From contig CALDOI010000048.1 in NCBI GenBank assembly GCA_937912115.1, positions 89,870 to 153,869 of the forward strand: a DNA stretch of 64,000 nt, in the 5' to 3' direction. Made by a program: the position numbers and the translations under genes. The number at the start of each line of letters is the position of its first letter. Position 1 is the stretch's first letter. The notes beneath the pieces were generated by a model. The model saw only the letters and a program-made list of their open reading frames with translations. It was not told where the DNA came from and searched no databases. The stretch is from an uncultured Bacteroidota bacterium. GTDB taxonomy: Bacteria; Bacteroidota; Bacteroidia; Bacteroidales; F082. Of the stretch, positions 1 through 64,000 are shown piece after piece.

Positions 1-1
1 A

Positions 2-976
2 GCAAGAATATATACTTCCGGCACAATTTACAAAAATATTAAGTTCAAATTTCAAATGGATTTTGCGGGTGGTAATGCTGTAATTAAAGATGCATATATT
101 CAACTCACTAAAATTCCATATGTAGGAAATATACGTGTGGGAAATTTTAAAGAACCATCTGGTTTATCTATGCTTACCAGCTCTAAATATATAACCTTTA
201 TGGAGCGCCCGCTTGCCAATGCATTTGATAATGATCGCGATTTGGGGTTTATGTTATTTAACCAATATTATAAAAAGAGATTGTCCTGGTTTGCTGGTTA
301 TTTTCATCCAAATAACAGTACTGCTAAATATGTTGGTAAGGATTATGATTTAGTGTTTAGGTTAACCGGTCTTCCAATTTATAATGTTGAGGGGGGGTAC
401 AAGGTGCTTCATTTGGGATCATCATTTGCACACCAATATCGAAGTAACAATGAAGTAAGTTTCAGTTTGCGTCCCGAAGCACATTTAGCACCTAAATATT
501 TAAATTTGAAAATTGACGAAGTTGATAATATTAACGATATAAACGGTGAATTTCTTTTTATCTTTAACTCATTATCGATTGAAGCCGAATATACTCAGGC
601 AATAGTGAAACCATCATCAACATCAACTCTTAGTAAATCATCATATAATTTTCATGCTTATTATGCAACCATAAGCTGGTTTTTAACGGGTGAGCATAAA
701 AACTATGTTACATCTAATACATTCTTCGATAGGGTTACTCCTCGCAAGAATCTTGGCGAAGATGGGGGTATTGGGGCATTCGAACTGGCTTTACGTTATT
801 CGTTTATGAATCTTGATAATGCCGACTTAAACGGTGGAGTAATGAGTGATATTACGGGAGGAATAAACTGGTACCTGAATCCTGCTACCAGAGTTATGTT
901 TAATTATGTTTATTCTGATGTCAAAAACATTGGGAAAGCTAATATTTTCCAAATGAGATTCCAAATAGCATTTTAA
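2..976 (+). CDS. Phosphate-selective porin O/P-type outer-membrane protein, 5' end missing
   Basis: The reading frame is open to the window edge, so the N-terminus lies upstream; the first internal Met is at 56. The visible part of about 325 residues has the features of an OprO/OprP-type barrel: a conserved early segment with IRVGNFKEPSGLSML and ERPLANAF, then alternating amphipathic strands, and a final strand ending in Phe (IFQMRFQIAF) as outer-membrane barrels do. Such porins pass anions such as phosphate or pyrophosphate, or serve as general porins in Bacteroidota; the substrate cannot be read here. Only 8 bases separate it from the repair gene downstream. Confidence 0.8.
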   Translation, partial: ARIYTSGTIYKNIKFKFQMDFAGGNAVIKDAYIQLTKIPYVGNIRVGNFKEPSGLSMLTSSKYITFMERPLANAFDNDRDLGFMLFNQYYKKRLSWFAGYFHPNNSTAKYVGKDYDLVFRLTGLPIYNVEGGYKVLHLGSSFAHQYRSNNEVSFSLRPEAHLAPKYLNLKIDEVDNINDINGEFLFIFNSLSIEAEYTQAIVKPSSTSTLSKSSYNFHAYYATISWFLTGEHKNYVTSNTFFDRVTPRKNLGEDGGIGAFELALRYSFMNLDNADLNGGVMSDITGGINWYLNPATRVMFNYVYSDVKNIGKANIFQMRFQIAF

Positions 977-984
977 TTTTTTGT

Positions 985-1524
985 ATGCCAGGGGCTATTA
1001 AAATAAACTACCTTATGTCTCCCTTTGGAGAATTATTATTAGGTGAGTTTGAAGGTAGTTTATGTTTATGCGACTGGCGTTACCGAAAAATGCGCAATAC
1101 AATTGATAATAGGGTTAAAGCTGGCTTGCAGGCAGAATATATTGAGCAAACCTCACCCATTATTGATGAAACTAAATTGCAGCTTAATGAATATTTCAAA
1201 GGTATTAGAAAGAAGTTTGATATTCCACTCTTATTAGTTGGTACTGATTTCCAAAAAAGTGTTTGGCAAGCTTTAATGCAAATACCGTGGGGCGATACCG
1301 AAACATATCTTGGCCTGTCAAATATGCTGGAAAATGAAAAAGCCATTAGAGCAGTTGCTTCCGCAAATGGTGCCAATGCCATTTCAATAATTATTCCATG
1401 TCACAGAATCATCGGTGGTGATGGTCGTTTGGTTGGATATGCCGGAGGTCTTGCCACAAAATCCAAATTACTTAAATTGGAAAATGCAATTAAAACAACT
1501 CAGCTTGATTTATTTGAAGGATAA
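985..1524 (+). CDS. ogt: Methylated-DNA--protein-cysteine S-methyltransferase (O6-alkylguanine repair)
   Basis: This protein removes alkyl groups from O6 of guanine in DNA by transfer to its own cysteine, a suicide reaction in the cytoplasm. The C-terminal DNA-binding domain is clear: FQKSVWQALMQIPWG near residue 90, the arginine finger in RAVASANGANA, and the active site IIPCHRII with the acceptor at Cys139, followed by GYAGGL. At 179 residues it has the usual length of Ogt/AdaB-type enzymes with a degenerate N-terminal domain. The start at 985 is 8 bases after the porin stop; a second Met at 1015 (MSPFGELLLG) matches the usual family start and is equally possible. Confidence 0.92.
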   Translation: MPGAIKINYLMSPFGELLLGEFEGSLCLCDWRYRKMRNTIDNRVKAGLQAEYIEQTSPIIDETKLQLNEYFKGIRKKFDIPLLLVGTDFQKSVWQALMQIPWGDTETYLGLSNMLENEKAIRAVASANGANAISIIIPCHRIIGGDGRLVGYAGGLATKSKLLKLENAIKTTQLDLFEG

Positions 1525-1593
1525 TTGACTTTTTTACCCGAATAATGAATTGTAAATATAACGGGAAATAGAATCTATAGTTTGCCGAAAGGG

Positions 1594-2046
1594 TTATTTA
1601 ATAATTTTTACTTTGGTAGCAGTAAGTCCTTTTGGGCCATGTTCAACCTCAAAACTCACAAGGTTATCTTCTCTAATTTCTTCAAGTACGTTGTTTACAT
1701 GAACGAACACGCTTTCTTTTGTTTCCATATCTTTAATAAACCCATATCCTTTTGAATCATTAAAAAAGGTTACAATTCCCTTTCTTACAGGATCAAATGC
1801 TTCACCAGATTCTCGATTAGGAACACCTAGTTGAACATCTTCCGCTTTTATTTTTTTCTTTTTTGTTGGATCAGGTGGCTCCGAGGTAAGCATTCCATTT
1901 TCATCAACATAAGCGATCATATCGTCCAAACTACTTTTTTTCTCAACATCTTTTCTGGCCAATTTCTTCTTCTCTTTATCTTTTCTCTTCTTGTCCTTCT
2001 TATTTCTTACGTCTTTTTTGTTGAATGATTCCTGTGATCTGCCCAT
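1594..2046 (-). CDS. Cold-shock-domain protein with lysine-rich N-terminal extension
   Basis: The last 65 residues form a cold-shock domain: GIVTFFNDSKGYGFI carries RNP1 and ESVFVHVNNV carries RNP2. About 85 residues precede it, with a strongly basic Lys/Arg/Asp/Glu stretch at 5-35 that is probably disordered and binds RNA. This arrangement is common in Bacteroidota. It is the third gene of a leftward cluster with the RRM protein and the short cold-shock protein; the gap to the latter is 67 bases. The likely role is RNA chaperone in the cold or under stress. Partner RNAs are unknown. Confidence 0.88.
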   Translation of the reverse strand: MGRSQESFNKKDVRNKKDKKRKDKEKKKLARKDVEKKSSLDDMIAYVDENGMLTSEPPDPTKKKKIKAEDVQLGVPNRESGEAFDPVRKGIVTFFNDSKGYGFIKDMETKESVFVHVNNVLEEIREDNLVSFEVEHGPKGLTATKVKIIK

Positions 2047-2113
2047 ATATTTATTGCTCTTTTATTAATTAGTAACGGTTGTTTGTGTTTAAATTATAAC
2101 TTTTTTATCGCAC

Positions 2114-2314
2114 TTAATTTACGGTTTTTACGTTAAAGGCAACCAAACCTTTTTCACCTTTTTTTACTTCGAAAGAAACATCTTCACCTTCTTCTAGTCC
2201 ACTGAACGGACTGTCTAAACTTGTTCGGTGAACAAATATATCTTCGCCATCATCAGATACAATAAAGCCAAATCCCTTAACATCATTATACCATTTTACT
2301 TTTCCTTTAGCCAT
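2114..2314 (-). CDS. CspA-family cold-shock protein
   Basis: A 66-residue protein that is a single cold-shock domain: GKVKWYNDVKGFGFI (RNP1) and DIFVHRTSL (RNP2), ending in GLVAFNVKTVN. These proteins bind single-stranded RNA and DNA and melt secondary structure, mostly in the cold. The length is exactly that of CspA-type proteins. It begins 17 bases after the RRM gene stop, so the two are probably co-transcribed. Confidence 0.95.
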   Translation of the reverse strand: MAKGKVKWYNDVKGFGFIVSDDGEDIFVHRTSLDSPFSGLEEGEDVSFEVKKGEKGLVAFNVKTVN

Positions 2315-2331
2315 TGTATTTTCTTAGTTTA

Positions 2332-2583
2332 TTAGTATTCTTTTCTTGGCTTGGCTTCATTTACAACAATATCGCGATCCATAAAAAGTGTGCCGCCAAG
2401 TTCCTTTATTGCAGTATTAGCCTCATCATCATTATCCATGGTTATAAAACCAAATCCCTTGCTTCTTCCATTAAATTTATCAGTAATTAGTTTACAAGAA
2501 CTTACTTCACCATATTCAGCAAATAGTTTCTGTAAATCATTTTCATCTACCTTAAAATTAAGGTTTCCTACATAAATATTCAT
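2332..2583 (-). CDS. RRM-domain RNA-binding protein
   Basis: An 83-residue single RNA-recognition motif: RNP2 is NIYVGNL at the N-terminus and RNP1 is KGFGFITM near residue 48. The basic tail PRKEY is typical of the small RRM proteins of Bacteroidota and cyanobacteria. I start it at the ATG at 2583; a TTG two codons upstream is less likely. It is the first gene of the RRM-Csp-Csp cluster, read from a promoter about 170 bases upstream, which leaves a long leader. The likely role is RNA binding in the cytoplasm, possibly cold-induced. Confidence 0.92.
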   Translation of the reverse strand: MNIYVGNLNFKVDENDLQKLFAEYGEVSSCKLITDKFNGRSKGFGFITMDNDDEANTAIKELGGTLFMDRDIVVNEAKPRKEY

Positions 2584-2589
2584 ATTCAA

Positions 2590-2954
2590 AAAATTTAAAA
2601 GTGTTTACCTACTAATATCAGGAAATTTAAATGAAGATTACAGTTACTGTTATTAGTATGATTAAAAATTTATTATTTAAAAAGGAGGGCAATTTCAACT
2701 AAAAAAGAAAGGTTGATTAGCAAAGAGGCTCAGATTTTCAAACATGAAATTTTTGCAAAGGTATGCATTTATTTCCTGATTCTGCGTTTTTGAGTGCTTT
2801 TTGCGCAAAATAAAATTAACTAATAACTTGATTTGGAAAAAAATACATCCTTAGTGATATATAAATTGCCATTGTATTTTTTACTATTGTTCCATTATAT
2901 AAAATATGATAACTAAACAATACTATATTTGCTTGATACCATACATGAAATAAA
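2590..2954 (-). promoter_or_regulatory. Intergenic region with candidate cold-shock leader and promoter
   Basis: No gene is seen in these 365 bases. On the minus strand TACCTTTG (2756-2763) matches the Bacteroidota -7 consensus TAnnTTTG exactly, and would give a 5' leader of about 165 bases before the RRM start. Long structured leaders are usual for cold-shock mRNAs. I did not find a good -33 TTG at the usual spacing. The antiporter at 2955 reads the other way, so its promoter must also lie here, but I cannot place it. Confidence 0.45.
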
Positions 2955-4133
2955 ATGGAGAGTAATTTATTGATAATTATTGTCAGCGGAGTTATTGCTT
3001 GTGCAGTATTAATTTATAATCCTGCCAAAACATATGGGGCACCGGCTGCACTTATATTCATACTCGCAGGTTTGTTTATTGGAAATGGAGATTTTATGCC
3101 TGCGTTTGATTATCCTGAACAAACTGAGTTTATTAGTCAGTTTGCTCTAAGCCTTATTATTTTTACAGGAGGATTTCATACCCCATTTTCCAGAATAAAA
3201 CCCATATTGGGAGAAGGATTAGTATTAGCAAATATTGGAGTACTATTAACTGCACTATTGGTGGGGGTATTTGTGAGTTTTGTAACTCCTTTAACTTTGT
3301 TGGAAGGATTACTACTTGGAGCAATTGTATCTTCAACAGATGCCGCAGCTACATATTCAATCCTTGAAACCAAGAAATTGAAACTTAAGTATAACACCGA
3401 TAAAACATTAGAGTTTGAATCAGCAGCAAATGATCCAATGGCAATGATTATGACTCTAATGTTTTGTATGATGCTCACCAACTCCGGTGGTGGTGCAGGT
3501 ACTTATGTGCTGTATTTTTTCCAGCAATTATTGATTGGGGGAGGTGTTGCTTTTGTTGTTGCACTTTTGTTGAAACAAATATTCAAACGCATTAAATTTA
3601 AGGAAGAAAACCTGAAACCGGTATTTATACTGGCAGTGCTACTTGTTACAACGTTAGGGGCAGAAACCCTAAATGGAAACATATTAGTAGCATCATTTGT
3701 TCTGGGGCTCATGCTTGGAAATACTGAGTTTGTATACAAACAAACCAGCCAAAAGTTCTTTTCTACTATTTCATGGTTGGCACAGGCGTTGATGTTTGTA
3801 ATATTGGGATTGCAAATTTTCCCAAATGTACTTTTTGATGCTTTCAAAATAGCATGGTTACCTACATTGTTCCTGTTTCTTTTTGCCAGACCTATTTCCG
3901 TAATCATCAGTTATTTACCATTTCGCCAACCCTTTAGCAAGCAGATTTTTGTTTCATGGATTGGAATAAAGGGGGCAACACCAATAGTTTTTGCCTTGGT
4001 TCCTCTTACCATGGGTGTTCCAAACGCAGATTTGATCTTTAATATAACTGTAGTTATTGTTTTAAGTTCGATGATATTACATGGATTTACTTTGGATATT
4101 GCTGCCAAAAAACTTAACCTTCTGGAGAAATAA
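2955..4133 (+). CDS. CPA1-type cation/proton antiporter, membrane domain only
   Basis: An integral membrane exchanger of Na+ or K+ against H+, related to NhaP2/CvrA. About 12 hydrophobic segments fill the 392 residues. The family motifs are present: IFTGGFHTPF, the acidic ion-binding segment SSTDAAATYSIL near residue 130, EFESAANDPMA near 153, and GIKGATPIVFAL near 335. NhaP2/CvrA proteins are usually about 550-580 residues and end in TrkA-C/CorC regulatory domains. This one stops right after the membrane part, so it is a short form, or has lost its regulatory tail. It stands alone. Ion choice cannot be read from the sequence. Confidence 0.85.
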   Translation: MESNLLIIIVSGVIACAVLIYNPAKTYGAPAALIFILAGLFIGNGDFMPAFDYPEQTEFISQFALSLIIFTGGFHTPFSRIKPILGEGLVLANIGVLLTALLVGVFVSFVTPLTLLEGLLLGAIVSSTDAAATYSILETKKLKLKYNTDKTLEFESAANDPMAMIMTLMFCMMLTNSGGGAGTYVLYFFQQLLIGGGVAFVVALLLKQIFKRIKFKEENLKPVFILAVLLVTTLGAETLNGNILVASFVLGLMLGNTEFVYKQTSQKFFSTISWLAQALMFVILGLQIFPNVLFDAFKIAWLPTLFLFLFARPISVIISYLPFRQPFSKQIFVSWIGIKGATPIVFALVPLTMGVPNADLIFNITVVIVLSSMILHGFTLDIAAKKLNLLEK

Positions 4134-4308
4134 GTAGAATTGTTTTGGTGAAGAATGAATATATTTTTATCCTATTTTATTACGTTTATTTCTGGCGCAA
4201 TCGATAGCAATTAGGGTGTTAACTAAATGCCTAATATTAAATATTCGATTTGTGTTAAATTTAACACACGATTAACATCTAATTATTCTTATTTAACTAA
4301 ATCCGTTT

Positions 4309-4316
4309 TATTTTTG
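4309..4316 (+). promoter_or_regulatory. Candidate -7 box for the 87-residue protein
   Basis: TATTTTTG matches TAnnTTTG and lies 43 bases before the start at 4360. The surrounding 27 bases closely match those in front of the lipoprotein gene at 5075 (shared core TTTTTGCTATAA), which supports both as promoters of one class. Confidence 0.45.
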
Positions 4317-4359
4317 CTATAAATCTGATTATCCTATTTATGGATATTTCTAATACAAT

Positions 4360-4623
4360 ATGACTATGACAAATACAGAAAAATTTAGAAATGCATGTGA
4401 AGATGCAGTACTATTATTCACAAAATTGAACAGAGAAGAATTAGCCGATATAAAATCAAAACTGGAATATTGTATTGGTAGTTATGATCATGACAGTAAC
4501 CCAGTAGGATTATATGAATACGGAGCAGTTGCATTGAAGAAATTGAAATCATTCAAAGCAAAGTACCCCAGAAAGGTTAATAAAACTGTTATTGATAATC
4601 TGGAAAAGTATATACAGAATTAG
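4360..4623 (+). CDS. Conserved small helical protein of unknown function
   Basis: An 87-residue protein with no signal peptide or membrane segment, rich in Lys, Glu and Leu, and probably two or three helices (ACEDAVLLFTKLN, EELADIKSKLEYCI, YGAVALKKLKSFKAKY). I do not recognise the family. It looks real because it has coding-like codon use, a plausible -7 box upstream and a very strong terminator 18 bases after its stop. The first two in-frame Met codons (MTM) are both possible starts. Confidence 0.65.
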   Translation: MTMTNTEKFRNACEDAVLLFTKLNREELADIKSKLEYCIGSYDHDSNPVGLYEYGAVALKKLKSFKAKYPRKVNKTVIDNLEKYIQN

Positions 4624-4640
4624 TAGTTTTACAATTTTGA

Positions 4641-4674
4641 AAAAAGACTGGCAAATTCGCCAGTCTTTTTTTTT
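4641..4674 (+). terminator. Rho-independent terminator
   Basis: GACTGGC (4646-4652), loop AAATTC, GCCAGTC (4659-4665), then nine T. Flanking A/T pairs lengthen the stem. It ends the 4360 gene. Confidence 0.95.
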
Positions 4675-5074
4675 CATATAGTAAAAAGTTAGTATTTTCT
4701 TTTGGGTGATCTGCAAATTAAATATCTCTAATGAATTCAATAGAAATCACTTCGAGAGATATTAAACTGATAATACTTAAATAATATAACCACCATTATC
4801 GGAAAGAAAATAGAGAAATATTCTATCGGTCAATTACTATTTGAAATATTGCATTTGTAGTAAAATGGGTTTCGGTTAATTACATGTGATAATTTGCTCA
4901 TATTATAATGAATAGCACTTCACCTTGTCCAAATTTGGGAATTATTTCTATAACAAAGACAATTGCCCTTGCTGGAATACCGCATATTTAAACGTAATAA
5001 GTTAATTAGCAAATGTTAAAACAAATTGGTTTAGTTTTTGCTATAATGAATTCATAACGTTTAAATAAACCACT
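4675..5074. other. Intergenic region without a visible gene
   Basis: About 400 AT-rich bases. The only thing I can place is the promoter region at its right end (5032-5040) for the lipoprotein gene. No open frame of note, hairpin or repeat was seen in the rest. Confidence 0.5.
5032..5040 (+). promoter_or_regulatory. Candidate -7 region for the lipoprotein/LruC pair
   Basis: TAGTTTTTG followed by CTATAA, in a 27-base stretch that matches the one before 4360 at about 21 positions. The start codon lies 34 bases on. Confidence 0.4.
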
Positions 5075-5440
5075 ATGAAACGAATTATTCTATTATTATT
5101 TATTTCTTTGGTAATGGTGTTTACCTCTTGTAAAAAAAACACAAGTGAACCAACGCCCTCAGAAGGAACAAATATAGAAGAAATAGTATTCCCATCAAAC
5201 TTCGATTGGAAAACTTTCAGTGAAATTCCATTGTCGATTACAGGTTATGCAAATAGTATACTGGAAATAGTATCCACAGATGGAACTGTATACCAAAAAA
5301 TAGCCTTACAGAAAAATGAGCCATATATCGGTAAATTTACTGTTCCATCATATGAAACAACTGTCAGGTTGATCTACATGGGTCAGGATATTAGTTTTGA
5401 TCTTAGCAACGGATCTGTTTCTCATCAATTTAACTTATAA
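5075..5440 (+). CDS. Small lipoprotein, probable partner of the LruC protein
   Basis: A 121-residue lipoprotein: n-region MKR, hydrophobic core, lipobox FTSC with Cys19 followed by KKN, so it is exported and lipidated. The mature part is a short beta-rich domain beginning FDWKTFSEIPLSI. From memory, LruC-domain proteins of Bacteroides carry a similar F-W/F-T segment near their N-terminus, and here it stands as its own gene just 11 bases before the LruC gene. The two are very likely one operon and may act together at the surface. Function unknown. Confidence 0.75.
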   Translation: MKRIILLLFISLVMVFTSCKKNTSEPTPSEGTNIEEIVFPSNFDWKTFSEIPLSITGYANSILEIVSTDGTVYQKIALQKNEPYIGKFTVPSYETTVRLIYMGQDISFDLSNGSVSHQFNL

Positions 5441-5451
5441 AAACCAGAGCT

Positions 5452-7668
5452 ATGAAAACAATACTAAAAAATACACTGGCAATTACAGGTATGCTTGCTT
5501 TAATTTTGGCTTTTTCAGTTCAATCGATGGGTCAATCTTATGTAATCGATCTTCAATATAATTCAATGAGTTTTACTAATGCCAATCGCACTATTGTTAC
5601 TAATACAGGTAATAATGGTTTTGATGAGGGATCGGTACATAGATATGATAATATTGCCACTATTGATGGTAAAACCATATATGGATTGTTAACACTTGAG
5701 GAGTTACACCATATTGAAATTAAGAATTTTGATGATGACGCTATTACTGGTGACGCATATAGGTTTCAACCACGTCTTGGTTCAAATAATAGTAATGGTG
5801 GTTATTTAGTTTATAAACTACAGTTTTTTAATACTGCTGATGACCTTCCGGTTTTCCTATATAATTATTGGATGACAGGTGTTGACGTTGACGGAAATGG
5901 AAATAACCGTGAGTATGAAGAGGTTGGTGGATATACAAGTTATGTAACTTCTCAATATTGTGAGCTAACTATTTCACAATCATCAAATGGTCGCACCAAG
6001 TTTTACGGTATAAATTATAGTTTAAGTGGTGTAACTTTTGAAAATAAAGCCTCATGGATGGCCAATTTTGAAAATGCTAATAACGAGATAACATTTGCTA
6101 TGGGACAAAGTGGTAGTAATACCGAAAGATATTACTCAGTCCAATTTGGTCAGGAAGGCGGAACGTTTACAAATCCTGTTGTTATTACAAATCCATTACC
6201 ACTTGCAATAGATGATGTTAGTCCTCCAATTAGCAGCGGAACAGGTGGCATTGCTATTAGTAGTGTTTTAGATAATGATATTTTTGATGGAAATCCCATA
6301 ACTACAGGAGATGTAACAATATCTGCAATTACAAGCGTTCCAACAGGTATAATTTTTAATACCTCAACAGGTGCTGTGTCAGTAACTCCGGGAACAGCAG
6401 GTGGAATATATACATTTAATTACCAAATCTGTATGGTTGCATCCCCAGGTGATTGTGATGTGGCTATAGTTACTGTTACCGTTGTTGAAGCTGATGTGGA
6501 AATTGTAAAAACAGCATCTTCCACTATGGTTGAGCAGGGGCAGGCATTTGTTTATACATTAACGGTTACTAACAATGGACCAAGCACAGCTGAAAATGTA
6601 GAAGTGAGTGATATAATCCCCTCAGGTCTAACCGTATTAACTACAAACGCATCAATCGGTACATGGAATACTTCAACATGGACAATAGGAGATATGTTGA
6701 ATGGCGAAACTGAAACACTAGCCATTGCAGTTGAAACTTCAAGTAGTTTTTCTGGAACAATAATAAATACCTCATCAGTAGGTTCTACAACTTACGATCC
6801 AGTTGTTTCAAATAATACATCAGAAATTTCTGTTGAGGTAACCGAAACAATTCCTGTAATTAATAACTTCCCAGCCACAGGATATGGAACACTTGCTTTT
6901 GAAGACCTATGGCCAGGGAAAGGTGATTATGATTTTAATGATCTTGTACTTGATTACAAATTTGAAATAACTACAAACTCGAGTAATTATATCAGTGAAG
7001 TGACAGGAACATTTGTAATTAAGGCTTTTGGTGCCGGTTTGGAAAACGGATTTGGATTTCAGTTGGCTGAAGATATTGATCAAACAACACTTACAGTAAC
7101 TGGTTCACATATTACTGCGGGTTATATAACCTTGGATGGTAATGGAGTTGAGTCTGGTCAGTCGAAAACAACAATAATTGTGTTTGATAATGCAAATAAT
7201 GAAATGACTTCACCGGGGGGAATAGGTGTTAATACAACGCCTGGACTTGCTTACGTTACTCCGGTATCCATCGAAATACATATTGCTTTCCCAGCAGATA
7301 CTTATACCAGTGCTGATTTGGATATTCCAAATTTTAACCCCTTCCTGATTGTAAATCAGAATAGAGGAATAGAGGTGCATTTACCCGATTATTTACCAAC
7401 TGATTTGGTTGATGATTCGTATTTTGGAACTGTAAATGATGATAGTGATCCAACAATTGGCAATTATTATAAAACTGAGAATAATTTACCATGGGCGATA
7501 AATATTTATGAAAGTTTTGATTATCCCACAGAAAAAACTTCAATCGAAAACGCATATCTTAAATTTGTTGACTGGGCAACCAGTAGTGGTGGATCGTTTG
7601 ATGATTGGTATCAAGATATTAACGGGTATCGAAATGAGAGTAACATCTATGTGATACCTTCAAAATAA
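5452..7668 (+). CDS. Secreted DUF11/LruC-domain surface protein
   Basis: 738 residues with a signal peptide (cleavage likely after SVQSMGQ). Domains in order: an N-terminal beta-rich region (about 30-240); a cadherin-like segment with VLDNDIFDG (about 260-340); a DUF11 repeat from VEIVKTASSTMVEQGQ (about 350-460) of the type found in large adhesins; and a C-terminal LruC domain from GYGTLAFEDLWPGKGDYDFN (about 475 on), whose Asp-rich motif resembles a calcium site. No type IX sorting tail or LPxTG is visible, so the mode of anchoring is unclear; the upstream lipoprotein may help. A terminator follows. It is probably a surface or extracellular structural protein; no enzyme motif was seen. Confidence 0.8.
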   Translation: MKTILKNTLAITGMLALILAFSVQSMGQSYVIDLQYNSMSFTNANRTIVTNTGNNGFDEGSVHRYDNIATIDGKTIYGLLTLEELHHIEIKNFDDDAITGDAYRFQPRLGSNNSNGGYLVYKLQFFNTADDLPVFLYNYWMTGVDVDGNGNNREYEEVGGYTSYVTSQYCELTISQSSNGRTKFYGINYSLSGVTFENKASWMANFENANNEITFAMGQSGSNTERYYSVQFGQEGGTFTNPVVITNPLPLAIDDVSPPISSGTGGIAISSVLDNDIFDGNPITTGDVTISAITSVPTGIIFNTSTGAVSVTPGTAGGIYTFNYQICMVASPGDCDVAIVTVTVVEADVEIVKTASSTMVEQGQAFVYTLTVTNNGPSTAENVEVSDIIPSGLTVLTTNASIGTWNTSTWTIGDMLNGETETLAIAVETSSSFSGTIINTSSVGSTTYDPVVSNNTSEISVEVTETIPVINNFPATGYGTLAFEDLWPGKGDYDFNDLVLDYKFEITTNSSNYISEVTGTFVIKAFGAGLENGFGFQLAEDIDQTTLTVTGSHITAGYITLDGNGVESGQSKTTIIVFDNANNEMTSPGGIGVNTTPGLAYVTPVSIEIHIAFPADTYTSADLDIPNFNPFLIVNQNRGIEVHLPDYLPTDLVDDSYFGTVNDDSDPTIGNYYKTENNLPWAINIYESFDYPTEKTSIENAYLKFVDWATSSGGSFDDWYQDINGYRNESNIYVIPSK

Positions 7669-7689
7669 TTTTATGGTGTAGTTAAACGT

Positions 7690-7722
7690 TAAAAACGGTC
7701 TCAATTTGGGGCCGTTTTTTTT
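7690..7722 (+). terminator. Rho-independent terminator
   Basis: AAAACGGTCTC pairs with GGGGCCGTTTT (G-U pairs in the middle) around a short loop, followed by a T-run. It ends the lipoprotein/LruC operon. Confidence 0.85.
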
Positions 7723-7767
7723 AATTTATTATAATTATTTTTGTCGCATAAACCCATAATAATTATA

Positions 7768-7977
7768 ATGAAAACTATTGAAATTACCCCCAATGACATT
7801 AAGCTAGCAGAAAATTGTAAGAATTGCCCCGTATGCAAAACTGCCCGAAAAAAACAACGTGGATTTGCATTTTGGTTTGTGAAAAAAATTGAACATGGAA
7901 TTTGTCCATCATGTCAGGCTTATGAAAAAGTATATGGACGGAAGGCTTATGAGCCGGATCCCTTCGTTGATAATTAA
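7768..7977 (+). CDS. Small zinc-ribbon-like protein
   Basis: 69 residues from the ATG at 7768 (a TTG nine codons upstream is also in frame). Four cysteines stand in two pairs, CPVC near residue 21 and CPSC near 46, the spacing of a small treble-clef or ribbon zinc site; the segment between has an aromatic FAFWFVKKIEHG stretch. No signal peptide, so it is cytoplasmic. It ends 12 bases before the TonB-dependent barrel gene and may share its mRNA. I do not know its function. Confidence 0.65.
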   Translation: MKTIEITPNDIKLAENCKNCPVCKTARKKQRGFAFWFVKKIEHGICPSCQAYEKVYGRKAYEPDPFVDN

Positions 7978-7989
7978 TAGACTATAATA

Positions 7990-10386
7990 ATGAGTTTGAT
8001 TAATGTAAAAAGTGTATTAATTATTATCCTGATTGGAAGTGTTTGGAATTTGGATGCTTCAGAGATCTTAAGAAGTGAATTAAGAGGAATAGTTATTGAC
8101 AGTATCACCAATGAAGGATTGCCTTTTGCTACTGTTCAGCTAACTTCCGAAAGCAACAAAAGTTTTGTAGCAGGTGTAATTACTGATATTAATGGGGCAT
8201 TTTCAATACCCGATCTGCCTTTTGGTAGTTATAAATTACATGCTTCATACATGGGTTATAAGCAAAATATTTTTTTGATAGAAATCAGGGAACGAAAAAG
8301 GAAAATCAATATTTCACTTAGCAAAGATAATTTCATGTTGTCGGAAGTGAGTGTAACTGCCGAAAAAGAGTTAATTCAGCATAGTATTGAAAAAATTACT
8401 GTAAATGTTTCAAAAAATGCAACTTTAACAGGAGGTACAGCAATCGATGTATTACAAACCGCACCTTCTGTTGACTTTGATTTTAATGGTGAGATCCAAT
8501 ATCGTGGCAGCAATAAAGTTACATTGCTTTTGAATGGAAAGAAATCGGAGCTGGTGAAGTCACTGGATCAAATACCAGCTGATCAGATTGAGAAAATAGA
8601 AATAATAAACAATCCATCGGCAAAGTTTGATTCAGAGGGTATGTCCGGAATTATTAATGTTGTATTGAAATCGGGTAATAAGGGCAAAAACAAAACTACT
8701 TTAATGCTCTATTCAGGTCTTCCCGAAACCTATGGAGGGAATGCAGGTTATTCAGGTATCTCGGGGAAAAGTAGTTTCTATTTAAATGGAGGATATAATC
8801 ACAAAACCAGATTTCAAACAAAAGAACATCTTCGAGAAAACTATGGTGATCCAACAGCTCCTGACTATTATCAGTACGACAGACAGGATGAAATACTGAA
8901 TGATATATTATTAGTTGCCGGTTATGATTACTCAATTGCAGATAATCAGCAGATTGGATTGTCGTTCATAGGCTCCCGGAAGTTTAATTCTGCTGATAGA
9001 AATATCCGTTATATAACACAGGATAATGGACAAACACTTTTTAAATCAAACAAGGTAATTGATATATTGCTCAACAATTATTCCATCGATGGAAATCTGA
9101 ATTATCAATATGATTTCAGGAATAAGGGACAAAATATAAAAGCAAACCTTCATTATACAATATTAAATCAATTACAGGAAATGAATAATGCCTATTATCC
9201 TGAGTATTCTACTCTTTATCAGGAATTGCAAAATACCGATTCCAAACAGCTAAATACAGAAGGTGATTTTTCGTTGGACTATTCACATCCCATAAATGAT
9301 TCATTGTTAGTTGAAACCGGGTATCAGTTTAGCGGAAATGATCTGCTAAATGATTTTAGTTCCGAAAGTTACAATAGAAGTACCGGATTCTGGGAAAATG
9401 ATACAGCCCTTGCAAACAAGTTTCACTATTTGCAGAATATCAATGCTATATATATCAACTTGAATGCAAAGTTCAATTATTTTGATTTGCAGGCCGGTTT
9501 GCGCAGTGAGTATACAAACAATCAACAAATTGATAGACATAGTGATGATTACATTAATCTATTTCCATCCATCTCATTATCAAAGCAATTGACCGACTAC
9601 TTTAATGTATTTGTGAGTTATAACAGGAGAATAAATCGTCCAACCATTAAGATGCTCAACCCTTATACAAACGAATACGCCGATATATTAAACATGCATG
9701 TTGGTAATCCTGATTTGAAACCGGAATATGTTAATTCTTTTGAAACCGGAACGCATTTTATGCTTAATAAAGTCTCTGGCTCAGGATCAGTCTATTTCCG
9801 TAATATCGACCAGGCAATTTCTCGTGTAAAATCTGCTTCCAACGATAGTGCATTAGTGGTTACATTTATGAATCTGGATAAGGCTAAACTGCTTGGTGGA
9901 GAGATTTCGTTATCAATTAAGGCAACCGGATGGTGGAGTATCAATACCAGCGGAAACATTTTTTACACAACCCTAAGGGGTGAATATGGTCCTAATAAAA
10001 TAAACAGATCACATACCGGATTAACTGCAAATATTGCAAATAAGTTTAAACTTCCTGCCGGAATTGTTATGCAGGTGAGCGGCTATTATCGCTCCAGTTT
10101 ACCCGATGTGATGGGAACATACATTGAACGCTATTACGTAGATATGGCTATCAATAAAAGTGTCCTTAAAGACAAAGGAAAGCTGATTTTCAAGATTTCC
10201 GATGTGTTCAACACATACCGCTACGGACTGGATTTAATGGGAGTGGATGATAATGGGTTTGGATATAGCCAGAGTAACCGACGCAAAAATGAATCACAGT
10301 ATTTTATTCTGAGCTTTGTTTATAATATTGATGGTAAGGAAACACAAAAGAAAAAGACAAACTACTATCTGGAGTCGTTTGATTAG
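7990..10386 (+). CDS. TonB-dependent outer-membrane barrel with carboxypeptidase-like N-domain
   Basis: 798 residues with signal peptide. A carboxypeptidase-regulatory-like beta-sandwich follows (LRGIVIDSITNEGLPFATVQ, about 30-110), then a plug domain (IDVLQTAPSVDFDFNG, IEIINNPSAKFDSEGMSGII, about 130-230), then a long barrel of the OMP_b-brl_3 type with the marker YNRRINRPT and PDLKPEYVNSFETG. The family imports ligands, or acts as a receptor, with energy from TonB. No SusD-like lipoprotein or TonB gene is nearby, so the ligand cannot be guessed. A second barrel of the same family is at 32684-35182. Confidence 0.88.
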   Translation: MSLINVKSVLIIILIGSVWNLDASEILRSELRGIVIDSITNEGLPFATVQLTSESNKSFVAGVITDINGAFSIPDLPFGSYKLHASYMGYKQNIFLIEIRERKRKINISLSKDNFMLSEVSVTAEKELIQHSIEKITVNVSKNATLTGGTAIDVLQTAPSVDFDFNGEIQYRGSNKVTLLLNGKKSELVKSLDQIPADQIEKIEIINNPSAKFDSEGMSGIINVVLKSGNKGKNKTTLMLYSGLPETYGGNAGYSGISGKSSFYLNGGYNHKTRFQTKEHLRENYGDPTAPDYYQYDRQDEILNDILLVAGYDYSIADNQQIGLSFIGSRKFNSADRNIRYITQDNGQTLFKSNKVIDILLNNYSIDGNLNYQYDFRNKGQNIKANLHYTILNQLQEMNNAYYPEYSTLYQELQNTDSKQLNTEGDFSLDYSHPINDSLLVETGYQFSGNDLLNDFSSESYNRSTGFWENDTALANKFHYLQNINAIYINLNAKFNYFDLQAGLRSEYTNNQQIDRHSDDYINLFPSISLSKQLTDYFNVFVSYNRRINRPTIKMLNPYTNEYADILNMHVGNPDLKPEYVNSFETGTHFMLNKVSGSGSVYFRNIDQAISRVKSASNDSALVVTFMNLDKAKLLGGEISLSIKATGWWSINTSGNIFYTTLRGEYGPNKINRSHTGLTANIANKFKLPAGIVMQVSGYYRSSLPDVMGTYIERYYVDMAINKSVLKDKGKLIFKISDVFNTYRYGLDLMGVDDNGFGYSQSNRRKNESQYFILSFVYNIDGKETQKKKTNYYLESFD

Positions 10387-10424
10387 TGAAACTGTTATAA
10401 GTTTTAATTGGAAATAAGTAATTA

Positions 10425-10490
10425 TTCGTAGATAAAATCAACCCAAACATTGAATTTATTTTCTATTTCACCATTATACCGTTTATTTTG
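10425..10490 (+). promoter_or_regulatory. LytTR-type direct-repeat operator and promoter, site E (CotH)
   Basis: Repeat 1 is TTCGTAGAT (10425-10433) and repeat 2 AACATTGAA (10446-10454), a 21-base period. Exactly 30 bases after the TTG of repeat 2 comes TTATTTTG (10483-10490), a -7-like box 31 bases before the CotH start. The spacer holds CCC, as in the four other sites. No -33 TTG is present, which fits an activator-dependent promoter. Confidence 0.75.
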
Positions 10491-10520
10491 TTCATTGTTA
10501 TAGAATAAATAAATTAAACC

Positions 10521-12803
10521 ATGAAGAAATATTATACTCTATTAATCATAGTGCTATTTAATATGGCATTAGCAAACGGTCAAAGTTTTTACGACATCAA
10601 CACTATCAATACAATTGAAATCACTTTCCAGGAATCCAATTGGGATCAGATACTTGATCAGTATTATGCAGCCGGAGATGAAGAAAGGCTTGTAGGCTCT
10701 GTTTCCATTAACGGACAAGTGTTTGATAGTGCGGGTATTCGCTACAAAGGCAATAGTACCTACAATGCCAACCAGGTAAAAAACCCTTTGAATATCAAAT
10801 TGGATCACATTATCGATGATCAAACAATTGAAGGTTATGGTACATTAAAGTTAGCCAATGCTGCAAAAGATCCCAGTTTCATTCGTGAAACCATGAGTTA
10901 TGAAATTGCTCGTAATTATATGGATGCAAGCCAGTCTAACTATGCAAATGTTTATATTAACGGAACTCACTTAGGACTGTATACAAGTGATCAGAGTGTA
11001 GATAAATTTTTCATGCGCACCCATTTTGGAAGTGATGAAAACACACATGTTAAAGGCGAAATTACCAGTAGTGGTGGTGGCCCACCATCGGGAGGTGTTT
11101 GGGAATACTATGGTGAGGATTCAAGTAGTTACTATAACCTATACGACATGAAATCTGATTATGGTTGGGATGAACTAATAGATTTTCTTGCTGTCCTGAA
11201 TAATAACAATGAATATGTTGATGATGTTCTTAATATAGATAGTCATCTCTGGTTTCTTGCTTTTTCAAATTTATTGGTAAATCTCGATGGTCCGATTAAT
11301 AATCCTCAGAATTATTACCTATATAAGGATGACAATGGAAAATTAAACCCAATGCCATGGGATCTGAATGAAAGCTTTGGTGTGTTTACAAGCCATCAGA
11401 CATTGGGACAGTTGGGTACTTCGCAGCTACAACAATTTAGCCCATTCGCAAATTTAAATGAGAATGATTTTCCAGTTATTAGCAAGATACTTTCAAATGA
11501 AACTTATCGTAGAGTTTATGTTGCTCATATGAAGACCATTATAGAAGAGTATTTTGAAAATGATTATTACAAAACAAGAGCTTTGGAAATTCAAGATATA
11601 ATTGATGCAGATGTGCAGGCAGATCCGAATAAATTCTATACATATTCCAACTTTACCAGTAATTTATATAATCAGGTGGGCGGAGGTCCTCAGGGAGGAA
11701 TTATTGGTATAGTTCAGTTGATGGATGCAAGAGTTAATTATTTAAATTCACTCTCCGATTTTCAGTATGATGCACCGGAAATTACCAATGTAGAGTTTAC
11801 CCCTGAAATAATCTCTCAGGGAACAGAAATTTGGTTTAATGCCAGCGTAAGCAATGTAGATGATGTATTTCTTGCTTATCGGTCAAATTCCCATGGTGTT
11901 TTTGAAAAAATGATCATGTACGACGATGGGAATCATGAAGACGGACAAGCAGGTGATGGAGTTTATGGAGTATCCTTGTTAGCAGGATCCACAGATATTC
12001 AATATTATATTTATGCAGAAAATAGCGATGCTGTTAAGTTCTCTCCTGCAAGAGCAGAATACGAGTACTATAATATAAGTGTTACTGGTAGCTTGGTAAT
12101 AAACGAGTTTATGGCAGATAATGAGAGTACTGTTGTAGATCAGGATGGTGAATATGACGACTGGATTGAGTTTTATAATAATTCAGATGTTGATATAAAC
12201 CTGGGAGGTTATTATTTATCTGATGATGGTGCTGAACCTGATCAATGGGCATTCCCTGATACAACGATAGTTGCTGGAGGATACCTGATTGTTTGGGCTG
12301 ATAAAGATGAAGACCAGGAAGGCTTGCATGCAAATTTTAAATTATCGGCTTCTGGAGAAACACTTGTGTTATCAGATAATAATCTTGGTTTGATTGATGA
12401 GGTTAGTTTTCTACAGCAAAGCCCGGATACTACCACTGGGAGATTCGAAAATGGTACAGGTGATTTTATTACCATGATGCCAACATTCGGTGCTGAAAAT
12501 ACAGATTTGTTAACAGGGTTGAATGATAATATAATAGATGCACTAAATTTTGAGTTGAAGCAGAATTATCCCAATCCATTTAATGAAAATACAAAAATAG
12601 ATTTTACTTTGGAAGAGGGAGGCTTGGCAACATTGAGAGTATTTAATACACTTGGCAAAAACATTAGCACTTTGGTCTCCTCTAATTTACCGGCAGGCAG
12701 GCATTCGTATGAATGGTATTCTGGTGATAATCCCGGAGGTCTATATTTCTATTCATTATCATTCGAAGGCAGGACAGTTGTAAAAAAGATGATAGTTCAA
12801 TAA
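10521..12803 (+). CDS. Secreted CotH kinase-family protein with lamin-tail domain and T9SS sorting signal
   Basis: 760 residues with signal peptide (cut after LANGQ). The CotH domain fills about 20-420: IEITFQESNWDQIL, the RYKGNST segment, LYTSDQSVDKFF and the metal-binding motif NPMPWDLNESFG. CotH proteins are atypical protein kinases known from Bacillus spore coats; activity here is not proven. A beta domain (about 425-530) precedes a lamin-tail domain starting LVINEFMADNES (about 530-660). The end (NYPNPFNENTKIDFTLEEGG to the C-terminus) is a type A sorting domain for secretion by the type IX system and surface attachment. It is a single-gene unit between site E and a terminator. A lipoprotein relative is at 51095-52471. 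Confidence 0.9.
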   Translation: MKKYYTLLIIVLFNMALANGQSFYDINTINTIEITFQESNWDQILDQYYAAGDEERLVGSVSINGQVFDSAGIRYKGNSTYNANQVKNPLNIKLDHIIDDQTIEGYGTLKLANAAKDPSFIRETMSYEIARNYMDASQSNYANVYINGTHLGLYTSDQSVDKFFMRTHFGSDENTHVKGEITSSGGGPPSGGVWEYYGEDSSSYYNLYDMKSDYGWDELIDFLAVLNNNNEYVDDVLNIDSHLWFLAFSNLLVNLDGPINNPQNYYLYKDDNGKLNPMPWDLNESFGVFTSHQTLGQLGTSQLQQFSPFANLNENDFPVISKILSNETYRRVYVAHMKTIIEEYFENDYYKTRALEIQDIIDADVQADPNKFYTYSNFTSNLYNQVGGGPQGGIIGIVQLMDARVNYLNSLSDFQYDAPEITNVEFTPEIISQGTEIWFNASVSNVDDVFLAYRSNSHGVFEKMIMYDDGNHEDGQAGDGVYGVSLLAGSTDIQYYIYAENSDAVKFSPARAEYEYYNISVTGSLVINEFMADNESTVVDQDGEYDDWIEFYNNSDVDINLGGYYLSDDGAEPDQWAFPDTTIVAGGYLIVWADKDEDQEGLHANFKLSASGETLVLSDNNLGLIDEVSFLQQSPDTTTGRFENGTGDFITMMPTFGAENTDLLTGLNDNIIDALNFELKQNYPNPFNENTKIDFTLEEGGLATLRVFNTLGKNISTLVSSNLPAGRHSYEWYSGDNPGGLYFYSLSFEGRTVVKKMIVQ

Positions 12804-12849
12804 CCATATTTGTCTTTATAATTTTTGTTTGTCGAATATATTTATTTTG

Positions 12850-12888
12850 TCGGGGAGATTGTTAAAAATGCAATATCCCCGATTTTTT
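12850..12888 (+). terminator. Rho-independent terminator
   Basis: TCGGGGAGATT (12850-12860) pairs with AATATCCCCGA (12872-12882) with one mismatch, followed by six T. It ends the CotH gene. Confidence 0.9.
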
Positions 12889-13209
12889 GATATATTGCTT
12901 TTCCAGTCCGTTTCTTCCTTAGAGGCTGTCTCAAAAACTGTTTGCCTCAAAACTCAACTAGGTTTGATATCAGATAATCAAGTACTTTGAATTCTATAGT
13001 GAAGTATTTTGCGTTTATTTTTTATTAATTAATGCTCTTACAAACATGTGTTGTTCACAAAATTTTAAATATATAAAATACGGTTAACCAGAACCTCAAT
13101 GCAAACCTACAGTTTGAAATGGAATTTATTAAATAAATGCTACTTAAAAAGCAGAAACAATAGTAATTTTACAAATAGTTAGTAATTTTCATTCTTTTAT
13201 TAAATAATC
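12889..13209. other. Intergenic region with an IS-end-like sequence
   Basis: No gene in these 320 bases. GAGGCTGTCTCAAAA (about 12922-12936) resembles, from memory, the terminal inverted repeat of some Bacteroidota insertion sequences (IS1182-like), but no partner repeat or transposase is present. The rest is AT-rich leader DNA of the next gene. Confidence 0.3.
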
Positions 13210-14580
13210 ATGAATAACAATCTGAATATCACTTTTCTTGGAGCCGCAGGTACTGTAACAGGATCAAAACACCTGGTAACATTTGGTAATAAAAAAATAC
13301 TGATCGACTGTGGTTTATTCCAGGGGTTAAAGGAGTTGCGTTTATTAAACTGGGAATCATTGACTGTTGACCCTGCAACAATTGATTTTGTTATACTTAC
13401 ACACGCACATCTGGATCATGTTGGTTATTTGCCACGACTGGTTGCCCAAGGATTTAAAGGAAAAGTATATTGTTCAGCCCCCACCGGTGCAATTGCAGAA
13501 GTAATAATGCTCGATAGTGCAAAAATTCAAGAGGAAGATGCTGAAATGGCAAATCGAATAGGATATTCAAAACATAAACCGGCCAAACCATTGTATACTG
13601 TGGAGGATGCAAAAAAAGCAATTAATCAATTATATGATGTTGCCTGTGGTAGTTGGCTCGATATTGATGATAATATCCGGTTTCGGTTAAACCTGATAGC
13701 ACATATTATGGGGGCAACTTTTGTTGAGCTGGAAGTTAACAAAAAGCGACTTGTTTTCTCAGGTGATATCGGGCGGTTTGATGACCCAATGCTTGAAGAA
13801 CCACATCGTCCAAAGCATGCCGATTACATTATTATGGAATCAACTTATGGCGACAGGCATCATAAAAAAGAGGATGCAAAACAGAGACTAAGTGAAATTA
13901 TAAATAGCACATATGATCGTGGAGGCACATTAATAATTCCAAGTTTTACTGTCGACAGGGCTCAGGATTTTATCTGGATGATATGGCAATTGAAAAAACA
14001 GAAAAAAATACCCAATGTCCCGGTATATCTAGATAGTCCGATGGGAGTAAATGTAAGTCGCATTTATTCCGATTTTGATGATTATCATAAACTTGGAACA
14101 GATGTTTTTGATGAGGCATGGAATCATGTAAAAACCGTTGCTTCTGTAAAGGATACCTTTAAGATAAGCAGCGATAAAACACCAAAGATTGTAATTGCAG
14201 GTAGCGGTATGATGAACGGAGGCAGAGTACTTCTCTACCTTCAGGATCATCTTCAAAACCCAAAATCAACTGTGATGATTGCAGGATACCAGGCCGAGGG
14301 CACAAGAGGAAGGCTTATTCACAACGGAATAAAAGAAATTAAAATACATGGTAATTTCTATAAAGTAGATTGCCATATTGAGGAAATGGTTAGCATGTCA
14401 TCACATGCTGATCAGGAAGGCCTTATAAACTGGCTTTCGGGTCTGACTTCAAAACCAAAAACCGTATTTATTGTTCATGGTGAATCACAGGCCACCAATG
14501 CGTTGAGAGTAAAAATTACCCATACTTTTCACTGGGATGTTGCTATACCTAAATTAAACGAGACTTTCGAATTATTTTGA
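13210..14580 (+). CDS. MBL-fold/beta-CASP metallohydrolase (RNA-processing exonuclease-like)
   Basis: 456 residues, cytoplasmic. Metallo-beta-lactamase motifs: HAHLDHVGYLPRL near residue 64 (HxHxDH), AHIMGA near 170, SGDIGRFDDP near 193. The beta-CASP part follows, with ESTYGDR, IPSFTVDRAQD, and late motifs GSGMMNGGR, HGN, SSHADQEGL and VHGESQA. This is the COG1236/Ysh1-like group related to CPSF73 and RNase J, zinc-dependent nucleases acting on RNA. The length is normal. It stands alone; its substrate in bacteria is not settled. Confidence 0.9.
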   Translation: MNNNLNITFLGAAGTVTGSKHLVTFGNKKILIDCGLFQGLKELRLLNWESLTVDPATIDFVILTHAHLDHVGYLPRLVAQGFKGKVYCSAPTGAIAEVIMLDSAKIQEEDAEMANRIGYSKHKPAKPLYTVEDAKKAINQLYDVACGSWLDIDDNIRFRLNLIAHIMGATFVELEVNKKRLVFSGDIGRFDDPMLEEPHRPKHADYIIMESTYGDRHHKKEDAKQRLSEIINSTYDRGGTLIIPSFTVDRAQDFIWMIWQLKKQKKIPNVPVYLDSPMGVNVSRIYSDFDDYHKLGTDVFDEAWNHVKTVASVKDTFKISSDKTPKIVIAGSGMMNGGRVLLYLQDHLQNPKSTVMIAGYQAEGTRGRLIHNGIKEIKIHGNFYKVDCHIEEMVSMSSHADQEGLINWLSGLTSKPKTVFIVHGESQATNALRVKITHTFHWDVAIPKLNETFELF

Positions 14581-14609
14581 TAAATAAAAAAGGATATAAT
14601 TAGGCCAAG

Positions 14610-15074
14610 TTATTTATCTTCAACAAAGGGCATTTCATTTAGAATCTCATACCTTATGGCGGTAATTAAATAAGTTTCCAACTGATAGAACCGCATAGCA
14701 ACTATTGGAGTTGTTACTTTGCTAACCTTTTTATAATAACTAACAATTAATTTATCCTGCTTATCGTCTAGTGCAATTATTTTTTTCATCCACAAAATTG
14801 ATTCATCATTAGTCATTTTCTCATACTGTGTTGCAAACTGTTCAAGCAAAATAATTCGCTCTTTACCGACCACTTTGCGTTTTGTTTCGTAATTATCATA
14901 AACTTCCCAAAATGCTTCTCTGTTAACCGCTTTTGGCTGAACAAATTCTTTAACAATTGCCTTTTTTTCAATACCATACATCGATTGAAAAAGGTCGATT
15001 TCTTCAGTATTTGATTGAGCAAAAGCAAATACTCCTGTAATTAATCCGGCGATAATTAAAATAAGTTTTTTCAT
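14610..15074 (-). CDS. Small secreted helical protein, unknown function
   Basis: 154 residues from the ATG at 15074, chosen because MKKLILIIAGLITGVFAFAQ is a clean signal peptide at that position; 25 further codons upstream are in frame but do not look coding. The mature part is rich in Lys, Glu and aromatic residues and probably helical (FWEVYDNYETKRKVVGKERI, LLEQFATQYEKMT), somewhat like Spy/LTXXQ-type periplasmic proteins but without their motif. Convergent with the MBL gene; 101 bases after the stop of the next gene in its direction of reading. Confidence 0.65.
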   Translation of the reverse strand: MKKLILIIAGLITGVFAFAQSNTEEIDLFQSMYGIEKKAIVKEFVQPKAVNREAFWEVYDNYETKRKVVGKERIILLEQFATQYEKMTNDESILWMKKIIALDDKQDKLIVSYYKKVSKVTTPIVAMRFYQLETYLITAIRYEILNEMPFVEDK

Positions 15075-15175
15075 GTTTAGTATATTAGTGTTTAGTTTGA
15101 TTAATTTAATAATGACTTGAATAATGCAAAAAGAACTGCCGGCTTGCAAGATGAATTATTGATTTTATTAAATCA

Positions 15176-15730
15176 TTATTCAGTTTTTATCTGGACTATC
15201 TTTCCATCATCATCTATTCTGATAATATGAGACATTTGGTTTTTCGAGACTTGCATTCTATAAACAGAGCCTGGCATTCCCGGAGCTTCGATTCGTTCTT
15301 TGTAATCTGATATTTTCCAATTGCCAAACGATGATTCCTTCAAGGCGGATGATATTTCCTCAGGTAGATTTACAATATGTGTTCTGGTTTCAAACCACTG
15401 GCCATAACGGTTAAATATTGCACGGCTGTTTTCGTTATTATTCAAAAATTCAACTTCATAATTTGAAGGTTCATTAAACTTATAAACCACAACTGTCCTT
15501 GGTTGATACCAGCCACTATAATATGATGGGCCATAATCTTCATACCAATATGCTATATTGGTTATATACCACATCTTAACAAAGGATTGAGGATACCGTA
15601 AGTTAAAATTCTTCCTTACTTCTTTTGGTACATTATTAGTCTCAATTATTTGACGATATGATTTCTGTCCCTGTCCGTAAAAACTAAAAGTAAGAGATAC
15701 CAGAACCACTGTCAAGAAAAAGTTTTTCAT
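15176..15730 (-). CDS. Secreted PepSY-like (BLIP-type repeat) protein
   Basis: 184 residues with signal peptide ending FSFYGQG. Two imperfect repeats are visible: VPKEVRKNFNLRYPQSFVKMW at the start and LPEEISSALKESSFGNWKI in the second half, each followed by a beta hairpin (YKFNEPSNYEVEF; YRMQVSKNQMSHIIRIDDDG). This fits the PepSY-like, beta-lactamase-inhibitor-like proteins common in Bacteroidota, which sit in the periplasm or outside. Their role is unknown. It may share an mRNA with the 14610 gene. Confidence 0.65.
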   Translation of the reverse strand: MKNFFLTVVLVSLTFSFYGQGQKSYRQIIETNNVPKEVRKNFNLRYPQSFVKMWYITNIAYWYEDYGPSYYSGWYQPRTVVVYKFNEPSNYEVEFLNNNENSRAIFNRYGQWFETRTHIVNLPEEISSALKESSFGNWKISDYKERIEAPGMPGSVYRMQVSKNQMSHIIRIDDDGKIVQIKTE

Positions 15731-15864
15731 TTATATAAGTTAAGTTCTCTACAAAATTAGTATTATAATTATTAACTAGAAATTTTTATGTTTTAATTAA
15801 CACATCAAAAAAATCATTTAAGTATAATTAACATGTTGTACGTCTAATAAATTAAGTACTAATA

Positions 15865-16482
15865 TTACCAAAAAACAGCATATAACACAACCAAAATTAT
15901 CAGTATCGCATAAGCCGAAATATTGAACACTTTTCCGGTATTAAAAGTATCACTTGTAAGATGAATTCCCTTTGGATCATACTCAAGTTTATTGGCTGAA
16001 AGGCTAACAAATACAATCACAACCATAGTAATTAAAAACGTATAAAGCATTTGATCCATCCAAGGTAATTATAAAGAGGTTGCTTTTAAGGCTAATGCTA
16101 CAGGAATTGAAACTAAAATCCCCACAATAGCTCCCTTATTGGTTGCTTTTTTATAGAATAACCCCATCATAAACACAGCAAGTATTACCGGACTTACTAA
16201 TCCTGTATACTCTTGAATATACTGAAATGCCTGATCGATACTACCTAGCATTGGGGCAACAAGTACGGCAATTACCAATGCAACAGCTCCGCTAATTCTA
16301 CCTACGCTTACATCATTATCATTACCATCCTCAATTGCCGCCGGCAAAACAAAACCATCATTATAATCGGTATGCTCACCTATTAAGTTTATTCTGCCTG
16401 GTGCATTTATTGAAAGTGGTGTGTTATTAAAGAGTTGAATAAACTTATTTTGAAGACTAATCTCTAAACTGGTTTTTGACAT
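15865..16482 (-). pseudogene. galK'-'sglT deletion chimera with an in-frame stop
   Basis: Read leftward from the ATG at 16482, residues 1-46 are the N-terminus of galactokinase, including the substrate motif [16 protein letters not shown]. At about 16345 the frame passes without a break into the C-terminal part of a sodium/galactose (vSGLT-type SSS) symporter: [20 protein letters not shown], then a TAA at 16069-16071, then in the same frame LPWMDQMLYTF to the natural end AYAILIILVVLYAVFW. Galactokinases are about 385 residues and these symporters about 540, so most of both genes is gone. An internal deletion that joined two neighbouring galactose genes, followed by a nonsense mutation, explains this. 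Neither activity can remain. Confidence 0.88.
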
Positions 16483-16647
16483 CTTTAACTTAAATTATTT
16501 ATACTGGAATATGACGAAATAGTAGTAATACCAAATAATGATAATATGTGTATTAATTGTAGATAACTTTTAGTAAATCCATGGCTATTTTGGATCAATT
16601 ATTTGATAATTGCACTAATATTGACAGCTCGTAATTAAGAGAATGAT

Positions 16648-18384
16648 ATGGCTGAATTACTTTCTATTATTGGAAAAGCTTTAACACTTATTGGTGCGCT
16701 GGGATTGTTTTTATATGGGATGAAACTCATGAGTGAGGCACTACAAAAAGTTGCCGGGAGTAAAATGAGGCAAATTCTTGCTGCAATGACAAACAGCCGA
16801 ATTAAGGGTGTGCTAACGGGTATACTTGTAACCACAACAATACAATCATCTTCTGCCACAACTGTTATGATAGTAAGTTTTGTAAACGCAGGATTGCTAT
16901 CTTTAATTGCTTCTGTTGGCGTGATTATGGGTGCCAATATTGGAACAACAATAACTGCCTGGATAATTGCCTTACTGGGGTTTAAAGTCAGCCTTAGCTT
17001 CCTGTCGCTACCACTTATTGGAATTAGCTTTCCTCTTTTCTTTTCAAAAAATAGCACTCGAAAATCATGGGGTGAGTTCATCATTGGTTTTGCTATCCTG
17101 TTTATTGGATTACAATTTCTTAAGGAATCCGTTCCTGATATTAATGGAAATCCGGCAGCATTGAATTTTCTATCTTCTTTCACCGACCTTGGCTTTTTAT
17201 CGGTATTGATATTCATCCTTGTTGGAACTGTGCTAACAGTTATCATTCAATCATCAAGTGCAACAATGGCTTTAACACTTGTAATGTGTTACAATGGACT
17301 AATCCCTTTCGAACTTGCGGCTGCTATGGTTTTGGGCGAAAATATAGGAACTACAATTACGGCTAATATTGCAGCATCGGTTGCAAATGTATCAGCTAAA
17401 CGAACTGCCAGAGCCCATTTAATTTTTAATATATTTGGTGTTCTTTGGATGGTTGCAATATTCCATTATTTTTTACTTGGAATTGATTTTTTTATGCAAC
17501 AACAACATGGGGTTTCATTGCTAAAGACTAATCTTACACAAAGTGATTTTGAAAGTGTAAAAGGAATATATCCAATCGGACTGGCAGTTTTTCATACTAG
17601 TTTCAATATTATTAATACACTTCTTTTGATAGGATTTGCCCCACTAATTGCAAAAGTAGCAACAATGATGGTTCCTGACAAAGGTGATGACGATGAAGAA
17701 TTCAGATTACAATACATTAATTCTGGTTTGTTTTCCACAGGCGAACTGGCAATTATTCAAGCCCAAAAAGAGATTTCATATTTTGGCATCAGAATAGAAA
17801 AGATGTTCTCCTTTATCCAAAGTCTGATGAACGAAGACCAAACGAAAAAGTATTATAAACTCATTTCAAAAATTGATAAATACGAACAAATAACCGATAA
17901 TCTGGAGCTGGAAATTGCAATTTACCTAACCAAGGTTTCTGAAGGGGAATTAAGTAGGGAAAGCTCCAAAAAAGTAAGGGCGATGTTAAAGATAATCGAT
18001 GACATGGAAAGCGTTGGAGACGCAATATTTCAACTTTCAAAAGTTATCGATAGTCAAAAACAAACAAAATTAAGATTTACCGAGCATCAATTAAACTCGC
18101 TACGCCAAATGAGTTCCCTTGTCAAAAAAGCATTTGTTGAAATGAATAAAAACCTTGCTAAGGAATTTAGCCATGTGAGTATCGAAAATGCCACAATGAT
18201 TGAAAAAATGATTAATGATAAAAGAAACTTACTTCGTCAACAGCATGTTGAGGATCTTAAGGAAAAAAAATACAAACATAAAATCGGCTCCTACTATAGC
18301 GATTTGTTTTCAATAAATGAAAAAATTGGAGATTATATTATTAATGTTAGCGAGGCCATAAATGAATATCAGAAAACTAAATAG
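16648..18384 (+). CDS. Na+/phosphate cotransporter family protein with PhoU-like tail
   Basis: 578 residues. The first 345 hold about 8-9 membrane segments with the two Na/Pi-cotransport repeats, each marked by the Ser-rich motif: TIQSSSATTVM near residue 70 and IIQSSSATMAL near 200, plus GANIGTTIT and GENIGTTIT. The last 200 residues are soluble and helical, like PhoU (MERIEKMFSF-type helices, IDDMESVGDAIFQL). Family members take up phosphate with sodium at the inner membrane; the PhoU part is thought to be regulatory. It stands alone, convergent with the AI-2E-type gene. Confidence 0.92.
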   Translation: MAELLSIIGKALTLIGALGLFLYGMKLMSEALQKVAGSKMRQILAAMTNSRIKGVLTGILVTTTIQSSSATTVMIVSFVNAGLLSLIASVGVIMGANIGTTITAWIIALLGFKVSLSFLSLPLIGISFPLFFSKNSTRKSWGEFIIGFAILFIGLQFLKESVPDINGNPAALNFLSSFTDLGFLSVLIFILVGTVLTVIIQSSSATMALTLVMCYNGLIPFELAAAMVLGENIGTTITANIAASVANVSAKRTARAHLIFNIFGVLWMVAIFHYFLLGIDFFMQQQHGVSLLKTNLTQSDFESVKGIYPIGLAVFHTSFNIINTLLLIGFAPLIAKVATMMVPDKGDDDEEFRLQYINSGLFSTGELAIIQAQKEISYFGIRIEKMFSFIQSLMNEDQTKKYYKLISKIDKYEQITDNLELEIAIYLTKVSEGELSRESSKKVRAMLKIIDDMESVGDAIFQLSKVIDSQKQTKLRFTEHQLNSLRQMSSLVKKAFVEMNKNLAKEFSHVSIENATMIEKMINDKRNLLRQQHVEDLKEKKYKHKIGSYYSDLFSINEKIGDYIINVSEAINEYQKTK

Positions 18385-18393
18385 ACAAAAAAA

Positions 18394-19473
18394 CTATTCA
18401 GCTGCTTCATTCATTTTCAACCACCACAGAAAAATATTGTAACCCAAAGATAGAATCACCGCACCAATAAATAACCCGATAATTCCGTTTAACATAAAAC
18501 CACCTATGGCTCCCAGAAAAATTACCAGGGTTGGAGCAGGAGCTTTGCGTCCCATAACCATTGGTTTTATAACATTATCAATCAACGATATAAAAACCAT
18601 CCATATGGTAAGCAACACCGCTGTTAAAACATCACCGGTCATAAACATATAAATGGAAATAGGAATAATTATTGGTCCTATTCCAACCTGAATAATTGCA
18701 AGCATTAAGCAAATTACCGACCAAATACCTGCAAAAGGAACTCCTGCAATAACTAACCCAATACCAAATAATATTGCTTGCATAAATGCTACGCCAAGAA
18801 TTCCTTTGGCAACATTTCTTATGGTAATTATAGAATCCTGAATAAACTGTTTCCCTTTTGTTCCTATTAATCTGTTCCCAATGCTATCAGCCGATTTTCG
18901 TCCTTCTTCAGAATAAGCCAATAAAATGCCGCCAATTATAATGGCAAGTATAAATTGAAGAAACCCTGATCCTGCTCCACCTAAACTATCAAGAAACCAT
19001 AGCCCAACGGTTTTAATTTGGGCCGAATTGTCGGAAATTAGTACATCAAGATGCTCTGATGCTTTTAGCCAAAAATCATAGGTTGCATTACCAATAACAG
19101 GCCAATCTTTAACACTTAAACTTGGAGGTGGGACAATAGCTTTGTCGCTTGATAATAATTCCTTTGCGATACCAATATTTTTTACCATGGAATTAGTGAT
19201 AAAACCGGTAGGTACAAAAATAATTGCAAGAAGAAGTAGGGTGACTATTGTTGATGCTAATTTTCGCTTTCCGTTAAGTTTTTTCACTAGAAAGCTATAA
19301 AATGGAAACATTGCAATAGCAAGAATTAAACCCCAGGCTATAATCATAAAAAATGGTTGTATCAAAGCAAAACACCAGCCAAATAGAACTACTAATACCG
19401 TAAGCCTGATGGTCGCTTCTATTAATTTGCTGGTGAATCTATCCTGTTCAATTAATGCGGAGTCTTTTTTCAT
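18394..19473 (-). CDS. AI-2E/PerM-family membrane transporter
   Basis: 359 residues with 7-8 hydrophobic segments and the pattern of the family: two N-terminal segments, a soluble insert (about 90-150), then paired helices with GILGVAFMQAILFGIGLVIA and the end VFLGAIGGFMLNGIIGLFIG. Members export small molecules (autoinducer-2 in E. coli TqsA) or act as Na+/H+ antiporters; the family name does not prove the substrate. I start at the ATG at 19473 (MKKDSALIEQ); an ATG 17 codons earlier is in frame. Confidence 0.88.
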   Translation of the reverse strand: MKKDSALIEQDRFTSKLIEATIRLTVLVVLFGWCFALIQPFFMIIAWGLILAIAMFPFYSFLVKKLNGKRKLASTIVTLLLLAIIFVPTGFITNSMVKNIGIAKELLSSDKAIVPPPSLSVKDWPVIGNATYDFWLKASEHLDVLISDNSAQIKTVGLWFLDSLGGAGSGFLQFILAIIIGGILLAYSEEGRKSADSIGNRLIGTKGKQFIQDSIITIRNVAKGILGVAFMQAILFGIGLVIAGVPFAGIWSVICLMLAIIQVGIGPIIIPISIYMFMTGDVLTAVLLTIWMVFISLIDNVIKPMVMGRKAPAPTLVIFLGAIGGFMLNGIIGLFIGAVILSLGYNIFLWWLKMNEAAE

Positions 19474-19668
19474 AAAATCTAATATTGGTTTGTATGGTAA
19501 TATTACGAAAAAAAGATCCATCATTTTAGCTAGATAATCATTTGTTCAAAATTTATGCCTTTTCGTTTTATGTCATTATATAAATTCATAACTAATATCT
19601 TTACAAAAACATAACTAAACTTTTTAAGTCAGTTACAATACAAGGTATACTTCAAATCTATTTCATTT

Positions 19669-20015
19669 GTGTTATTATCCGGTAATGTTAGCACCAAATC
19701 AAAATTCAATGCATCTGGCCTTACAGCGAATTTAAGGGGTGCCGGAAACATATATGGAACAGGCGTGCTAACAGTTAATGGAACTAGTGACAAAAGTATT
19801 GTGCGAGTTGAAGGTGTTGGGGGTTTGATGGATCCGAATTTGAAACATCTGATATGAACGTAACTGTTTCCGGAGTTGGAGGGGCAAAAGTTAACGCCAC
19901 CGATATATTAACAGCCACATTAAATGGTGTAGGTTCTATAAAATATGATGGTAATCCTGGTACAACCAACCTGAATACAAATGGTATTGGGGTTATAAAA
20001 AAGGCTGATTTTTAA
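19669..20015 (+). pseudogene. Truncated, frameshifted DUF2807 (GIN-domain) remnant
   Basis: The first part (to about 19823) reads LSGNVSTKSKFNASGLTANL and VRVEGVGG; the second part, in another frame, reads GSEFETSDMNVTVSGVGG on to GIGVIKKADF and a stop at 20013-20015. Together this is the C-terminal beta-helix of a DUF2807 putative adhesin-head protein. The frame changes at a run of five G (19819-19823). There is no signal peptide or N-terminal half, so the gene is dead whether or not the frameshift is real. Only a GTG is available as start. Confidence 0.75.
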
Positions 20016-20020
20016 AATAG

Positions 20021-20161
20021 TTAAGTGATACTGTGAAATATAAGGGCAGAGCGAAGTCCTCCATTGATTAAATCACATGTCAAGGTAAATTCGCCCCATA
20101 TACTACCTATCGAAATTTCCCTCCCAATTGGTTCTGCTAACTGAAATAGTTGGCTACTCAT
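20021..20161 (-). CDS. Doubtful 46-residue reading frame
   Basis: An ATG at 20161 opens 46 codons (MSSQLFQLAEPIGREISIGS and on to LIFHSIT). A further 14 codons upstream are also open. Codon choice looks coding-like in otherwise empty DNA, so it may be a fragment of a lost gene next to the DUF2807 remnant. I do not recognise it and there is no clear promoter. Confidence 0.25.
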   Translation of the reverse strand: MSSQLFQLAEPIGREISIGSIWGEFTLTCDLINGGLRSALIFHSIT

Positions 20162-20254
20162 ATTCTCAATATTATTCAGCGTTAGTGTTCTTCTGTTTTC
20201 GGTTTAAAATACCTAAAAGGCAATAAAAAGAAAGTGAAGAAACAATATTTATAT

Positions 20255-20268
20255 ATGATACATATCAT
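20255..20268 (+). promoter_or_regulatory. FNR/CRP-type palindrome upstream of the nar locus
   Basis: ATGATA-CA-TATCAT is a perfect inverted repeat with the TGAT-N4-ATCA core and spacing of FNR sites (consensus TTGATnnnnATCAA). It lies about 190 bases before the cytochrome c start and about 84 bases before the start point implied by the -7 box, where class I activators bind. Two Fnr-type genes close this same cluster. Confidence 0.65.
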
Positions 20269-20331
20269 GTATTAATACTTGCTATTAAAGTACTTGTATT
20301 CTTAAAATGCATTTATATCACAGGCATTCAG

Positions 20332-20339
20332 TATATTTG
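20332..20339 (+). promoter_or_regulatory. Candidate -7 box of the nar operon
   Basis: TATATTTG matches TAnnTTTG. I see no TTG at the usual -33 spacing, which fits dependence on an activator. Confidence 0.5.
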
Positions 20340-20450
20340 GGTCATGTGTTTTATTTAGAATCTATATAAATTATGATTTGGCGCATATTATATGGTTTTC
20401 AAATTCAAAATAGTAATACTTTTATACTCCAAATTTTTAATGGCATTTTT

Positions 20451-21299
20451 ATGAAATATCATCTAAAGAAATCACTTCTCGTTGCACTGGGAATCCTTAC
20501 TTTTATGTTAAGCAAAGCTGATGAGGGTCAGGAGCTATTTACAAAACTTTGTTCTCCTTGTCACACAGTTGGTAAAGGTAGATTAGTTGGGCCGGATCTT
20601 AAAAATATATCTGACATAAGATCCCCGGAGTGGCTTACTTCTTTTATTCAATCATCACAATCCCTTATTAATAGCGGTGATATTGATGCTGTGGCAATCT
20701 ACAAAGAGTATAACAACCTACTAATGCCCGACCAGCCAGTTGATGCCGGACAAGTTAATGCAATTATTGTCTATATTAAGGAGGCTGGTTCAGGAATCTC
20801 AGCAGAAGGAAGTCAAGAATTGGCAGTTGACTTATTGGAAAACGCAACACCACAAAATATTATTGATGGACGACAGATTTTTTCGGGAAAAACAAGACTT
20901 ACAAATGGAGGTGCATCTTGTATTTCGTGCCATAAAGTAAAAGACGACAATGTTTTCAGCAGTGGCACACTTGCCAAAGATCTTACCGAAACACATGAAA
21001 TAATGGGAAGTGCAGGAGTTTCTGCAATAATAAGTAATCCTCCATTTCCTGCCATGGCGGTAACTTATGCTAAAAACAAACTCACCGTAGATGAGGTTTT
21101 TAACCTTACAGCATACTTACAGTGGGTTAGTAAGGAAAGGTATTATCAGCATCCTGTAAGTTTTGGTACAACCTTCGTTATTTTCGGAATAATAATATTT
21201 ATAATGCTTCTTCTTTCCATCATAGTACTTTACTTCAAACGAAAGAAAAAAAGCGTTAATCATGAAATACTCAACAGGCAATCCCCGGTAATAAACTAA
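20451..21299 (+). CDS. narC: Membrane-anchored diheme cytochrome c of the nitrate reductase (NarC-like)
   Basis: 282 residues from the ATG at 20451, where a signal peptide begins ([18 protein letters not shown]). Two haem c sites: CSPCH (Cys34, Cys37, His38) and CISCH (Cys156, Cys159, His160), each in its own cytochrome c-like domain; LMPDQP near 90 and FPAMAV near 202 may give the axial Met ligands. A transmembrane helix near 240-262 and a basic tail anchor it, with haems outside the inner membrane. The position just before narG suggests it passes electrons in the nitrate respiratory chain, as NarC does in Thermus. The symbol is by analogy. Confidence 0.82.
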
Positions 21300-21315
21300 G
21301 CAAAAAATAATATAT

Positions 21316-24300
21316 ATGAGCTGGATAAAAGATCTAATCTCCCCTAGTACCAGAAAATGGGAAGAACTTTACAGAAACAGATGGCAGCACGATAAAGTAG
21401 TTCGCAGCACACACGGTGTAAATTGTACAGGTGGATGTAGTTGGAATATTCATGTAAAAGACGGTATCGTGGTTTGGGAAACACAAGCAATGGATTATCC
21501 ATTACTTGAAAAATCTTTACCGCCATATGAGCCTCGTGGTTGCCAACGTGGAATTTCATTTTCATGGTATTTGTACAGCCCTATCAGGGTAAAATACCCT
21601 ATGATCCGTGGAGCTCTGATAGATATTTTCAATGAAGAAAAAGCCAAAACGGGCGATGCTTTAAAAGCATGGGAAAATATTCAGACAAATCCCGAAACCC
21701 GTCGCAGGTATCAAAAAGCAAGGGGAAAAGGTGGTTTCAGAAGAGCAACCTGGGACGAAGCAAAAGAAATTATTGCAGCTTCAAATATTTATACTGTTAA
21801 AAAATATGGTCCCGACCGTTTGACCGGTTTCTCCCCCATCCCCGCAATGTCGATGCTTAGTTATGCCGCAGGATCGAGGTTTTTACAATTAATGGGTGGT
21901 GTAAATCTTAGCTTCTACGACTGGTATTGCGATCTACCAAACTCATTCCCCGAAATTTGGGGAGAGCAAACAGATGTTGCAGAAAGTGCCGATTGGTACA
22001 ACTCAAAGTTTATTGCCGTTATGGGAGCAAACCTTGGAATGACGCGTACACCCGATGTACACTTCTTCTCCGAGTCCCGTCACAACGGAACCAAAACAGT
22101 GGTTTTTGCCCCCGACTTTAATATGGTGGCAAAGTATGCCGACAAATGGGTTCCCGTTCATGCAGGGCAAGATGGTGCTTTTTGGATGGCTGTTACACAT
22201 GTTATATTAAAAGAATACCATTACGAAAAACAAACACCCTATTTTATTGATTATACCAAGAAATTTACTGATAGTCCTTTCCTCGTTGAAGTAATTGAAC
22301 AAGATGGAAAACTTGTTCCTGGCAGATTGTTAAGAGCCAGCTCAATTGATAAGTATAAAGATATTGAAAAAGGCGATTGGAAATTTCTGAATATTGATTC
22401 CGAAACAGGTGATTTTGTTTGCCCGGGAGGAAGCTCCGGCCACCGTTGGGATGGCAAAGACGGCAACTGGAATATGAAATTTGAAGATGCTGAAACCGGT
22501 AAGCCATATGATCCTGTACTTACATTATTGGAAAATAACGATGAAGTACTTCAGGTTGAATTTATTGAATATGGAAAAACCATTTCTGCACAACGGGGTG
22601 TTCCTGTTAAACGTGTTAAAACTGTTGAAGGAGAAGTAACAGTTACAACTGTTTACGACCTTATTATGGCTCAATACGGTGTAGATCGTGGCCTTGGTGG
22701 TGATTATCCCACAACTTACGATGATAAAGAAGCCGCTTATACACCTTCGTGGCAGGAGATATTTACCGGAATAGGTCCGAAAACAGTACTGCAGTTTTCA
22801 CACGAATGGGCAAGAACAGCAGAAACAACTCATGGAAAATGCAGCATTATAATTGGTGCTGGCATCAACCATTGGTATCATAATAATCTGATTTACCGCG
22901 CTGGAACCATGGCACTGATGCTTACTGGATGTATTGGTGTTAATGGTGGCGGTATGAATCACTATGTTGGTCAGGAAAAACTGGCACCAACTGATTCGTG
23001 GGCTACAATAATGGCCGGTAAAGACTGGCAAAAAGGAGTTCGTTTACAGCAGGCACCTATATGGCATTATATCAATTCCAATCAGTGGCGCTATGATGGT
23101 AACCAGGCGGATTACAATACAGTTCCAAAAAATGAACTTAGCTCAATGCACTCTGCGGATATGACGGTAAAAGCCGTTAAAAATGGCTGGATGCCTTTTT
23201 ATCCTCAATATAACAAGAGTAATCTGGATATTGTAACTGATGCTGAGAAGGCAGGTGCTACAACTGATGATGAAATTAAGGACTACGTAGTTGACCAGTT
23301 AAAGAAAAAAGAGCTGGAATATTCAGTGGTTGAACCTGATGAAGAAATCAACTTCCCCAGAGTATGGTATATTTGGAGGGGTAATGCAATAGCAGGAAGC
23401 GCTAAAGGTCATGAGTTCTTCCTGAAGCATTATCTGGGAACACATAACAATTCGATAGCCGATGAGGTAGCTGATCAATTTGTAAAAGATATAAAATTCA
23501 GGAGCGAAAATCCTGAAGGAAAAATGGACTTGATTGTCAACCTTAATTTCAGGATGGATACTTCAGCCCTCTATTCCGATATAGTGCTTCCGGCTGCATC
23601 ATGGTACGAGAAAACAGACCTCAACAGTACCGACATGCATTCATTTATTCACCCGCTATCACCTGCAATTGCTCCTGTTTGGGAATCAAAAAGTGATTGG
23701 GTGATATTCCGTGAAATTGCAAAAGCAACCAGCGAGTTGGCAAAGACACACTTTAACAAACCAATACGCGACCTGGTTAATGTACCAATATCTCATGATA
23801 GTGCAGGTGAAATCTCTCAAAGTGAAATAAAAGACTGGAGTAAAGGTGAGTGTGAACCTATTCCTGGAAAAACAATGCACAATATGGTTATTGTTGATCG
23901 TGATTATACTAAGATCTATGATAAGTTCATCAGCCTTGGGCCTAATATTAGAAATGGACTTGGCGCCCATGGTAATAGCTATCAGTGCGCCGATTTTTAT
24001 GAGGAAATGTTAAAGGACAAGGATCATCTTCAGGAAGTTGATGGAAAAAAATACCCCTCTCTATATGAAGATGAAGAAGCTGCAAATGCGGTATTAAATC
24101 TTTCCAGTTTAACAAATGGAATTCTGAGTACAAGAGCCTATGAAGGGGCCGAAAAAAGGACAGGTCTTAAGTTAGCCGATATAAGTGAGGGAAGTGAAGA
24201 TGTTAATATTAAATACAAAGACCTTCAGGCAAAACCACATAGATATAACCAATCACCTGTATGGTCGGGTTTAATGAATGATGGTCGTGCTTACTCAGCT

Positions 24301-24927
24301 TATACTTATAATGTTGAGCGTCTTGTTCCATGGCGTACCCTTACCGGACGTCAACATTTTTATCTGGATCATGAAGGATATATTAAGTTTGGTGAGCATT
24401 TGCCTACTTATAAACCATCTCCAAAACCAGAGGCCTACGGTGAATTACGCGTGACGGTGGCAATGGGAAAAGCAAAAATGCTCAATGTACTTACACCTCA
24501 CGGAAAATGGCATATTCACTCTACATATGGTGATACACTTAGGATGCTTACACTATCCAGAGGCATGGAACCCTGTTGGTTAAGCGTGGAAGATGCTGCT
24601 GACTTAGGAATTAAAGATAACGACTGGGTAGAAGTATTTAACGACAATGGGGTATATTCAACCAGGGCATGCGTTAGCGCAAGGATTCCGAAAGGAGTTT
24701 GTTTTGTATATCACGCTGTTGAACGTACATATTCCACTCCAAAATCTCAGATTAGAGGTGGAAAGCGGTCCGGTAATAACAATAGCTTTACCCGCGTACA
24801 TCTTAAACCAAACCTAATGGTTGGGGGTTACGGACAATTTACCTATCATTTTAATTATTGGGGACCCGTTGGAGTAAACCGCGACACATTTGTACTGGTT
24901 CAAAAAATGGAAAAAGTTGAATTTTAA
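21316..24927 (+). CDS. narG: Respiratory nitrate reductase, catalytic alpha subunit
   Basis: Reduces nitrate to nitrite at a molybdenum bis-MGD centre on the cytoplasmic face. 1203 residues, close to E. coli NarG. The FS0 iron-sulfur ligands are present as His33, Cys37, Cys41 and Cys76 ([19 protein letters not shown]). The segment [20 protein letters not shown] (about 199-218) holds the Asp that ligates Mo in NarG. The C-terminal molybdopterin dinucleotide-binding part includes [14 protein letters not shown]. No twin-arginine signal, as expected for the cytoplasmic NarG type. Followed after 14 bases by narH. Confidence 0.97.
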
Positions 24928-24941
24928 AACAGGATTATAAC

Positions 24942-26435
24942 ATGGATATAAGATCACAAATAGCAATGGTGTTTCACCTTGACAAATGTATCGGTTGCCA
25001 CACTTGTTCAATTGCATGTAAAAATATATGGACGGATAGAAAAGGTGCTGAATACATGTGGTGGAATAATGTTGAAACCAAACCCGGCACAGGTTATCCC
25101 AGCAAATGGGAAGACCAGGAAATCTACAAAGGAGGTTGGGTAAAAAAAGGTAATTCTGTACTTCTCAAAGGAGCAGGTAAATTTAAAGGCATAAAAAGTT
25201 TGTTCCATAATTCAAATATGCCCGTAATTGACGACTATTATGAACCATGGACATACCAATACGAAAATTTATTCGAAGCTGAAGAGGGTGATGATCAGCC
25301 TATTGCCAGGCCTGTTTCCCTCATCACTGGTGAAACAATAACTCCTAAATCAGGTCCCAACTGGGATGATGATTTATCGGGTTCAGAAGAGTATGCAAAA
25401 AATGATGTCAATTTCAAAAACCTGTCTCCTGCGGAGCAGGAATCTATGTTCCAGTTGGAAAGAATGACTATGCATTATCTTCCAAGGATGTGTAACCACT
25501 GCCTCAATCCTGCATGTGTAGCTGCCTGTCCTTCGGGGGCAATATATAAAAGGGGTGAGGATGGTGTTGTATTGATTAACCAAAAAAAATGCCGTGCATG
25601 GAGAATGTGTGTAACTGCCTGTCCGTATAAGAAAAGTTATTACAACTGGAATACAGGTAAATCTGAAAAATGTATTCTTTGTTACCCACGCCTTGAATCA
25701 GGTCAGGCACCCGCTTGCCACCAATCATGTGTTGGGCGGATAAGGTACATTGGTGTTATGCTTTACGATGCTGATAAAATTGAAGCCGCAGCTGCCAGCG
25801 AAACTGAAGACTTGGTAGATAACCAGTTGGCCATATATGTTGATCCAAATGATCCAAAGGTAATTGCTGCTGCTAGAGAAAATGGAATACATGATTCAAC
25901 AATAGAGTGTGCGCAAAAATCACCGGTTTATAAATTTGTGAAAACGTGGGGATTAGCCCTGCCACTGCACCCTGAATTCAGAACCCTCCCTAACTTATTT
26001 TATGTTCCACCATTGTTGCCAACAATGGCATTCGTTAACGAGGAGGGTGTATATGAAACAACTACCGAACATTTTTGGGGAGCCATCGAAAAATCGCGTT
26101 TACCAATGAGTTATATGGCAAGCTTATTTAGTGCCGGTAATGAGGAAACCATAAAAACAGTTCTTAAAAAACTAATGGCTGTACGTTTGCATCGCAGGGC
26201 CGAAACCGTTGGAGATCTTCCCGAAGAGGAGTCGAAGGATGCTATGAGGGATGTGGTTATGGATAAGGAAACTGCAGATGATATTTTCCGGCTAACATCA
26301 CTTCCATTATTCGATCAGCGTTTTGTGATCCCTCCCGCCCATCGCGAAGAAGCAATGGAAATGCTTGAGAGTACAGCTGATGTGAAAGGTAATACCGGGT
26401 TTGGATTTAAAGAACCACCCGTAAGAGGCCTGTAA
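24942..26435 (+). CDS. narH: Respiratory nitrate reductase, iron-sulfur beta subunit
   Basis: Carries electrons from NarI haems to NarG through one [3Fe-4S] and three [4Fe-4S] clusters. 497 residues. Cysteine groups: CIGCHTCSIAC (Cys16, 19, 22, 26), CNHCLNPACVAACP near 183, CRAWRMCVTACP near 216, where Trp stands at the place of the second Cys and marks the 3Fe cluster, and CILCYPRLES with CHQSCVGRIRY. All four groups are complete. It lies between narG and narJ in one operon. Confidence 0.97.
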   Translation: MDIRSQIAMVFHLDKCIGCHTCSIACKNIWTDRKGAEYMWWNNVETKPGTGYPSKWEDQEIYKGGWVKKGNSVLLKGAGKFKGIKSLFHNSNMPVIDDYYEPWTYQYENLFEAEEGDDQPIARPVSLITGETITPKSGPNWDDDLSGSEEYAKNDVNFKNLSPAEQESMFQLERMTMHYLPRMCNHCLNPACVAACPSGAIYKRGEDGVVLINQKKCRAWRMCVTACPYKKSYYNWNTGKSEKCILCYPRLESGQAPACHQSCVGRIRYIGVMLYDADKIEAAAASETEDLVDNQLAIYVDPNDPKVIAAARENGIHDSTIECAQKSPVYKFVKTWGLALPLHPEFRTLPNLFYVPPLLPTMAFVNEEGVYETTTEHFWGAIEKSRLPMSYMASLFSAGNEETIKTVLKKLMAVRLHRRAETVGDLPEEESKDAMRDVVMDKETADDIFRLTSLPLFDQRFVIPPAHREEAMEMLESTADVKGNTGFGFKEPPVRGL

Positions 26436-26470
26436 TATTGTAATTGTTTATGACTATTAATTATAACTAA

Positions 26471-27103
26471 ATGAAATCATTAGATCATTATATACTCATT
26501 GCTGACCTGTTCAGATATCCGGATGAAAATCTTGTGTCAAGGGCTAATAAATTTTTAACAATGGTTAAAAAACAATGGCCAGGACTTTCACCTGGTCTTC
26601 AGGTTTTTGTCAGTGCAATTGAAAACATATCCACAAAACAACAGCAGGAATATTTCATGAAGACATTTGATGTTCAGGCTGTTTGTTATCTTGATTTAGG
26701 ATATATGATGTTTGGTGAAGATTACAAACGGGCTCAGTTACTGGTTAATCTTCAAAATGAACACAAAGTTGCCGGGGTTGATTGTGGAACTGAGCTGGCC
26801 GACCACCTTCCCAATGTGCTTAACTTACTTGCACATACAGCAAACGAAGACTTTGCCCATGAGTTGGGTTTTATTATAACCATACCGGCAGTCCGTTTTA
26901 TGTTAACCAAGTTTAAGAATATTGATAATTACTATGCAGATTTACTTCAAGTATTGCTGGAAATGCTAAAGCAAGATTTCCCGGGAGAAGGACTAAAAGA
27001 ATATGCCTTTGCTGATGATAAGTTCTCTGGAAAAAATGAGTTTCTTATGCCATCCCCAAAAATGACAGTCTGTGATTCAAATTGTAAACAAAAAAGATTT
27101 TAA
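26471..27103 (+). CDS. narJ: Nitrate reductase assembly chaperone
   Basis: 210 residues, NarJ/TorD-type helical chaperone. The family segment GEDYKRAQLLVNLQNEH and VDCGTELADHLPNVLNLL is clear. It binds apo-NarG and helps insert the molybdenum cofactor before membrane attachment; it is not part of the mature enzyme. It ends 2 bases before narI. The C-terminal tail carries a CDSNCKQ segment of unknown meaning. Confidence 0.93.
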   Translation: MKSLDHYILIADLFRYPDENLVSRANKFLTMVKKQWPGLSPGLQVFVSAIENISTKQQQEYFMKTFDVQAVCYLDLGYMMFGEDYKRAQLLVNLQNEHKVAGVDCGTELADHLPNVLNLLAHTANEDFAHELGFIITIPAVRFMLTKFKNIDNYYADLLQVLLEMLKQDFPGEGLKEYAFADDKFSGKNEFLMPSPKMTVCDSNCKQKRF

Positions 27104-27105
27104 TT

Positions 27106-27828
27106 ATGAGCAACTATTTCTTCTTTATCGGTGTGCCTTATGCGGCAATAGTTATCATGCTGGTTGGTACCATTTTCAGATACACAAACTTTGGGTTTAA
27201 AGTATCCTCCCTTTCATCACAATTTCTTGAGAGCAGAGAACTTTTTTATGGTAGTCGTCCTTTTCATTGGGGAATAATTTTCCTGTTCTTTGGTCACCTG
27301 GTTGCATTCTTGTTTCCACGATCAGTGGTATTATGGAACAGTGTGGTAGTACGGTTACTTATTCTTGAAATTGTAGCTTTTGGTTTTGGCATAGCTACCC
27401 TTTTTGGGCTTGGCATGCTTATCATCAGAAGGTTAAAACATAGAAGACTATTGATGGTTACTACCAAAATGGATGCTTTTGTATATGTGATATTGTTAAC
27501 ACAAGTAATTTCCGGATTGTGGGTAGCATACTTTGCAAGATGGGGGTCAGCCTGGTTTCCTACAGTACTAACACCCTATTTAAAATCTTTGTTTGTATTG
27601 GATCCTGATATCATTGCAGTTGCAGCCTTGCCTTTGTCAATCAAAATACATATAGTATCTGCATTTGTTTTAATAGGCATGATACCGTTTACTCGTTTTA
27701 TGCACTTTTTAGTATATCCTTTTTCCTATTTCTTCAGACCTTATCAATACGTTATTTGGAATTGGGATCGTAAAAAGATTAGAACTTCCAGAAAATTGGT
27801 TAATGGGGTTAGATCAAAGAATAATTAA
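27106..27828 (+). CDS. narI: Respiratory nitrate reductase, cytochrome b gamma subunit
   Basis: 240 residues, five membrane helices. It oxidises quinol and holds two haems b. The ligand pairs are visible: FHWGIIFLFFGHL (helix II) and KIHIVSAFVLIGMIPF followed by RFMHFL (helix V). The length and pattern match NarI. It completes narGHJI; the structural part of the operon ends here, with 211 bases before the transporters. Confidence 0.95.
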   Translation: MSNYFFFIGVPYAAIVIMLVGTIFRYTNFGFKVSSLSSQFLESRELFYGSRPFHWGIIFLFFGHLVAFLFPRSVVLWNSVVVRLLILEIVAFGFGIATLFGLGMLIIRRLKHRRLLMVTTKMDAFVYVILLTQVISGLWVAYFARWGSAWFPTVLTPYLKSLFVLDPDIIAVAALPLSIKIHIVSAFVLIGMIPFTRFMHFLVYPFSYFFRPYQYVIWNWDRKKIRTSRKLVNGVRSKNN

Positions 27829-27856
27829 TGTTTGAACGATTTCAGTTGGTGGATTT

Positions 27857-27928
27857 TGAGAAGGAAGATAGAAGACCGAAGTCTGGAGACGGAAGTCCGA
27901 TGTTGAATGTCCGAAATCGAAAGTAAGA
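27857..27928. repeat. Degenerate GAAG/ACCGAAGT purine-rich repeat
   Basis: Short related units (GAAGATAGAAGACCGAAGTC, GGAGACGGAAGTCCGA, GTCCGAAATCGAAAG) run through the stretch after narI. Such strings are common between genes in Bacteroidota. No coding sense. Confidence 0.55.
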
Positions 27929-27957
27929 AAAGTTATCATTTAATACCCAATAATAGT

Positions 27958-28021
27958 TCATCACTAAGCAATAATAAATAGTAAATATTAAATATTAAAT
28001 CATCAATAAGCAATAATAAAT
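27958..28021. repeat. 22-bp direct repeat, two copies
   Basis: Copies at 27958-27979 and 28000-28021 (TCATCAcTAAGCAATAATAA versus TCATCAaTAAGCAATAATAA) agree at 21 of 22 bases, with 20 bases between, directly in front of the first narK. They could be low-complexity slippage products or a tandem regulatory element. Confidence 0.6.
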
Positions 28022-28039
28022 CATCAATACCAAACCCCT

Positions 28040-29581
28040 ATGGCTAATAAAGCTCCTTCATTGTTGGATTTTAGTAATCCGAGTATCAGAACCTTACATT
28101 TAACATGGATTGCGTTTTTTCTAACCTTCGTTGTATGGTTTAATATGGCTGGTGTTCTATCAAAAATGATTGAACAATTCGACTGGCTTTCAAAATCAAA
28201 TGTAAAGGCACTTTTAGTTACTAACGTAGCTCTAACAATTCCAGCCCGTATTATCGTGGGTGGCTTAATCGATAAATATGGCCCAAGAAGAATATTTGCA
28301 GGGTTGATGGTAATAATGCTAATTCCCGGATTAACATTTGCTTTTGGGGATGATTTAACTCAATTGGTTCTATCCCGGTTAGCACTAGGTGCTATTGGTG
28401 CCGGATTTGTTATTGGAATCAAAATGACCGCCAATTGGTTTACTCCAAAATATATTGGAAGGGCTGAAGGTTTTTATGCAGGATGGGGAAACTTTGGTTC
28501 TGCAGCAGCAGCGGCGATGGTACCTTTTGTAGCTGTAAATATGCTTGGTGGTGATTGGCGCTGGTCGTTGGCAATAACCAGCATTGTGACAGCAGTTTAT
28601 GGTGTTATTTATTTCTTTGTGGTTCAAGACAATCCTGATGGGTTTGAACCTGATCCAAAACAGAAAAAGGGTGGTGCAATGCCCGTTTCTTCATATTTTG
28701 ATCTGGGGCAATATCTGCTTTGGGAGCTACCATTATATGGAGCACTTGGTCTCGTAGCCTTTGTTCTTCACAAGCAGATGATTGCCGGCGAACACATGAT
28801 TAGCATGACAACTGTTTGGATAATGTGGATTTCTTTGGGTGTTGTTTACATTGGTGATGTTGTTAGAATACTTAAAGCCAACCTACCTCGACTTAAAGCC
28901 GGAGTACCTGATGAAGAAAAATTTCCTTTTGGAAGTGTTGGGGCATTAAACACAACTTACTTTGCAAACTTTGGAGCTGAACTTGCCATCGTTTCAATGC
29001 TTCCCATGTTTTTCTATGAAGTTTTCAGCAACTTGCTTTACGAAGACGGATCTAATATAATGACACTTACCATGGCCGGATCTGTTGCAGGCTCATTTGC
29101 CTTTATGAATTTGGTAGCCCGTCCACTGGGCGGTTTGCTTTCTGATAAAATGGGTAGCCGTAAAAAGACGATGCTATTTTATATGGCAGGGATTACAGTT
29201 GGTTTTTTCTTGATGGCAATTATTTCAAAATATGGCCCTGTTGGCAGCAATGGAGAAGTTACCCTATTACCACAATTTAATACTATAACATGGCTAGTGG
29301 TTTCAATAGTTATAACCATGTTTGCTTCTTTCTTTGTTCAGGGTGCTGAAGGTGCCACATTCGCAATGATTCCTTCCATAAAAAAGGAAATGACAGGGCG
29401 AATTGCCGGTATGGCAGGTGCATTTGGTAATGTTGGTGCTGTAACCTATTTATTCCTGTACAATTTTATGGACGATAAGTCATTCCTTTTCATGTTGTCG
29501 GGAGGAGCCTTGGTTAGCCTTGTTTATTGTTTTATCATGCTAAAAGAACCAAAAGACGCATTTGTTGACAGTTTTGATTAG
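28040..29581 (+). CDS. narK: NarK-family nitrate/nitrite transporter (first copy)
   Basis: 513 residues, 12 membrane helices, major facilitator superfamily. The nitrate signature is seen in GWGNFGSAAAAAM, with ANWFTPKYIGRAEG just before it, and a second glycine-rich MAGAFGNVGAVTYL in the C-terminal half. The DKYGPRRI loop is the usual MFS motif A. Members bring nitrate in by proton symport or exchange it for nitrite. The first copy resembles NarK1-type proteins, so proton symport is the likelier mode, but that is inference. Confidence 0.92.
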   Translation: MANKAPSLLDFSNPSIRTLHLTWIAFFLTFVVWFNMAGVLSKMIEQFDWLSKSNVKALLVTNVALTIPARIIVGGLIDKYGPRRIFAGLMVIMLIPGLTFAFGDDLTQLVLSRLALGAIGAGFVIGIKMTANWFTPKYIGRAEGFYAGWGNFGSAAAAAMVPFVAVNMLGGDWRWSLAITSIVTAVYGVIYFFVVQDNPDGFEPDPKQKKGGAMPVSSYFDLGQYLLWELPLYGALGLVAFVLHKQMIAGEHMISMTTVWIMWISLGVVYIGDVVRILKANLPRLKAGVPDEEKFPFGSVGALNTTYFANFGAELAIVSMLPMFFYEVFSNLLYEDGSNIMTLTMAGSVAGSFAFMNLVARPLGGLLSDKMGSRKKTMLFYMAGITVGFFLMAIISKYGPVGSNGEVTLLPQFNTITWLVVSIVITMFASFFVQGAEGATFAMIPSIKKEMTGRIAGMAGAFGNVGAVTYLFLYNFMDDKSFLFMLSGGALVSLVYCFIMLKEPKDAFVDSFD

Positions 29582-29637
29582 TTAAAGAATAGTCAGTCTG
29601 AAAATATATTTTGTTACCAATTTTAAAAAGAATATTT

Positions 29638-31242
29638 ATGTCTAAAATTAATCTTGATGTATGGAATGTGGAAGATGAAAAATTCTGGAAAAATACAGGA
29701 AAGAAAATAGCCACTAAAAATCTATGGATTTCCATTCCTGCATTGCTGTTGGCTTTTGCTGTGTGGATTATGTGGAGCATTATTGCCACAAAAATGAAAG
29801 CCTTTGGGTATAATTTTGGTATGATATCAGCAGACATGAATCCGGCTCAGATAGCTGATAAACTCAAAGAGATTAATAGCATGTATTATACATTGCCAGC
29901 AATCGCAGGACTTGCAGGTGCAACATTACGTATCCCCAACTCGTTTTTAATTTCGCTAGGTGGTGGCAGGAATGTAATATTCGTTACCACATTGCTGTTA
30001 CTCATTCCTGTTATTGGTGTTGGTTTTGCGTTGCAAGATGTAAATACGCCCTATTTAACTTTCGCCATTTATGCAGCCTTATCGGGTTTTGGAGGGGGAA
30101 ACTTTTCTTCATCAATGAGTAACATCAGCTTCTTCTTCCCAAAACGTATGCAGGGTACTTCACTTGGTTTGAATGCCGGTATTGGAAACCTGGGAGTAGG
30201 TGTTATGCAAAAAACCATCCCATGGGTTATTGGGTTCTCACTTTTCGGTGTGATAGGAGCTGATGGAAATGAAATATTTGACGGAGCAATTGCCGGGCTT
30301 CAAAATGCAGGTTGGGTATGGATTCCTTTGTTGAGTATTGCAACGGTCGCGGCATTCATTGGAATGAACAATGTAATTACCGGAACACCCAAGTTGCCTT
30401 CAACGCTACAAGGTGTTGGCAAAACATTGTATATGATTTTATTAGGATTAATTGCCGCTTCTGTTGGTGCGTATTTGCTCATTGGTTTAAAAATTAATAT
30501 GTGGATTGTATTGCCAGTAGTTGTACTATTGACTCTGGCCTTAATGAAATTTGCTACTCCAGGCGAAATTAAGACAAACCTGAATAAACAGTTTGCAATT
30601 TTTGGCAATAAGCACACCTGGGTAATGACAATTATTTATACCATGACTTTTGGTTCATTTATCGGGTTCTCTGCGGCATTTCCAAAGTTATGTCAGGACA
30701 TATTTGTTTATACCGATGCTACCGACCCTTCATATATAAACCCCAATGCACCCAATTATCTTATGTGGGTTTTCCTTGGTCCGGTTATCGGGGCATTAAT
30801 ACGCCCGGTTGGTGGATGGCTGAGTGACAAGATAAATAGTGGCGCAAAAGTTACGGCCATTAGTACTATCGCTCAAATTCTTGCAACAATGGCAGTTGCC
30901 TACTTTGTAATACAGGCAAGAAACAGTGTAACCCCTGAAATTTTCTGGTGGCCATTTTTCGCAAGTTTTATGGTACTGTTTTTAACAACAGGTATTGGAA
31001 ATGGATCCACATTCAGAAGTATTCCGTATATTTTTAATAAAGAGCAAGCAGGCCCTGTATTGGGATGGACTGCTGCAATAGCTGCGTATGGGGCATTCAT
31101 CATACCAAAAGTATTCGGGCAGCAAATTCAAAGTGGTACTCCTGAGTATGCCCTTTATGGTTTTGCGATATATTATCTTGTTTGTTTGATCCTAAACTGG
31201 TGGTTTTACCAGAGATCAAATGCGGAAATTAAAAACCCTTAA
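29638..31242 (+). CDS. narK: NarK-family nitrate/nitrite antiporter (second copy)
   Basis: 534 residues from the ATG at 29638 (MSKINLDVWNVEDE). 12 helices, with GFGGGNFSSSMSNISFFFP and NAGIGNLGVGV as nitrate signatures. It has a periplasmic insert (IFVYTDATDPSYINPNAPNY) not seen in the first copy. It resembles NarK2-type nitrate/nitrite exchangers more than the first copy does. The two narK genes lie 56 bases apart, and a regulator starts 3 bases after this one. Confidence 0.92.
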   Translation: MSKINLDVWNVEDEKFWKNTGKKIATKNLWISIPALLLAFAVWIMWSIIATKMKAFGYNFGMISADMNPAQIADKLKEINSMYYTLPAIAGLAGATLRIPNSFLISLGGGRNVIFVTTLLLLIPVIGVGFALQDVNTPYLTFAIYAALSGFGGGNFSSSMSNISFFFPKRMQGTSLGLNAGIGNLGVGVMQKTIPWVIGFSLFGVIGADGNEIFDGAIAGLQNAGWVWIPLLSIATVAAFIGMNNVITGTPKLPSTLQGVGKTLYMILLGLIAASVGAYLLIGLKINMWIVLPVVVLLTLALMKFATPGEIKTNLNKQFAIFGNKHTWVMTIIYTMTFGSFIGFSAAFPKLCQDIFVYTDATDPSYINPNAPNYLMWVFLGPVIGALIRPVGGWLSDKINSGAKVTAISTIAQILATMAVAYFVIQARNSVTPEIFWWPFFASFMVLFLTTGIGNGSTFRSIPYIFNKEQAGPVLGWTAAIAAYGAFIIPKVFGQQIQSGTPEYALYGFAIYYLVCLILNWWFYQRSNAEIKNP

Positions 31243-31245
31243 AAA

Positions 31246-31941
31246 ATGGACTGTAGAGACTGCATAAACACCAGGTGTCCGATAAATAATACCTGTCTGC
31301 CTGAATGGCTTCAATACACACAGAATCATAAATCAAGCATATATGCATCTGTTGGGCAATCTATTTTCAACGAAGGCGAACTAGTCAGGGGAATCTATAT
31401 TATTTGTTCAGGGAAGGCAAAAGTTTTAATAGAGGATGACAATGGTAAGGGAAGGATAATCAGAGTTGCCGGATCAGGTCAGGTACTTGGACATCGTGGT
31501 TTTAGCGAAACTATGGTCTATCCCATTTCTGCAAAAACACTTATAGAATCAGAAATTGCATATATATCCAACGAAGATTTTTTTAAACTTATCAGGTCAA
31601 ATAATGATTTATCAATATATATGATGATGTTTTTTGCTGATGAGCTAATGAATTCGGAAAAGAACCTAAGAATTAGTACAACACTGACTTCACGGGAAAA
31701 AGTTGCCTATGCCTTGGCTAGGTTAATCAAGGCCAACGGGTTCATCAATGAAGAAGCCAGACAAATAGACTTAGGCTTGAATTTTAAGGAATTGTCTAAC
31801 TTTGCAGGGATTTCTTATACAACACTGACACGTGTATTGAAATCATTTTTACAAGAAGGAATACTTAAAAAATCAAACGGAAATTTTTATCTTGTTGATG
31901 AATCCGTATTAAGCCAACTGTCCTGGATGGAAATACAATAA
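31246..31941 (+). CDS. Crp/Fnr-family regulator with four N-terminal cysteines (first copy)
   Basis: 231 residues: cyclic-nucleotide-type sensor domain (about 25-145) and C-terminal winged helix with recognition helix ISYTTLTRVLKSF. The N-terminus carries Cys3, Cys6, Cys11 and Cys17 (C-x2-C-x4-C-x5-C, then PEW), which could hold a [4Fe-4S] cluster. In the recognition helix the Glu that reads the TTGAT half-site in E. coli Fnr is Thr here, while the Arg is kept, so its DNA site may differ. It is in the same unit as narK2 (3 bases apart). It probably senses oxygen, NO or redox state and controls the nar genes; inference. Confidence 0.87.
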   Translation: MDCRDCINTRCPINNTCLPEWLQYTQNHKSSIYASVGQSIFNEGELVRGIYIICSGKAKVLIEDDNGKGRIIRVAGSGQVLGHRGFSETMVYPISAKTLIESEIAYISNEDFFKLIRSNNDLSIYMMMFFADELMNSEKNLRISTTLTSREKVAYALARLIKANGFINEEARQIDLGLNFKELSNFAGISYTTLTRVLKSFLQEGILKKSNGNFYLVDESVLSQLSWMEIQ

Positions 31942-31983
31942 TCATCCTATGTGTTGGTTTGCTGCTTGCAAAATAAGTCGATA

Positions 31984-32679
31984 ATGAAAAGAAAATGTGA
32001 AACATGTACTCATTACAAATGCTTTATTAATAAGTACTGTTCACCTGAATGGAAGCCTCTAATTTCTTTCTATAAAACCTCCACTGATTATCCTGCCGGA
32101 GCAACTATTTTTTCTGAAGGCGATCCGGTTAAAGGAATATTTCAGATATATTCAGGTAAAATAAAGGTTGTTACTTCATCAAATGGAAATAAAGAGCGCA
32201 TAATAAGGCTTGCTAATTCTGAGGAGTTACTCGGACATCGTGGTTTGGGAGGGGAAATGATATACCCTGTAACTGCAATTGCACTTGAGCAATCACAGGT
32301 AACTTTTATACCTATTGATATATTTTATAAAACCATAAAAGCCAATCCCGAATTATCATTTCAGTTGCTAATGTTTTTTGCTGATGAGTTTAAGGCAACT
32401 GAAAAACGCGTTAAAATGATGTCATTAATGACAGCAAGAGAAAAGGTTGCTATTTCAATCATGACCATTGTTAAGGCATTTGGTTTTTATGAAAACGATC
32501 CAACTCTATTGGATTTTACACCATCACGGAAGGATATTGCCAGTATTGCCGGAACTACATATGAAACAGTTATCAGAGTCCTGCGGGATCTTGAAGAATC
32601 AAGGGTAATTGTTCAGGAAGGAAAAGCAATAAGGGTTCTTGATCTAAACTATTTGCAATCACTTTGTAATAAGGAATAA
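31984..32679 (+). CDS. Crp/Fnr-family regulator with four N-terminal cysteines (second copy)
   Basis: 231 residues from the ATG at 31984, the same length as the first copy. Cys5, Cys8, Cys13 and Cys19 repeat the exact C-x2-C-x4-C-x5-C spacing, followed again by PEW. Sensor domain with GDPVKGIFQIYSGKIKVV; recognition helix TTYETVIRVLRDL keeps both the Glu and Arg used by Fnr to read TGAT. This copy is the better candidate to bind the palindrome at 20255. It is convergent with the TonB receptor gene, 4 bases away. Confidence 0.87.
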   Translation: MKRKCETCTHYKCFINKYCSPEWKPLISFYKTSTDYPAGATIFSEGDPVKGIFQIYSGKIKVVTSSNGNKERIIRLANSEELLGHRGLGGEMIYPVTAIALEQSQVTFIPIDIFYKTIKANPELSFQLLMFFADEFKATEKRVKMMSLMTAREKVAISIMTIVKAFGFYENDPTLLDFTPSRKDIASIAGTTYETVIRVLRDLEESRVIVQEGKAIRVLDLNYLQSLCNKE

Positions 32680-32683
32680 CAAT

Positions 32684-35182
32684 TTACAACTCATCATCAC
32701 CGCCGCCTTCACCACTTGATTTACGACTCATTTTGAAGTTATTGAAACTGTAAGAGACTGTAACTGTTACAACTGGTGCAACAGGTGTAAATTTATAGTG
32801 GGTGATAAATCCTTGTCCTTCGGTGGAATGTTCCCTTAACGCAGTGCCAAAAATATCTCTTGCCTGAAGATTTGCTGTAAGCCTGCGATCAAGGAAACTT
32901 ACCTTAAAAGCTCCATCAACAGTATAAAAGCCTGAGTTTGTACCCTGTGCGGAAACCGATGCACTGTTATATCGATAGCTCAACTGTAGCTGACCATGAT
33001 CCCAAATTTTAAACGTATTATTGAGCCTTGAACTCCAGTTGGTGGATGTTCTGCTAAAATCTTTATCATAAAGGCTACCCTCAACTTTGTAATTATAGAG
33101 GTTACCACTCATATCCATATCCCACCATTTTGTAATACCTATGCTTAACATTGCTTCAACCCCAAGTGAATAATCCTTTCCCACATTCTCAACTGTATTC
33201 ATCATAACAGTGTCAATGTATATTGATGACACTCGCTCAACTTTATTGTGAGTTACTCTATAATATCCTTCCAGAGAGAAAAAATTATCTCCAAAATTCA
33301 GTAGATATCCAGCATCATATGAGTCGATATATTCGGGTTTAAGGTTTGGGTTTCCTTGTCTTACATTATATGCATCCTGCCAGGTTATAAAAGGCTCCAA
33401 TTCCCATCCCCTTGGTCGATCAATTCTACGCGAATAGCTTGCCATTAACTGTTGATCATGAGGAAGATTATATGATGTATGTATGGTTGGGAAGAAATCC
33501 CATCTGTCGAGAGTGAAATTATCCTCTCCCGTCATCTCAACTTTCCTGTCGGTATACTCTGTTCTTAATCCGGCCTGATAACCAAACTTACCAACATATC
33601 CAGCATAAAGGCTATATGCTGCATAAATATTTCTATAATAGTCGGTTATATTACTGAATTCCGGTACAAAATCGAGCATGTCGGTATCATTATTATAAAC
33701 CCATAATTCGGTAATATCATTACTATAACTACGTCGTGTTTGCAATCCTGCTTCAAACTTATCCTTCTCCCCAACAGGTAGAGTGTAATCCATTTTAATA
33801 TCCATCCTAACAGAAGGCCCTTTTTCAACATTCTTTTTACTGCTAATTAAAGTATTATCCAGATTACGTAATTCATTGGTTGAAACTTCATCATTATTCC
33901 TATTACGATAATTGAACTCGAGTTTTAAGGTATGCGGCACTGTAGCCTTCTTTTCCGAGCCTTTTCCTTTGCCCATACCTTTACCCATACCCTTTTTCAT
34001 TTCACTTTGATCCGGCTCATTATTTTTCTTAAAGTCGTGCTGATAAACTCCATCTAAACTATAATAACCACCACCGCGAGTTGTTTCATCAAAACTGTTG
34101 TATGTAAACATGTTGGTTTCTGGGAAAGTCCAGTCATCATATCTCAGAGTTGAATTATTCGACATATCCCAATTTCCAAATCTACCAGATAGAGAAATGA
34201 AATCACTTTTTGTAGGGTTATACTCAAATCCGGCTCTAATGGCAGTACTTTGGTGCTCGCGTTTTGTATCCCCATATGAATTTACAAAAAACGAAGTGTC
34301 ATTTGAAACTGTCTCTCTTTCATTTATCACATCTCCAGGTCGGGCACGGTTGTTATAATTAGCTCCAAAAATAAAACTTACCTTATTAACCCGGTAGCTT
34401 AAAAGTAAGTCGCCTCCATATTGCCCATACATTCCTGCATTTAGATTAACAATACCGCTCAATCCATCAAGATAATTTTTTTTGGTAATTATATTTATAA
34501 TACCTGTAGCTCCATCCGGCTCAAACTTTACTGATGGGTTTGTAATAATTTCAATATTTTCGATGCTGCTTGAGGGTATTTGCCTAAGTGCATCACTGGG
34601 ATCCAGTATTGTTGGTTTTCCATCTATAAGAACGGTAAATCCTGTACTCCCGCGCAACGATACATTACCTTCAATGTCAACCTGAACCGAGGGTACATTT
34701 TCAAGAATATCAACAGCAGTCCCTGCTTCGGCTGTAAGTTGCTTATCAACATTAATTACCTTTTTATCTATTTTAAACTGAACAGGAGCTCTTTTTGCCA
34801 CAACTTCAACTTCACCAAGATTCTTAGAATCAGATTCGAGGAAAATATTTCCTAAGTTAATATTAGTATTATCATCATCCACAAAAAATGTATCTGAGAT
34901 CTTATCTTTTAAACCTATGAAAGTAATTTTTAAAAAGTAACTACCGTTTTCGGGTCGATCAAGTTTAAAATGGCCAAGATAATCGGTAATAGATCCCGTA
35001 ATAAGCTTGTCGGTTTTTGAATTATAGAGAGCAACAGTGGCATATTCAATGGGTTTATTATTTTGCTTGTCAACTATTGCTCCTTTAATTTTTCCTTTGG
35101 GCGACATTGGGTCACCTTCGCAAATGCCATTTGTAGTTGCTGAAAAAATAAACAATAATATAAGTAGTGCTGTGTTTTTCAT
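32684..35182 (-). CDS. TonB-dependent outer-membrane barrel with carboxypeptidase-like N-domain (second)
   Basis: 832 residues from the ATG at 35182, where the signal peptide starts (MKNTALLILLFIFSATT). N-domain IKGAIVDKQNNKPIEYATVA (about 30-115), plug VDILENVPSVQVDIEGNVSL and IEIITNPSVKFEPDGATGII (about 130-225), then a barrel with YSRRIDRPRG and NLKPEYIDSYDAG. A short low-complexity run of Met-Gly-Lys repeats (about residue 400) sits in a barrel loop. The gene lies 102 bases after the LytTR regulator on the same strand and could be a target or late part of that unit. Ligand unknown. Confidence 0.88.
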   Translation of the reverse strand: MKNTALLILLFIFSATTNGICEGDPMSPKGKIKGAIVDKQNNKPIEYATVALYNSKTDKLITGSITDYLGHFKLDRPENGSYFLKITFIGLKDKISDTFFVDDDNTNINLGNIFLESDSKNLGEVEVVAKRAPVQFKIDKKVINVDKQLTAEAGTAVDILENVPSVQVDIEGNVSLRGSTGFTVLIDGKPTILDPSDALRQIPSSSIENIEIITNPSVKFEPDGATGIINIITKKNYLDGLSGIVNLNAGMYGQYGGDLLLSYRVNKVSFIFGANYNNRARPGDVINERETVSNDTSFFVNSYGDTKREHQSTAIRAGFEYNPTKSDFISLSGRFGNWDMSNNSTLRYDDWTFPETNMFTYNSFDETTRGGGYYSLDGVYQHDFKKNNEPDQSEMKKGMGKGMGKGKGSEKKATVPHTLKLEFNYRNRNNDEVSTNELRNLDNTLISSKKNVEKGPSVRMDIKMDYTLPVGEKDKFEAGLQTRRSYSNDITELWVYNNDTDMLDFVPEFSNITDYYRNIYAAYSLYAGYVGKFGYQAGLRTEYTDRKVEMTGEDNFTLDRWDFFPTIHTSYNLPHDQQLMASYSRRIDRPRGWELEPFITWQDAYNVRQGNPNLKPEYIDSYDAGYLLNFGDNFFSLEGYYRVTHNKVERVSSIYIDTVMMNTVENVGKDYSLGVEAMLSIGITKWWDMDMSGNLYNYKVEGSLYDKDFSRTSTNWSSRLNNTFKIWDHGQLQLSYRYNSASVSAQGTNSGFYTVDGAFKVSFLDRRLTANLQARDIFGTALREHSTEGQGFITHYKFTPVAPVVTVTVSYSFNNFKMSRKSSGEGGGDDEL

Positions 35183-35284
35183 ATGTATTAAAAAAGTTTG
35201 CAAAGATGCGAAATAATTACAATACTACTTAGACAAAGTAATTTTGTCCTTCATTCCATGTAATAATAAAAAAACAGGAGATAT

Positions 35285-35998
35285 TTAGAGAAAATATTTA
35301 TCAATATGTTTGCGAAACTTATCCTTGTATTGATCACTAACCGGAATATAAACATTCTTATCAAATATTATTCGATTTCGTTCAATTGTGGTTATCTGAT
35401 TAAGATTAACAATGAAGGATCGATGAACTCTCATAAATGAATTTTCAGGTAAAAACTGCTCTATTTTCTTCATGCTCAACAGAGTCATTACAGGTGGGCC
35501 ATTTATTGTATGTATTTGAAGATACTCTCTCATTCCTTCAATGTACTTGATATCTTCAAGCTTAATTCGAAGTATCTTATACTCCGATTTTATATATAGA
35601 GTATCATTGTTAGTGTTAATTTGCTCAACCTTAACCAGTTCCTTTTCAAACCACAATTTAGCTTTATCAACTGCCTTTAAAAAATCGGGATATCCTATTG
35701 GCTTTAACAGATAATCAATTGCATTTACCCGAAATCCATCAATTGCAAATTCACTATATGCCGTTGTAAATATCACCTTTGGTGGATCGACGAGGGATTT
35801 CACAAAATCCATCCCACTCAAATCTGGCATATTAATGTCAACAAACATTAACTCTACCTTAAAATTTGAGAGAAAATCAATGGCTTCAATTGCACTCTCA
35901 AACTCTCCCGTTAACTCTAATCCCGGAGTTTTTTTTATATATGCAGATATTTGCCTGAGTGCTAATGGTTCATCATCAATTGCAATACAAGTTATCAT
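35285..35998 (-). CDS. LytTR-family response regulator
   Basis: 237 residues. Receiver domain 1-120 with acidic pocket Asp8-Asp9, phosphoacceptor Asp54 in FVDINMPDL, Thr79 region FTTAY and Lys in DYLLKP. LytTR DNA-binding domain about 135-237: ILRIKLEDIKYIEGMREYLQ, FMRVHRSFIVNL, VYIPVSDQYKDKF. LytTR proteins bind pairs of 9-bp direct repeats with a 12-bp spacer, exactly the arrangement at five promoters in this window. It overlaps the kinase gene by 4 bases, so they are translated together, and the operon follows site A, which suggests self-control. Confidence 0.95.
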   Translation of the reverse strand: MITCIAIDDEPLALRQISAYIKKTPGLELTGEFESAIEAIDFLSNFKVELMFVDINMPDLSGMDFVKSLVDPPKVIFTTAYSEFAIDGFRVNAIDYLLKPIGYPDFLKAVDKAKLWFEKELVKVEQINTNNDTLYIKSEYKILRIKLEDIKYIEGMREYLQIHTINGPPVMTLLSMKKIEQFLPENSFMRVHRSFIVNLNQITTIERNRIIFDKNVYIPVSDQYKDKFRKHIDKYFL

Positions 35999-37101
35999 AG
36001 TGGTATCCTTAAGTTTAGTGAATATAGGTTTTTATTATCATTGATAGTTAGATCATAACTATTGCCGAATAACAAATCAAGTCTCTTTTTTGAATTAGCT
36101 ATTCCTATTCCAGAGTTGTTCCGATCATTTTCCATGAAATGCTGACTATTGACTATATTGAATTCCAACATATCATGCATTACACCAATATCAATATTGA
36201 TAAAAGAATCTGCATTATAACTAACTCCATGTTTAAATGCATTTTCCATGAAAGAAATAAATAGCAATGGTGGAATTTGCTTATCAGGGATATGGCCGGG
36301 AATGTTTAATTCAACTTTAACTTTATCAGAAAATCTAAGTTTCATCAATCCAACATAGTTACTTATAAACTCCAATTCCTTATTGAGTGGTATCTTTTCT
36401 GCTTCCGACTCGTATAGTATATGCCTCATCAATTTTGACAAACTAATGATTGATTGTTTTGCCTCCTCTGTATCAATATCAATTAATGCATGGATATTAT
36501 TGAGAGTATTCATGAAAAAATGCGGACTCACCTGATTTCTGAGAAAAGCTAGTTGATTTTGAACATTTTCCTTTTCGAGTTTGGACTTCTCCTGCTCCAG
36601 AACCGACCACCTCATCATCATTCTTAATCCTGTATCAAACCCAATTATCAATATTGAAACAATAATAGTATTTATAAATGGAGGATAAGGAAATGGATTT
36701 GCTCTCTTTTCAGGAGGTTGGTGAAGCCCATTGGGAGGCCCGATTTGAAGCCTTTCACCCATTGGAGGTCGATGCTGTATTTCGTGAGGTGGTGGTCCGC
36801 CAATTCCTATTCCATGCTCAAAAAAATAAAGTCCAAATGCGAACACAATTATTGTGATGATTGCAGCTACTATATATGAAATTTTTTTTCGTTTGAAAAG
36901 AAATATGGGAATAAGAACAAAGTGGTTAAATAAGAACAAGAAGAAAAAAGGTATTACTGCTTTTAATGACCTTAATACGTTTTCCCAATATAAATACTCA
37001 TCCGATGAAAACATTAATAACGGTGCAGCAAACAATAGCAGCCACATTGTTAATATTATTAATGTTTCAGAATACTTTATTTTTTCTGTTCTTATATTCA
37101 T
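35995..37101 (-). CDS. LytS-like sensor histidine kinase
   Basis: 368 residues. Four membrane helices lie in the first 165 residues; between the third and fourth is a loop rich in Pro and His (GGPPPHEIQHRPPMGER and on), probably periplasmic. The kinase core has the His_kinase motif SPHFFMNTLNNIHALI (His near 194), the N-box FMENAFKHGV and a G-box GIGIANSKKRLDLL. It phosphorylates the LytTR regulator encoded next to it. It starts 25 bases after the DUF1566 gene, so all three are likely one mRNA. The His-rich loop may bind a metal; that is a guess. Confidence 0.93.
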   Translation of the reverse strand: MNIRTEKIKYSETLIILTMWLLLFAAPLLMFSSDEYLYWENVLRSLKAVIPFFFLFLFNHFVLIPIFLFKRKKISYIVAAIITIIVFAFGLYFFEHGIGIGGPPPHEIQHRPPMGERLQIGPPNGLHQPPEKRANPFPYPPFINTIIVSILIIGFDTGLRMMMRWSVLEQEKSKLEKENVQNQLAFLRNQVSPHFFMNTLNNIHALIDIDTEEAKQSIISLSKLMRHILYESEAEKIPLNKELEFISNYVGLMKLRFSDKVKVELNIPGHIPDKQIPPLLFISFMENAFKHGVSYNADSFINIDIGVMHDMLEFNIVNSQHFMENDRNNSGIGIANSKKRLDLLFGNSYDLTINDNKNLYSLNLRIPL

Positions 37102-37126
37102 GATTACAAGTATAATGATATTTTTA

Positions 37127-38671
37127 TTACTTCTTAATAAAAATACCGGTTAAAACTAACTCATGATCGATTACCTTCACAAAGTAGAGGCCTGGATTCA
37201 TAAAATCAACATCCATTATCTGAGTTGTTTCATTATTTATTGCCTGATTTAAAATTAGTCTACCATCCATATTATACACTTCAAGAGTCCCTGATGAAAT
37301 GCCTTCAGCACTTACAGAAACTGTTTTAAATGAAGGATTTGGAAATATCTTCAAGTTATTATCAATGCTATTCAAGTCATTTACTCCAGCATTAATATCG
37401 GCATCCCTTACTAATCTTACATAATTAAAAATTCTGATAACATCACCTTGAGGCCCATGACCATAAGGGTAATTAGCAGGATCACCTGTTTTTGGATCAC
37501 TACGTTGTGAACCGGCACCATGAACATCCATAAGTGTATAGTTACCCGATCCGGGAGGCAATGCTTCCATCCAGCCCAGACCTTCGCCAAAACAAACGTA
37601 GGCTCCAAATCCACCTGGGGCATTTTCCTGCCAGCTTGAATGAGTCGTGCCAGTCCAGTAAAAGGGGTAGTTCGAGTTCCCTCCTTCATCAGTTATTTGA
37701 GAACAATTAAAAAGGGGATCAATGGCTGCTGAGTTTGATGTTGAAGGTGAACGTGTATAGTCTAATATGCTCTGTAACTCTTTTGCATTTGGTAAACGCC
37801 AATCAGAATAGCCCGCAATTAAATTATTTTCAGCATAACTCAGTGCACTTGCCCATAACATACCCTCACCGCTATCATCCTGAGTCCACATCAATCCAGT
37901 TGCACTATCAGTAATTGTACCATTTCCATTATTCAGGAAATCATTCACTCCATAGTTCTCATTACCACGTACATACATTACATAAAACTGCTTTTCTTCA
38001 GTTTGTCCTGGCATTGGCCCTGTTCCATATCCCTTTATACGGCCATCGGCAAAGTTTACTCCAAACATTGTTTCATCTCCCGTCATTGTTAGTCCAGCAT
38101 AAAGGGTTGAAGATGCCATTTGTGCATCAATTATTCGTTCACCTGCATTTTGATCACCATAGTTAAAATCAAAATAATCAGTATCAATAAATGGAATTAA
38201 ATCGTCTGTTGATGTACCATTATAGCCACTGGGGTCAACGCCACTAAAAATTATAAGTGAGTACATTTCTTTTATTGAAGGCAGACGCCAGTCGGTATAA
38301 CCTGCAAGGTCAAAATCAACTGCAGCAGCAACAGCCTCGTTGTATGACATCTTATCATCATAATCAATATCGCCATCACCATCCATATCAGGGCTTTTTT
38401 GCCACATTAGTCCGGTTACCAAATCGGTAACAGTTCCGTCCCCATTATTCTGGTAACTCGGCACTTTGCCTGTATAATTGGCATCCTGTCCGAAGTAAGC
38501 GTCACCTGTAACAGTGGCATTGATTTCTATAATTGTATCATAGAATTTTTGCTGATCGGTATCAACAATAGGATAAGTAATAGTGGTCTGAGCCTGTGAA
38601 GAAAAGTTACCAAGCAATAATGTAATAACAATCAATGATTGAGTAATCCGGGTTTTTAATACTATTTTCAT
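37127..38671 (-). CDS. DUF1566 (Lcl-type) secreted protein with T9SS sorting domain
   Basis: 514 residues with signal peptide. Two DUF1566/Lcl units: the first has DGTVTDLVTGLMWQ and DWRLPSIKEMYSLI (about 75-230), the second has NGTITDSATGLMWTQDD and DWRLPNAKELQSIL (about 245-410). The end, from IFPNPSFKTVSV, is a type A sorting domain, so it is exported by the type IX system and stays at the surface or is released. DUF1566 is a C-lectin-like fold of unknown ligand. It is the first gene of the unit that also encodes the LytS/LytTR pair, under site A. Confidence 0.9.
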   Translation of the reverse strand: MKIVLKTRITQSLIVITLLLGNFSSQAQTTITYPIVDTDQQKFYDTIIEINATVTGDAYFGQDANYTGKVPSYQNNGDGTVTDLVTGLMWQKSPDMDGDGDIDYDDKMSYNEAVAAAVDFDLAGYTDWRLPSIKEMYSLIIFSGVDPSGYNGTSTDDLIPFIDTDYFDFNYGDQNAGERIIDAQMASSTLYAGLTMTGDETMFGVNFADGRIKGYGTGPMPGQTEEKQFYVMYVRGNENYGVNDFLNNGNGTITDSATGLMWTQDDSGEGMLWASALSYAENNLIAGYSDWRLPNAKELQSILDYTRSPSTSNSAAIDPLFNCSQITDEGGNSNYPFYWTGTTHSSWQENAPGGFGAYVCFGEGLGWMEALPPGSGNYTLMDVHGAGSQRSDPKTGDPANYPYGHGPQGDVIRIFNYVRLVRDADINAGVNDLNSIDNNLKIFPNPSFKTVSVSAEGISSGTLEVYNMDGRLILNQAINNETTQIMDVDFMNPGLYFVKVIDHELVLTGIFIKK

Positions 38672-38699
38672 ACTACTTGATTTTTTAAGCTTTCAAGTA

Positions 38700-38765
38700 C
38701 AAAGAAACGAGAGATTTCAAATAGAAAAAAAAGTAATCAACAGATGGGAAGTTTTTATCAATTAG
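38700..38765 (-). promoter_or_regulatory. LytTR-type direct-repeat operator and promoter, site A
   Basis: Read leftward: repeat 1 CTAATTGAT (38757-38765), repeat 2 TCTGTTGAT (38736-38744), 21-base period with CCC in the spacer; 30 bases after the second TTG comes TTTCTTTG (38700-38707), 29 bases before the DUF1566 start. Repeat 1 is the weakest of the ten half-sites. Confidence 0.72.
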
Positions 38766-38812
38766 TGACCTGATTTTGGGGTAAGTTTTGGTCGTGAGTT
38801 TATCTACAACTA

Positions 38813-39592
38813 TTATTGATCGGCATTATTCCAGTAATTATACGTGGCTCCGATACCTGCTAAAGAGGTTAAAAGAAGAATAATATAACTCATCGGAACC
38901 AAATGAAATCCACTCTCACTATCGGAAACGCTAAAAACACCAGGAATAGCCCAGGGAAAATATGGCCCCCATCCAACCATGGCAATCAATTGTGCCATTA
39001 CCACCATGAATAATACAAACCCAATGGGAGCGATAATACCCCTTGATTTACCACATACATACCCAATTACTGTATTAAGCATAATAGTGAGTAAAACTGT
39101 GATAAAGAAATTTTGAGAAAACCCGATAAAAACTTCATATGACCAACCCGGAATATTTATGATTCTACCAAAAACCAATGCACTTAAATACATAACTATT
39201 GAAAGTGCAATACACCAAATGGTTGCAATTACAAATTTTGCCGAAATTATTGAAGATCGTGAAACGGGTAGCGATAATAAATCGGTTAATGTATTTTCGA
39301 TATACTCTCGACCAAAAACCCAGCTTGTTACGAAACCAAAGGCAATTATCCCCATAACAGCTACTACCTGATTAATGATTTCAAAATAGCCAAGCCATGA
39401 GTTTTCAGAGAAAAACTTAGCTTTGGCTCCAATTAATCCAAGTTTTTCAGCCATGTGCGGGTTTTGTGCAATAAACATTAACAACCCCATCATTGCCGGT
39501 ATAAAAATAAATAATCCAAAGGTAGTTGTTACAATCCATGATCTGCGCAATTTCATGATTTCTGTCTGTATAGCTATTATCAAATTATTCAT
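38813..39592 (-). CDS. ABC-2-type transporter permease
   Basis: 259 residues, six membrane helices, with the ABC-2 segment FGREYIENTLTDLLSLPVSR (about 90-109) typical of exporter permeases. It overlaps the ATPase gene by 4 bases. The pair exports a lipid, peptide or drug; the substrate cannot be read. Confidence 0.9.
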   Translation of the reverse strand: MNNLIIAIQTEIMKLRRSWIVTTTFGLFIFIPAMMGLLMFIAQNPHMAEKLGLIGAKAKFFSENSWLGYFEIINQVVAVMGIIAFGFVTSWVFGREYIENTLTDLLSLPVSRSSIISAKFVIATIWCIALSIVMYLSALVFGRIINIPGWSYEVFIGFSQNFFITVLLTIMLNTVIGYVCGKSRGIIAPIGFVLFMVVMAQLIAMVGWGPYFPWAIPGVFSVSDSESGFHLVPMSYIILLLTSLAGIGATYNYWNNADQ

Positions 39593-40509
39593 ATTGCCTC
39601 CTTTTCTTTTATGGTTCGCAAAAAGAATGACTCAAGGTTTTCCTCTTCAACATTAAGTTTATTCAATTTGAAATTATTGGATATCAAAAGTCTTGCTATT
39701 TCATCTGGTGCAACCACAGTTTTTTTATCCATGGATACAATCTGATTATTTTGGATCATCGTTTCCATTAAACCATGCCTATGTATTACTTCCAATGCCT
39801 CATTATCGTTATTGGTTTGAATAACAAGCTGTTTATGACAGAGTTCTTTAAGTTGATCGGAATATATTTCCCTGATCATTTTTCCTTTGTGGATTATACC
39901 GATACGAGTTGCAAATTGTGAAATCTCACCAAGGATGTGGCTTGAAATAAATATTGTTACACCTTTATTTTTTGCCAGATCGATTAATAATTCACGTATA
40001 TCGTGGATGCCAGCAGGGTCTAAACCATTGGTGGGTTCATCAAGGATCATAATTTCCGGATCATGCATCATTGCTTTGGCTAAGCCCAAACGTTGCTTAT
40101 TGCCAAGAGACAGATGTTTGGCAAGTCTGTTTGCATAAGATGTGATTTCCAATTTTTCCATTATTCTGTCAACTACTTTTCTATCTTCTAGATTACGTAA
40201 TTTCCTGATTAAATGAAGATTTTCTTTTACACTCAGGTTTGGATAGGAGTGTGGAACTTCAACCAGATAACCGGTTTTTTTCCATATGTTCGTATTTGAA
40301 GGTACAACCAGACTATCATATAATAATGCCTGTCCAGATGTTGGCTTTACTATACCAAGTAACATACGGATGGTTGTTGTCTTTCCTGCACCATTTAGCC
40401 CAAGGAAACCATAAATCTCACCTTTGTTTACTGAAATATTATTATCAGAAACGGCACATACATCTTTGTATGTTTTGTTTAATGAGCGTGTTCGTATTAT
40501 TTCTTTCAT
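39589..40509 (-). CDS. ABC transporter ATP-binding protein
   Basis: 306 residues. Walker A GLNGAGKTT near residue 37, signature LSLGNKQRLGLAKAM, Walker B IMILDEPTNGLDPAG, and the H-loop in ISSHIL. The last 90 residues form the accessory domain usual in the CcmA/bacitracin-type exporters. Works with the permease downstream. Starts 47 bases after the TetR gene, in the same unit. Confidence 0.95.
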   Translation of the reverse strand: MKEIIRTRSLNKTYKDVCAVSDNNISVNKGEIYGFLGLNGAGKTTTIRMLLGIVKPTSGQALLYDSLVVPSNTNIWKKTGYLVEVPHSYPNLSVKENLHLIRKLRNLEDRKVVDRIMEKLEITSYANRLAKHLSLGNKQRLGLAKAMMHDPEIMILDEPTNGLDPAGIHDIRELLIDLAKNKGVTIFISSHILGEISQFATRIGIIHKGKMIREIYSDQLKELCHKQLVIQTNNDNEALEVIHRHGLMETMIQNNQIVSMDKKTVVAPDEIARLLISNNFKLNKLNVEEENLESFFLRTIKEKEAI

Positions 40510-40556
40510 TTTTTTGTTATTATAACAACCAACTGGTATGTTAATGTGTAAAAAAA

Positions 40557-41159
40557 TTAAGTCATCAGGTTTTCATATAGGGAATAAAAGGCTTCTTGTA
40601 ATTTTGTGCTGTACTTTACCTGCTTATTGGAGTTAAGAGCCCTGATAAAAACACCATCGGTACAGTAAAGAAACAAGTTTGCAATTTCAGTATTTGTTGT
40701 ATGGGATACTATCTCTTTTGATTTCCTGGCATTCTCGATTACCCTTTCCCATACTTTCATGTCATTTCTATACTGTTCAGCTTCAATTTCCAGCATTTCG
40801 GGAAAGCGTTTCATTGCCTCGAACATGATGAAGAAGAAATTAAATGATACCTCTTCGTTTTCATCTCCTCCCATCATAACATTAATTTGCTTAAATGATT
40901 TCTCAATTGTATAAATATATTTATCAATAAAATCCTTAAGTGAGTATTTTGGGAATGCGGAATAATCCATAGCTCCCATATTGAAAAACATGAGGACAAT
41001 TTCTTTAAACAACTCTTCCTTTCCAGTAAAGTAGTGATAAACCGCACCTTTCGAAAGACCAGTAGCCTGTACAATCTCTTTCATAGTAACTTCACGATAA
41101 CTCTTTTGAAGGAATAGTAACAAGGATGTACTTAATATAAAATCTTTAGTTTCTTTCAT
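40557..41159 (-). CDS. TetR-family repressor of the ABC exporter
   Basis: 200 residues. N-terminal helix-turn-helix YREVTMKEIVQATGLSKGAV followed by YHYFTGKEELFKEI; the rest is a helical ligand-binding domain. First gene of the TetR-ATPase-permease unit, so it probably represses its own operon; an imperfect palindrome overlaps the promoter right in front of its start. The inducer is unknown. Confidence 0.93.
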   Translation of the reverse strand: MKETKDFILSTSLLLFLQKSYREVTMKEIVQATGLSKGAVYHYFTGKEELFKEIVLMFFNMGAMDYSAFPKYSLKDFIDKYIYTIEKSFKQINVMMGGDENEEVSFNFFFIMFEAMKRFPEMLEIEAEQYRNDMKVWERVIENARKSKEIVSHTTNTEIANLFLYCTDGVFIRALNSNKQVKYSTKLQEAFYSLYENLMT

Positions 41160-41162
41160 AAT

Positions 41163-41176
41163 ACCGACCGTTTGGT
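41163..41176 (-). promoter_or_regulatory. Candidate TetR operator
   Basis: ACCGACCGTTTGGT, an imperfect palindrome (10 of 14 positions symmetric) 4 bases before the TetR start. TetR-type operators of the form ACCGACCGGTCGGT are known in related bacteria. Confidence 0.5.
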
Positions 41177-41558
41177 TTGCAAATATATTAAATATTTTGA
41201 AAGTAAAACTTTTAATACAGTTTTTTGCAATCGATGGAAGTTTTTGTACTAAATACCAAAAAGCTTTAGTGCCGCGCCTTTACATAATTTCCCAACCGGC
41301 AACCGAGTATCAACAACCTCTATCAAATTTCTGTTATACCAGTATGGAATGGAGACCTATCAATATATTTCCATTACGCACCTTAAGGAATAAAACTACG
41401 CTGCATTGCATTATGTAACAAGGTTTCGTTTACCATTTCGGGCGCGAAAAAGTTATACCTGAAAAATTTACCACAGAACCAATTTTAGACCATTTTTTAA
41501 TAAGAGGCATAGTTTTAAAAGTATAATTTTACCTGATTTTACAACAAAAATAAATCTG
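41177..41558. other. Intergenic region without a gene I can support
   Basis: The middle (41250-41460) is richer in G+C than the surroundings and one frame stays open for about 70 codons from a TTG, but it has no recognisable motif and no ATG start. It may be a decayed gene. Confidence 0.35.
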
Positions 41559-42194
41559 ATGAAAGTAGTCGCATTTAATGGAAGCCCAAAACCCAAAGGA
41601 AACACTTATCATGCCCTTAAGCTGGTAACTGATGAATTGGAGAAACAAGGGATTGAAACAGAGATTATCACTGTAGGAAATAAGAAAATATCAGGATGCT
41701 TAGCCTGTAACCAGTGTGTTAAAAATCGTGATGAGAAATGTTCAATTACCATTGATAAAGTTAATGAGTGGATCCAGAAGATGAAAGAAGCAGATAGTAT
41801 TATTCTAGGCTCACCAGTTCATTTTGCAGCTATGGCTGGCAATATGAAATCATTTTTAGATCGTGCGTTTTATGTAGGAGGTGTAAATGGATCATTGTAT
41901 CGCCATAAGGTGGGTGCATCGGTTGTGGCAGTGCGACGTTCGGGAGGATTACCTACCTTCAACGAGCTTAATAATTTTTTAAATTATTCTGAAATGATGA
42001 TACCAACTTCCAATTACTGGAATGTAATTCATGGTACTACTCCCGGTGAGGTGTTGCAGGATGAAGAAGGAGTTCAAATCATGCAGGTGCTGGGACAAAA
42101 CATGGCATACCTAATGAAATTGGTGCAACATGGACATAATATCGTTGCTCCTCCTCCTAAGGCAAGAAAAATCTATACAAACTTCATCAGGTAA
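41559..42194 (+). CDS. Flavodoxin-like NAD(P)H FMN reductase/iron-sulfur flavoprotein
   Basis: 211 residues. FMN-binding loop FNGSPKPKGNTYHAL at the N-terminus, the cysteine segment CLACNQCVKNRDEKC near 48-62 as in the iron-sulfur flavoprotein group, and ILGSPVHFAAMAGNMKSFLDR near 90. Such proteins reduce quinones, nitro compounds or metal complexes, or carry electrons. With only three or four closely placed Cys, cluster binding is possible but not certain. The DMT exporter follows, so it may share an operon. Confidence 0.88.
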   Translation: MKVVAFNGSPKPKGNTYHALKLVTDELEKQGIETEIITVGNKKISGCLACNQCVKNRDEKCSITIDKVNEWIQKMKEADSIILGSPVHFAAMAGNMKSFLDRAFYVGGVNGSLYRHKVGASVVAVRRSGGLPTFNELNNFLNYSEMMIPTSNYWNVIHGTTPGEVLQDEEGVQIMQVLGQNMAYLMKLVQHGHNIVAPPPKARKIYTNFIR

Positions 42195-42203
42195 GTAATT
42201 GTT

Positions 42204-43127
42204 TTGCAGCATTTAAGAGTGAATAAACCAGAAAATAAAAATACCCTAATTGGCTTTGGTTTTGCCCTGTTGGCTACAGCTTTGTGGTCAGGTAATTTTG
42301 TTGTTGCCAGTGGATTATCAGATAGCATCCAACCTACTACTCTGGCTTTTTATCGCTGGCTGGTAGCCACGCTTGTTTTTACACCTTTTGCTTTCAAAAG
42401 TGTTAAGCGAGACTGGGCTACAATTAGAGCTAGTTTTTCATATCTTCTGTTAACTGCTGTACTTGGAGTTAGTATTTTCAATACTCTCATTTACTTCGCT
42501 GGTCAAACAAGTACGGCTGTCAATTTATCATTAATTGCACTTACTTTCCCAATATTTATTCTTCTCATTTCGGCCATTGTTTTCAAAGAACTAATAACAT
42601 CTGTCAGGGTTCTGGGAATTATAATTGTATTGATGGGTGTAATGCTGATAATCTCCAAAGGAAATCCGGCTGAACTTTTAAATTTAAAATTTAATACAGG
42701 GGATCCTTTAATGCTATTGGCAGCTTTTACTTTTGCTATTCATAGTCTTCTAGTAAAAAATAAACCAAAAAAAATAAGTATAATCTCACTTCAATACACA
42801 ACCTTTTTTATTGGGTTGATTATTCTTCTTCCGTTTTACTTATTTAGTAAAGATAGCATTGTGGGGTTTGAGCCGGAGTTTACTGTTATTGGAGCCATTC
42901 TGTATATTGGTATTTGCTCTTCTTTAATCTCCTTTGTTTCATGGAATAAAGCTATCATCAAAATTGGTGCATCATCAGCCGGAATGATTTATTTTTTAAT
43001 GCCTCTATTTAGTGGGTTAGTGGCGTGGGTACTGTTGGATGAAAAACTAAAATACTATCATTTGATTAGTGGAATTATGATAGTAACTGGTATACTGATC
43101 AGTAACCATCAGGCTAGGAGAGTATAG
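42204..43127 (+). CDS. EamA/DMT-family membrane transporter
   Basis: About 300 residues, ten membrane helices in two EamA repeats (FALLATALWSGNFVVASGL at the start; GDPLMLLAAFTFAIHSLLV in the middle). The family exports amino acids, nucleotides or drugs; substrate unknown. No ATG is available: the frame can start at TTG 42204 or GTG 42219; the GTG gives MNKPENKNTLIGFG, which fits the family better. Confidence 0.88.
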   Translation: MQHLRVNKPENKNTLIGFGFALLATALWSGNFVVASGLSDSIQPTTLAFYRWLVATLVFTPFAFKSVKRDWATIRASFSYLLLTAVLGVSIFNTLIYFAGQTSTAVNLSLIALTFPIFILLISAIVFKELITSVRVLGIIIVLMGVMLIISKGNPAELLNLKFNTGDPLMLLAAFTFAIHSLLVKNKPKKISIISLQYTTFFIGLIILLPFYLFSKDSIVGFEPEFTVIGAILYIGICSSLISFVSWNKAIIKIGASSAGMIYFLMPLFSGLVAWVLLDEKLKYYHLISGIMIVTGILISNHQARRV

Positions 43128-43191
43128 TTTTAAGTGTTTTAGATATTTACCTATGTCCTGATTTTAATTCAGAATTGGGTGGTTGAAAATC

Positions 43192-44958
43192 TTAAATCGA
43201 ACCCTGATTATCAGGCCAGCTTCCAAACGACTGTTTCTCAAACTTCATGCTGCCATCCTCACCTTTTAATATATTGATCCATGCCTGCCAGTTTTCATCG
43301 TCTATTTCAGGGTAATCCAAACGGTAATGACTACAACGGCTTTCTGTACGCATGATTGATGCTTTGAGTTTCATTTCAGCACTGATAATCATATTTGATG
43401 TTTCATGTGCAAGCCTGAGTTCATGCAAGTCGGCAGCCCTGAGCATTGGCATATGGTGATCTCTTAATTCTTCAATGTAAGCCAGGGCGGCTTTCATCAT
43501 ATTTTCCTTTTTTATGTATAATACAAAGTTGGGGATCATAACTCCCTGGAGGGTTTGTGTTACCCAGGCAGGGCTGTAACCTGCTTCCCGTTTTAAAGGG
43601 GCAAGGATTTCTTCCCTGATAAGGTTAATCTTTGTTTTTGAATTAACCGGCAAAGCAGTACTTTTGGAATATTCAGATGCAGCTTCAGCAGCAACAGCCC
43701 CCTGAACAGCAGATCCTGCCAATGAAGACCCAATCTGTGTATAAATTGCTCCAACCATATATGATCCCAGTGCATCGCCGGCAGCATATAACCCAGGGAT
43801 ATTTGATTCACACTTATCATTTATTGGAACTAGTCCTTCTGATTTATGAATTGCCATACCAGCAGAAGATCCACCGACAATTGTACCAGTCATTCCCGGT
43901 GGTGCTCCACCTTCTTTAGGTGGTCTTCTGTTTCTGGATTTGCTATCTGCAGAGTCAGGTTCTGCTCCATGTGGTTTTCTGTTTCTAAATTCTTCAGGAA
44001 CATAAGGGCCACCTTCAATATCATTGACTTTTTCTTCACCTGGCCTTCCCATTTTAATGGGAGAACCCATCATATAAGCTTTGTAATTCAGGTCAACACC
44101 CAGATCATGATGAATTTCAACATTTGTTGTCCCCGGTTTTCTTTCGAACATACCATGCCAGCCATCAAAGCATGCTGCTGCATTTTTAGACTGCCCCGGG
44201 TGACCATCATTCCACTCTTTACCGGTAACTTTTGCGCCGATATTGTACGCCATGATGGTACCATCGTGAGTTAGATCACAAATGGGAAAACCATTGGGTT
44301 TAAATCCACCTGCCCCGGTACAAAGGATAACACTTTTCGCATTGAAAATATGAATTTTTTCTTCACCTAAACTAAATCCGGCTGCACCTGCAATCCTTCC
44401 ATTTTCCTTGATAAGATGAGTAATTACAATCCGCTCTTTTACTGTTATATTCCTTTCTTCGATAGGTTTATTGAAACTGTTGAAATATAACGGGGAATCG
44501 AAAAACCCCCACGCTCTGAGTTCGTTTACTCTGGCAAGTGAGTGTTCAGCTAATTGCCTTGTGTAAGCCTTATTATTAGTTCCTAAGGCAGAACTTGAAA
44601 TAGCGTTTACAAAATCATCAATGCTAAAATTGGTAGTTGTTTCATCATATGCAAATATTCCTTTTGCAAAAGGAGTTTGCCCCGATGAGCCAAGGCGGCC
44701 TTTTGAAACAAGCAATACATTACTACCTGCATCGTGTGCCTTAACGGCTGCAAATAATCCGGCCATACCACTGCCAATAACAAGCACATCGGTTTCACTT
44801 TCCTGATGATCGATATTATCAATATCTATTTCCGGGTTATTTTTGGCCCAACTTGTTGAAACTCCCATTGAAACAAGGGCTGCCATTCCGGCTGCTCCAC
44901 CTGCTAATCCAAGGAAGTGGCGACGTGAAATACTACTATTTTCTTGTGAATTTCTCAT
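43192..44958 (-). CDS. Tat-exported FAD flavoprotein of the fumarate-reductase/AprA type
   Basis: 588 residues. Twin-arginine signal SRRHFLGLAGGAAGM at 11-25, so it is exported folded. FAD-binding VLVIGSGMAGLFAAVKAHDAG near 60; central VILCTGAGGF and GLYAAGDALGSYMVGAIYTQ near 400; C-terminal ESRCSHYRLDYPEIDDENW as in SdhA/AprA. The usual HGANRLGGNSL segment of SdhA/FrdA is replaced by MVGAIYTQIGSSLAGSAVQG, so the substrate is probably neither succinate nor fumarate. It ends the unit Spy-like, DUF1566, ferredoxin, membrane haem protein, flavoprotein; the gap to the membrane gene is 4 bases. Confidence 0.85.
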   Translation of the reverse strand: MRNSQENSSISRRHFLGLAGGAAGMAALVSMGVSTSWAKNNPEIDIDNIDHQESETDVLVIGSGMAGLFAAVKAHDAGSNVLLVSKGRLGSSGQTPFAKGIFAYDETTTNFSIDDFVNAISSSALGTNNKAYTRQLAEHSLARVNELRAWGFFDSPLYFNSFNKPIEERNITVKERIVITHLIKENGRIAGAAGFSLGEEKIHIFNAKSVILCTGAGGFKPNGFPICDLTHDGTIMAYNIGAKVTGKEWNDGHPGQSKNAAACFDGWHGMFERKPGTTNVEIHHDLGVDLNYKAYMMGSPIKMGRPGEEKVNDIEGGPYVPEEFRNRKPHGAEPDSADSKSRNRRPPKEGGAPPGMTGTIVGGSSAGMAIHKSEGLVPINDKCESNIPGLYAAGDALGSYMVGAIYTQIGSSLAGSAVQGAVAAEAASEYSKSTALPVNSKTKINLIREEILAPLKREAGYSPAWVTQTLQGVMIPNFVLYIKKENMMKAALAYIEELRDHHMPMLRAADLHELRLAHETSNMIISAEMKLKASIMRTESRCSHYRLDYPEIDDENWQAWINILKGEDGSMKFEKQSFGSWPDNQGSI

Positions 44959-44962
44959 TGCC

Positions 44963-45580
44963 TTATCCTAATTTCAGGTTTAAAAAATATCTCTTTAATA
45001 GAAGTAATACACCACTTACTGAAAGTAGAATTATAAATATTGACATTGCAATATCAGTATGACGTCCCAATTCTATAGCATGCCATGATGCTACAATAAT
45101 AAATACTATTGAGAGTATGCCATGAAGTAATCGCCAGCTACTAAACTTCATTGGTAGCCGGTTGCGAAATATTGAAGTAAGTCCTATTGTCAACATCAGT
45201 AGCCATGCCATGATCCCCAGAATAACTCCTGTGCTGCTGAAGGTTGTTAACAGAGTTATAAAAGCTTCCTCCGGTTCTACTCCCGATTCAAAATACCGTG
45301 GAAACACTATGAAGAAAGGATGCAACAGGAGTACTCCTGTGAAGATATAGCCAATAATTTTATGAAGATCAATAACCAATCCCATACTGTTTATATTCAG
45401 CATTTTCCTGCTATTTCGGGTTAGAAAAAATTGTCCAATCATTAATGATAATGCAATGAGGGTAACAATTGAAATTACTTCCTTTAGCACAGTACGACGA
45501 GGAAAATCCCCCAATGCCCAGAAGAGCATTGGGAGTCCAACTAACATACTAAAAACCAAAATTATATTATTCCTTTTCAT
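44963..45580 (-). CDS. Ferric-reductase-like haem b membrane protein
   Basis: 205 residues, six membrane helices. Histidines stand where haem b ligands occur in ferric-reductase-like proteins: DLHKIIGYIFTGVLLLHPFF (about 92-110) and RLLHGILSIVFIIVASWHAI (about 150-168). No FAD/NAD domain follows, so it is the membrane electron carrier only. Between the ferredoxin gene (9 bases) and the Tat flavoprotein gene (4 bases), it probably moves electrons across the inner membrane to the exported flavoprotein. Confidence 0.82.
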   Translation of the reverse strand: MKRNNIILVFSMLVGLPMLFWALGDFPRRTVLKEVISIVTLIALSLMIGQFFLTRNSRKMLNINSMGLVIDLHKIIGYIFTGVLLLHPFFIVFPRYFESGVEPEEAFITLLTTFSSTGVILGIMAWLLMLTIGLTSIFRNRLPMKFSSWRLLHGILSIVFIIVASWHAIELGRHTDIAMSIFIILLSVSGVLLLLKRYFLNLKLG

Positions 45581-45589
45581 AGCTCTCTA

Positions 45590-45805
45590 TTAACCCCATG
45601 AAACAATAACCGGAATTGATTTATCAGGTGTAATGGTAATGGCATCAACCGGGCAATACATCCTGCATAGATGGCAAATCTGGCAATCGGCAGGATATGC
45701 GATTACTGCTTTGCCGGTTCTTTTATCTAATCGTATAACATCGGTAGGACAAGTTTTTACGCATGTCCCGCAACCGATGCACCCGTTTATACTATTGATA
45801 GCCAT
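45590..45805 (-). CDS. Dicluster [4Fe-4S] ferredoxin, AprB-like
   Basis: 71 residues. Two full cluster motifs: CIGCGTCVKTCPTDVIRL and CQICHLCRMYCPVDAI. No signal peptide; it may act in the cytoplasm or travel with the Tat flavoprotein as a hitchhiker. The small dicluster protein next to an AprA/SdhA-type flavoprotein recalls AprAB. Starts 32 bases after the DUF1566 stop, so the unit is continuous. Confidence 0.9.
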   Translation of the reverse strand: MAINSINGCIGCGTCVKTCPTDVIRLDKRTGKAVIAYPADCQICHLCRMYCPVDAITITPDKSIPVIVSWG

Positions 45806-45837
45806 TTTGATTAATTTATGATTGCTTACACAAATAT

Positions 45838-47295
45838 TTACTCCAAATTAAGTATATCTAACAGAGTTTGCGCCTGCTCTTCAGTAATTACAATATCATT
45901 TGAGGCAAAATTAGCTACAAGTTCAGAAGCTGTAGGTGTAGGAGGGCCTCCGACTATTGATTCCAGCTCTTCTGCAGTTACAGTTATACCTATGGTTGCC
46001 AGGTATTCTACTCCGGAAGTAAAATCCGGACCACCGCCGTTACCGCCGCCACCACCTATGTCACCATCGGGGAATACAACTACACGATCAAGGTTAATAC
46101 AATTAGGATTGCCATCAGGTGTTTCGGCCACATCTCCACTACGAACCAATCGCACGTAGTTGTAACGATGAATTTCAGGATTCAATTCCGAAAAGTACTC
46201 TTCTGATTTAGGACCAAAACATATCGATCCTGATCCATGTAAGTCGTTGCCATCAGGGTCTGTGTTATAGCCTGCAGCAAGGAACCAGGCATAAACAGTA
46301 CCTCCATCAACAACTTCGTCACTACCTTCCAGCGGATTGGATGTGCTCGACCAATAAAATGGATAATCGACCTGACCCTTTATATTAGTAAGTTCTGTAA
46401 GGTTAAAAAATGTTGTGTTCATTGAAGGGAAAACACCGGAGTAATCTGCGATACTTTGCAATTCTTTGATATTAGGCAGGCGCCAGTCATCGTAACCATA
46501 CAAGGTGGCGTTTTCAGCATAAGCCAGGGCATCTTCCCAAAGGAATCCCTCGCCGCTATCATCTTGCGACCACATCAAACCGGTAGCATTATCGGTAACT
46601 GTTCCATCATTGTTGTCAACAAAATCGTTGAAGCCATAAGTTTCAGTACCTCGTACAGCCCGTACAAATCTATTACCACTCATCGCTTTAATGTGTCCTG
46701 TCCAATCGTTAACAATAAATGAGGGCTCACCCATCACCTGCTCGTTCTGATATTCGCTTTCTACGAGGTAACGAGTAGCAGTCCATGAATGATGCATCGC
46801 AAGTTCTGAGCCATCACCAACCAGGTAAAAGTAGTCGGTATTGACCCATGGCCAACCCATTGAAAAATCCCTAATAGACCACAACTCTTTTACTGTAGGC
46901 AGACGCCAGTCGCTGTAGCCTCCGGTAGTTAATGTATCGCAATAGCTTGAGGCATCAGCCCATGACATGGCAAAAGTTGATACGGACTGTGTCCATGTCA
47001 AATTAGTAACATTGTCGGTGATGGCGCCATCACCGTTGTCGGTGTAGCTGGGGGAATTTCCAGTGTATTGCGCATCCTGTCCGTAGTACGCTTCTCCTTC
47101 TGTAGGAGGGGTGATTTGTGTGAGATTATCGTAAGTTAATCCCTGGTATGTATCCACAATGGGATAGGTGAGGCTAGCGTTAGTATTGATATCATCAACG
47201 TTATCTTTTTTGCAACCACTCAATAACGAAGTCGCCACCAATAAAAAAGTAAATAAAACTACTGCTAATGATTTTGGTGCATGAACTGATTTCAT
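45838..47295 (-). CDS. DUF1566 (Lcl-type) lipoprotein with Gly-rich linker
   Basis: 485 residues. Lipobox LLSGC followed by KKDN, so it is a lipoprotein. Two DUF1566 units (DGAITDNVTNLTWTQ with DWRLPTVKELWSI; DGTVTDNATGLMWSQDD with DWRLPNIKELQSI). Then comes a Gly-rich linker (about 400-415) and an extra C-terminal helical segment FTSGVEYLATIGITVTAEEL and on, absent in the other three copies. No T9SS tail. It lies between the Spy-like gene (61 bases) and the ferredoxin gene (32 bases), the only copy tied to redox genes. Confidence 0.88.
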   Translation of the reverse strand: MKSVHAPKSLAVVLFTFLLVATSLLSGCKKDNVDDINTNASLTYPIVDTYQGLTYDNLTQITPPTEGEAYYGQDAQYTGNSPSYTDNGDGAITDNVTNLTWTQSVSTFAMSWADASSYCDTLTTGGYSDWRLPTVKELWSIRDFSMGWPWVNTDYFYLVGDGSELAMHHSWTATRYLVESEYQNEQVMGEPSFIVNDWTGHIKAMSGNRFVRAVRGTETYGFNDFVDNNDGTVTDNATGLMWSQDDSGEGFLWEDALAYAENATLYGYDDWRLPNIKELQSIADYSGVFPSMNTTFFNLTELTNIKGQVDYPFYWSSTSNPLEGSDEVVDGGTVYAWFLAAGYNTDPDGNDLHGSGSICFGPKSEEYFSELNPEIHRYNYVRLVRSGDVAETPDGNPNCINLDRVVVFPDGDIGGGGGNGGGPDFTSGVEYLATIGITVTAEELESIVGGPPTPTASELVANFASNDIVITEEQAQTLLDILNLE

Positions 47296-47356
47296 AATTT
47301 TAAATTTAAAATGAATATTTTATTTTTTTACAAATGAATTACGTTACTATGGAACG

Positions 47357-47761
47357 CTATCTCTCTCTTTGTGGTTGTTGTTTACTTTGTTCTTTCAAAT
47401 AAGCTTCGTACTTGCTAGTTTGCTCCTTGGTTAGTTCAGCCTTTACCTGTTTTTCAAAAGCTTTTTTTTGCGTTTCCATTTCTTCCCTGTCGGGGCGGCT
47501 ATTGCCTGAAGTTTCTTCTTTCATCTCTGCAAAATGCGCTTTATACAGTTCAAGTACTTTTGTTTCCTGGGCTGGACTCAATGCAATTTCATCGACCATA
47601 TCGCTAACCATTGTTTCAATTTGTTTGTCGGTAGGAATAGAAGGTGGGCCCTGCTTGCCGCCTTTTTGGCCGCCCGGTTGAGCTTGAATCAGGGTTACAC
47701 TTAAAATTACTGTCATAACGACGAGTAATAAACGAATTGTTATTTTGAATTTTGTTTTCAT
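47357..47761 (-). CDS. Spy/LTXXQ-like periplasmic protein
   Basis: 134 residues from the ATG at 47761; signal peptide ends TLIQAQ. The mature part is helical, with LSPAQETKVLELYKAHF near 68 and LTKEQTSKYEAYLKEQ near 111, the LTXXQ pattern of Spy/CpxP proteins, which are ATP-independent chaperones or metal/stress sensors in the periplasm. The N-terminal linker is rich in Gly, Pro and Gln. It is the first gene after site B, so it leads the unit with the DUF1566 and redox genes. Confidence 0.78.
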   Translation of the reverse strand: MKTKFKITIRLLLVVMTVILSVTLIQAQPGGQKGGKQGPPSIPTDKQIETMVSDMVDEIALSPAQETKVLELYKAHFAEMKEETSGNSRPDREEMETQKKAFEKQVKAELTKEQTSKYEAYLKEQSKQQPQRER

Positions 47762-47794
47762 GATATAATAACTTAATGTTTTATAATTTAAAGG

Positions 47795-47860
47795 CAAAGG
47801 AACAGCCGATTTGATTAAGAAAAAAAAGTATTCAATGGATTGGGTGATTTTATCAACGAA
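47795..47860 (-). promoter_or_regulatory. LytTR-type direct-repeat operator and promoter, site B
   Basis: Read leftward: repeat 1 TTCGTTGAT (47852-47860), repeat 2 TCCATTGAA (47831-47839), 21-base period with CCC in the spacer; 30 bases after the second TTG comes TTCCTTTG (47795-47802), 34 bases before the Spy-like start. Confidence 0.78.
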
Positions 47861-47917
47861 GCAGGTCAATAGGCTATTGTTTTAATTTTCAGTGATATTA
47901 ACTGAATTTACTGAGGA

Positions 47918-47952
47918 CAAAAAAAAGGAACCAACTTATCAGGTCAGTTCCC
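47918..47952 (-). terminator. Rho-independent terminator of the DUF1566 pair
   Basis: On the minus strand GGAACTGACC and GGTTCC form an imperfect hairpin followed by eight T, about 110 bases after the 48060 stop. Confidence 0.7.
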
Positions 47953-48059
47953 TATATCAACGTTTGAGTTTAATGTAACTGAGAAAATTTACCCTTAGTT
48001 TCAGAAGTTAATTAAAGCATTGACAGATTATCATAATGTAATTAATATTTTTGTTTGAT

Positions 48060-49244
48060 TCATTGTACATCACGTACAAGTCGAACATAGTTGTAATAAC
48101 GTTCACCACCTTCGCCCAGCGGACCACCTTCATATTTGGTATCGAAACGAACACCCCCGGCGCCATGAAAATCCTGTCCTTCACCATCAACAGCCATTCC
48201 AAAGGCAACATACCAGGCATAGTAATATGGTTCGCCTGAAGTAAAAGATGCTGATGTACTTGTCCAGTAGTATCCGTAGTCATCGTTACCTGCTTCGTTA
48301 ATTATTGGTGTACAAGTAAAAAACGCAGGATCGATGGCCGGGCCAACTTTTAATTCATCAGTAGCACTGGGTGAGTATCCATAATCGACAATACTTTGAA
48401 GTTCCTTCACATTGGGTAATCTCCAGTTGGAATGTCCTGCAAATTCACTGTTTTCTGCATAAGTCAATGCAGCAACCCAGTATATTCCTTCACCATTATC
48501 ATCCTGCATCCACATCAATCCGGTTGAATTATCTGTAATGGTTCCATCACCATTATCCACATACTCGTTAATACCGTAATCATCACCGCGAACGGCTCTA
48601 ACGTATTTTCCGCCAACAGGTCCCGTAGCTTCTGCTGAGTATGCTTTAATATGACCTGTTACATGATTTACACCCATTGCTGAATTTGAACCGCCTTCAA
48701 CTGTAACACCTACATAGTAATTACTGGACCAAAATTGCTCATCCTTAGTCACATGACCGCTCGCAAGGTTGAAATAATCTGTGTTGAGATATGGCCAGCC
48801 TGAACCAAAATCACTGATTGAGTACAGCTCTTTACAGCTTGGCATACGCCAATCATCATAGCCATTTAATTCAAGGCTCTCGCAATATTCTACAGCTTCA
48901 GCCCATGTATAATCATCTGAGGAAGGTATCTGCTGCCACATTAACCCAGTATTCTGATCAGTGATGGTTCCGTCTTCATTATCCTGATACGACATTGTTT
49001 CACCTACTAGATAATTTGCATCCTGTCCGTAAAGTTCATCACCAGGATTAAGTCCTGTAATAACATTACCATCGGCATCGTAAGTAGCAGTCTGGCCGGT
49101 TGCAATAAGCAGATAGTTGTTTACTTCAGGTACTATTCCGTTGTTATCATCACCGGCATCATCATCTTTTTTACATCCTGTGAAAGTAACCATAAGTGCC
49201 ATGGTTAATACAGGGATCATTTTCAATAAGTTCTCTGGTTTCAT
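48060..49244 (-). CDS. DUF1566 (Lcl-type) lipoprotein, tandem paralogue
   Basis: 394 residues. Signal and lipobox VTFTGC followed by KKDD. Two DUF1566 units: DGTITDQNTGLMWQQ with DWRMPSCKELYSI, then DGTITDNSTGLMWMQDD with NWRLPNVKELQSI; it ends NYVRLVRDVQ without a sorting tail. It is very close in sequence to the gene just upstream (GSNSAMGVNHVTGHIKAYSA versus GSNAAFGVNHVTGHIKAYAA), a recent duplication with a different anchor. 89 bases separate the two, so they may share the site C promoter. Confidence 0.9.
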   Translation of the reverse strand: MKPENLLKMIPVLTMALMVTFTGCKKDDDAGDDNNGIVPEVNNYLLIATGQTATYDADGNVITGLNPGDELYGQDANYLVGETMSYQDNEDGTITDQNTGLMWQQIPSSDDYTWAEAVEYCESLELNGYDDWRMPSCKELYSISDFGSGWPYLNTDYFNLASGHVTKDEQFWSSNYYVGVTVEGGSNSAMGVNHVTGHIKAYSAEATGPVGGKYVRAVRGDDYGINEYVDNGDGTITDNSTGLMWMQDDNGEGIYWVAALTYAENSEFAGHSNWRLPNVKELQSIVDYGYSPSATDELKVGPAIDPAFFTCTPIINEAGNDDYGYYWTSTSASFTSGEPYYYAWYVAFGMAVDGEGQDFHGAGGVRFDTKYEGGPLGEGGERYYNYVRLVRDVQ

Positions 49245-49333
49245 AATATACTGTTATTAAATTATTTGAAGCAAAAATATTATAGTATGGTGTGTTCCTT
49301 AGTGGTGAAAATTTTGAGAATGCCCTGTTCGAT

Positions 49334-50725
49334 CTATTGTTTGATTATAGTTTTTGTATGAACTGCAAAATTAGCCGTGATTACCCTTATGAAATAAACT
49401 CCATTGTTCAGATGGCTGATATCCAGAGTTATATTTTGCTGATTCGATTCTTCTTTTACTAATAGGACTCCGGTAATACTATAAACATAAGCTACAAGTA
49501 TTTCATCATCACCAACTATGGTTAATTGATTTTTTGCAGGATTTGGATAAATCTTTAAACTGTTATTATCCATAGTTGACCCTTCGATACCAGTTGTGCC
49601 AATATTCCTTACCAGCCTTACATAATTGTAATAACGCTCACCATCTTCACCCTGAGGACCGCCTTCATATTTTGTATCGAAACGTACTCCACCTGCTCCG
49701 TGGAAATCCAGTCCTTCGTTGTTTACTGCACGACCAAAAGCAACATACCATCCATAATAATAAGGTTCGCTTGCACGGAAAGGTGCAGATGTGCCGGTCC
49801 AGTAATATGCATAATCGTCATCACCAGCTTCATTGATTATTGGAGTACAATTGAAAATCGGATCAATAGCCGGCCCAACTTTATCAGGATCGGTAGCACT
49901 TGGTGAGTATCCGTAATCAACGATACTATGAAGTTCTTTAACATTTGGCAACCTCCAGTCGTCATGACCTGCAAATTCGCTGCTCTCAGCATATATAAGG
50001 GCTGCTTTCCAGTCAATCCCATCTTCACTGTCATTTTGCGACCACATTAATCCTGTAGCATTGTCAGAGATAGTTCCATCACCATTATCAACATACTCAT
50101 TAACTCCGTATGCATTACCGCGAACAGCCCTGACATATTTACCTCCTACAGGGCCTCCTGAATTTGCGGCATATGCTTTAATATGCCCTGTTACATGATT
50201 TACACCAAAAGCTGCATTTGAACCTCCTTCAACAGTAACACCAACATAAAAGTTGCTTGACCAATATTGCTCATCTTTGGTTATTTGTCCACTGGCAAGT
50301 GTGAAATAATCTGTATTAAGATAAGGCCACCCTACATTAAAATCACTAATTGAAAATAATTCTTTCAGGCTTGGCATTCTCCAGTCATCATATCCTGCGA
50401 ATACAAGGTTTTCACAATAATCAACAGCTTGTTGCCAGATAAAATTCTGTGAATTTGGTACCTGTTGCCACATCAACCCTGTATTTTCATCAGAAATGGT
50501 CCCATCGCTATTATCAGCAAATGAGAACTCAAGGCTTGAGTATTGTGCATCCTGACCATATAGTGAATCACCAGGCGAAGGACATGTAATAGTATTTCCG
50601 TCCTCATCGTAGCACTGGATTTGTCCTGTTTCAACTACTTTGTACTCTTGTGCTGTAAGAGTAAAATTAAGGAGAACTATTACGCAAAGGAAAAACAGTT
50701 TTGAAAGTAAATTAGCCCTTTTCAT
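49334..50725 (-). CDS. DUF1566 (Lcl-type) protein with T9SS sorting domain, tandem paralogue
   Basis: 463 residues from the ATG at 50725, where the signal peptide starts (MKRANLLSKLFFLCVIVLL, cut near TLTAQ). Two DUF1566 units as in the neighbour, then a type A sorting domain from IYPNPAKNQLTIVG to the end. So the same two-unit domain is made once as a T9SS cargo and once as a lipoprotein. First gene after site C. Confidence 0.9.
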   Translation of the reverse strand: MKRANLLSKLFFLCVIVLLNFTLTAQEYKVVETGQIQCYDEDGNTITCPSPGDSLYGQDAQYSSLEFSFADNSDGTISDENTGLMWQQVPNSQNFIWQQAVDYCENLVFAGYDDWRMPSLKELFSISDFNVGWPYLNTDYFTLASGQITKDEQYWSSNFYVGVTVEGGSNAAFGVNHVTGHIKAYAANSGGPVGGKYVRAVRGNAYGVNEYVDNGDGTISDNATGLMWSQNDSEDGIDWKAALIYAESSEFAGHDDWRLPNVKELHSIVDYGYSPSATDPDKVGPAIDPIFNCTPIINEAGDDDYAYYWTGTSAPFRASEPYYYGWYVAFGRAVNNEGLDFHGAGGVRFDTKYEGGPQGEDGERYYNYVRLVRNIGTTGIEGSTMDNNSLKIYPNPAKNQLTIVGDDEILVAYVYSITGVLLVKEESNQQNITLDISHLNNGVYFIRVITANFAVHTKTIIKQ

Positions 50726-50753
50726 ATTCTTGTCTTTTAAAATTATTATGATA

Positions 50754-50819
50754 CAAACATATGGCTTTGATAATGTGCAGAAAAATAAAATCAATGTTTG
50801 GTGGGATATTATCAACGAA
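50754..50819 (-). promoter_or_regulatory. LytTR-type direct-repeat operator and promoter, site C
   Basis: Read leftward: repeat 1 TTCGTTGAT (50811-50819), repeat 2 AACATTGAT (50790-50798), 21-base period with CCC in the spacer; 30 bases after the second TTG comes TATGTTTG (50754-50761), a perfect TAnnTTTG, 29 bases before the start. The best-conserved of the five. Confidence 0.82.
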
Positions 50820-50886
50820 AGGGGAAAATTAGGTTGTCGTTGATGTTGAGTTGTTTCGTGATGTGGTTTCAAAAACTAGTCTGGAG

Positions 50887-50918
50887 TACTAAGCGTAGTC
50901 TCCAGACTACGCTTAGTA
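50887..50918. repeat. Perfect 15-bp inverted repeat (GCGTAGTC family)
   Basis: TACTAAGCGTAGTCT and its exact reverse complement with CC between. No T-run follows. A second, shorter member is at 62221-62241, so this is a dispersed palindrome. Confidence 0.8.
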
Positions 50919-51012
50919 TCAAACTTGTTTATTTTCATAGATATCTCAACGCAGTGGTGAAGTTAGACAAACTGGGTTTTATTTCGTTACACTTTTGAAA
51001 CCTGAGACTAAT
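50919..51012. other. Gene-free DNA between site C and the CotH terminator
   Basis: With the site C region and the palindrome it makes a gap of 369 bases between 50725 and 51095. I see nothing further in it. Confidence 0.4.
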
Positions 51013-51049
51013 AAAAAAACCGGTATAATATCCGAAGATATTTTCCCGG
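51013..51049 (-). terminator. Rho-independent terminator of the VTC-CotH operon
   Basis: On the minus strand CCGG, then AATATC-TTCG-GATATT with a stable TTCG loop, then CCGG and seven T. It lies 45 bases after the CotH stop. Confidence 0.9.
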
Positions 51050-51094
51050 CCAGCTTAACTAAAACCGCAATAAACAAAAACTCTTCTATGATTG

Positions 51095-52471
51095 CTAATT
51101 AACGTACGACAACACTGCACTATTTCTTGATTGCACATGTGTTTTCAAGGTGGCAACTGCCTGATCGAAGTTTGCGTCATAATTAATATATGTATAACCC
51201 GATTCTTCTGCGTAAGCATAATCCTTTAAAAGTTCATAATATCCGGCATAGGTTGTTACCATATCGGAGGGGATAAAAACCTCGTCAATAAATTGTTTTG
51301 CATAAACTTTATATTTTTCTTCATACTCATCAACATCCATCAGGTATCTGATTAATGGCCAGTTGTTTCCAACCTCACTTAACGACAAACTTAAGGCGTT
51401 ACCCATTTTGCCATTTTGTAAAGCTTCGTTATTATCCCAGGGAATCCATGTAAGCAGATTATTATCAGGATTATTATACAAATAGTAGTTGTGTGTCATC
51501 TTACCATATGTATCCCAGTTTTGCATAACAGTATTTGCAGCAAGCCATTTCAAAAATCCATCCACATTTAAAACAGTATTTAGGTTAGATTTCCATTTTT
51601 CAATATCCGTTGTTCTATCAGAACTATTAATGATATTATAAAGTGATTCCACATCTGAATAATCGTTCTCTGCTTCGTTGCTTTTCTTTTCCATTTCCGA
51701 TTCATCAAATGTACCTGAAGCAAAACTGGCGGCATCACCATCAGGTTTATAAAGGTTTCCTTCATCGTTGTTGAACTGGCTTTCCAGCACAGTGTCATCA
51801 ACCTCTTCAACCAAAGTATACACTCCATAGTATTGTGGCCCTGATCCATTATCAATGTAAACAACACAAAACGTAGTTTGGGATGATGCCAAACCGAAAT
51901 TACGGAATAAATCGGCACCAACTTTTTCACGCATAAGCGAAGCATCATCAAAGTTATTGTTAAGATTGAGTTGTTTAAAACCATAAAACCTTTGATTCTC
52001 GAGTTCGGGGTAATCATCTTCAAATTCATCGAAGTCAAGCTTGAAGGATAGTTTATTGTTACCGGATTGGTATGCAGATTGAAGACTGGAATTACCTTTG
52101 TAGCGTACCCCTACATTGTACCAATGTGTATCATTGAATTTAAATGAACAAGGAACCCAAACCATATCATAGTCACTCGAACCCACACCTCCACCTCCGG
52201 GGCCACCCGAACTGCCTAATTGATCATCCAAATCCGACTGCATTATTGACCAATTTGTACTATTTATCACAATATCGAACCTCAAAACAGTATTTTGCTC
52301 AAAAACTACCTGATAATCAGGATCAACATTATTGCTGTGTGTGATTTCTGTCCAGTCGGCATAATCTGAAATCTCTCCCGTTATTTCATCAGTAATATCA
52401 GTTTTTCGACAACTGATTACAATAATCATTATTAAAATGATAATTGAATATCCTAAAATATGTCTTTTCAT
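51095..52471 (-). CDS. CotH kinase-family lipoprotein
   Basis: 458 residues from the ATG at 52471. Lipobox IVISC followed by RK, so lipidated. CotH domain from about 65: RFDIVINSTNWSIM, the RYKGNSSLQSAY segment, KLDFDEFEDD, YYGVYTLVEEVDD, NLYKPDGD and the metal-binding LLTWIPWDNNEAL near 330. A Gly-rich loop (SSGGPGGGGVGSS) sits near 90. Last gene of the VTC-DUF4956-DUF2490-CotH unit, 107 bases after DUF2490, with an AT-rich hairpin in that gap. In other bacteria CotH genes often stand with VTC and DUF4956 genes. The kinase target is unknown. Confidence 0.9.
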   Translation of the reverse strand: MKRHILGYSIIILIMIIVISCRKTDITDEITGEISDYADWTEITHSNNVDPDYQVVFEQNTVLRFDIVINSTNWSIMQSDLDDQLGSSGGPGGGGVGSSDYDMVWVPCSFKFNDTHWYNVGVRYKGNSSLQSAYQSGNNKLSFKLDFDEFEDDYPELENQRFYGFKQLNLNNNFDDASLMREKVGADLFRNFGLASSQTTFCVVYIDNGSGPQYYGVYTLVEEVDDTVLESQFNNDEGNLYKPDGDAASFASGTFDESEMEKKSNEAENDYSDVESLYNIINSSDRTTDIEKWKSNLNTVLNVDGFLKWLAANTVMQNWDTYGKMTHNYYLYNNPDNNLLTWIPWDNNEALQNGKMGNALSLSLSEVGNNWPLIRYLMDVDEYEEKYKVYAKQFIDEVFIPSDMVTTYAGYYELLKDYAYAEESGYTYINYDANFDQAVATLKTHVQSRNSAVLSYVN

Positions 52472-52578
52472 GTGTTTATAATTTATGTATTTATCGGTCA
52501 CATGGAACTCTCATGCAAAAAATAATCATGCCTTTGTGTGTAATAAATGATGATTTTTTACATGTTTGTTTCATCTCT

Positions 52579-53226
52579 CTAAAGTTTTATTTTATAACCT
52601 AGACTAAAAATATGGTTGTTTTTATCTTTCTGAAGATAATAATCAAACCTGTAGCTTGCGCCTATATAGTTTTTCTTAAACAGCTTATAGTCAAGACCGA
52701 GCTTATACCTCACTTTATACATGCTATTATCCGACAGCTGGTGAAACAACTCTGCACTCAGAGTAGGTGTTAACTTACAGTCTTTTATGTCGTAACCAAG
52801 GGCAGCCTTATATCTTAAATATTTGTTATCAGAATCATCATCGGCATAATTAGTATATCGAAGCATTAATTCTGGCATAAACCTGTCGAAATCCTTCTTT
52901 AGAGTAGCACCAAATTCATATCTATGCAGGTATTCAGTATCTTTTTCATCTCTTGGGTTAACAATAAAGCGATAGCCTCCACTTAAGTAAAGCAATTTTA
53001 ATGGTTTGTAAACAATCTCGGTTTCCAACAAGTATCTGTCAACTGAGAAATCATCCTTAAAGCGAGCCTCTGGAGTTATGTTTATTTTAAACTTTTTAAT
53101 TGGTTTTAACGATAGCTTTACCGATGTGCGGTATTCGAAATCGTTTACAACATCCTGTGCGGATACTTGTATCACAATAATAACTAAGCATAGTGCCAAT
53201 AAATATGTTTTTCTAATATTCTTCAT
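52579..53226 (-). CDS. DUF2490 outer-membrane barrel-like protein
   Basis: 215 residues from the ATG at 53226; signal peptide ends IQVSAQ. Beta-strand pattern with alternating hydrophobic and charged residues (ITPEARFKDDFSVDRYLLE, YLSGGYRFIVNP, GLDYKLFKKNYIGASYRF) and a typical end FSLGYKIKL. DUF2490 proteins are predicted small outer-membrane barrels. Third gene of the VTC unit, 14 bases after DUF4956; it may be the outer-membrane part of that system. Confidence 0.8.
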   Translation of the reverse strand: MKNIRKTYLLALCLVIIVIQVSAQDVVNDFEYRTSVKLSLKPIKKFKINITPEARFKDDFSVDRYLLETEIVYKPLKLLYLSGGYRFIVNPRDEKDTEYLHRYEFGATLKKDFDRFMPELMLRYTNYADDDSDNKYLRYKAALGYDIKDCKLTPTLSAELFHQLSDNSMYKVRYKLGLDYKLFKKNYIGASYRFDYYLQKDKNNHIFSLGYKIKL

Positions 53227-53239
53227 GTTCTTACTCCAA

Positions 53240-53932
53240 TTATTTTGTTCCATTTACATTAAAATAAAGTCTGATTATAGCTATATCTTTCAAGAAATCT
53301 ATCCTTTTAATTTCATAGCGAACGATATCAATTCCAGTTCTTTTTTTAAGATCAGCCAATAACACTTCCTCGCTCATTGTGTGGATATTTTCTATCTTTT
53401 CATAAATTAATTTGATAGATTGTTCCTGTTTAAGCATAAGTTGTTTTTCCAGGATCCAAAGTCCAAAAACAATCGCAGTATTTGTAAATACCAGTTCTGC
53501 ATAACTCACCTTTTTATTCGCAAGGGCGTTTATTACTGAAATTCCAATGATTACAAATAGATAGGTCATTTCCTTAATTGGAATAGCATCAGTACGATAT
53601 CTTATAATTCCGAAAATGGCAAACAGTCCTAGAGCAAATCCCAATTCCAATTTTACATTATTAAGCAATGAGCTTAGAAAGAAAACGATAACACCAATGG
53701 CTATGTAGCTAAAATAGAAATCTTTACGCTTACTATTTTTGGCATAGATAAAATGAACAACAATAAAAATAAGTAGGGTGTTTAAAGTGAACCTGACCAA
53801 CAGATCACTGAAGTCATCCATATTAATAAGTTTAATCCCTAAAAAACGGAATTGATCTTCCCAGGTAATAATTTCGGAAATGGCTCCGGTAGTTGAGTTT
53901 ACAATATCAGTTGTAACAAATGTCTCTAACAT
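53240..53932 (-). CDS. DUF4956 membrane protein, VTC partner
   Basis: 230 residues with four membrane helices (about 40-130) and a soluble C-terminal domain (about 145-230: LIYEKIENIHTMSEEVLLADL, then a ferredoxin-like beta-alpha end DIVRYEIKRIDFL). The segment GLFAIFGIIRYRTDAIPIKEM is characteristic of DUF4956. These proteins stand beside VTC-domain genes in many bacteria, which suggests a membrane complex, but function is unproven. 6 bases after the VTC gene. Confidence 0.88.
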   Translation of the reverse strand: MLETFVTTDIVNSTTGAISEIITWEDQFRFLGIKLINMDDFSDLLVRFTLNTLLIFIVVHFIYAKNSKRKDFYFSYIAIGVIVFFLSSLLNNVKLELGFALGLFAIFGIIRYRTDAIPIKEMTYLFVIIGISVINALANKKVSYAELVFTNTAIVFGLWILEKQLMLKQEQSIKLIYEKIENIHTMSEEVLLADLKKRTGIDIVRYEIKRIDFLKDIAIIRLYFNVNGTK

Positions 53933-53938
53933 ATCTTT

Positions 53939-54703
53939 CTAATTTATAGTATATAATTCTCTTTTTGTACTAATTACTTTTTCAATCTTTCTAATCTTAT
54001 TTTTAAAAGCATTCCGCTTAAGCTCACTATCAGTTACCGTACGTCCGATACAATATTTACTAAAGCCTGCGATTTTTAACCGATGATCTCGTAATGCCAA
54101 TTTAAGTGCTGATATTTCTGAATTCCCCTCCGATTTTATCTCAACTATAACCAATTGGTCAAGAGCAACACATTTGTTTTCTTTTTTGTATTGAAGATTC
54201 AGATCTACTGTGCAACGCTCTTTAAAATTTTTATTTACCAGAGTTAAACGGGTAAAATTATTTTGCAAAGATAATTGTAAATCATTGGCACCATAAGGTG
54301 TGTTTGATTGTATAAAGAGATCTTCCTTTTCCGTAAACTTATTACTCGTTACATCTGTTGGTATCCGTTTTTTTATTGTACGCCCCTTATTACTTTTAAA
54401 TTTTATTTCAAGAAACCCAATCCCTGAATTCAAGTATATTCTTTTACGTATCTTATATCGGTTCAGTTTTCCATTATGGTGGGCGGTAAACATGTCATTT
54501 CTCAATGTGTCGAAATATGTTGTTGAATAGGACATTTGATAATTTCCATCAATTTGCAATATATAATATTGATTATCTATTGAATCGAGTAAGGATTGCA
54601 ATTCAGATACTGAAAACCAATATTTATGATCAGTTCTATTCATCAGTTTCACTTTATCCATTTCCTGGAGACTTATAATTTCAAACGATTCAGTATTCAA
54701 CAT
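53939..54703 (-). CDS. VTC-domain polyphosphate-polymerase-like protein
   Basis: 254 residues from the ATG at 54703. The VTC tunnel residues known from yeast Vtc4 are visible: TDHKYWF (Lys27), TTYFDT (61-66), NRYKIRKRIY (81-90), FLEIKFKSNKGR (97-108) and KKRI, then VDLNLQYK and VIVEIKSEG in the second half. Yeast Vtc4 makes polyphosphate from ATP in this fold. No signal peptide or membrane helix: it is cytoplasmic, probably docked to DUF4956. First gene after site D. Confidence 0.9.
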   Translation of the reverse strand: MLNTESFEIISLQEMDKVKLMNRTDHKYWFSVSELQSLLDSIDNQYYILQIDGNYQMSYSTTYFDTLRNDMFTAHHNGKLNRYKIRKRIYLNSGIGFLEIKFKSNKGRTIKKRIPTDVTSNKFTEKEDLFIQSNTPYGANDLQLSLQNNFTRLTLVNKNFKERCTVDLNLQYKKENKCVALDQLVIVEIKSEGNSEISALKLALRDHRLKIAGFSKYCIGRTVTDSELKRNAFKNKIRKIEKVISTKRELYTIN

Positions 54704-54741
54704 AACTACCTTTCTAGTACTTATTAAGTTATTATTTAATG

Positions 54742-54807
54742 CAAAGACACACCATAAATCAATAGTTACCAAATAAAATCAATGTTTAGGGATATTTTAT
54801 CTACGAA
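54742..54807 (-). promoter_or_regulatory. LytTR-type direct-repeat operator and promoter, site D
   Basis: Read leftward: repeat 1 TTCGTAGAT (54799-54807), repeat 2 AACATTGAT (54778-54786), 21-base period with CCC in the spacer; 30 bases after the second TTG comes TGTCTTTG (54742-54749), 39 bases before the VTC start. This site alone also has a TTTG at -33-like spacing. Confidence 0.78.
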
Positions 54808-55225
54808 AGAGTAGTTGGTAGTATTTAAGATGCTTTCTCAAACGCCGGAATATTACCACAAAGTAATAGCCAAAATCCCTACAAACGTGGATGTTGAGTT
54901 TATTATTTTGCATTTGATATTAAAATTTGTCTTTTATCAAATATTGACATCTTTTTGATGATATATAATGTCCCGGTAAACTTTTTTATAAAACATTAAC
55001 TTTTTGAAAAAACATTTGTCTTTGATAATATAAGCATTGCTAAATCAAAGGTTTGTTTTTAGATTTGGATTAATTATTGTCAACTATCTCAACTTACATT
55101 CGGCTACTTATAATATTGGTTAGAAATTATTAACTGATAAAGCATATTTTTACAGATGGAAATAATTCATCACAAAACTTGAACTCGCTATCTTAACTAA
55201 ACTTACATACAGGGTTTTTATTCTT
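54808..55225. other. Intergenic region between VTC and DUF5686 genes
   Basis: About 420 AT-rich bases between divergent genes. No gene, repeat or clear promoter for the rightward gene could be placed. The last 55 bases are open in the DUF5686 frame without a normal start codon. Confidence 0.4.
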
Positions 55226-57682
55226 TTGTTGTTAACTATAGCAACATTTATGGGTGCTCATGCTCAGCTCACTAAAATAATGGGAACAGTAAGTGATAGT
55301 GCCAGCGGCGAGCCCATGCCATTTGTTAATATAATTATTAAAGGAACCAGCGTAGGTGCCACAAGTGATTTTGATGGTAAGTACTCCATCGAAACACTAT
55401 CATCGGGCGATACTATTATTGCATCCTTTATAGGATATAATAGAAAATCGACTCATATTTCAAATGGAATATTTCAGGTTATTGATTTTGTAATGACCTC
55501 ACAACATGTTCTGTTAGCTGATGTGATAATCCGTCCCGGGATTAATCCTGCCGAAGTATTGCTCGAAAAAATTATCAAGAATAAAAGAAACAACAACCGT
55601 GATCATTTTGATGCATATCAATATGAAGCCTACACCAAAATAGAACTCGATGCTAACAATATAACCGAGAAATTCAAGAATAGAAGGATATATAGGCCGT
55701 TTCAATTTATTTTTGATAATGTTGACACATCTACAGTAAATGGGAAAACTTATTTGCCAATTTTTTTAAGTGAAGCTATTTCGGATGTTTATGCTAAAAA
55801 AGAACCCAGGTCATTTATTGAAAAAATTAAGGCAACAAAAATAAGTGGCATCAACAACCAAAGTGCTATGCAGTTGCTTGGAGATGAATTTCTGGGAACA
55901 AATATTTATGATAATTATATTCAAATATTCCAGTTAAACTTCGTTAGTCCTATAGCTGATGGAAGCCTTCCTTTTTATAAATACTATTTGGTCGATAGTG
56001 CCTATTTTGAGGGTAACTGGTGCTATAAGGTTATGTTTAAACCCCGCCATAAGCAAACCTACACCTTTAACGGAAATTTTTGGGTACACGACACAACATT
56101 TGCAATAAAGGAAATAGAAATGCGTGTTGCTGAAGATGTTAATATGAACTTTGTTAACGATCTGGTAATTAATAAAACCTTTCAGTTAGTTGATGGCGAA
56201 CATTGGGCATTAACCCGAGACTACACAGTTGGTGATTTTAACTTGATTGAAGGCAATAAAAAAGTGCTTGGGTTTTTTGGTAAAAAAACTACTTCATACC
56301 GAAATTATATACTTAATCAACCAAAGGAAAACGAGTTCTATAAAGCTCCGGTTAATGTAATTGTTGCCGATAGTGCTGATGATCAAACCGAAGAGTTTTG
56401 GTCGGGTAGCAGGCATGAAGAGTTGAGCAAAGATGAGCGAACGGTATATTACATGATCGATACTCTCAGTACAATTCCGCAATTTAAAACTTATATAGAT
56501 ATTGTAGAGATGGTAGTAACCGGATACTATGTAAAAGGAAAGTTTGAAATTGGACCATATGCCTCTATGATAAGCTTCAATGCTGTTGAGGGAGCACGGT
56601 TTAGGTTTGGTGGGCGTACCAGTAACGAATTCAGCAAAAAGGTTATGATAGGAGGGTACCTAGCCTATGGAACTTTGGATAGCAGGTTTAAGTACGGAGG
56701 GAACGTACTTTATATGTTTAATAAAAATCCGCGCCGGGCATTAAGTGGCTCATTTAAGTATGATTTGGAACAACTAGGGGCAAGCCAAAATGCATTTAGA
56801 GAAGACTTTTTTCTGGCCTTCCTTTTCCGGCGTCAACCTGCCGACAAGTTATCCTTGGTAGAGGAAATTAAGTTAAGCTATGAACATGAATATTTTACCG
56901 GATTTAGCAATACTTTTATTCTAAAAAATAGAAATTTATATCCCATAGGTGGTACTACGTTCGAAATTAATGACCCTTTGCCTGATGATTCTACACACAA
57001 AATAATTGAAGATGCAATAACTTCAGCCGAGATTGGTGTTGATTTAAGATTTGCGTATAAAGAGCGTATTTCGATGGGAGAGTTCGAGCGTATCAGTCTT
57101 GGGGCAAAGTTCCCGATCGTAAATATTAAATATGCCTATGGTATTCCCAACCTATTTAAAAGCGACTACGAATATCATAAACTGCAATTGAGCGTAAAGC
57201 ATTGGTTTAATGTATTTAATATTGGATGGTCGAGATTTAGGATTGAGGGCGGTAGAATTTGGGGAACTCTGCCTTATCCATTACTTAAACTTCATGAAGG
57301 AAACGAAACATATTTTTTTGATGAGGCTGCATTTAATATGATGAACTATTATGAATTTGTTAGTGATAAATATTTAAAGGTGTTCTATACACATCACTTT
57401 AACGGATATTTGTTTAACCGAATACCACTTTTTAGAAAGCTGAAATGGCGCGAAGTAGCATTTGTAACAGGCCTAGTTGGAGGTATGGATCAGAAAAATC
57501 GAGACTATTCAGTTCGCCCACAAGACATGTATTTTCTCGACAAGCCATATTTTGAAGCTGGTGCAGGTATCGAAAACATCTTTAAAATATTACGTGTTGA
57601 TGCTGTTTGGCGGTTATCATACCTCGATCATCCAAATACTTCTCCATTTGGGATCAGGTTTAGTATGCAGTTTAATTTTTAA
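55226..57682 (+). CDS. DUF5686 outer-membrane protein with carboxypeptidase-like N-domain
   Basis: 818 residues from a TTG. N-domain KIMGTVSDSASGEPMPFVN (about 17-100), then the DUF5686 body with INPAEVLLEKIIKNK, YQYEAYTKIELD and a C-terminal barrel ending SPFGIRFSMQFNF. The start is odd: the signal peptide pattern (KLTYRVFILLLLTIATFMGA) begins about 12 codons before the TTG, and the frame is open back to a stop at 55163-55165 with no ATG, GTG or TTG there. Either a rare start codon is used or the start has mutated. DUF5686 function is unknown; it is common in Bacteroidota. Confidence 0.82.
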   Translation: MLLTIATFMGAHAQLTKIMGTVSDSASGEPMPFVNIIIKGTSVGATSDFDGKYSIETLSSGDTIIASFIGYNRKSTHISNGIFQVIDFVMTSQHVLLADVIIRPGINPAEVLLEKIIKNKRNNNRDHFDAYQYEAYTKIELDANNITEKFKNRRIYRPFQFIFDNVDTSTVNGKTYLPIFLSEAISDVYAKKEPRSFIEKIKATKISGINNQSAMQLLGDEFLGTNIYDNYIQIFQLNFVSPIADGSLPFYKYYLVDSAYFEGNWCYKVMFKPRHKQTYTFNGNFWVHDTTFAIKEIEMRVAEDVNMNFVNDLVINKTFQLVDGEHWALTRDYTVGDFNLIEGNKKVLGFFGKKTTSYRNYILNQPKENEFYKAPVNVIVADSADDQTEEFWSGSRHEELSKDERTVYYMIDTLSTIPQFKTYIDIVEMVVTGYYVKGKFEIGPYASMISFNAVEGARFRFGGRTSNEFSKKVMIGGYLAYGTLDSRFKYGGNVLYMFNKNPRRALSGSFKYDLEQLGASQNAFREDFFLAFLFRRQPADKLSLVEEIKLSYEHEYFTGFSNTFILKNRNLYPIGGTTFEINDPLPDDSTHKIIEDAITSAEIGVDLRFAYKERISMGEFERISLGAKFPIVNIKYAYGIPNLFKSDYEYHKLQLSVKHWFNVFNIGWSRFRIEGGRIWGTLPYPLLKLHEGNETYFFDEAAFNMMNYYEFVSDKYLKVFYTHHFNGYLFNRIPLFRKLKWREVAFVTGLVGGMDQKNRDYSVRPQDMYFLDKPYFEAGAGIENIFKILRVDAVWRLSYLDHPNTSPFGIRFSMQFNF

Positions 57683-57783
57683 TATTTATTCGCCTTCTTT
57701 TCTCTTTTCTCAGCTTTTTTCTCTTTTGGAGTTTTTGCTGACTCTTTTTTTTCAGCTTTCTTAGCGTTTTGTCCTTTTGCCAT
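57679..57783 (-). CDS. 34-residue lysine-rich protein
   Basis: Begins MAKGQNAKKAEKKESAK and ends EKREKKANKY; about half Lys and Glu. From memory similar tiny MAKGQ...KK proteins occur in other Bacteroidota, so I take it as real although very short. Its stop overlaps the DUF5686 stop by 4 bases on the opposite strand. Only 27 bases separate it from the lipase stop (57811) on the same strand, so it may be the last gene of that unit. It is probably disordered and may bind nucleic acid. Confidence 0.65.
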   Translation of the reverse strand: MAKGQNAKKAEKKESAKTPKEKKAEKREKKANKY

Positions 57784-57810
57784 GATTATATATTTTAAAT
57801 ATTTATAATA

Positions 57811-58854
57811 TTAATTGAGTGGTACTGCTCCAAGAAGTTTAAGATAATTATTGTGATTATGCTCAACCATCAGCCAATGATCGTACCAATTAATAGAGTC
57901 AAATACATTTGTCCCAGATGGGTTTGTTGTAACAGGAAAATTCCCAATCGTATCTGCCACAACAATATTATAGTACTTTATTCCTCTTGAGGTAAGAGAA
58001 TCTTGTGCTGTCCTAATTATAAGTCGGTAAAGCGATGATGTTTCAACAGGAATATTTTTATCAATAATGCCAGGTAAATTTGAGTAACCATATGGAATCA
58101 TATCCAATGAATTTACGTACATACTAAATGATCCATCCAGTGGAAGAGTACTTAAAAAATTGTCTCTAAAACTTTTGTTTACCCATCCCGGGCCTGCAAA
58201 TGCATAAGTGGAAAACGAAAACTTATCCTTTAACTGATCGTTTGTTATTAGCCAATATGCTATTAGAGGGGCAAGACCACCACCAAGGCTATGCCCTGTT
58301 ACAAATAGTGGGATTTTCGTTGAAGTAGAAATCGATTTCAAGTAATCCTCAAGAGTTGATCCGTTATCCGGATCTTTAGTTTCTAGTATGCTATTAAAGT
58401 CATTCATCGATCCTCTTGATACTGAATCACCTGATTTCCCATAGCTGAATTCAACAAGTTTAAATACGTCAACATCCGATAATATATTACCTATTGAATG
58501 AACATTTGTGCCTCTTATGGATATCGCAAATGCAGGACTATCACCAGTTGTGTTAGTAGCAACATAAACGAGGTTTTCGTTGTTAGGTGTAATCCCAGGG
58601 CCCCATGCTAAACTCCAATTACCACGTGTTGTGAGCGATGTGTCGGAAAGTAGATTTAATATGTAATGTTTAATAGTGTCAGGAACCGAATCGTCTGCTA
58701 CGTAAGCTATGGCTGACAATGTCATCATTTGACCCGGCAGATTAGGATTTTCAAGTCCGATATCATCCGATGAGTCATCATCTTTTTTGCAACCCTCAGA
58801 AAAGATAAATATTGATAGAATTATTAAGCCAGCAAATAGTAGATTCTTTTTCAT
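57811..58854 (-). CDS. Class 3 lipase-like lipoprotein
   Basis: 347 residues. Lipobox FSEGC followed by KKDD, so lipidated. Alpha/beta-hydrolase fold of the Lipase_3 type: FAISIRGTNVHS (oxyanion region), the nucleophile motif VTGHSLGGGLAP with its Ser, AFAGPGW and DMIPYGYS with the likely Asp, and a late YDHWLMVEHNH with a likely His. It would cleave an ester or lipid at the cell surface. A good promoter lies upstream. Confidence 0.85.
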   Translation of the reverse strand: MKKNLLFAGLIILSIFIFSEGCKKDDDSSDDIGLENPNLPGQMMTLSAIAYVADDSVPDTIKHYILNLLSDTSLTTRGNWSLAWGPGITPNNENLVYVATNTTGDSPAFAISIRGTNVHSIGNILSDVDVFKLVEFSYGKSGDSVSRGSMNDFNSILETKDPDNGSTLEDYLKSISTSTKIPLFVTGHSLGGGLAPLIAYWLITNDQLKDKFSFSTYAFAGPGWVNKSFRDNFLSTLPLDGSFSMYVNSLDMIPYGYSNLPGIIDKNIPVETSSLYRLIIRTAQDSLTSRGIKYYNIVVADTIGNFPVTTNPSGTNVFDSINWYDHWLMVEHNHNNYLKLLGAVPLN

Positions 58855-58880
58855 AGTAGCAGAGCAGATTGTTAATTATA

Positions 58881-58910
58881 CAAAAGTAATCTTATTTAGA
58901 TCAATTTCAA
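58881..58910 (-). promoter_or_regulatory. Lipase promoter
   Basis: Read leftward: TTG (58908-58910), 19 bases, then TACTTTTG (58881-58888). Both elements and the spacing fit the Bacteroidota housekeeping promoter. The start codon lies 26 bases on. Confidence 0.7.
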
Positions 58911-58920
58911 ATAATATTAA

Positions 58921-59736
58921 TTACTTATAAGTTTTATTAGCCAGCCGTTTTTTCATCATAGGTATACTAACGAAAACAAAGAGAAGAGTAACTGAGAGCG
59001 GCCCAAAGATCGTCCACCAAATAGAAAAATCAACCACTACACTCATAAAATACAGACCCCACCAAAACAGTACTTCGCCGGCATAATTAGGATATCTTAT
59101 TAATCCCCAAACTCCTTTTTGCAATCGCTCATTTGAGCGATGCCCTGATTTTAAATGGAGTCTTAGTGTATCATCAGCAGTTTTTTCGAGGTATATTGCG
59201 GCCATTGTAAAAAATACGGTAGATACAGTAAACCATGAAGTTGGAGAGGCAGCCGTTGAATTGAAAGCATAGAACAAGGGAACTAAACCCGCAAACACAA
59301 TTGCAGTGGGTAACAAATGAATTCCAAAAAAGCTCACCAGCCAATAATACCTGCCGGTACGTTTTTTAATATTAACATATCTCCAGTCTTCATCCTCAAA
59401 CCCATCCCACCTCAATATCCAGTTCCAGGTTAATCTCGTTCCCCATATAACTACTACTACCCATAATATTTTGTAATAGAAATCTGTTTGTGCTGAATTG
59501 AAAAGCCAATAAATAACTATAAAAATAGGAGCTGCACTCCAATATGGATCATATACACTAGAGTTACTATGACGAACACTAAAAATAAAAACTATAATCA
59601 TGGCAATAAAATCAGCCAAAGCTGTTTTCAATAATATGTTGGCAATTGGTGTGTACTTAAGTGTAACAATTGCAGCCATAAGTGCAATTGAATAAATCAC
59701 CAATATATGAAGCAGATCTTTTACTTTTTGTTTCAT
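58921..59736 (-). CDS. DUF1295/steroid 5-alpha-reductase-like membrane protein
   Basis: 271 residues from the ATG at 59736, with 6-7 membrane helices. DUF1295 markers: VYDPYWSAAPI near 64, WGTRLTWNWILRW near 105, DEDWRY, and GLIRYPNYAGEVLFWWGLY near 208. The family is related to 5-alpha-reductases and isoprenylcysteine methyltransferases; the substrate in bacteria is mostly unknown. Stands alone. Confidence 0.88.
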   Translation of the reverse strand: MKQKVKDLLHILVIYSIALMAAIVTLKYTPIANILLKTALADFIAMIIVFIFSVRHSNSSVYDPYWSAAPIFIVIYWLFNSAQTDFYYKILWVVVVIWGTRLTWNWILRWDGFEDEDWRYVNIKKRTGRYYWLVSFFGIHLLPTAIVFAGLVPLFYAFNSTAASPTSWFTVSTVFFTMAAIYLEKTADDTLRLHLKSGHRSNERLQKGVWGLIRYPNYAGEVLFWWGLYFMSVVVDFSIWWTIFGPLSVTLLFVFVSIPMMKKRLANKTYK

Positions 59737-59929
59737 GATAGCTGATTGATACTTATCAACTACAAAGGTGGGAATTAAACATGGAATATGCAAAATAAAA
59801 CGACGGATCAAACCAAATATTTGGCGGGAATATTGTTTACAAACGAATTTTATTCATAATTCAAACCTATGGATTTTCAATCCATGGTGATTTAATTGCT
59901 ATTAGATAACAATCATATATTATCTGCTT

Positions 59930-60460
59930 TTAGTCAAGTTTTCCTCTAACAACTGTTGCAACTTCAGAAGCCTTTGAGGTAACCAGAAGAATTTTCCCAT
60001 TGGGATCTAATAGTATCATCCTGGGGATAGAGACCACACCATATTCAACTACTACCGGAGATTCAAATCCCTTTATGTCAATTAGTTGAATGTATTGAAT
60101 ACCATCAGCCTCAACAGCATTTAGCCAACTGGTTTTATCGGTATCAATAGAAACTCCTACGATTTCAAATCCTTTGTCCCTATAATCTGCATAAAGTGAA
60201 ACGAGTTCTGGATTTTCTTCACGGCAGAAATGGCACCATGAAGCCCAAAAGTCGATTACTACATATTGACCTCTATAATCAGAAAGATTTATTTCATTGC
60301 CATCTTTATCAGGAAGGGTAAACTCAGGAGCTATTTGGCCAGCTTTTATGCCTATTTCAACGTCACCTGATGAAGGGATGTCATTGGTTTTCTTGCACGA
60401 ACTTACTATTATCATAAGTATTGCTGCAATTATGATAAGTATTTTTGAATTTGATTTCAT
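59930..60460 (-). CDS. TlpA/ResA-type thioredoxin lipoprotein
   Basis: 176 residues from the ATG at 60460. Lipobox IVSSC followed by KK. Thioredoxin-like fold: APEFTLPDKDGNEINLSDYR, active site FWASWCHFCREENPEL, cis-Pro SIPRMILLD. The active site is CHFC rather than the usual CPPC/CEPC. Such proteins reduce disulfides outside the inner membrane. No cytochrome c biogenesis genes lie nearby, but the nar cytochrome c could be a client. Confidence 0.9.
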   Translation of the reverse strand: MKSNSKILIIIAAILMIIVSSCKKTNDIPSSGDVEIGIKAGQIAPEFTLPDKDGNEINLSDYRGQYVVIDFWASWCHFCREENPELVSLYADYRDKGFEIVGVSIDTDKTSWLNAVEADGIQYIQLIDIKGFESPVVVEYGVVSIPRMILLDPNGKILLVTSKASEVATVVRGKLD

Positions 60461-60568
60461 CTGTTTTTTGCATTTATTTGTTGCAATAGTCGTGATAAAC
60501 ATTGATTCCTTACAAAACAATGAAAAAATATTACATAAAATCAATAAATAAATATTTTGTGCTACTGT

Positions 60569-61870
60569 TTATGGGATAATCCTTATTATCTCAAACGAGT
60601 AATTATCACCTTGCTTTATTACCTTAAAAACGGAATATGGGGTAACCGCATTTCCCTCATTATCAATATCGCAATTACCACTTGCTCCTATATAATCAAT
60701 ATTCGAACTTTGTGTAATTGTTTTCATTGATTCCCATCCTAGTGAAGGAAAAACAATGGAGTCGCCACTGTTATAGTGTGATATGGGTCTTATATTTTCA
60801 GCAACCATCTCTCTGAATATGTCAATAGAAACCACTCCAACACTATTCAATGTTTTTTCCAATGCAAGAGCATAGAGATATCCAATATCATAAAATTGAG
60901 CATTATAGGAAGCCACATCCTGATCAAACTCCTGAAATAGTTTTTCCTTAAAGTAGATGTATTCAGTACTAGCAGTATCAGCGGAGGGGAAGGCTCCAAA
61001 GTTTCTTGGATGACCATTAACCTCTCCTAGTATAAAGTCGATTGGTGCCTGGAAAAAGTCTGAAGAATAAAGACCATCACATAGAATATATGTGGTATTA
61101 GTTATTTTGTTGCTTGTGTATATACTTCCAAGGACTGTGAAAAATTCGTTGTAAACAACTGGGTTTAGCATGGATACAAATATTCCATCCGGATTGTTAA
61201 TGAGTAATTGATCCATTTTATTACCATAGTCAGGATCGTTGGCACTAAAATTAACCATTACCGACGCTCCGCTCCCATATGCTGTCTGAAACGCATTTGC
61301 AAGTTCCATTGAATACGCATCTCCATCTTCAACAGCAATTGCAATATTGGTAATTCCATAATCAACTGCTTGATCTGCCAACACATTGGCTTCAAATGGA
61401 TCGGGTGAACATAAGCGTTGAAAATATTCAGAAATGCCCGAGAGGCTTGAAGCGGTTGCCGAACCTGCAATAATCGGGTAATGAAATGGTATTCCCACTT
61501 CGTTTACAACCCCGGTGGATGAGGAGGAAAAGCTTGTTACCATACCTACCAAAAACAGACTTTCGGCAATAATGTTTTGTGCTGCAATTGATGCAGCAAC
61601 TTCTCTGTTGGCACCTTGAGAACTTTTAATATTAAGTCTGATTTCGTATCCATTACCAACACCACCTGATGCGTTTATTTCATTTATTGCTGTTCTTAAA
61701 GCATTCTCTCTAAGTGTTCCTTTTTCCTGATCTAAAGGAAGAATTACCCCTAGAGTTACATACTTAATTTCGGTATTTGTATTATTATTTTTTTTGCATC
61801 CGGATGAAAGAGTAAATGCAACTGCAAGAGTTATTGCCATGGCAATTGTAAGGAAAGTATTAGTTTTCAT
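60569..61870 (-). CDS. Branched-chain-amino-acid-type periplasmic binding lipoprotein
   Basis: 433 residues from the ATG at 61870. Lipobox LSSGC followed by KKNN. Peripla_BP_6 fold: VTLGVILPLDQEKGTLRENA, VAASIAAQNIIAESLFLVGM, GSATASSLSG, and NPDGIFVSMLNPVVYNEF. Members bind amino acids or amides. No permease or ATPase is near, so it may sense rather than transport, as similar Bacteroidota lipoproteins may do. Ligand unknown. Confidence 0.82.
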   Translation of the reverse strand: MKTNTFLTIAMAITLAVAFTLSSGCKKNNNTNTEIKYVTLGVILPLDQEKGTLRENALRTAINEINASGGVGNGYEIRLNIKSSQGANREVAASIAAQNIIAESLFLVGMVTSFSSSSTGVVNEVGIPFHYPIIAGSATASSLSGISEYFQRLCSPDPFEANVLADQAVDYGITNIAIAVEDGDAYSMELANAFQTAYGSGASVMVNFSANDPDYGNKMDQLLINNPDGIFVSMLNPVVYNEFFTVLGSIYTSNKITNTTYILCDGLYSSDFFQAPIDFILGEVNGHPRNFGAFPSADTASTEYIYFKEKLFQEFDQDVASYNAQFYDIGYLYALALEKTLNSVGVVSIDIFREMVAENIRPISHYNSGDSIVFPSLGWESMKTITQSSNIDYIGASGNCDIDNEGNAVTPYSVFKVIKQGDNYSFEIIRIIP

Positions 61871-62220
61871 GGTAGATAGGTTTATGTGTGATTTTAGATG
61901 CAAAGTAATAATGGAATATCGTAAGTGCATCTGCTTCAGCAAATATAATTATATTTTATGAAATATTTATTGTGCCTGAAAACATAACTTTATCAGGTAA
62001 ATTGTATCTAATTTCAGGAACTATAGTTCCATTGATCACGATCCTACAAGTTTGAATATCAGTTTTTAATCAATCATTTTTTTATAACGAATGTGTATTT
62101 ATGATTGCTTTTACAAGCAAAAAATTTAACCATAACGTAGCACAAAGGTAATCACGAAGTAGCAGGAAGGCCTATCTTTCTAATATATGGTATTCAAATA
62201 AAATATGTTTTCCCAACCTC

Positions 62221-62241
62221 AGCGTAGTCTCTGACTACGCT
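62221..62241. repeat. 9-bp inverted repeat of the GCGTAGTC family
   Basis: AGCGTAGTC-TCT-GACTACGCT. Same core as the 15-bp repeat at 50887-50918. Confidence 0.75.
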
Positions 62242-62250
62242 ATCTGGAGT

Positions 62251-62268
62251 TAATATCCTCAGATATTA
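62251..62268. repeat. 7-bp inverted repeat TAATATC-CTCA-GATATTA
   Basis: Perfect stem with a 4-base loop, 10 bases after the GCGTAGTC palindrome. It resembles the stem of the terminator at 51027-51042 (AATATC-GATATT) but has no T-run. Confidence 0.5.
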
Positions 62269-62634
62269 TGTTTAATCACAAAGTACATAACAGCACTGAA
62301 ATCAGGAGATTTATACACCACCATGCATAGCCAGAGACTACACAGAGTTGAAGTTCAAGTTTGATTCTGAGGCACGGACTATTAGTTCATGTCTTTTTTT
62401 TTTGATAAATAATGAAAAAAAATCATTGTTTGGAAAGTGGTCAACATCAGATTAGTTATCTGTTAATAATTCACAATTAGTTGTTAATTTATTGTTATAG
62501 GTAAATTTTGTACAATACAATGCTAGTTTTGCAACGTATGTTTGACCTTTTATAATGAACAAAATGCAAGTAATTATCTGAAAATAAGGTAATTTAACTA
62601 AAAAACTAATTTAACTAAAAAAAAACAAGCAATA

Positions 62635-63507
62635 ATGAAAGTAAAAATTACGCAAATAATCGTTCTGGTTTTTGTAACAATGCTTTTTTCGTATTGTTCG
62701 AAAGAAACAGATAAACTAACACTTACTGATAATGGTAATGAGACAGAATTAAAAACAGCCCCCGAATGTATTGGATACCCTTTGCAGGACTATATGCCAC
62801 AAAATACCTTAATGACTTCTTTCGAAGATCTAATTATTACGGGTAATATGATCTCGAAGTCTGTCACAAATCCTAATAGTCCTTTATTTCCAACATATGT
62901 GCAATGTGATGTTACGAATTCCACAATCACTTTACCTCAGCTTGCTTCTTCGGTTTCAATTAGCTGCTATTACGGTGGTAATAAATGGGAGTCACAAATA
63001 ACTGCATATGATATTAATGGAATTCCAATTGGTTCTGACAATAGTGGTAATATTAATTCAAGAGGATGGGAAAATTTATCAATATCTGATATAAATGGTA
63101 AAATTGCCTATATTACCCTAAGAAGAGCTTCAACTATACAGTTTTCAAGGTGGAAAAACTTGCAAGTTTGCTATGCAGCTTCTTGTGAGATTCCTACAGC
63201 TTATGCAGATACTGACACTCCTGTTATTTGGCCACCAAATAATAAAGAAGTTGAAGTAATATTCTTTGGGAATAATACTAATGATTGTGAAGATGCAACT
63301 TATACTCTGGTTGATGAATATGGAGAGTACTCCTATTCAGGTGATATCCCTGACGGACCTTATTCCATTGACTTAATTTTAAGAGCAAAAAGAAATGGCA
63401 AAGATAAGGATGGAAGAAAGTATACGTTTACGATCACTTCTTCCAATGACGAAGGAACAACTTCAGCCTCTGTTGATGCAATTGTTCCGCATGATAACAG
63501 ACCGTAA
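62635..63507 (+). CDS. Exported lipoprotein with Ig-like C-terminal domain
   Basis: 290 residues. Signal with lipobox LFSYC followed by SKE. The middle (about 55-180) is a beta-rich domain with ITLPQLASSVSISCYYGG, SRGWENLSISD and ITLRRASTIQFSRW, which may be a carbohydrate- or calcium-binding sandwich. The last 100 residues carry PVIWPPNNKEVEVIFFG, the WPPN motif seen in Ig/cadherin-like repeats of secreted proteins, and end with TTSASVDAIVPHDNRP. Function unknown; likely surface-exposed. A terminator follows. Confidence 0.72.
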   Translation: MKVKITQIIVLVFVTMLFSYCSKETDKLTLTDNGNETELKTAPECIGYPLQDYMPQNTLMTSFEDLIITGNMISKSVTNPNSPLFPTYVQCDVTNSTITLPQLASSVSISCYYGGNKWESQITAYDINGIPIGSDNSGNINSRGWENLSISDINGKIAYITLRRASTIQFSRWKNLQVCYAASCEIPTAYADTDTPVIWPPNNKEVEVIFFGNNTNDCEDATYTLVDEYGEYSYSGDIPDGPYSIDLILRAKRNGKDKDGRKYTFTITSSNDEGTTSASVDAIVPHDNRP

Positions 63508-63555
63508 CCGGAGTACTGCTTTTAAGAATTCGTATCTTTCAGATATAATATTTTG

Positions 63556-63592
63556 ATTAACCCCGTTCTTTATGTCGGGGTTAATTTTTTTA
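63556..63592 (+). terminator. Rho-independent terminator
   Basis: TTAACCCCG (63557-63565), 10-base loop, CGGGGTTAA (63576-63584), then a T-run. It ends the 62635 gene. Confidence 0.92.
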
Positions 63593-63620
63593 TTACAAAA
63601 CAAATTATTCCCTTCCGAAA

Positions 63621-64000
63621 TTAGTATAGTAATTTTAACCAGAAATTTCCGGTTAATACTATTAAAACCATTGGAATAGCCCAATACATGAGAGAAGCAA
63701 TCAGCGAAAATACGATCAATCGTTTATTCAACTTTCCATCATGGTTTAATTTTAGAATTCCTATTGTCGCAACTAATAAAAATAATAATCCCGAATAAAA
63801 ACCGGGTGATATTTTTAACAAAATCAGCGACCCGATAATATGTTCAAGGCTATTCATTATTGACCAAAACAAAATGCCCACACCTAAAAATAGATACTTT
63901 TCATTTTTCAGAAATAATACTAATCCTAATAATAAAAACACAAAAAAGAAAAGATTATTGATTAACCAATGAGGGTAACTTAGCACAATGGGCAATCCAT
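63621..64000 (-). CDS. HXXEE-like membrane protein, partial at the window edge
   Basis: The frame is open to the right edge, so the N-terminus lies outside; a TTG at 63995 is only a nominal start. The visible part of about 126 residues has four membrane helices. SLEHIIGSLILLKISPGFYSGLL resembles the second half of HXXEE-family proteins (His, then a Pro-Gly turn), whose function is unknown. The first half with the name-giving motif is not in the window. Confidence 0.5.
   Translation of the reverse strand, partial: GLPIVLSYPHWLINNLFFFVFLLLGLVLFLKNEKYLFLGVGILFWSIMNSLEHIIGSLILLKISPGFYSGLLFLLVATIGILKLNHDGKLNKRLIVFSLIASLMYWAIPMVLIVLTGNFWLKLLY

What the first reader, a model, noticed from the sequence alone, without database searches (positions are those of the whole stretch)
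10425..54807. Five promoters share an exact LytTR-type operator layout: a surface/redox regulon
Seen directly: five sites (10425-10490 on +; 38700-38765, 47795-47860, 50754-50819, 54742-54807 on -) each hold two 9-mers near TTCGTTGAT/AACATTGAT with a 21-bp period, CCC in the spacer, and exactly 30 bp from the second TTG to an 8-mer ending TTTG, 29-39 bp before the start codon. Five of five with identical spacing is unlikely by chance. Known: LytTR regulators bind 9-bp direct repeats (near [TA][AC][CA]GTTN[AG][TG]) with 12-13 bp between. The half-sites match at 6-8 of 9 positions. A LytTR regulator is encoded at 35285. Inference: it activates CotH, four DUF1566 genes, a VTC operon and a flavin redox operon.
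Basis: partly seen in the sequence, partly recalled or inferred. Interest (0 to 1): 0.95.

Follow-up and report, generated by a model that had tools for sequence, protein, structure and literature searches.

The report
LytTR surface-gene switch in Bacteroidota
Five promoters in this uncultured Bacteroidota genome carry the same pair of 9-base repeats at a fixed distance from the RNA polymerase box, similar pairs recur beside related regulator genes in other genomes of the phylum, and they are likely the landing sites of a sensor-regulator pair predicted to switch on cell-surface genes.

Summary
All five sites have the stated geometry and are the only strong ones in the 3.9-Mb genome (52.7-63.3 bits, next 16.0). 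Site B precedes the operon Lcl_C - histidine kinase - LytTR, so the regulator likely controls itself. Among 119 genomes (own included), 8 have strong sites; 7 of these, and none of the other 111, carry a close kinase orthologue. With an operator model that ignores the -7 box, 25 of 26 hits in the window and 20 fetched stretches have TTTG exactly 37 bp after the second TTG. Close VTC orthologues have the site in 7 of 7 loci, distant VTC homologues in 0 of 23. Further out the layout weakens but persists: 25 of 80 named LytTR loci have hits, with TTTG at 37 or 38 bp in 22 of 28. Recurrent targets: T9SS-tagged Lcl_C and CotH proteins, VTC operons, Spy-like genes, the kinase-LytTR operon itself. 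The operator abuts the -33 element of promoters with a weak -7, which fits activation. Binding, activation and signal are untested. LytTR binding to direct repeats is known; my searches listed no Bacteroidota LytTR operator.

The parts
10425..10490 (+). site A: two 9-mers 21 bp apart, TTTG in phase; before the CotH + lamin-tail + T9SS-tail gene 10521-12803
   Evidence: orthologous site in G002, G003, G005, G007 and G022
10521..12803 (+). CotH kinase / lamin-tail protein with T9SS sorting tail
   Evidence: Pfam
38700..38765 (-). site B: before Lcl_C - histidine kinase - LytTR; predicted autoregulation
   Evidence: lowest leave-one-out score, 18.6, still above every non-site
37127..38671 (-). 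Lcl_C (DUF1566) protein with T9SS tail
   Evidence: Pfam
35995..37101 (-). histidine kinase (His_kinase, PF06580) with a Pro/His-rich stretch ahead of the kinase part
35285..35998 (-). response regulator with LytTR DNA-binding domain (the predicted activator)
   Evidence: Pfam; alignment
47795..47860 (-). site C: before Spy-like - Lcl_C - ferredoxin-like - ferric-reductase-like - FAD protein
43192..47761 (-). gene run behind site C: Spy-like 47357-47761, Lcl_C 45838-47295, ferredoxin-like about 45590-45805 (read by eye), Ferric_reduct 44963-45580, FAD protein 43192-44958
   Evidence: Spy-like: only weak DUF4890, below its cut-off
50754..50819 (-). site D: before two Lcl_C genes
48060..50725 (-). 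two Lcl_C genes: 49334-50725 (T9SS tail) and 48060-49244
   Evidence: Pfam; start codon by reading
54742..54807 (-). site E: before VTC - DUF4956 - DUF2490 - CotH
   Evidence: site at all 7 close VTC orthologues examined
51095..54703 (-). VTC 53939-54703, DUF4956 53240-53932, DUF2490 52579-53253, CotH 51095-52501
   Evidence: Pfam

Best explanation
The five repeat pairs are likely operators of the LytTR response regulator encoded at 35285-35998, which would bind them as a head-to-tail dimer just upstream of the -33 element and switch on five promoters of secreted and envelope genes, its own operon among them. Shown: the repeats, their 21-bp period, the fixed 37-bp distance to the -7 TTTG, their presence before the same genes in close relatives, and their co-occurrence with this kinase-LytTR pair. 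Inferred: the kinase senses an unknown envelope signal and phosphorylates the regulator; the dimer occupies about -70 to -41 and contacts sigma or RNA polymerase, making up for a -7 box that rarely has the A of TAnnTTTG; site B gives positive autoregulation.
For: Own genome: 5 strong sites, next 16.0 bits; leave-one-out. Site B precedes the operon that holds the regulator. Co-occurrence: sites in 8 of 119 genomes, kinase orthologue (E<=1e-100) in 7 of these 8 and 0 of 111 others, Fisher p 1.4e-10. 25 of 26 operator-only hits above 15 bits have TTTG at +37. VTC: site at 7 of 7 close orthologues, 0 of 23 distant homologues. LytTR loci of the order: 30 hits >=14 against 1 in reversed sequence. 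Loci fetched by LytTR protein alone: 28 hits, TTTG at 37 in 18 and at 38 in 4. Without any motif: repeats of period 21 with TTTG in phase in 38 of 654 regions, 0-9 at 12 other periods, 1 of 115 control regions. Geometry and half-site agree with published LytTR sites (PMC2766830 passages; PMC4227749 passages).
Against: No binding or expression data. The E cut-offs for co-occurrence were set after seeing the tables; G081, whose kinase is just beyond (3.2e-98, 48% identity), has no strong site, and G022 has sites but no close kinase in its assembly (its contig ends inside the Lcl gene). Hits >=14 were found in only 16 of 35 LytTR-chosen loci of the order and 25 of 80 named LytTR loci. Period 21 alone is as common in control regions (23 of 115) as near LytTR genes (126 of 654). 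The genome has 11 further LytTR matches. In F. johnsoniae a -33 motif is much less evident (PMC6847099 passage).
Confidence: 0.84

Rival explanations
1. The operators are read by a different LytTR regulator of the same genome; the one at 35285 is only a member of the regulon.
For: Twelve LytTR matches in the genome. In G050 and G059 another, divergent kinase-LytTR pair (28-35% identity) lies next to the VTC operon.
Against: Strong sites go with orthologues of this pair; sites precede the operon of this pair in the window, G002, G003, G005, G007, G050 and G059; that divergent pair is not beside the sites in the window, G002, G003, G005 or G007 as fetched.
Confidence: 0.08
2. The protein binds these sites but represses; release on signal opens the promoters.
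For: Some LytTR proteins repress (AgrA at bsaA; PMC4227749 passage).
Against: The operator lies upstream of -33 at a fixed distance, and the -7 has TA in only 3 of 24 sites, which fits activation at weak promoters. This is an inference.
Confidence: 0.05
3. The repeats are not regulator sites but a general upstream element of promoters in these bacteria.
For: Repeats of period 21 occur in 23 of 115 control upstream regions, more than at other periods there.
Against: In controls the fixed distance to TTTG is missing (1 of 115 against 38 of 654, Fisher p 0.02); strong sites are confined to 8 of 119 genomes and to five promoters of the own genome.
Confidence: 0.03

Closest known systems
AgrA of Staphylococcus aureus (LytTR activator at P2 and P3)
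   Same: LytTR domain; dimer on two direct repeats upstream of weak promoters, centre about -60 (PMC4227749 passages); here the midpoint is about -55. The window's LytTR domain aligns weakly with AgrA chains (E about 0.009).
   Different: Different sigma factor and promoter boxes; different half-site letters; targets are T9SS-tagged surface proteins and a VTC operon; no autoinducer genes noticed.
SilA of streptococci and the published LytTR rule (9- or 10-bp repeats, 12- or 11-bp spacer)
   Same: 9-mers with 12 bp between, i.e. the same 21-bp period; activation of a small local regulon (PMC2766830 passages).
   Different: Bacteroidota -33/-7 promoter; recurrent 37-bp distance to the -7 TTTG; no peptide signal known here.
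CotH - polyphosphate polymerase - DUF4956 accessory genes of Gram-positive Pel clusters
   Same: The same three families side by side (PMC7112168 passages); the E operon is VTC-DUF4956-DUF2490-CotH.
   Different: Pel genes were not looked for here; LytTR control is not in the passages seen.

Membership tests
LytTR-family response regulator | receiver domain plus LytTR DNA-binding domain | tested here: met
   LytTR 78.2 bits (cut-off 22.6), Response_reg 62.3 bits (cut-off 30.2)
LytTR-family response regulator | partner kinase of the His_kinase (PF06580) type in the same operon | tested here: met
   86.4 bits (cut-off 25.2), genes overlap by 4 bp
LytTR operator | two direct 9-bp repeats with about 12 bp between | tested here: met
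   five of five sites in the window; rule from PMC2766830 passages
LytTR operator | half-site near the published consensus | tested here: met
LytTR operator | bound by the LytTR protein | not testable with these tools
   needs EMSA or footprint
Bacteroidota housekeeping promoter | -33 TTTG and -7 TAnnTTTG | tested here: inconclusive
   TTTG of the -7 in 24 of 24 sites (sites kept because they had it), TA in 3 of 24; -33 TTTG in 9 of 24, TT in 24 of 24; consensus from PMC6847099 passages

The most novel reading that the evidence does not exclude
A phylum-wide Bacteroidota LytTR operator code: kinase-LytTR pairs of this clade, from Marinilabiliales to Prevotella, Flammeovirga and Ulvibacterium, switch on a surface module (Lcl_C, CotH, VTC-DUF4956, Cthe_2159) from promoters with two half-sites 21 bp apart and 37-38 bp from the -7 TTTG, and residues 157-158 of the LytTR protein (R/E, S/E, H/E, R/D) read the variable half-site letters (TT, CT, G-first, TC), so that operators of many uncharacterised regulators can be predicted from protein sequence.
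Probability: 0.33. Interest if true: 0.78.

Novelty: new variant of a known kind. Interest (0 to 1): 0.62.

Why it matters
It would give a LytTR operator for Bacteroidota with a rule (21-bp period, 37 bp to the -7) by which regulons can be read from genomes. It would tie little-understood CotH, VTC-DUF4956, DUF1566 and Cthe_2159 surface genes of environmental and gut Bacteroidota to one predicted sensory switch, and it offers a test of how a beta-type DNA-binding domain drives the divergent Bacteroidota RNA polymerase.

Tried and rejected
Chance match: rejected by leave-one-out and the own-genome scan. Period 21 as a diagnostic on its own: rejected, since control regions show it too (23 of 115); only period plus distance to TTTG separates them. 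Recognition code: over 51 labelled loci residue 158 ranks first for the second letter and residue 157 only fourth by z for the first; D158 goes with C in 4 of 4 loci (two are the same contig) and E158 with C in 3 of 47; H157 goes with G first in 3 of 3. Kinship confounds this. A strict test (same two letters in both repeats) was thin: 86 of 120 distinct proteins had no qualifying site; R/E gave TT 12, S/E gave CT 7 and TT 4, N/E gave CT 2 and TT 1, H/E gave GT 1, R/D gave TC 1, K/D none of 9. One strong false positive: G242 (35.2 bits), antisense within a 995-aa ORF, no LytTR match at E<=1e-60 and no TTTG in phase. Weak model hits in many genomes (35 of 119 at E<=0.01; 55 of 393 at E<=0.001) were not followed up one by one. 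Papers: searches for LytTR with Bacteroidetes/direct repeat, Bacteroid/regulon, DUF1566, Prevotella/Cthe2159, and CotH kinase with polyphosphate listed nothing on this regulon (titles and abstract starts, with passages of PMC4227749, PMC2766830, PMC7112168, PMC6847099, PMC9723704 and PMC6222199); the last proved to concern an OmpR-family regulator and was not used. No structure prediction, viral-contig scan or homologous-protein search was run.

Full report
What is there. Five sites sit at the stated places. Each has two 9-mers of the type TTCGTTGAT / AACATTGAT, 21 bp apart, and TTTG starting 37 bp after the second TTG. Start codons lie 28-38 bp after TTTG; for C, D and E I read them at 47761, 50725 and 54703, downstream of the starts that the ORF list chose. 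The five are the only strong sites of the 3.9-Mb genome: 52.7-63.3 bits against 16.0 for the next of 47 matches. They trained that model, so I left each out in turn: every one still ranks fourth or fifth of 127,928 window positions, behind only other sites, at 18.6-42.3 against at most 13.5 for a non-site.

Genes. A precedes a CotH + lamin-tail protein with a T9SS tail. B precedes Lcl_C (T9SS tail) - histidine kinase - LytTR regulator. C precedes a Spy-like gene (my label; weak DUF4890, below cut-off), Lcl_C, a ferredoxin-like gene (by eye), a ferric-reductase-like membrane protein and an FAD protein. D precedes two Lcl_C genes. E precedes VTC - DUF4956 - DUF2490 - CotH.

Close relatives. Among 119 genomes, the own one included, the five-site model at E<1e-4 finds 8: G000, G002, G003, G005, G007, G022, G050 and G059. 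A kinase orthologue at E<=1e-100 is in 7, all among those 8 (Fisher p 1.4e-10). I set both cut-offs after seeing the tables. Exceptions: G022 has sites but no close kinase; its contig ends inside the Lcl gene, where the kinase would follow. G081 has a kinase just beyond the cut-off (3.2e-98, 48% identity) and no strong site. I scanned the window and 20 fetched stretches with an operator model that leaves out the -7: of 26 hits above 15 bits, 25 have TTTG exactly at +37, and the other lies inside an ORF. Sites stand before the same gene classes though gene order differs; in G050 and G059 the VTC operon and the kinase operon are on different contigs and both have a site.

Gene control. Of 33 VTC matches in the same genomes I examined the 30 that came as loci. 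The 7 close orthologues (56-100% identity; six of them from genomes with the kinase, plus G022) all have the site at VTC; the 23 distant homologues (36-46%) have none above 10 bits. Some of those 23 genomes carry more distant LytTR relatives, so this separates close from distant systems rather than presence from absence of any LytTR.

Order. A 24-site model and the LytTR protein were run over the same 393 genomes. I read 40 loci: 35 chosen for LytTR orthologues and 5 for model hits alone. They hold 30 hits >=14 bits against 1 in reversed sequence, and 24 against 0 at >=16. Of the 30, 22 lie in 16 of the 35 LytTR-chosen loci, so 19 of 35 show none. TTTG is at +37 in 20 of 30 (15 of the 22); 6 of the other 10 have ATTG, TTTA or TTCG there; 2 of 30 lie inside ORFs.

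Named genomes. 80 loci were fetched by LytTR protein alone. 25 of 80 have hits >=14, 28 hits in all; TTTG is at 37 in 18 and at 38 in 4. At least four of the 80 are contigs already seen under G-handles, judged by length (L248, L261, L266, L273); the hit in L248 is one of the 24 training sites and that in L261 repeats L195. Without these two, 16 of 26 have TTTG at 37 and 4 at 38. Loci with hits include Draconibacterium, Saccharicrinis, Flammeovirga, Ulvibacterium, Bacteroides sp. 224 and several Prevotella. In three of three such loci tested (L274, L278, L321) the gene between operator and kinase is a Cthe_2159 carbohydrate-binding protein.

Test without a motif. I counted 8-mer repeats (7 of 8 identical) in upstream regions by period and by distance to TTTG. 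In 654 regions of 119 LytTR-related loci, period 21 with TTTG in phase occurs in 38 regions of 33 loci; the 12 other periods from 15 to 27 give 0-9; 115 control regions give 1 (Fisher p 0.02). Against my reading: period 21 alone is as common in controls (23 of 115) as here (126 of 654). Among 66 sites found by a looser rule that allowed 36, 37 or 38 bp, TTTG is at 37 in 53, at 38 in 10 and at 36 in 3.

Both copies drift together. Some loci carry GTGA-, CTGA- or TCGA-type half-sites in both copies, as expected if one protein reads both. Residues 157-158 of the LytTR protein tend to follow: R/E with TT, S/E with CT, H/E with G first, R or K with D and TC (51 loci). Kinship confounds this and a strict test was thin (see Tried and rejected). 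In the HMMER alignment with AgrA these residues lie in the loop that holds an AgrA histidine; that this is H169, a DNA contact, is recalled.

Promoter anatomy. With the -7 G at -5 (PMC6847099, passages), the operator covers about -70 to -41, midpoint about -55. TT at the -33 element is in 24 of 24 sites, TTTG in 9 of 24, with a 20-nt spacer; the -7 has TA in only 3 of 24. The same paper finds a -33 motif much less evident genome-wide. AgrA works from about -60 at promoters with suboptimal spacing (PMC4227749, passages). Activation is therefore the likely sign; it is inferred.

Known and new. LytTR regulators on 9-bp repeats with a 12-bp spacer are known (PMC2766830, passages), and CotH - polyphosphate polymerase - DUF4956 is a known accessory module of Gram-positive Pel clusters (PMC7112168, passages). 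My searches listed no account of a Bacteroidota LytTR operator or of this regulon; most subscription papers are not held. What the kinase senses is unknown; its Pro/His-rich stretch and the Spy-like genes suggest an envelope or metal signal, which is a guess.

Noticed in passing
L274, L278, L281, L296 (Prevotella-type loci), operator: By eye, an inverted repeat (AGCCGG..TTCG / CGA..CCGGCT) followed by T's spans box 2 and the stretch behind it, like a terminator embedded in the operator.
   Followed up: no
control loci L328-L347: 8-mer direct repeats of period 21 are more frequent than those of other periods in upstream regions far from the LytTR loci (23 of 115); cause unknown.
   Followed up: partly
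L210, upstream of the VTC gene at 5878 (G352): Two half-sites 42 bp apart (hand count), i.e. twice the usual period (sequence).
   Followed up: no
L107:11660-13503 and L110:9198-11041: In G050 and G059 a second, divergent kinase-LytTR pair (28-35% identity) lies directly upstream of the VTC operon.
   Followed up: no
window 20373-27828: Cytochrome c gene, a 1203-aa ORF and a respiratory nitrate reductase beta-type protein: a likely nitrate-reductase-type cluster, conserved in G002 and G003.
   Followed up: no
window 32684-35203: A TonB-dependent-type outer-membrane protein gene follows the LytTR gene by 81 bp and is next to it in G002 and G007; it may share the transcript.
   Followed up: no
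window 35995-37101: The kinase carries a Pro/His-rich stretch just ahead of its last predicted membrane segment, also Pro-rich in most of the 6 orthologues aligned.
   Followed up: no
L214:9204 (G242): A 35-bit operator match without any expected context: antisense inside an ORF, no TTTG in phase.
   Followed up: partly
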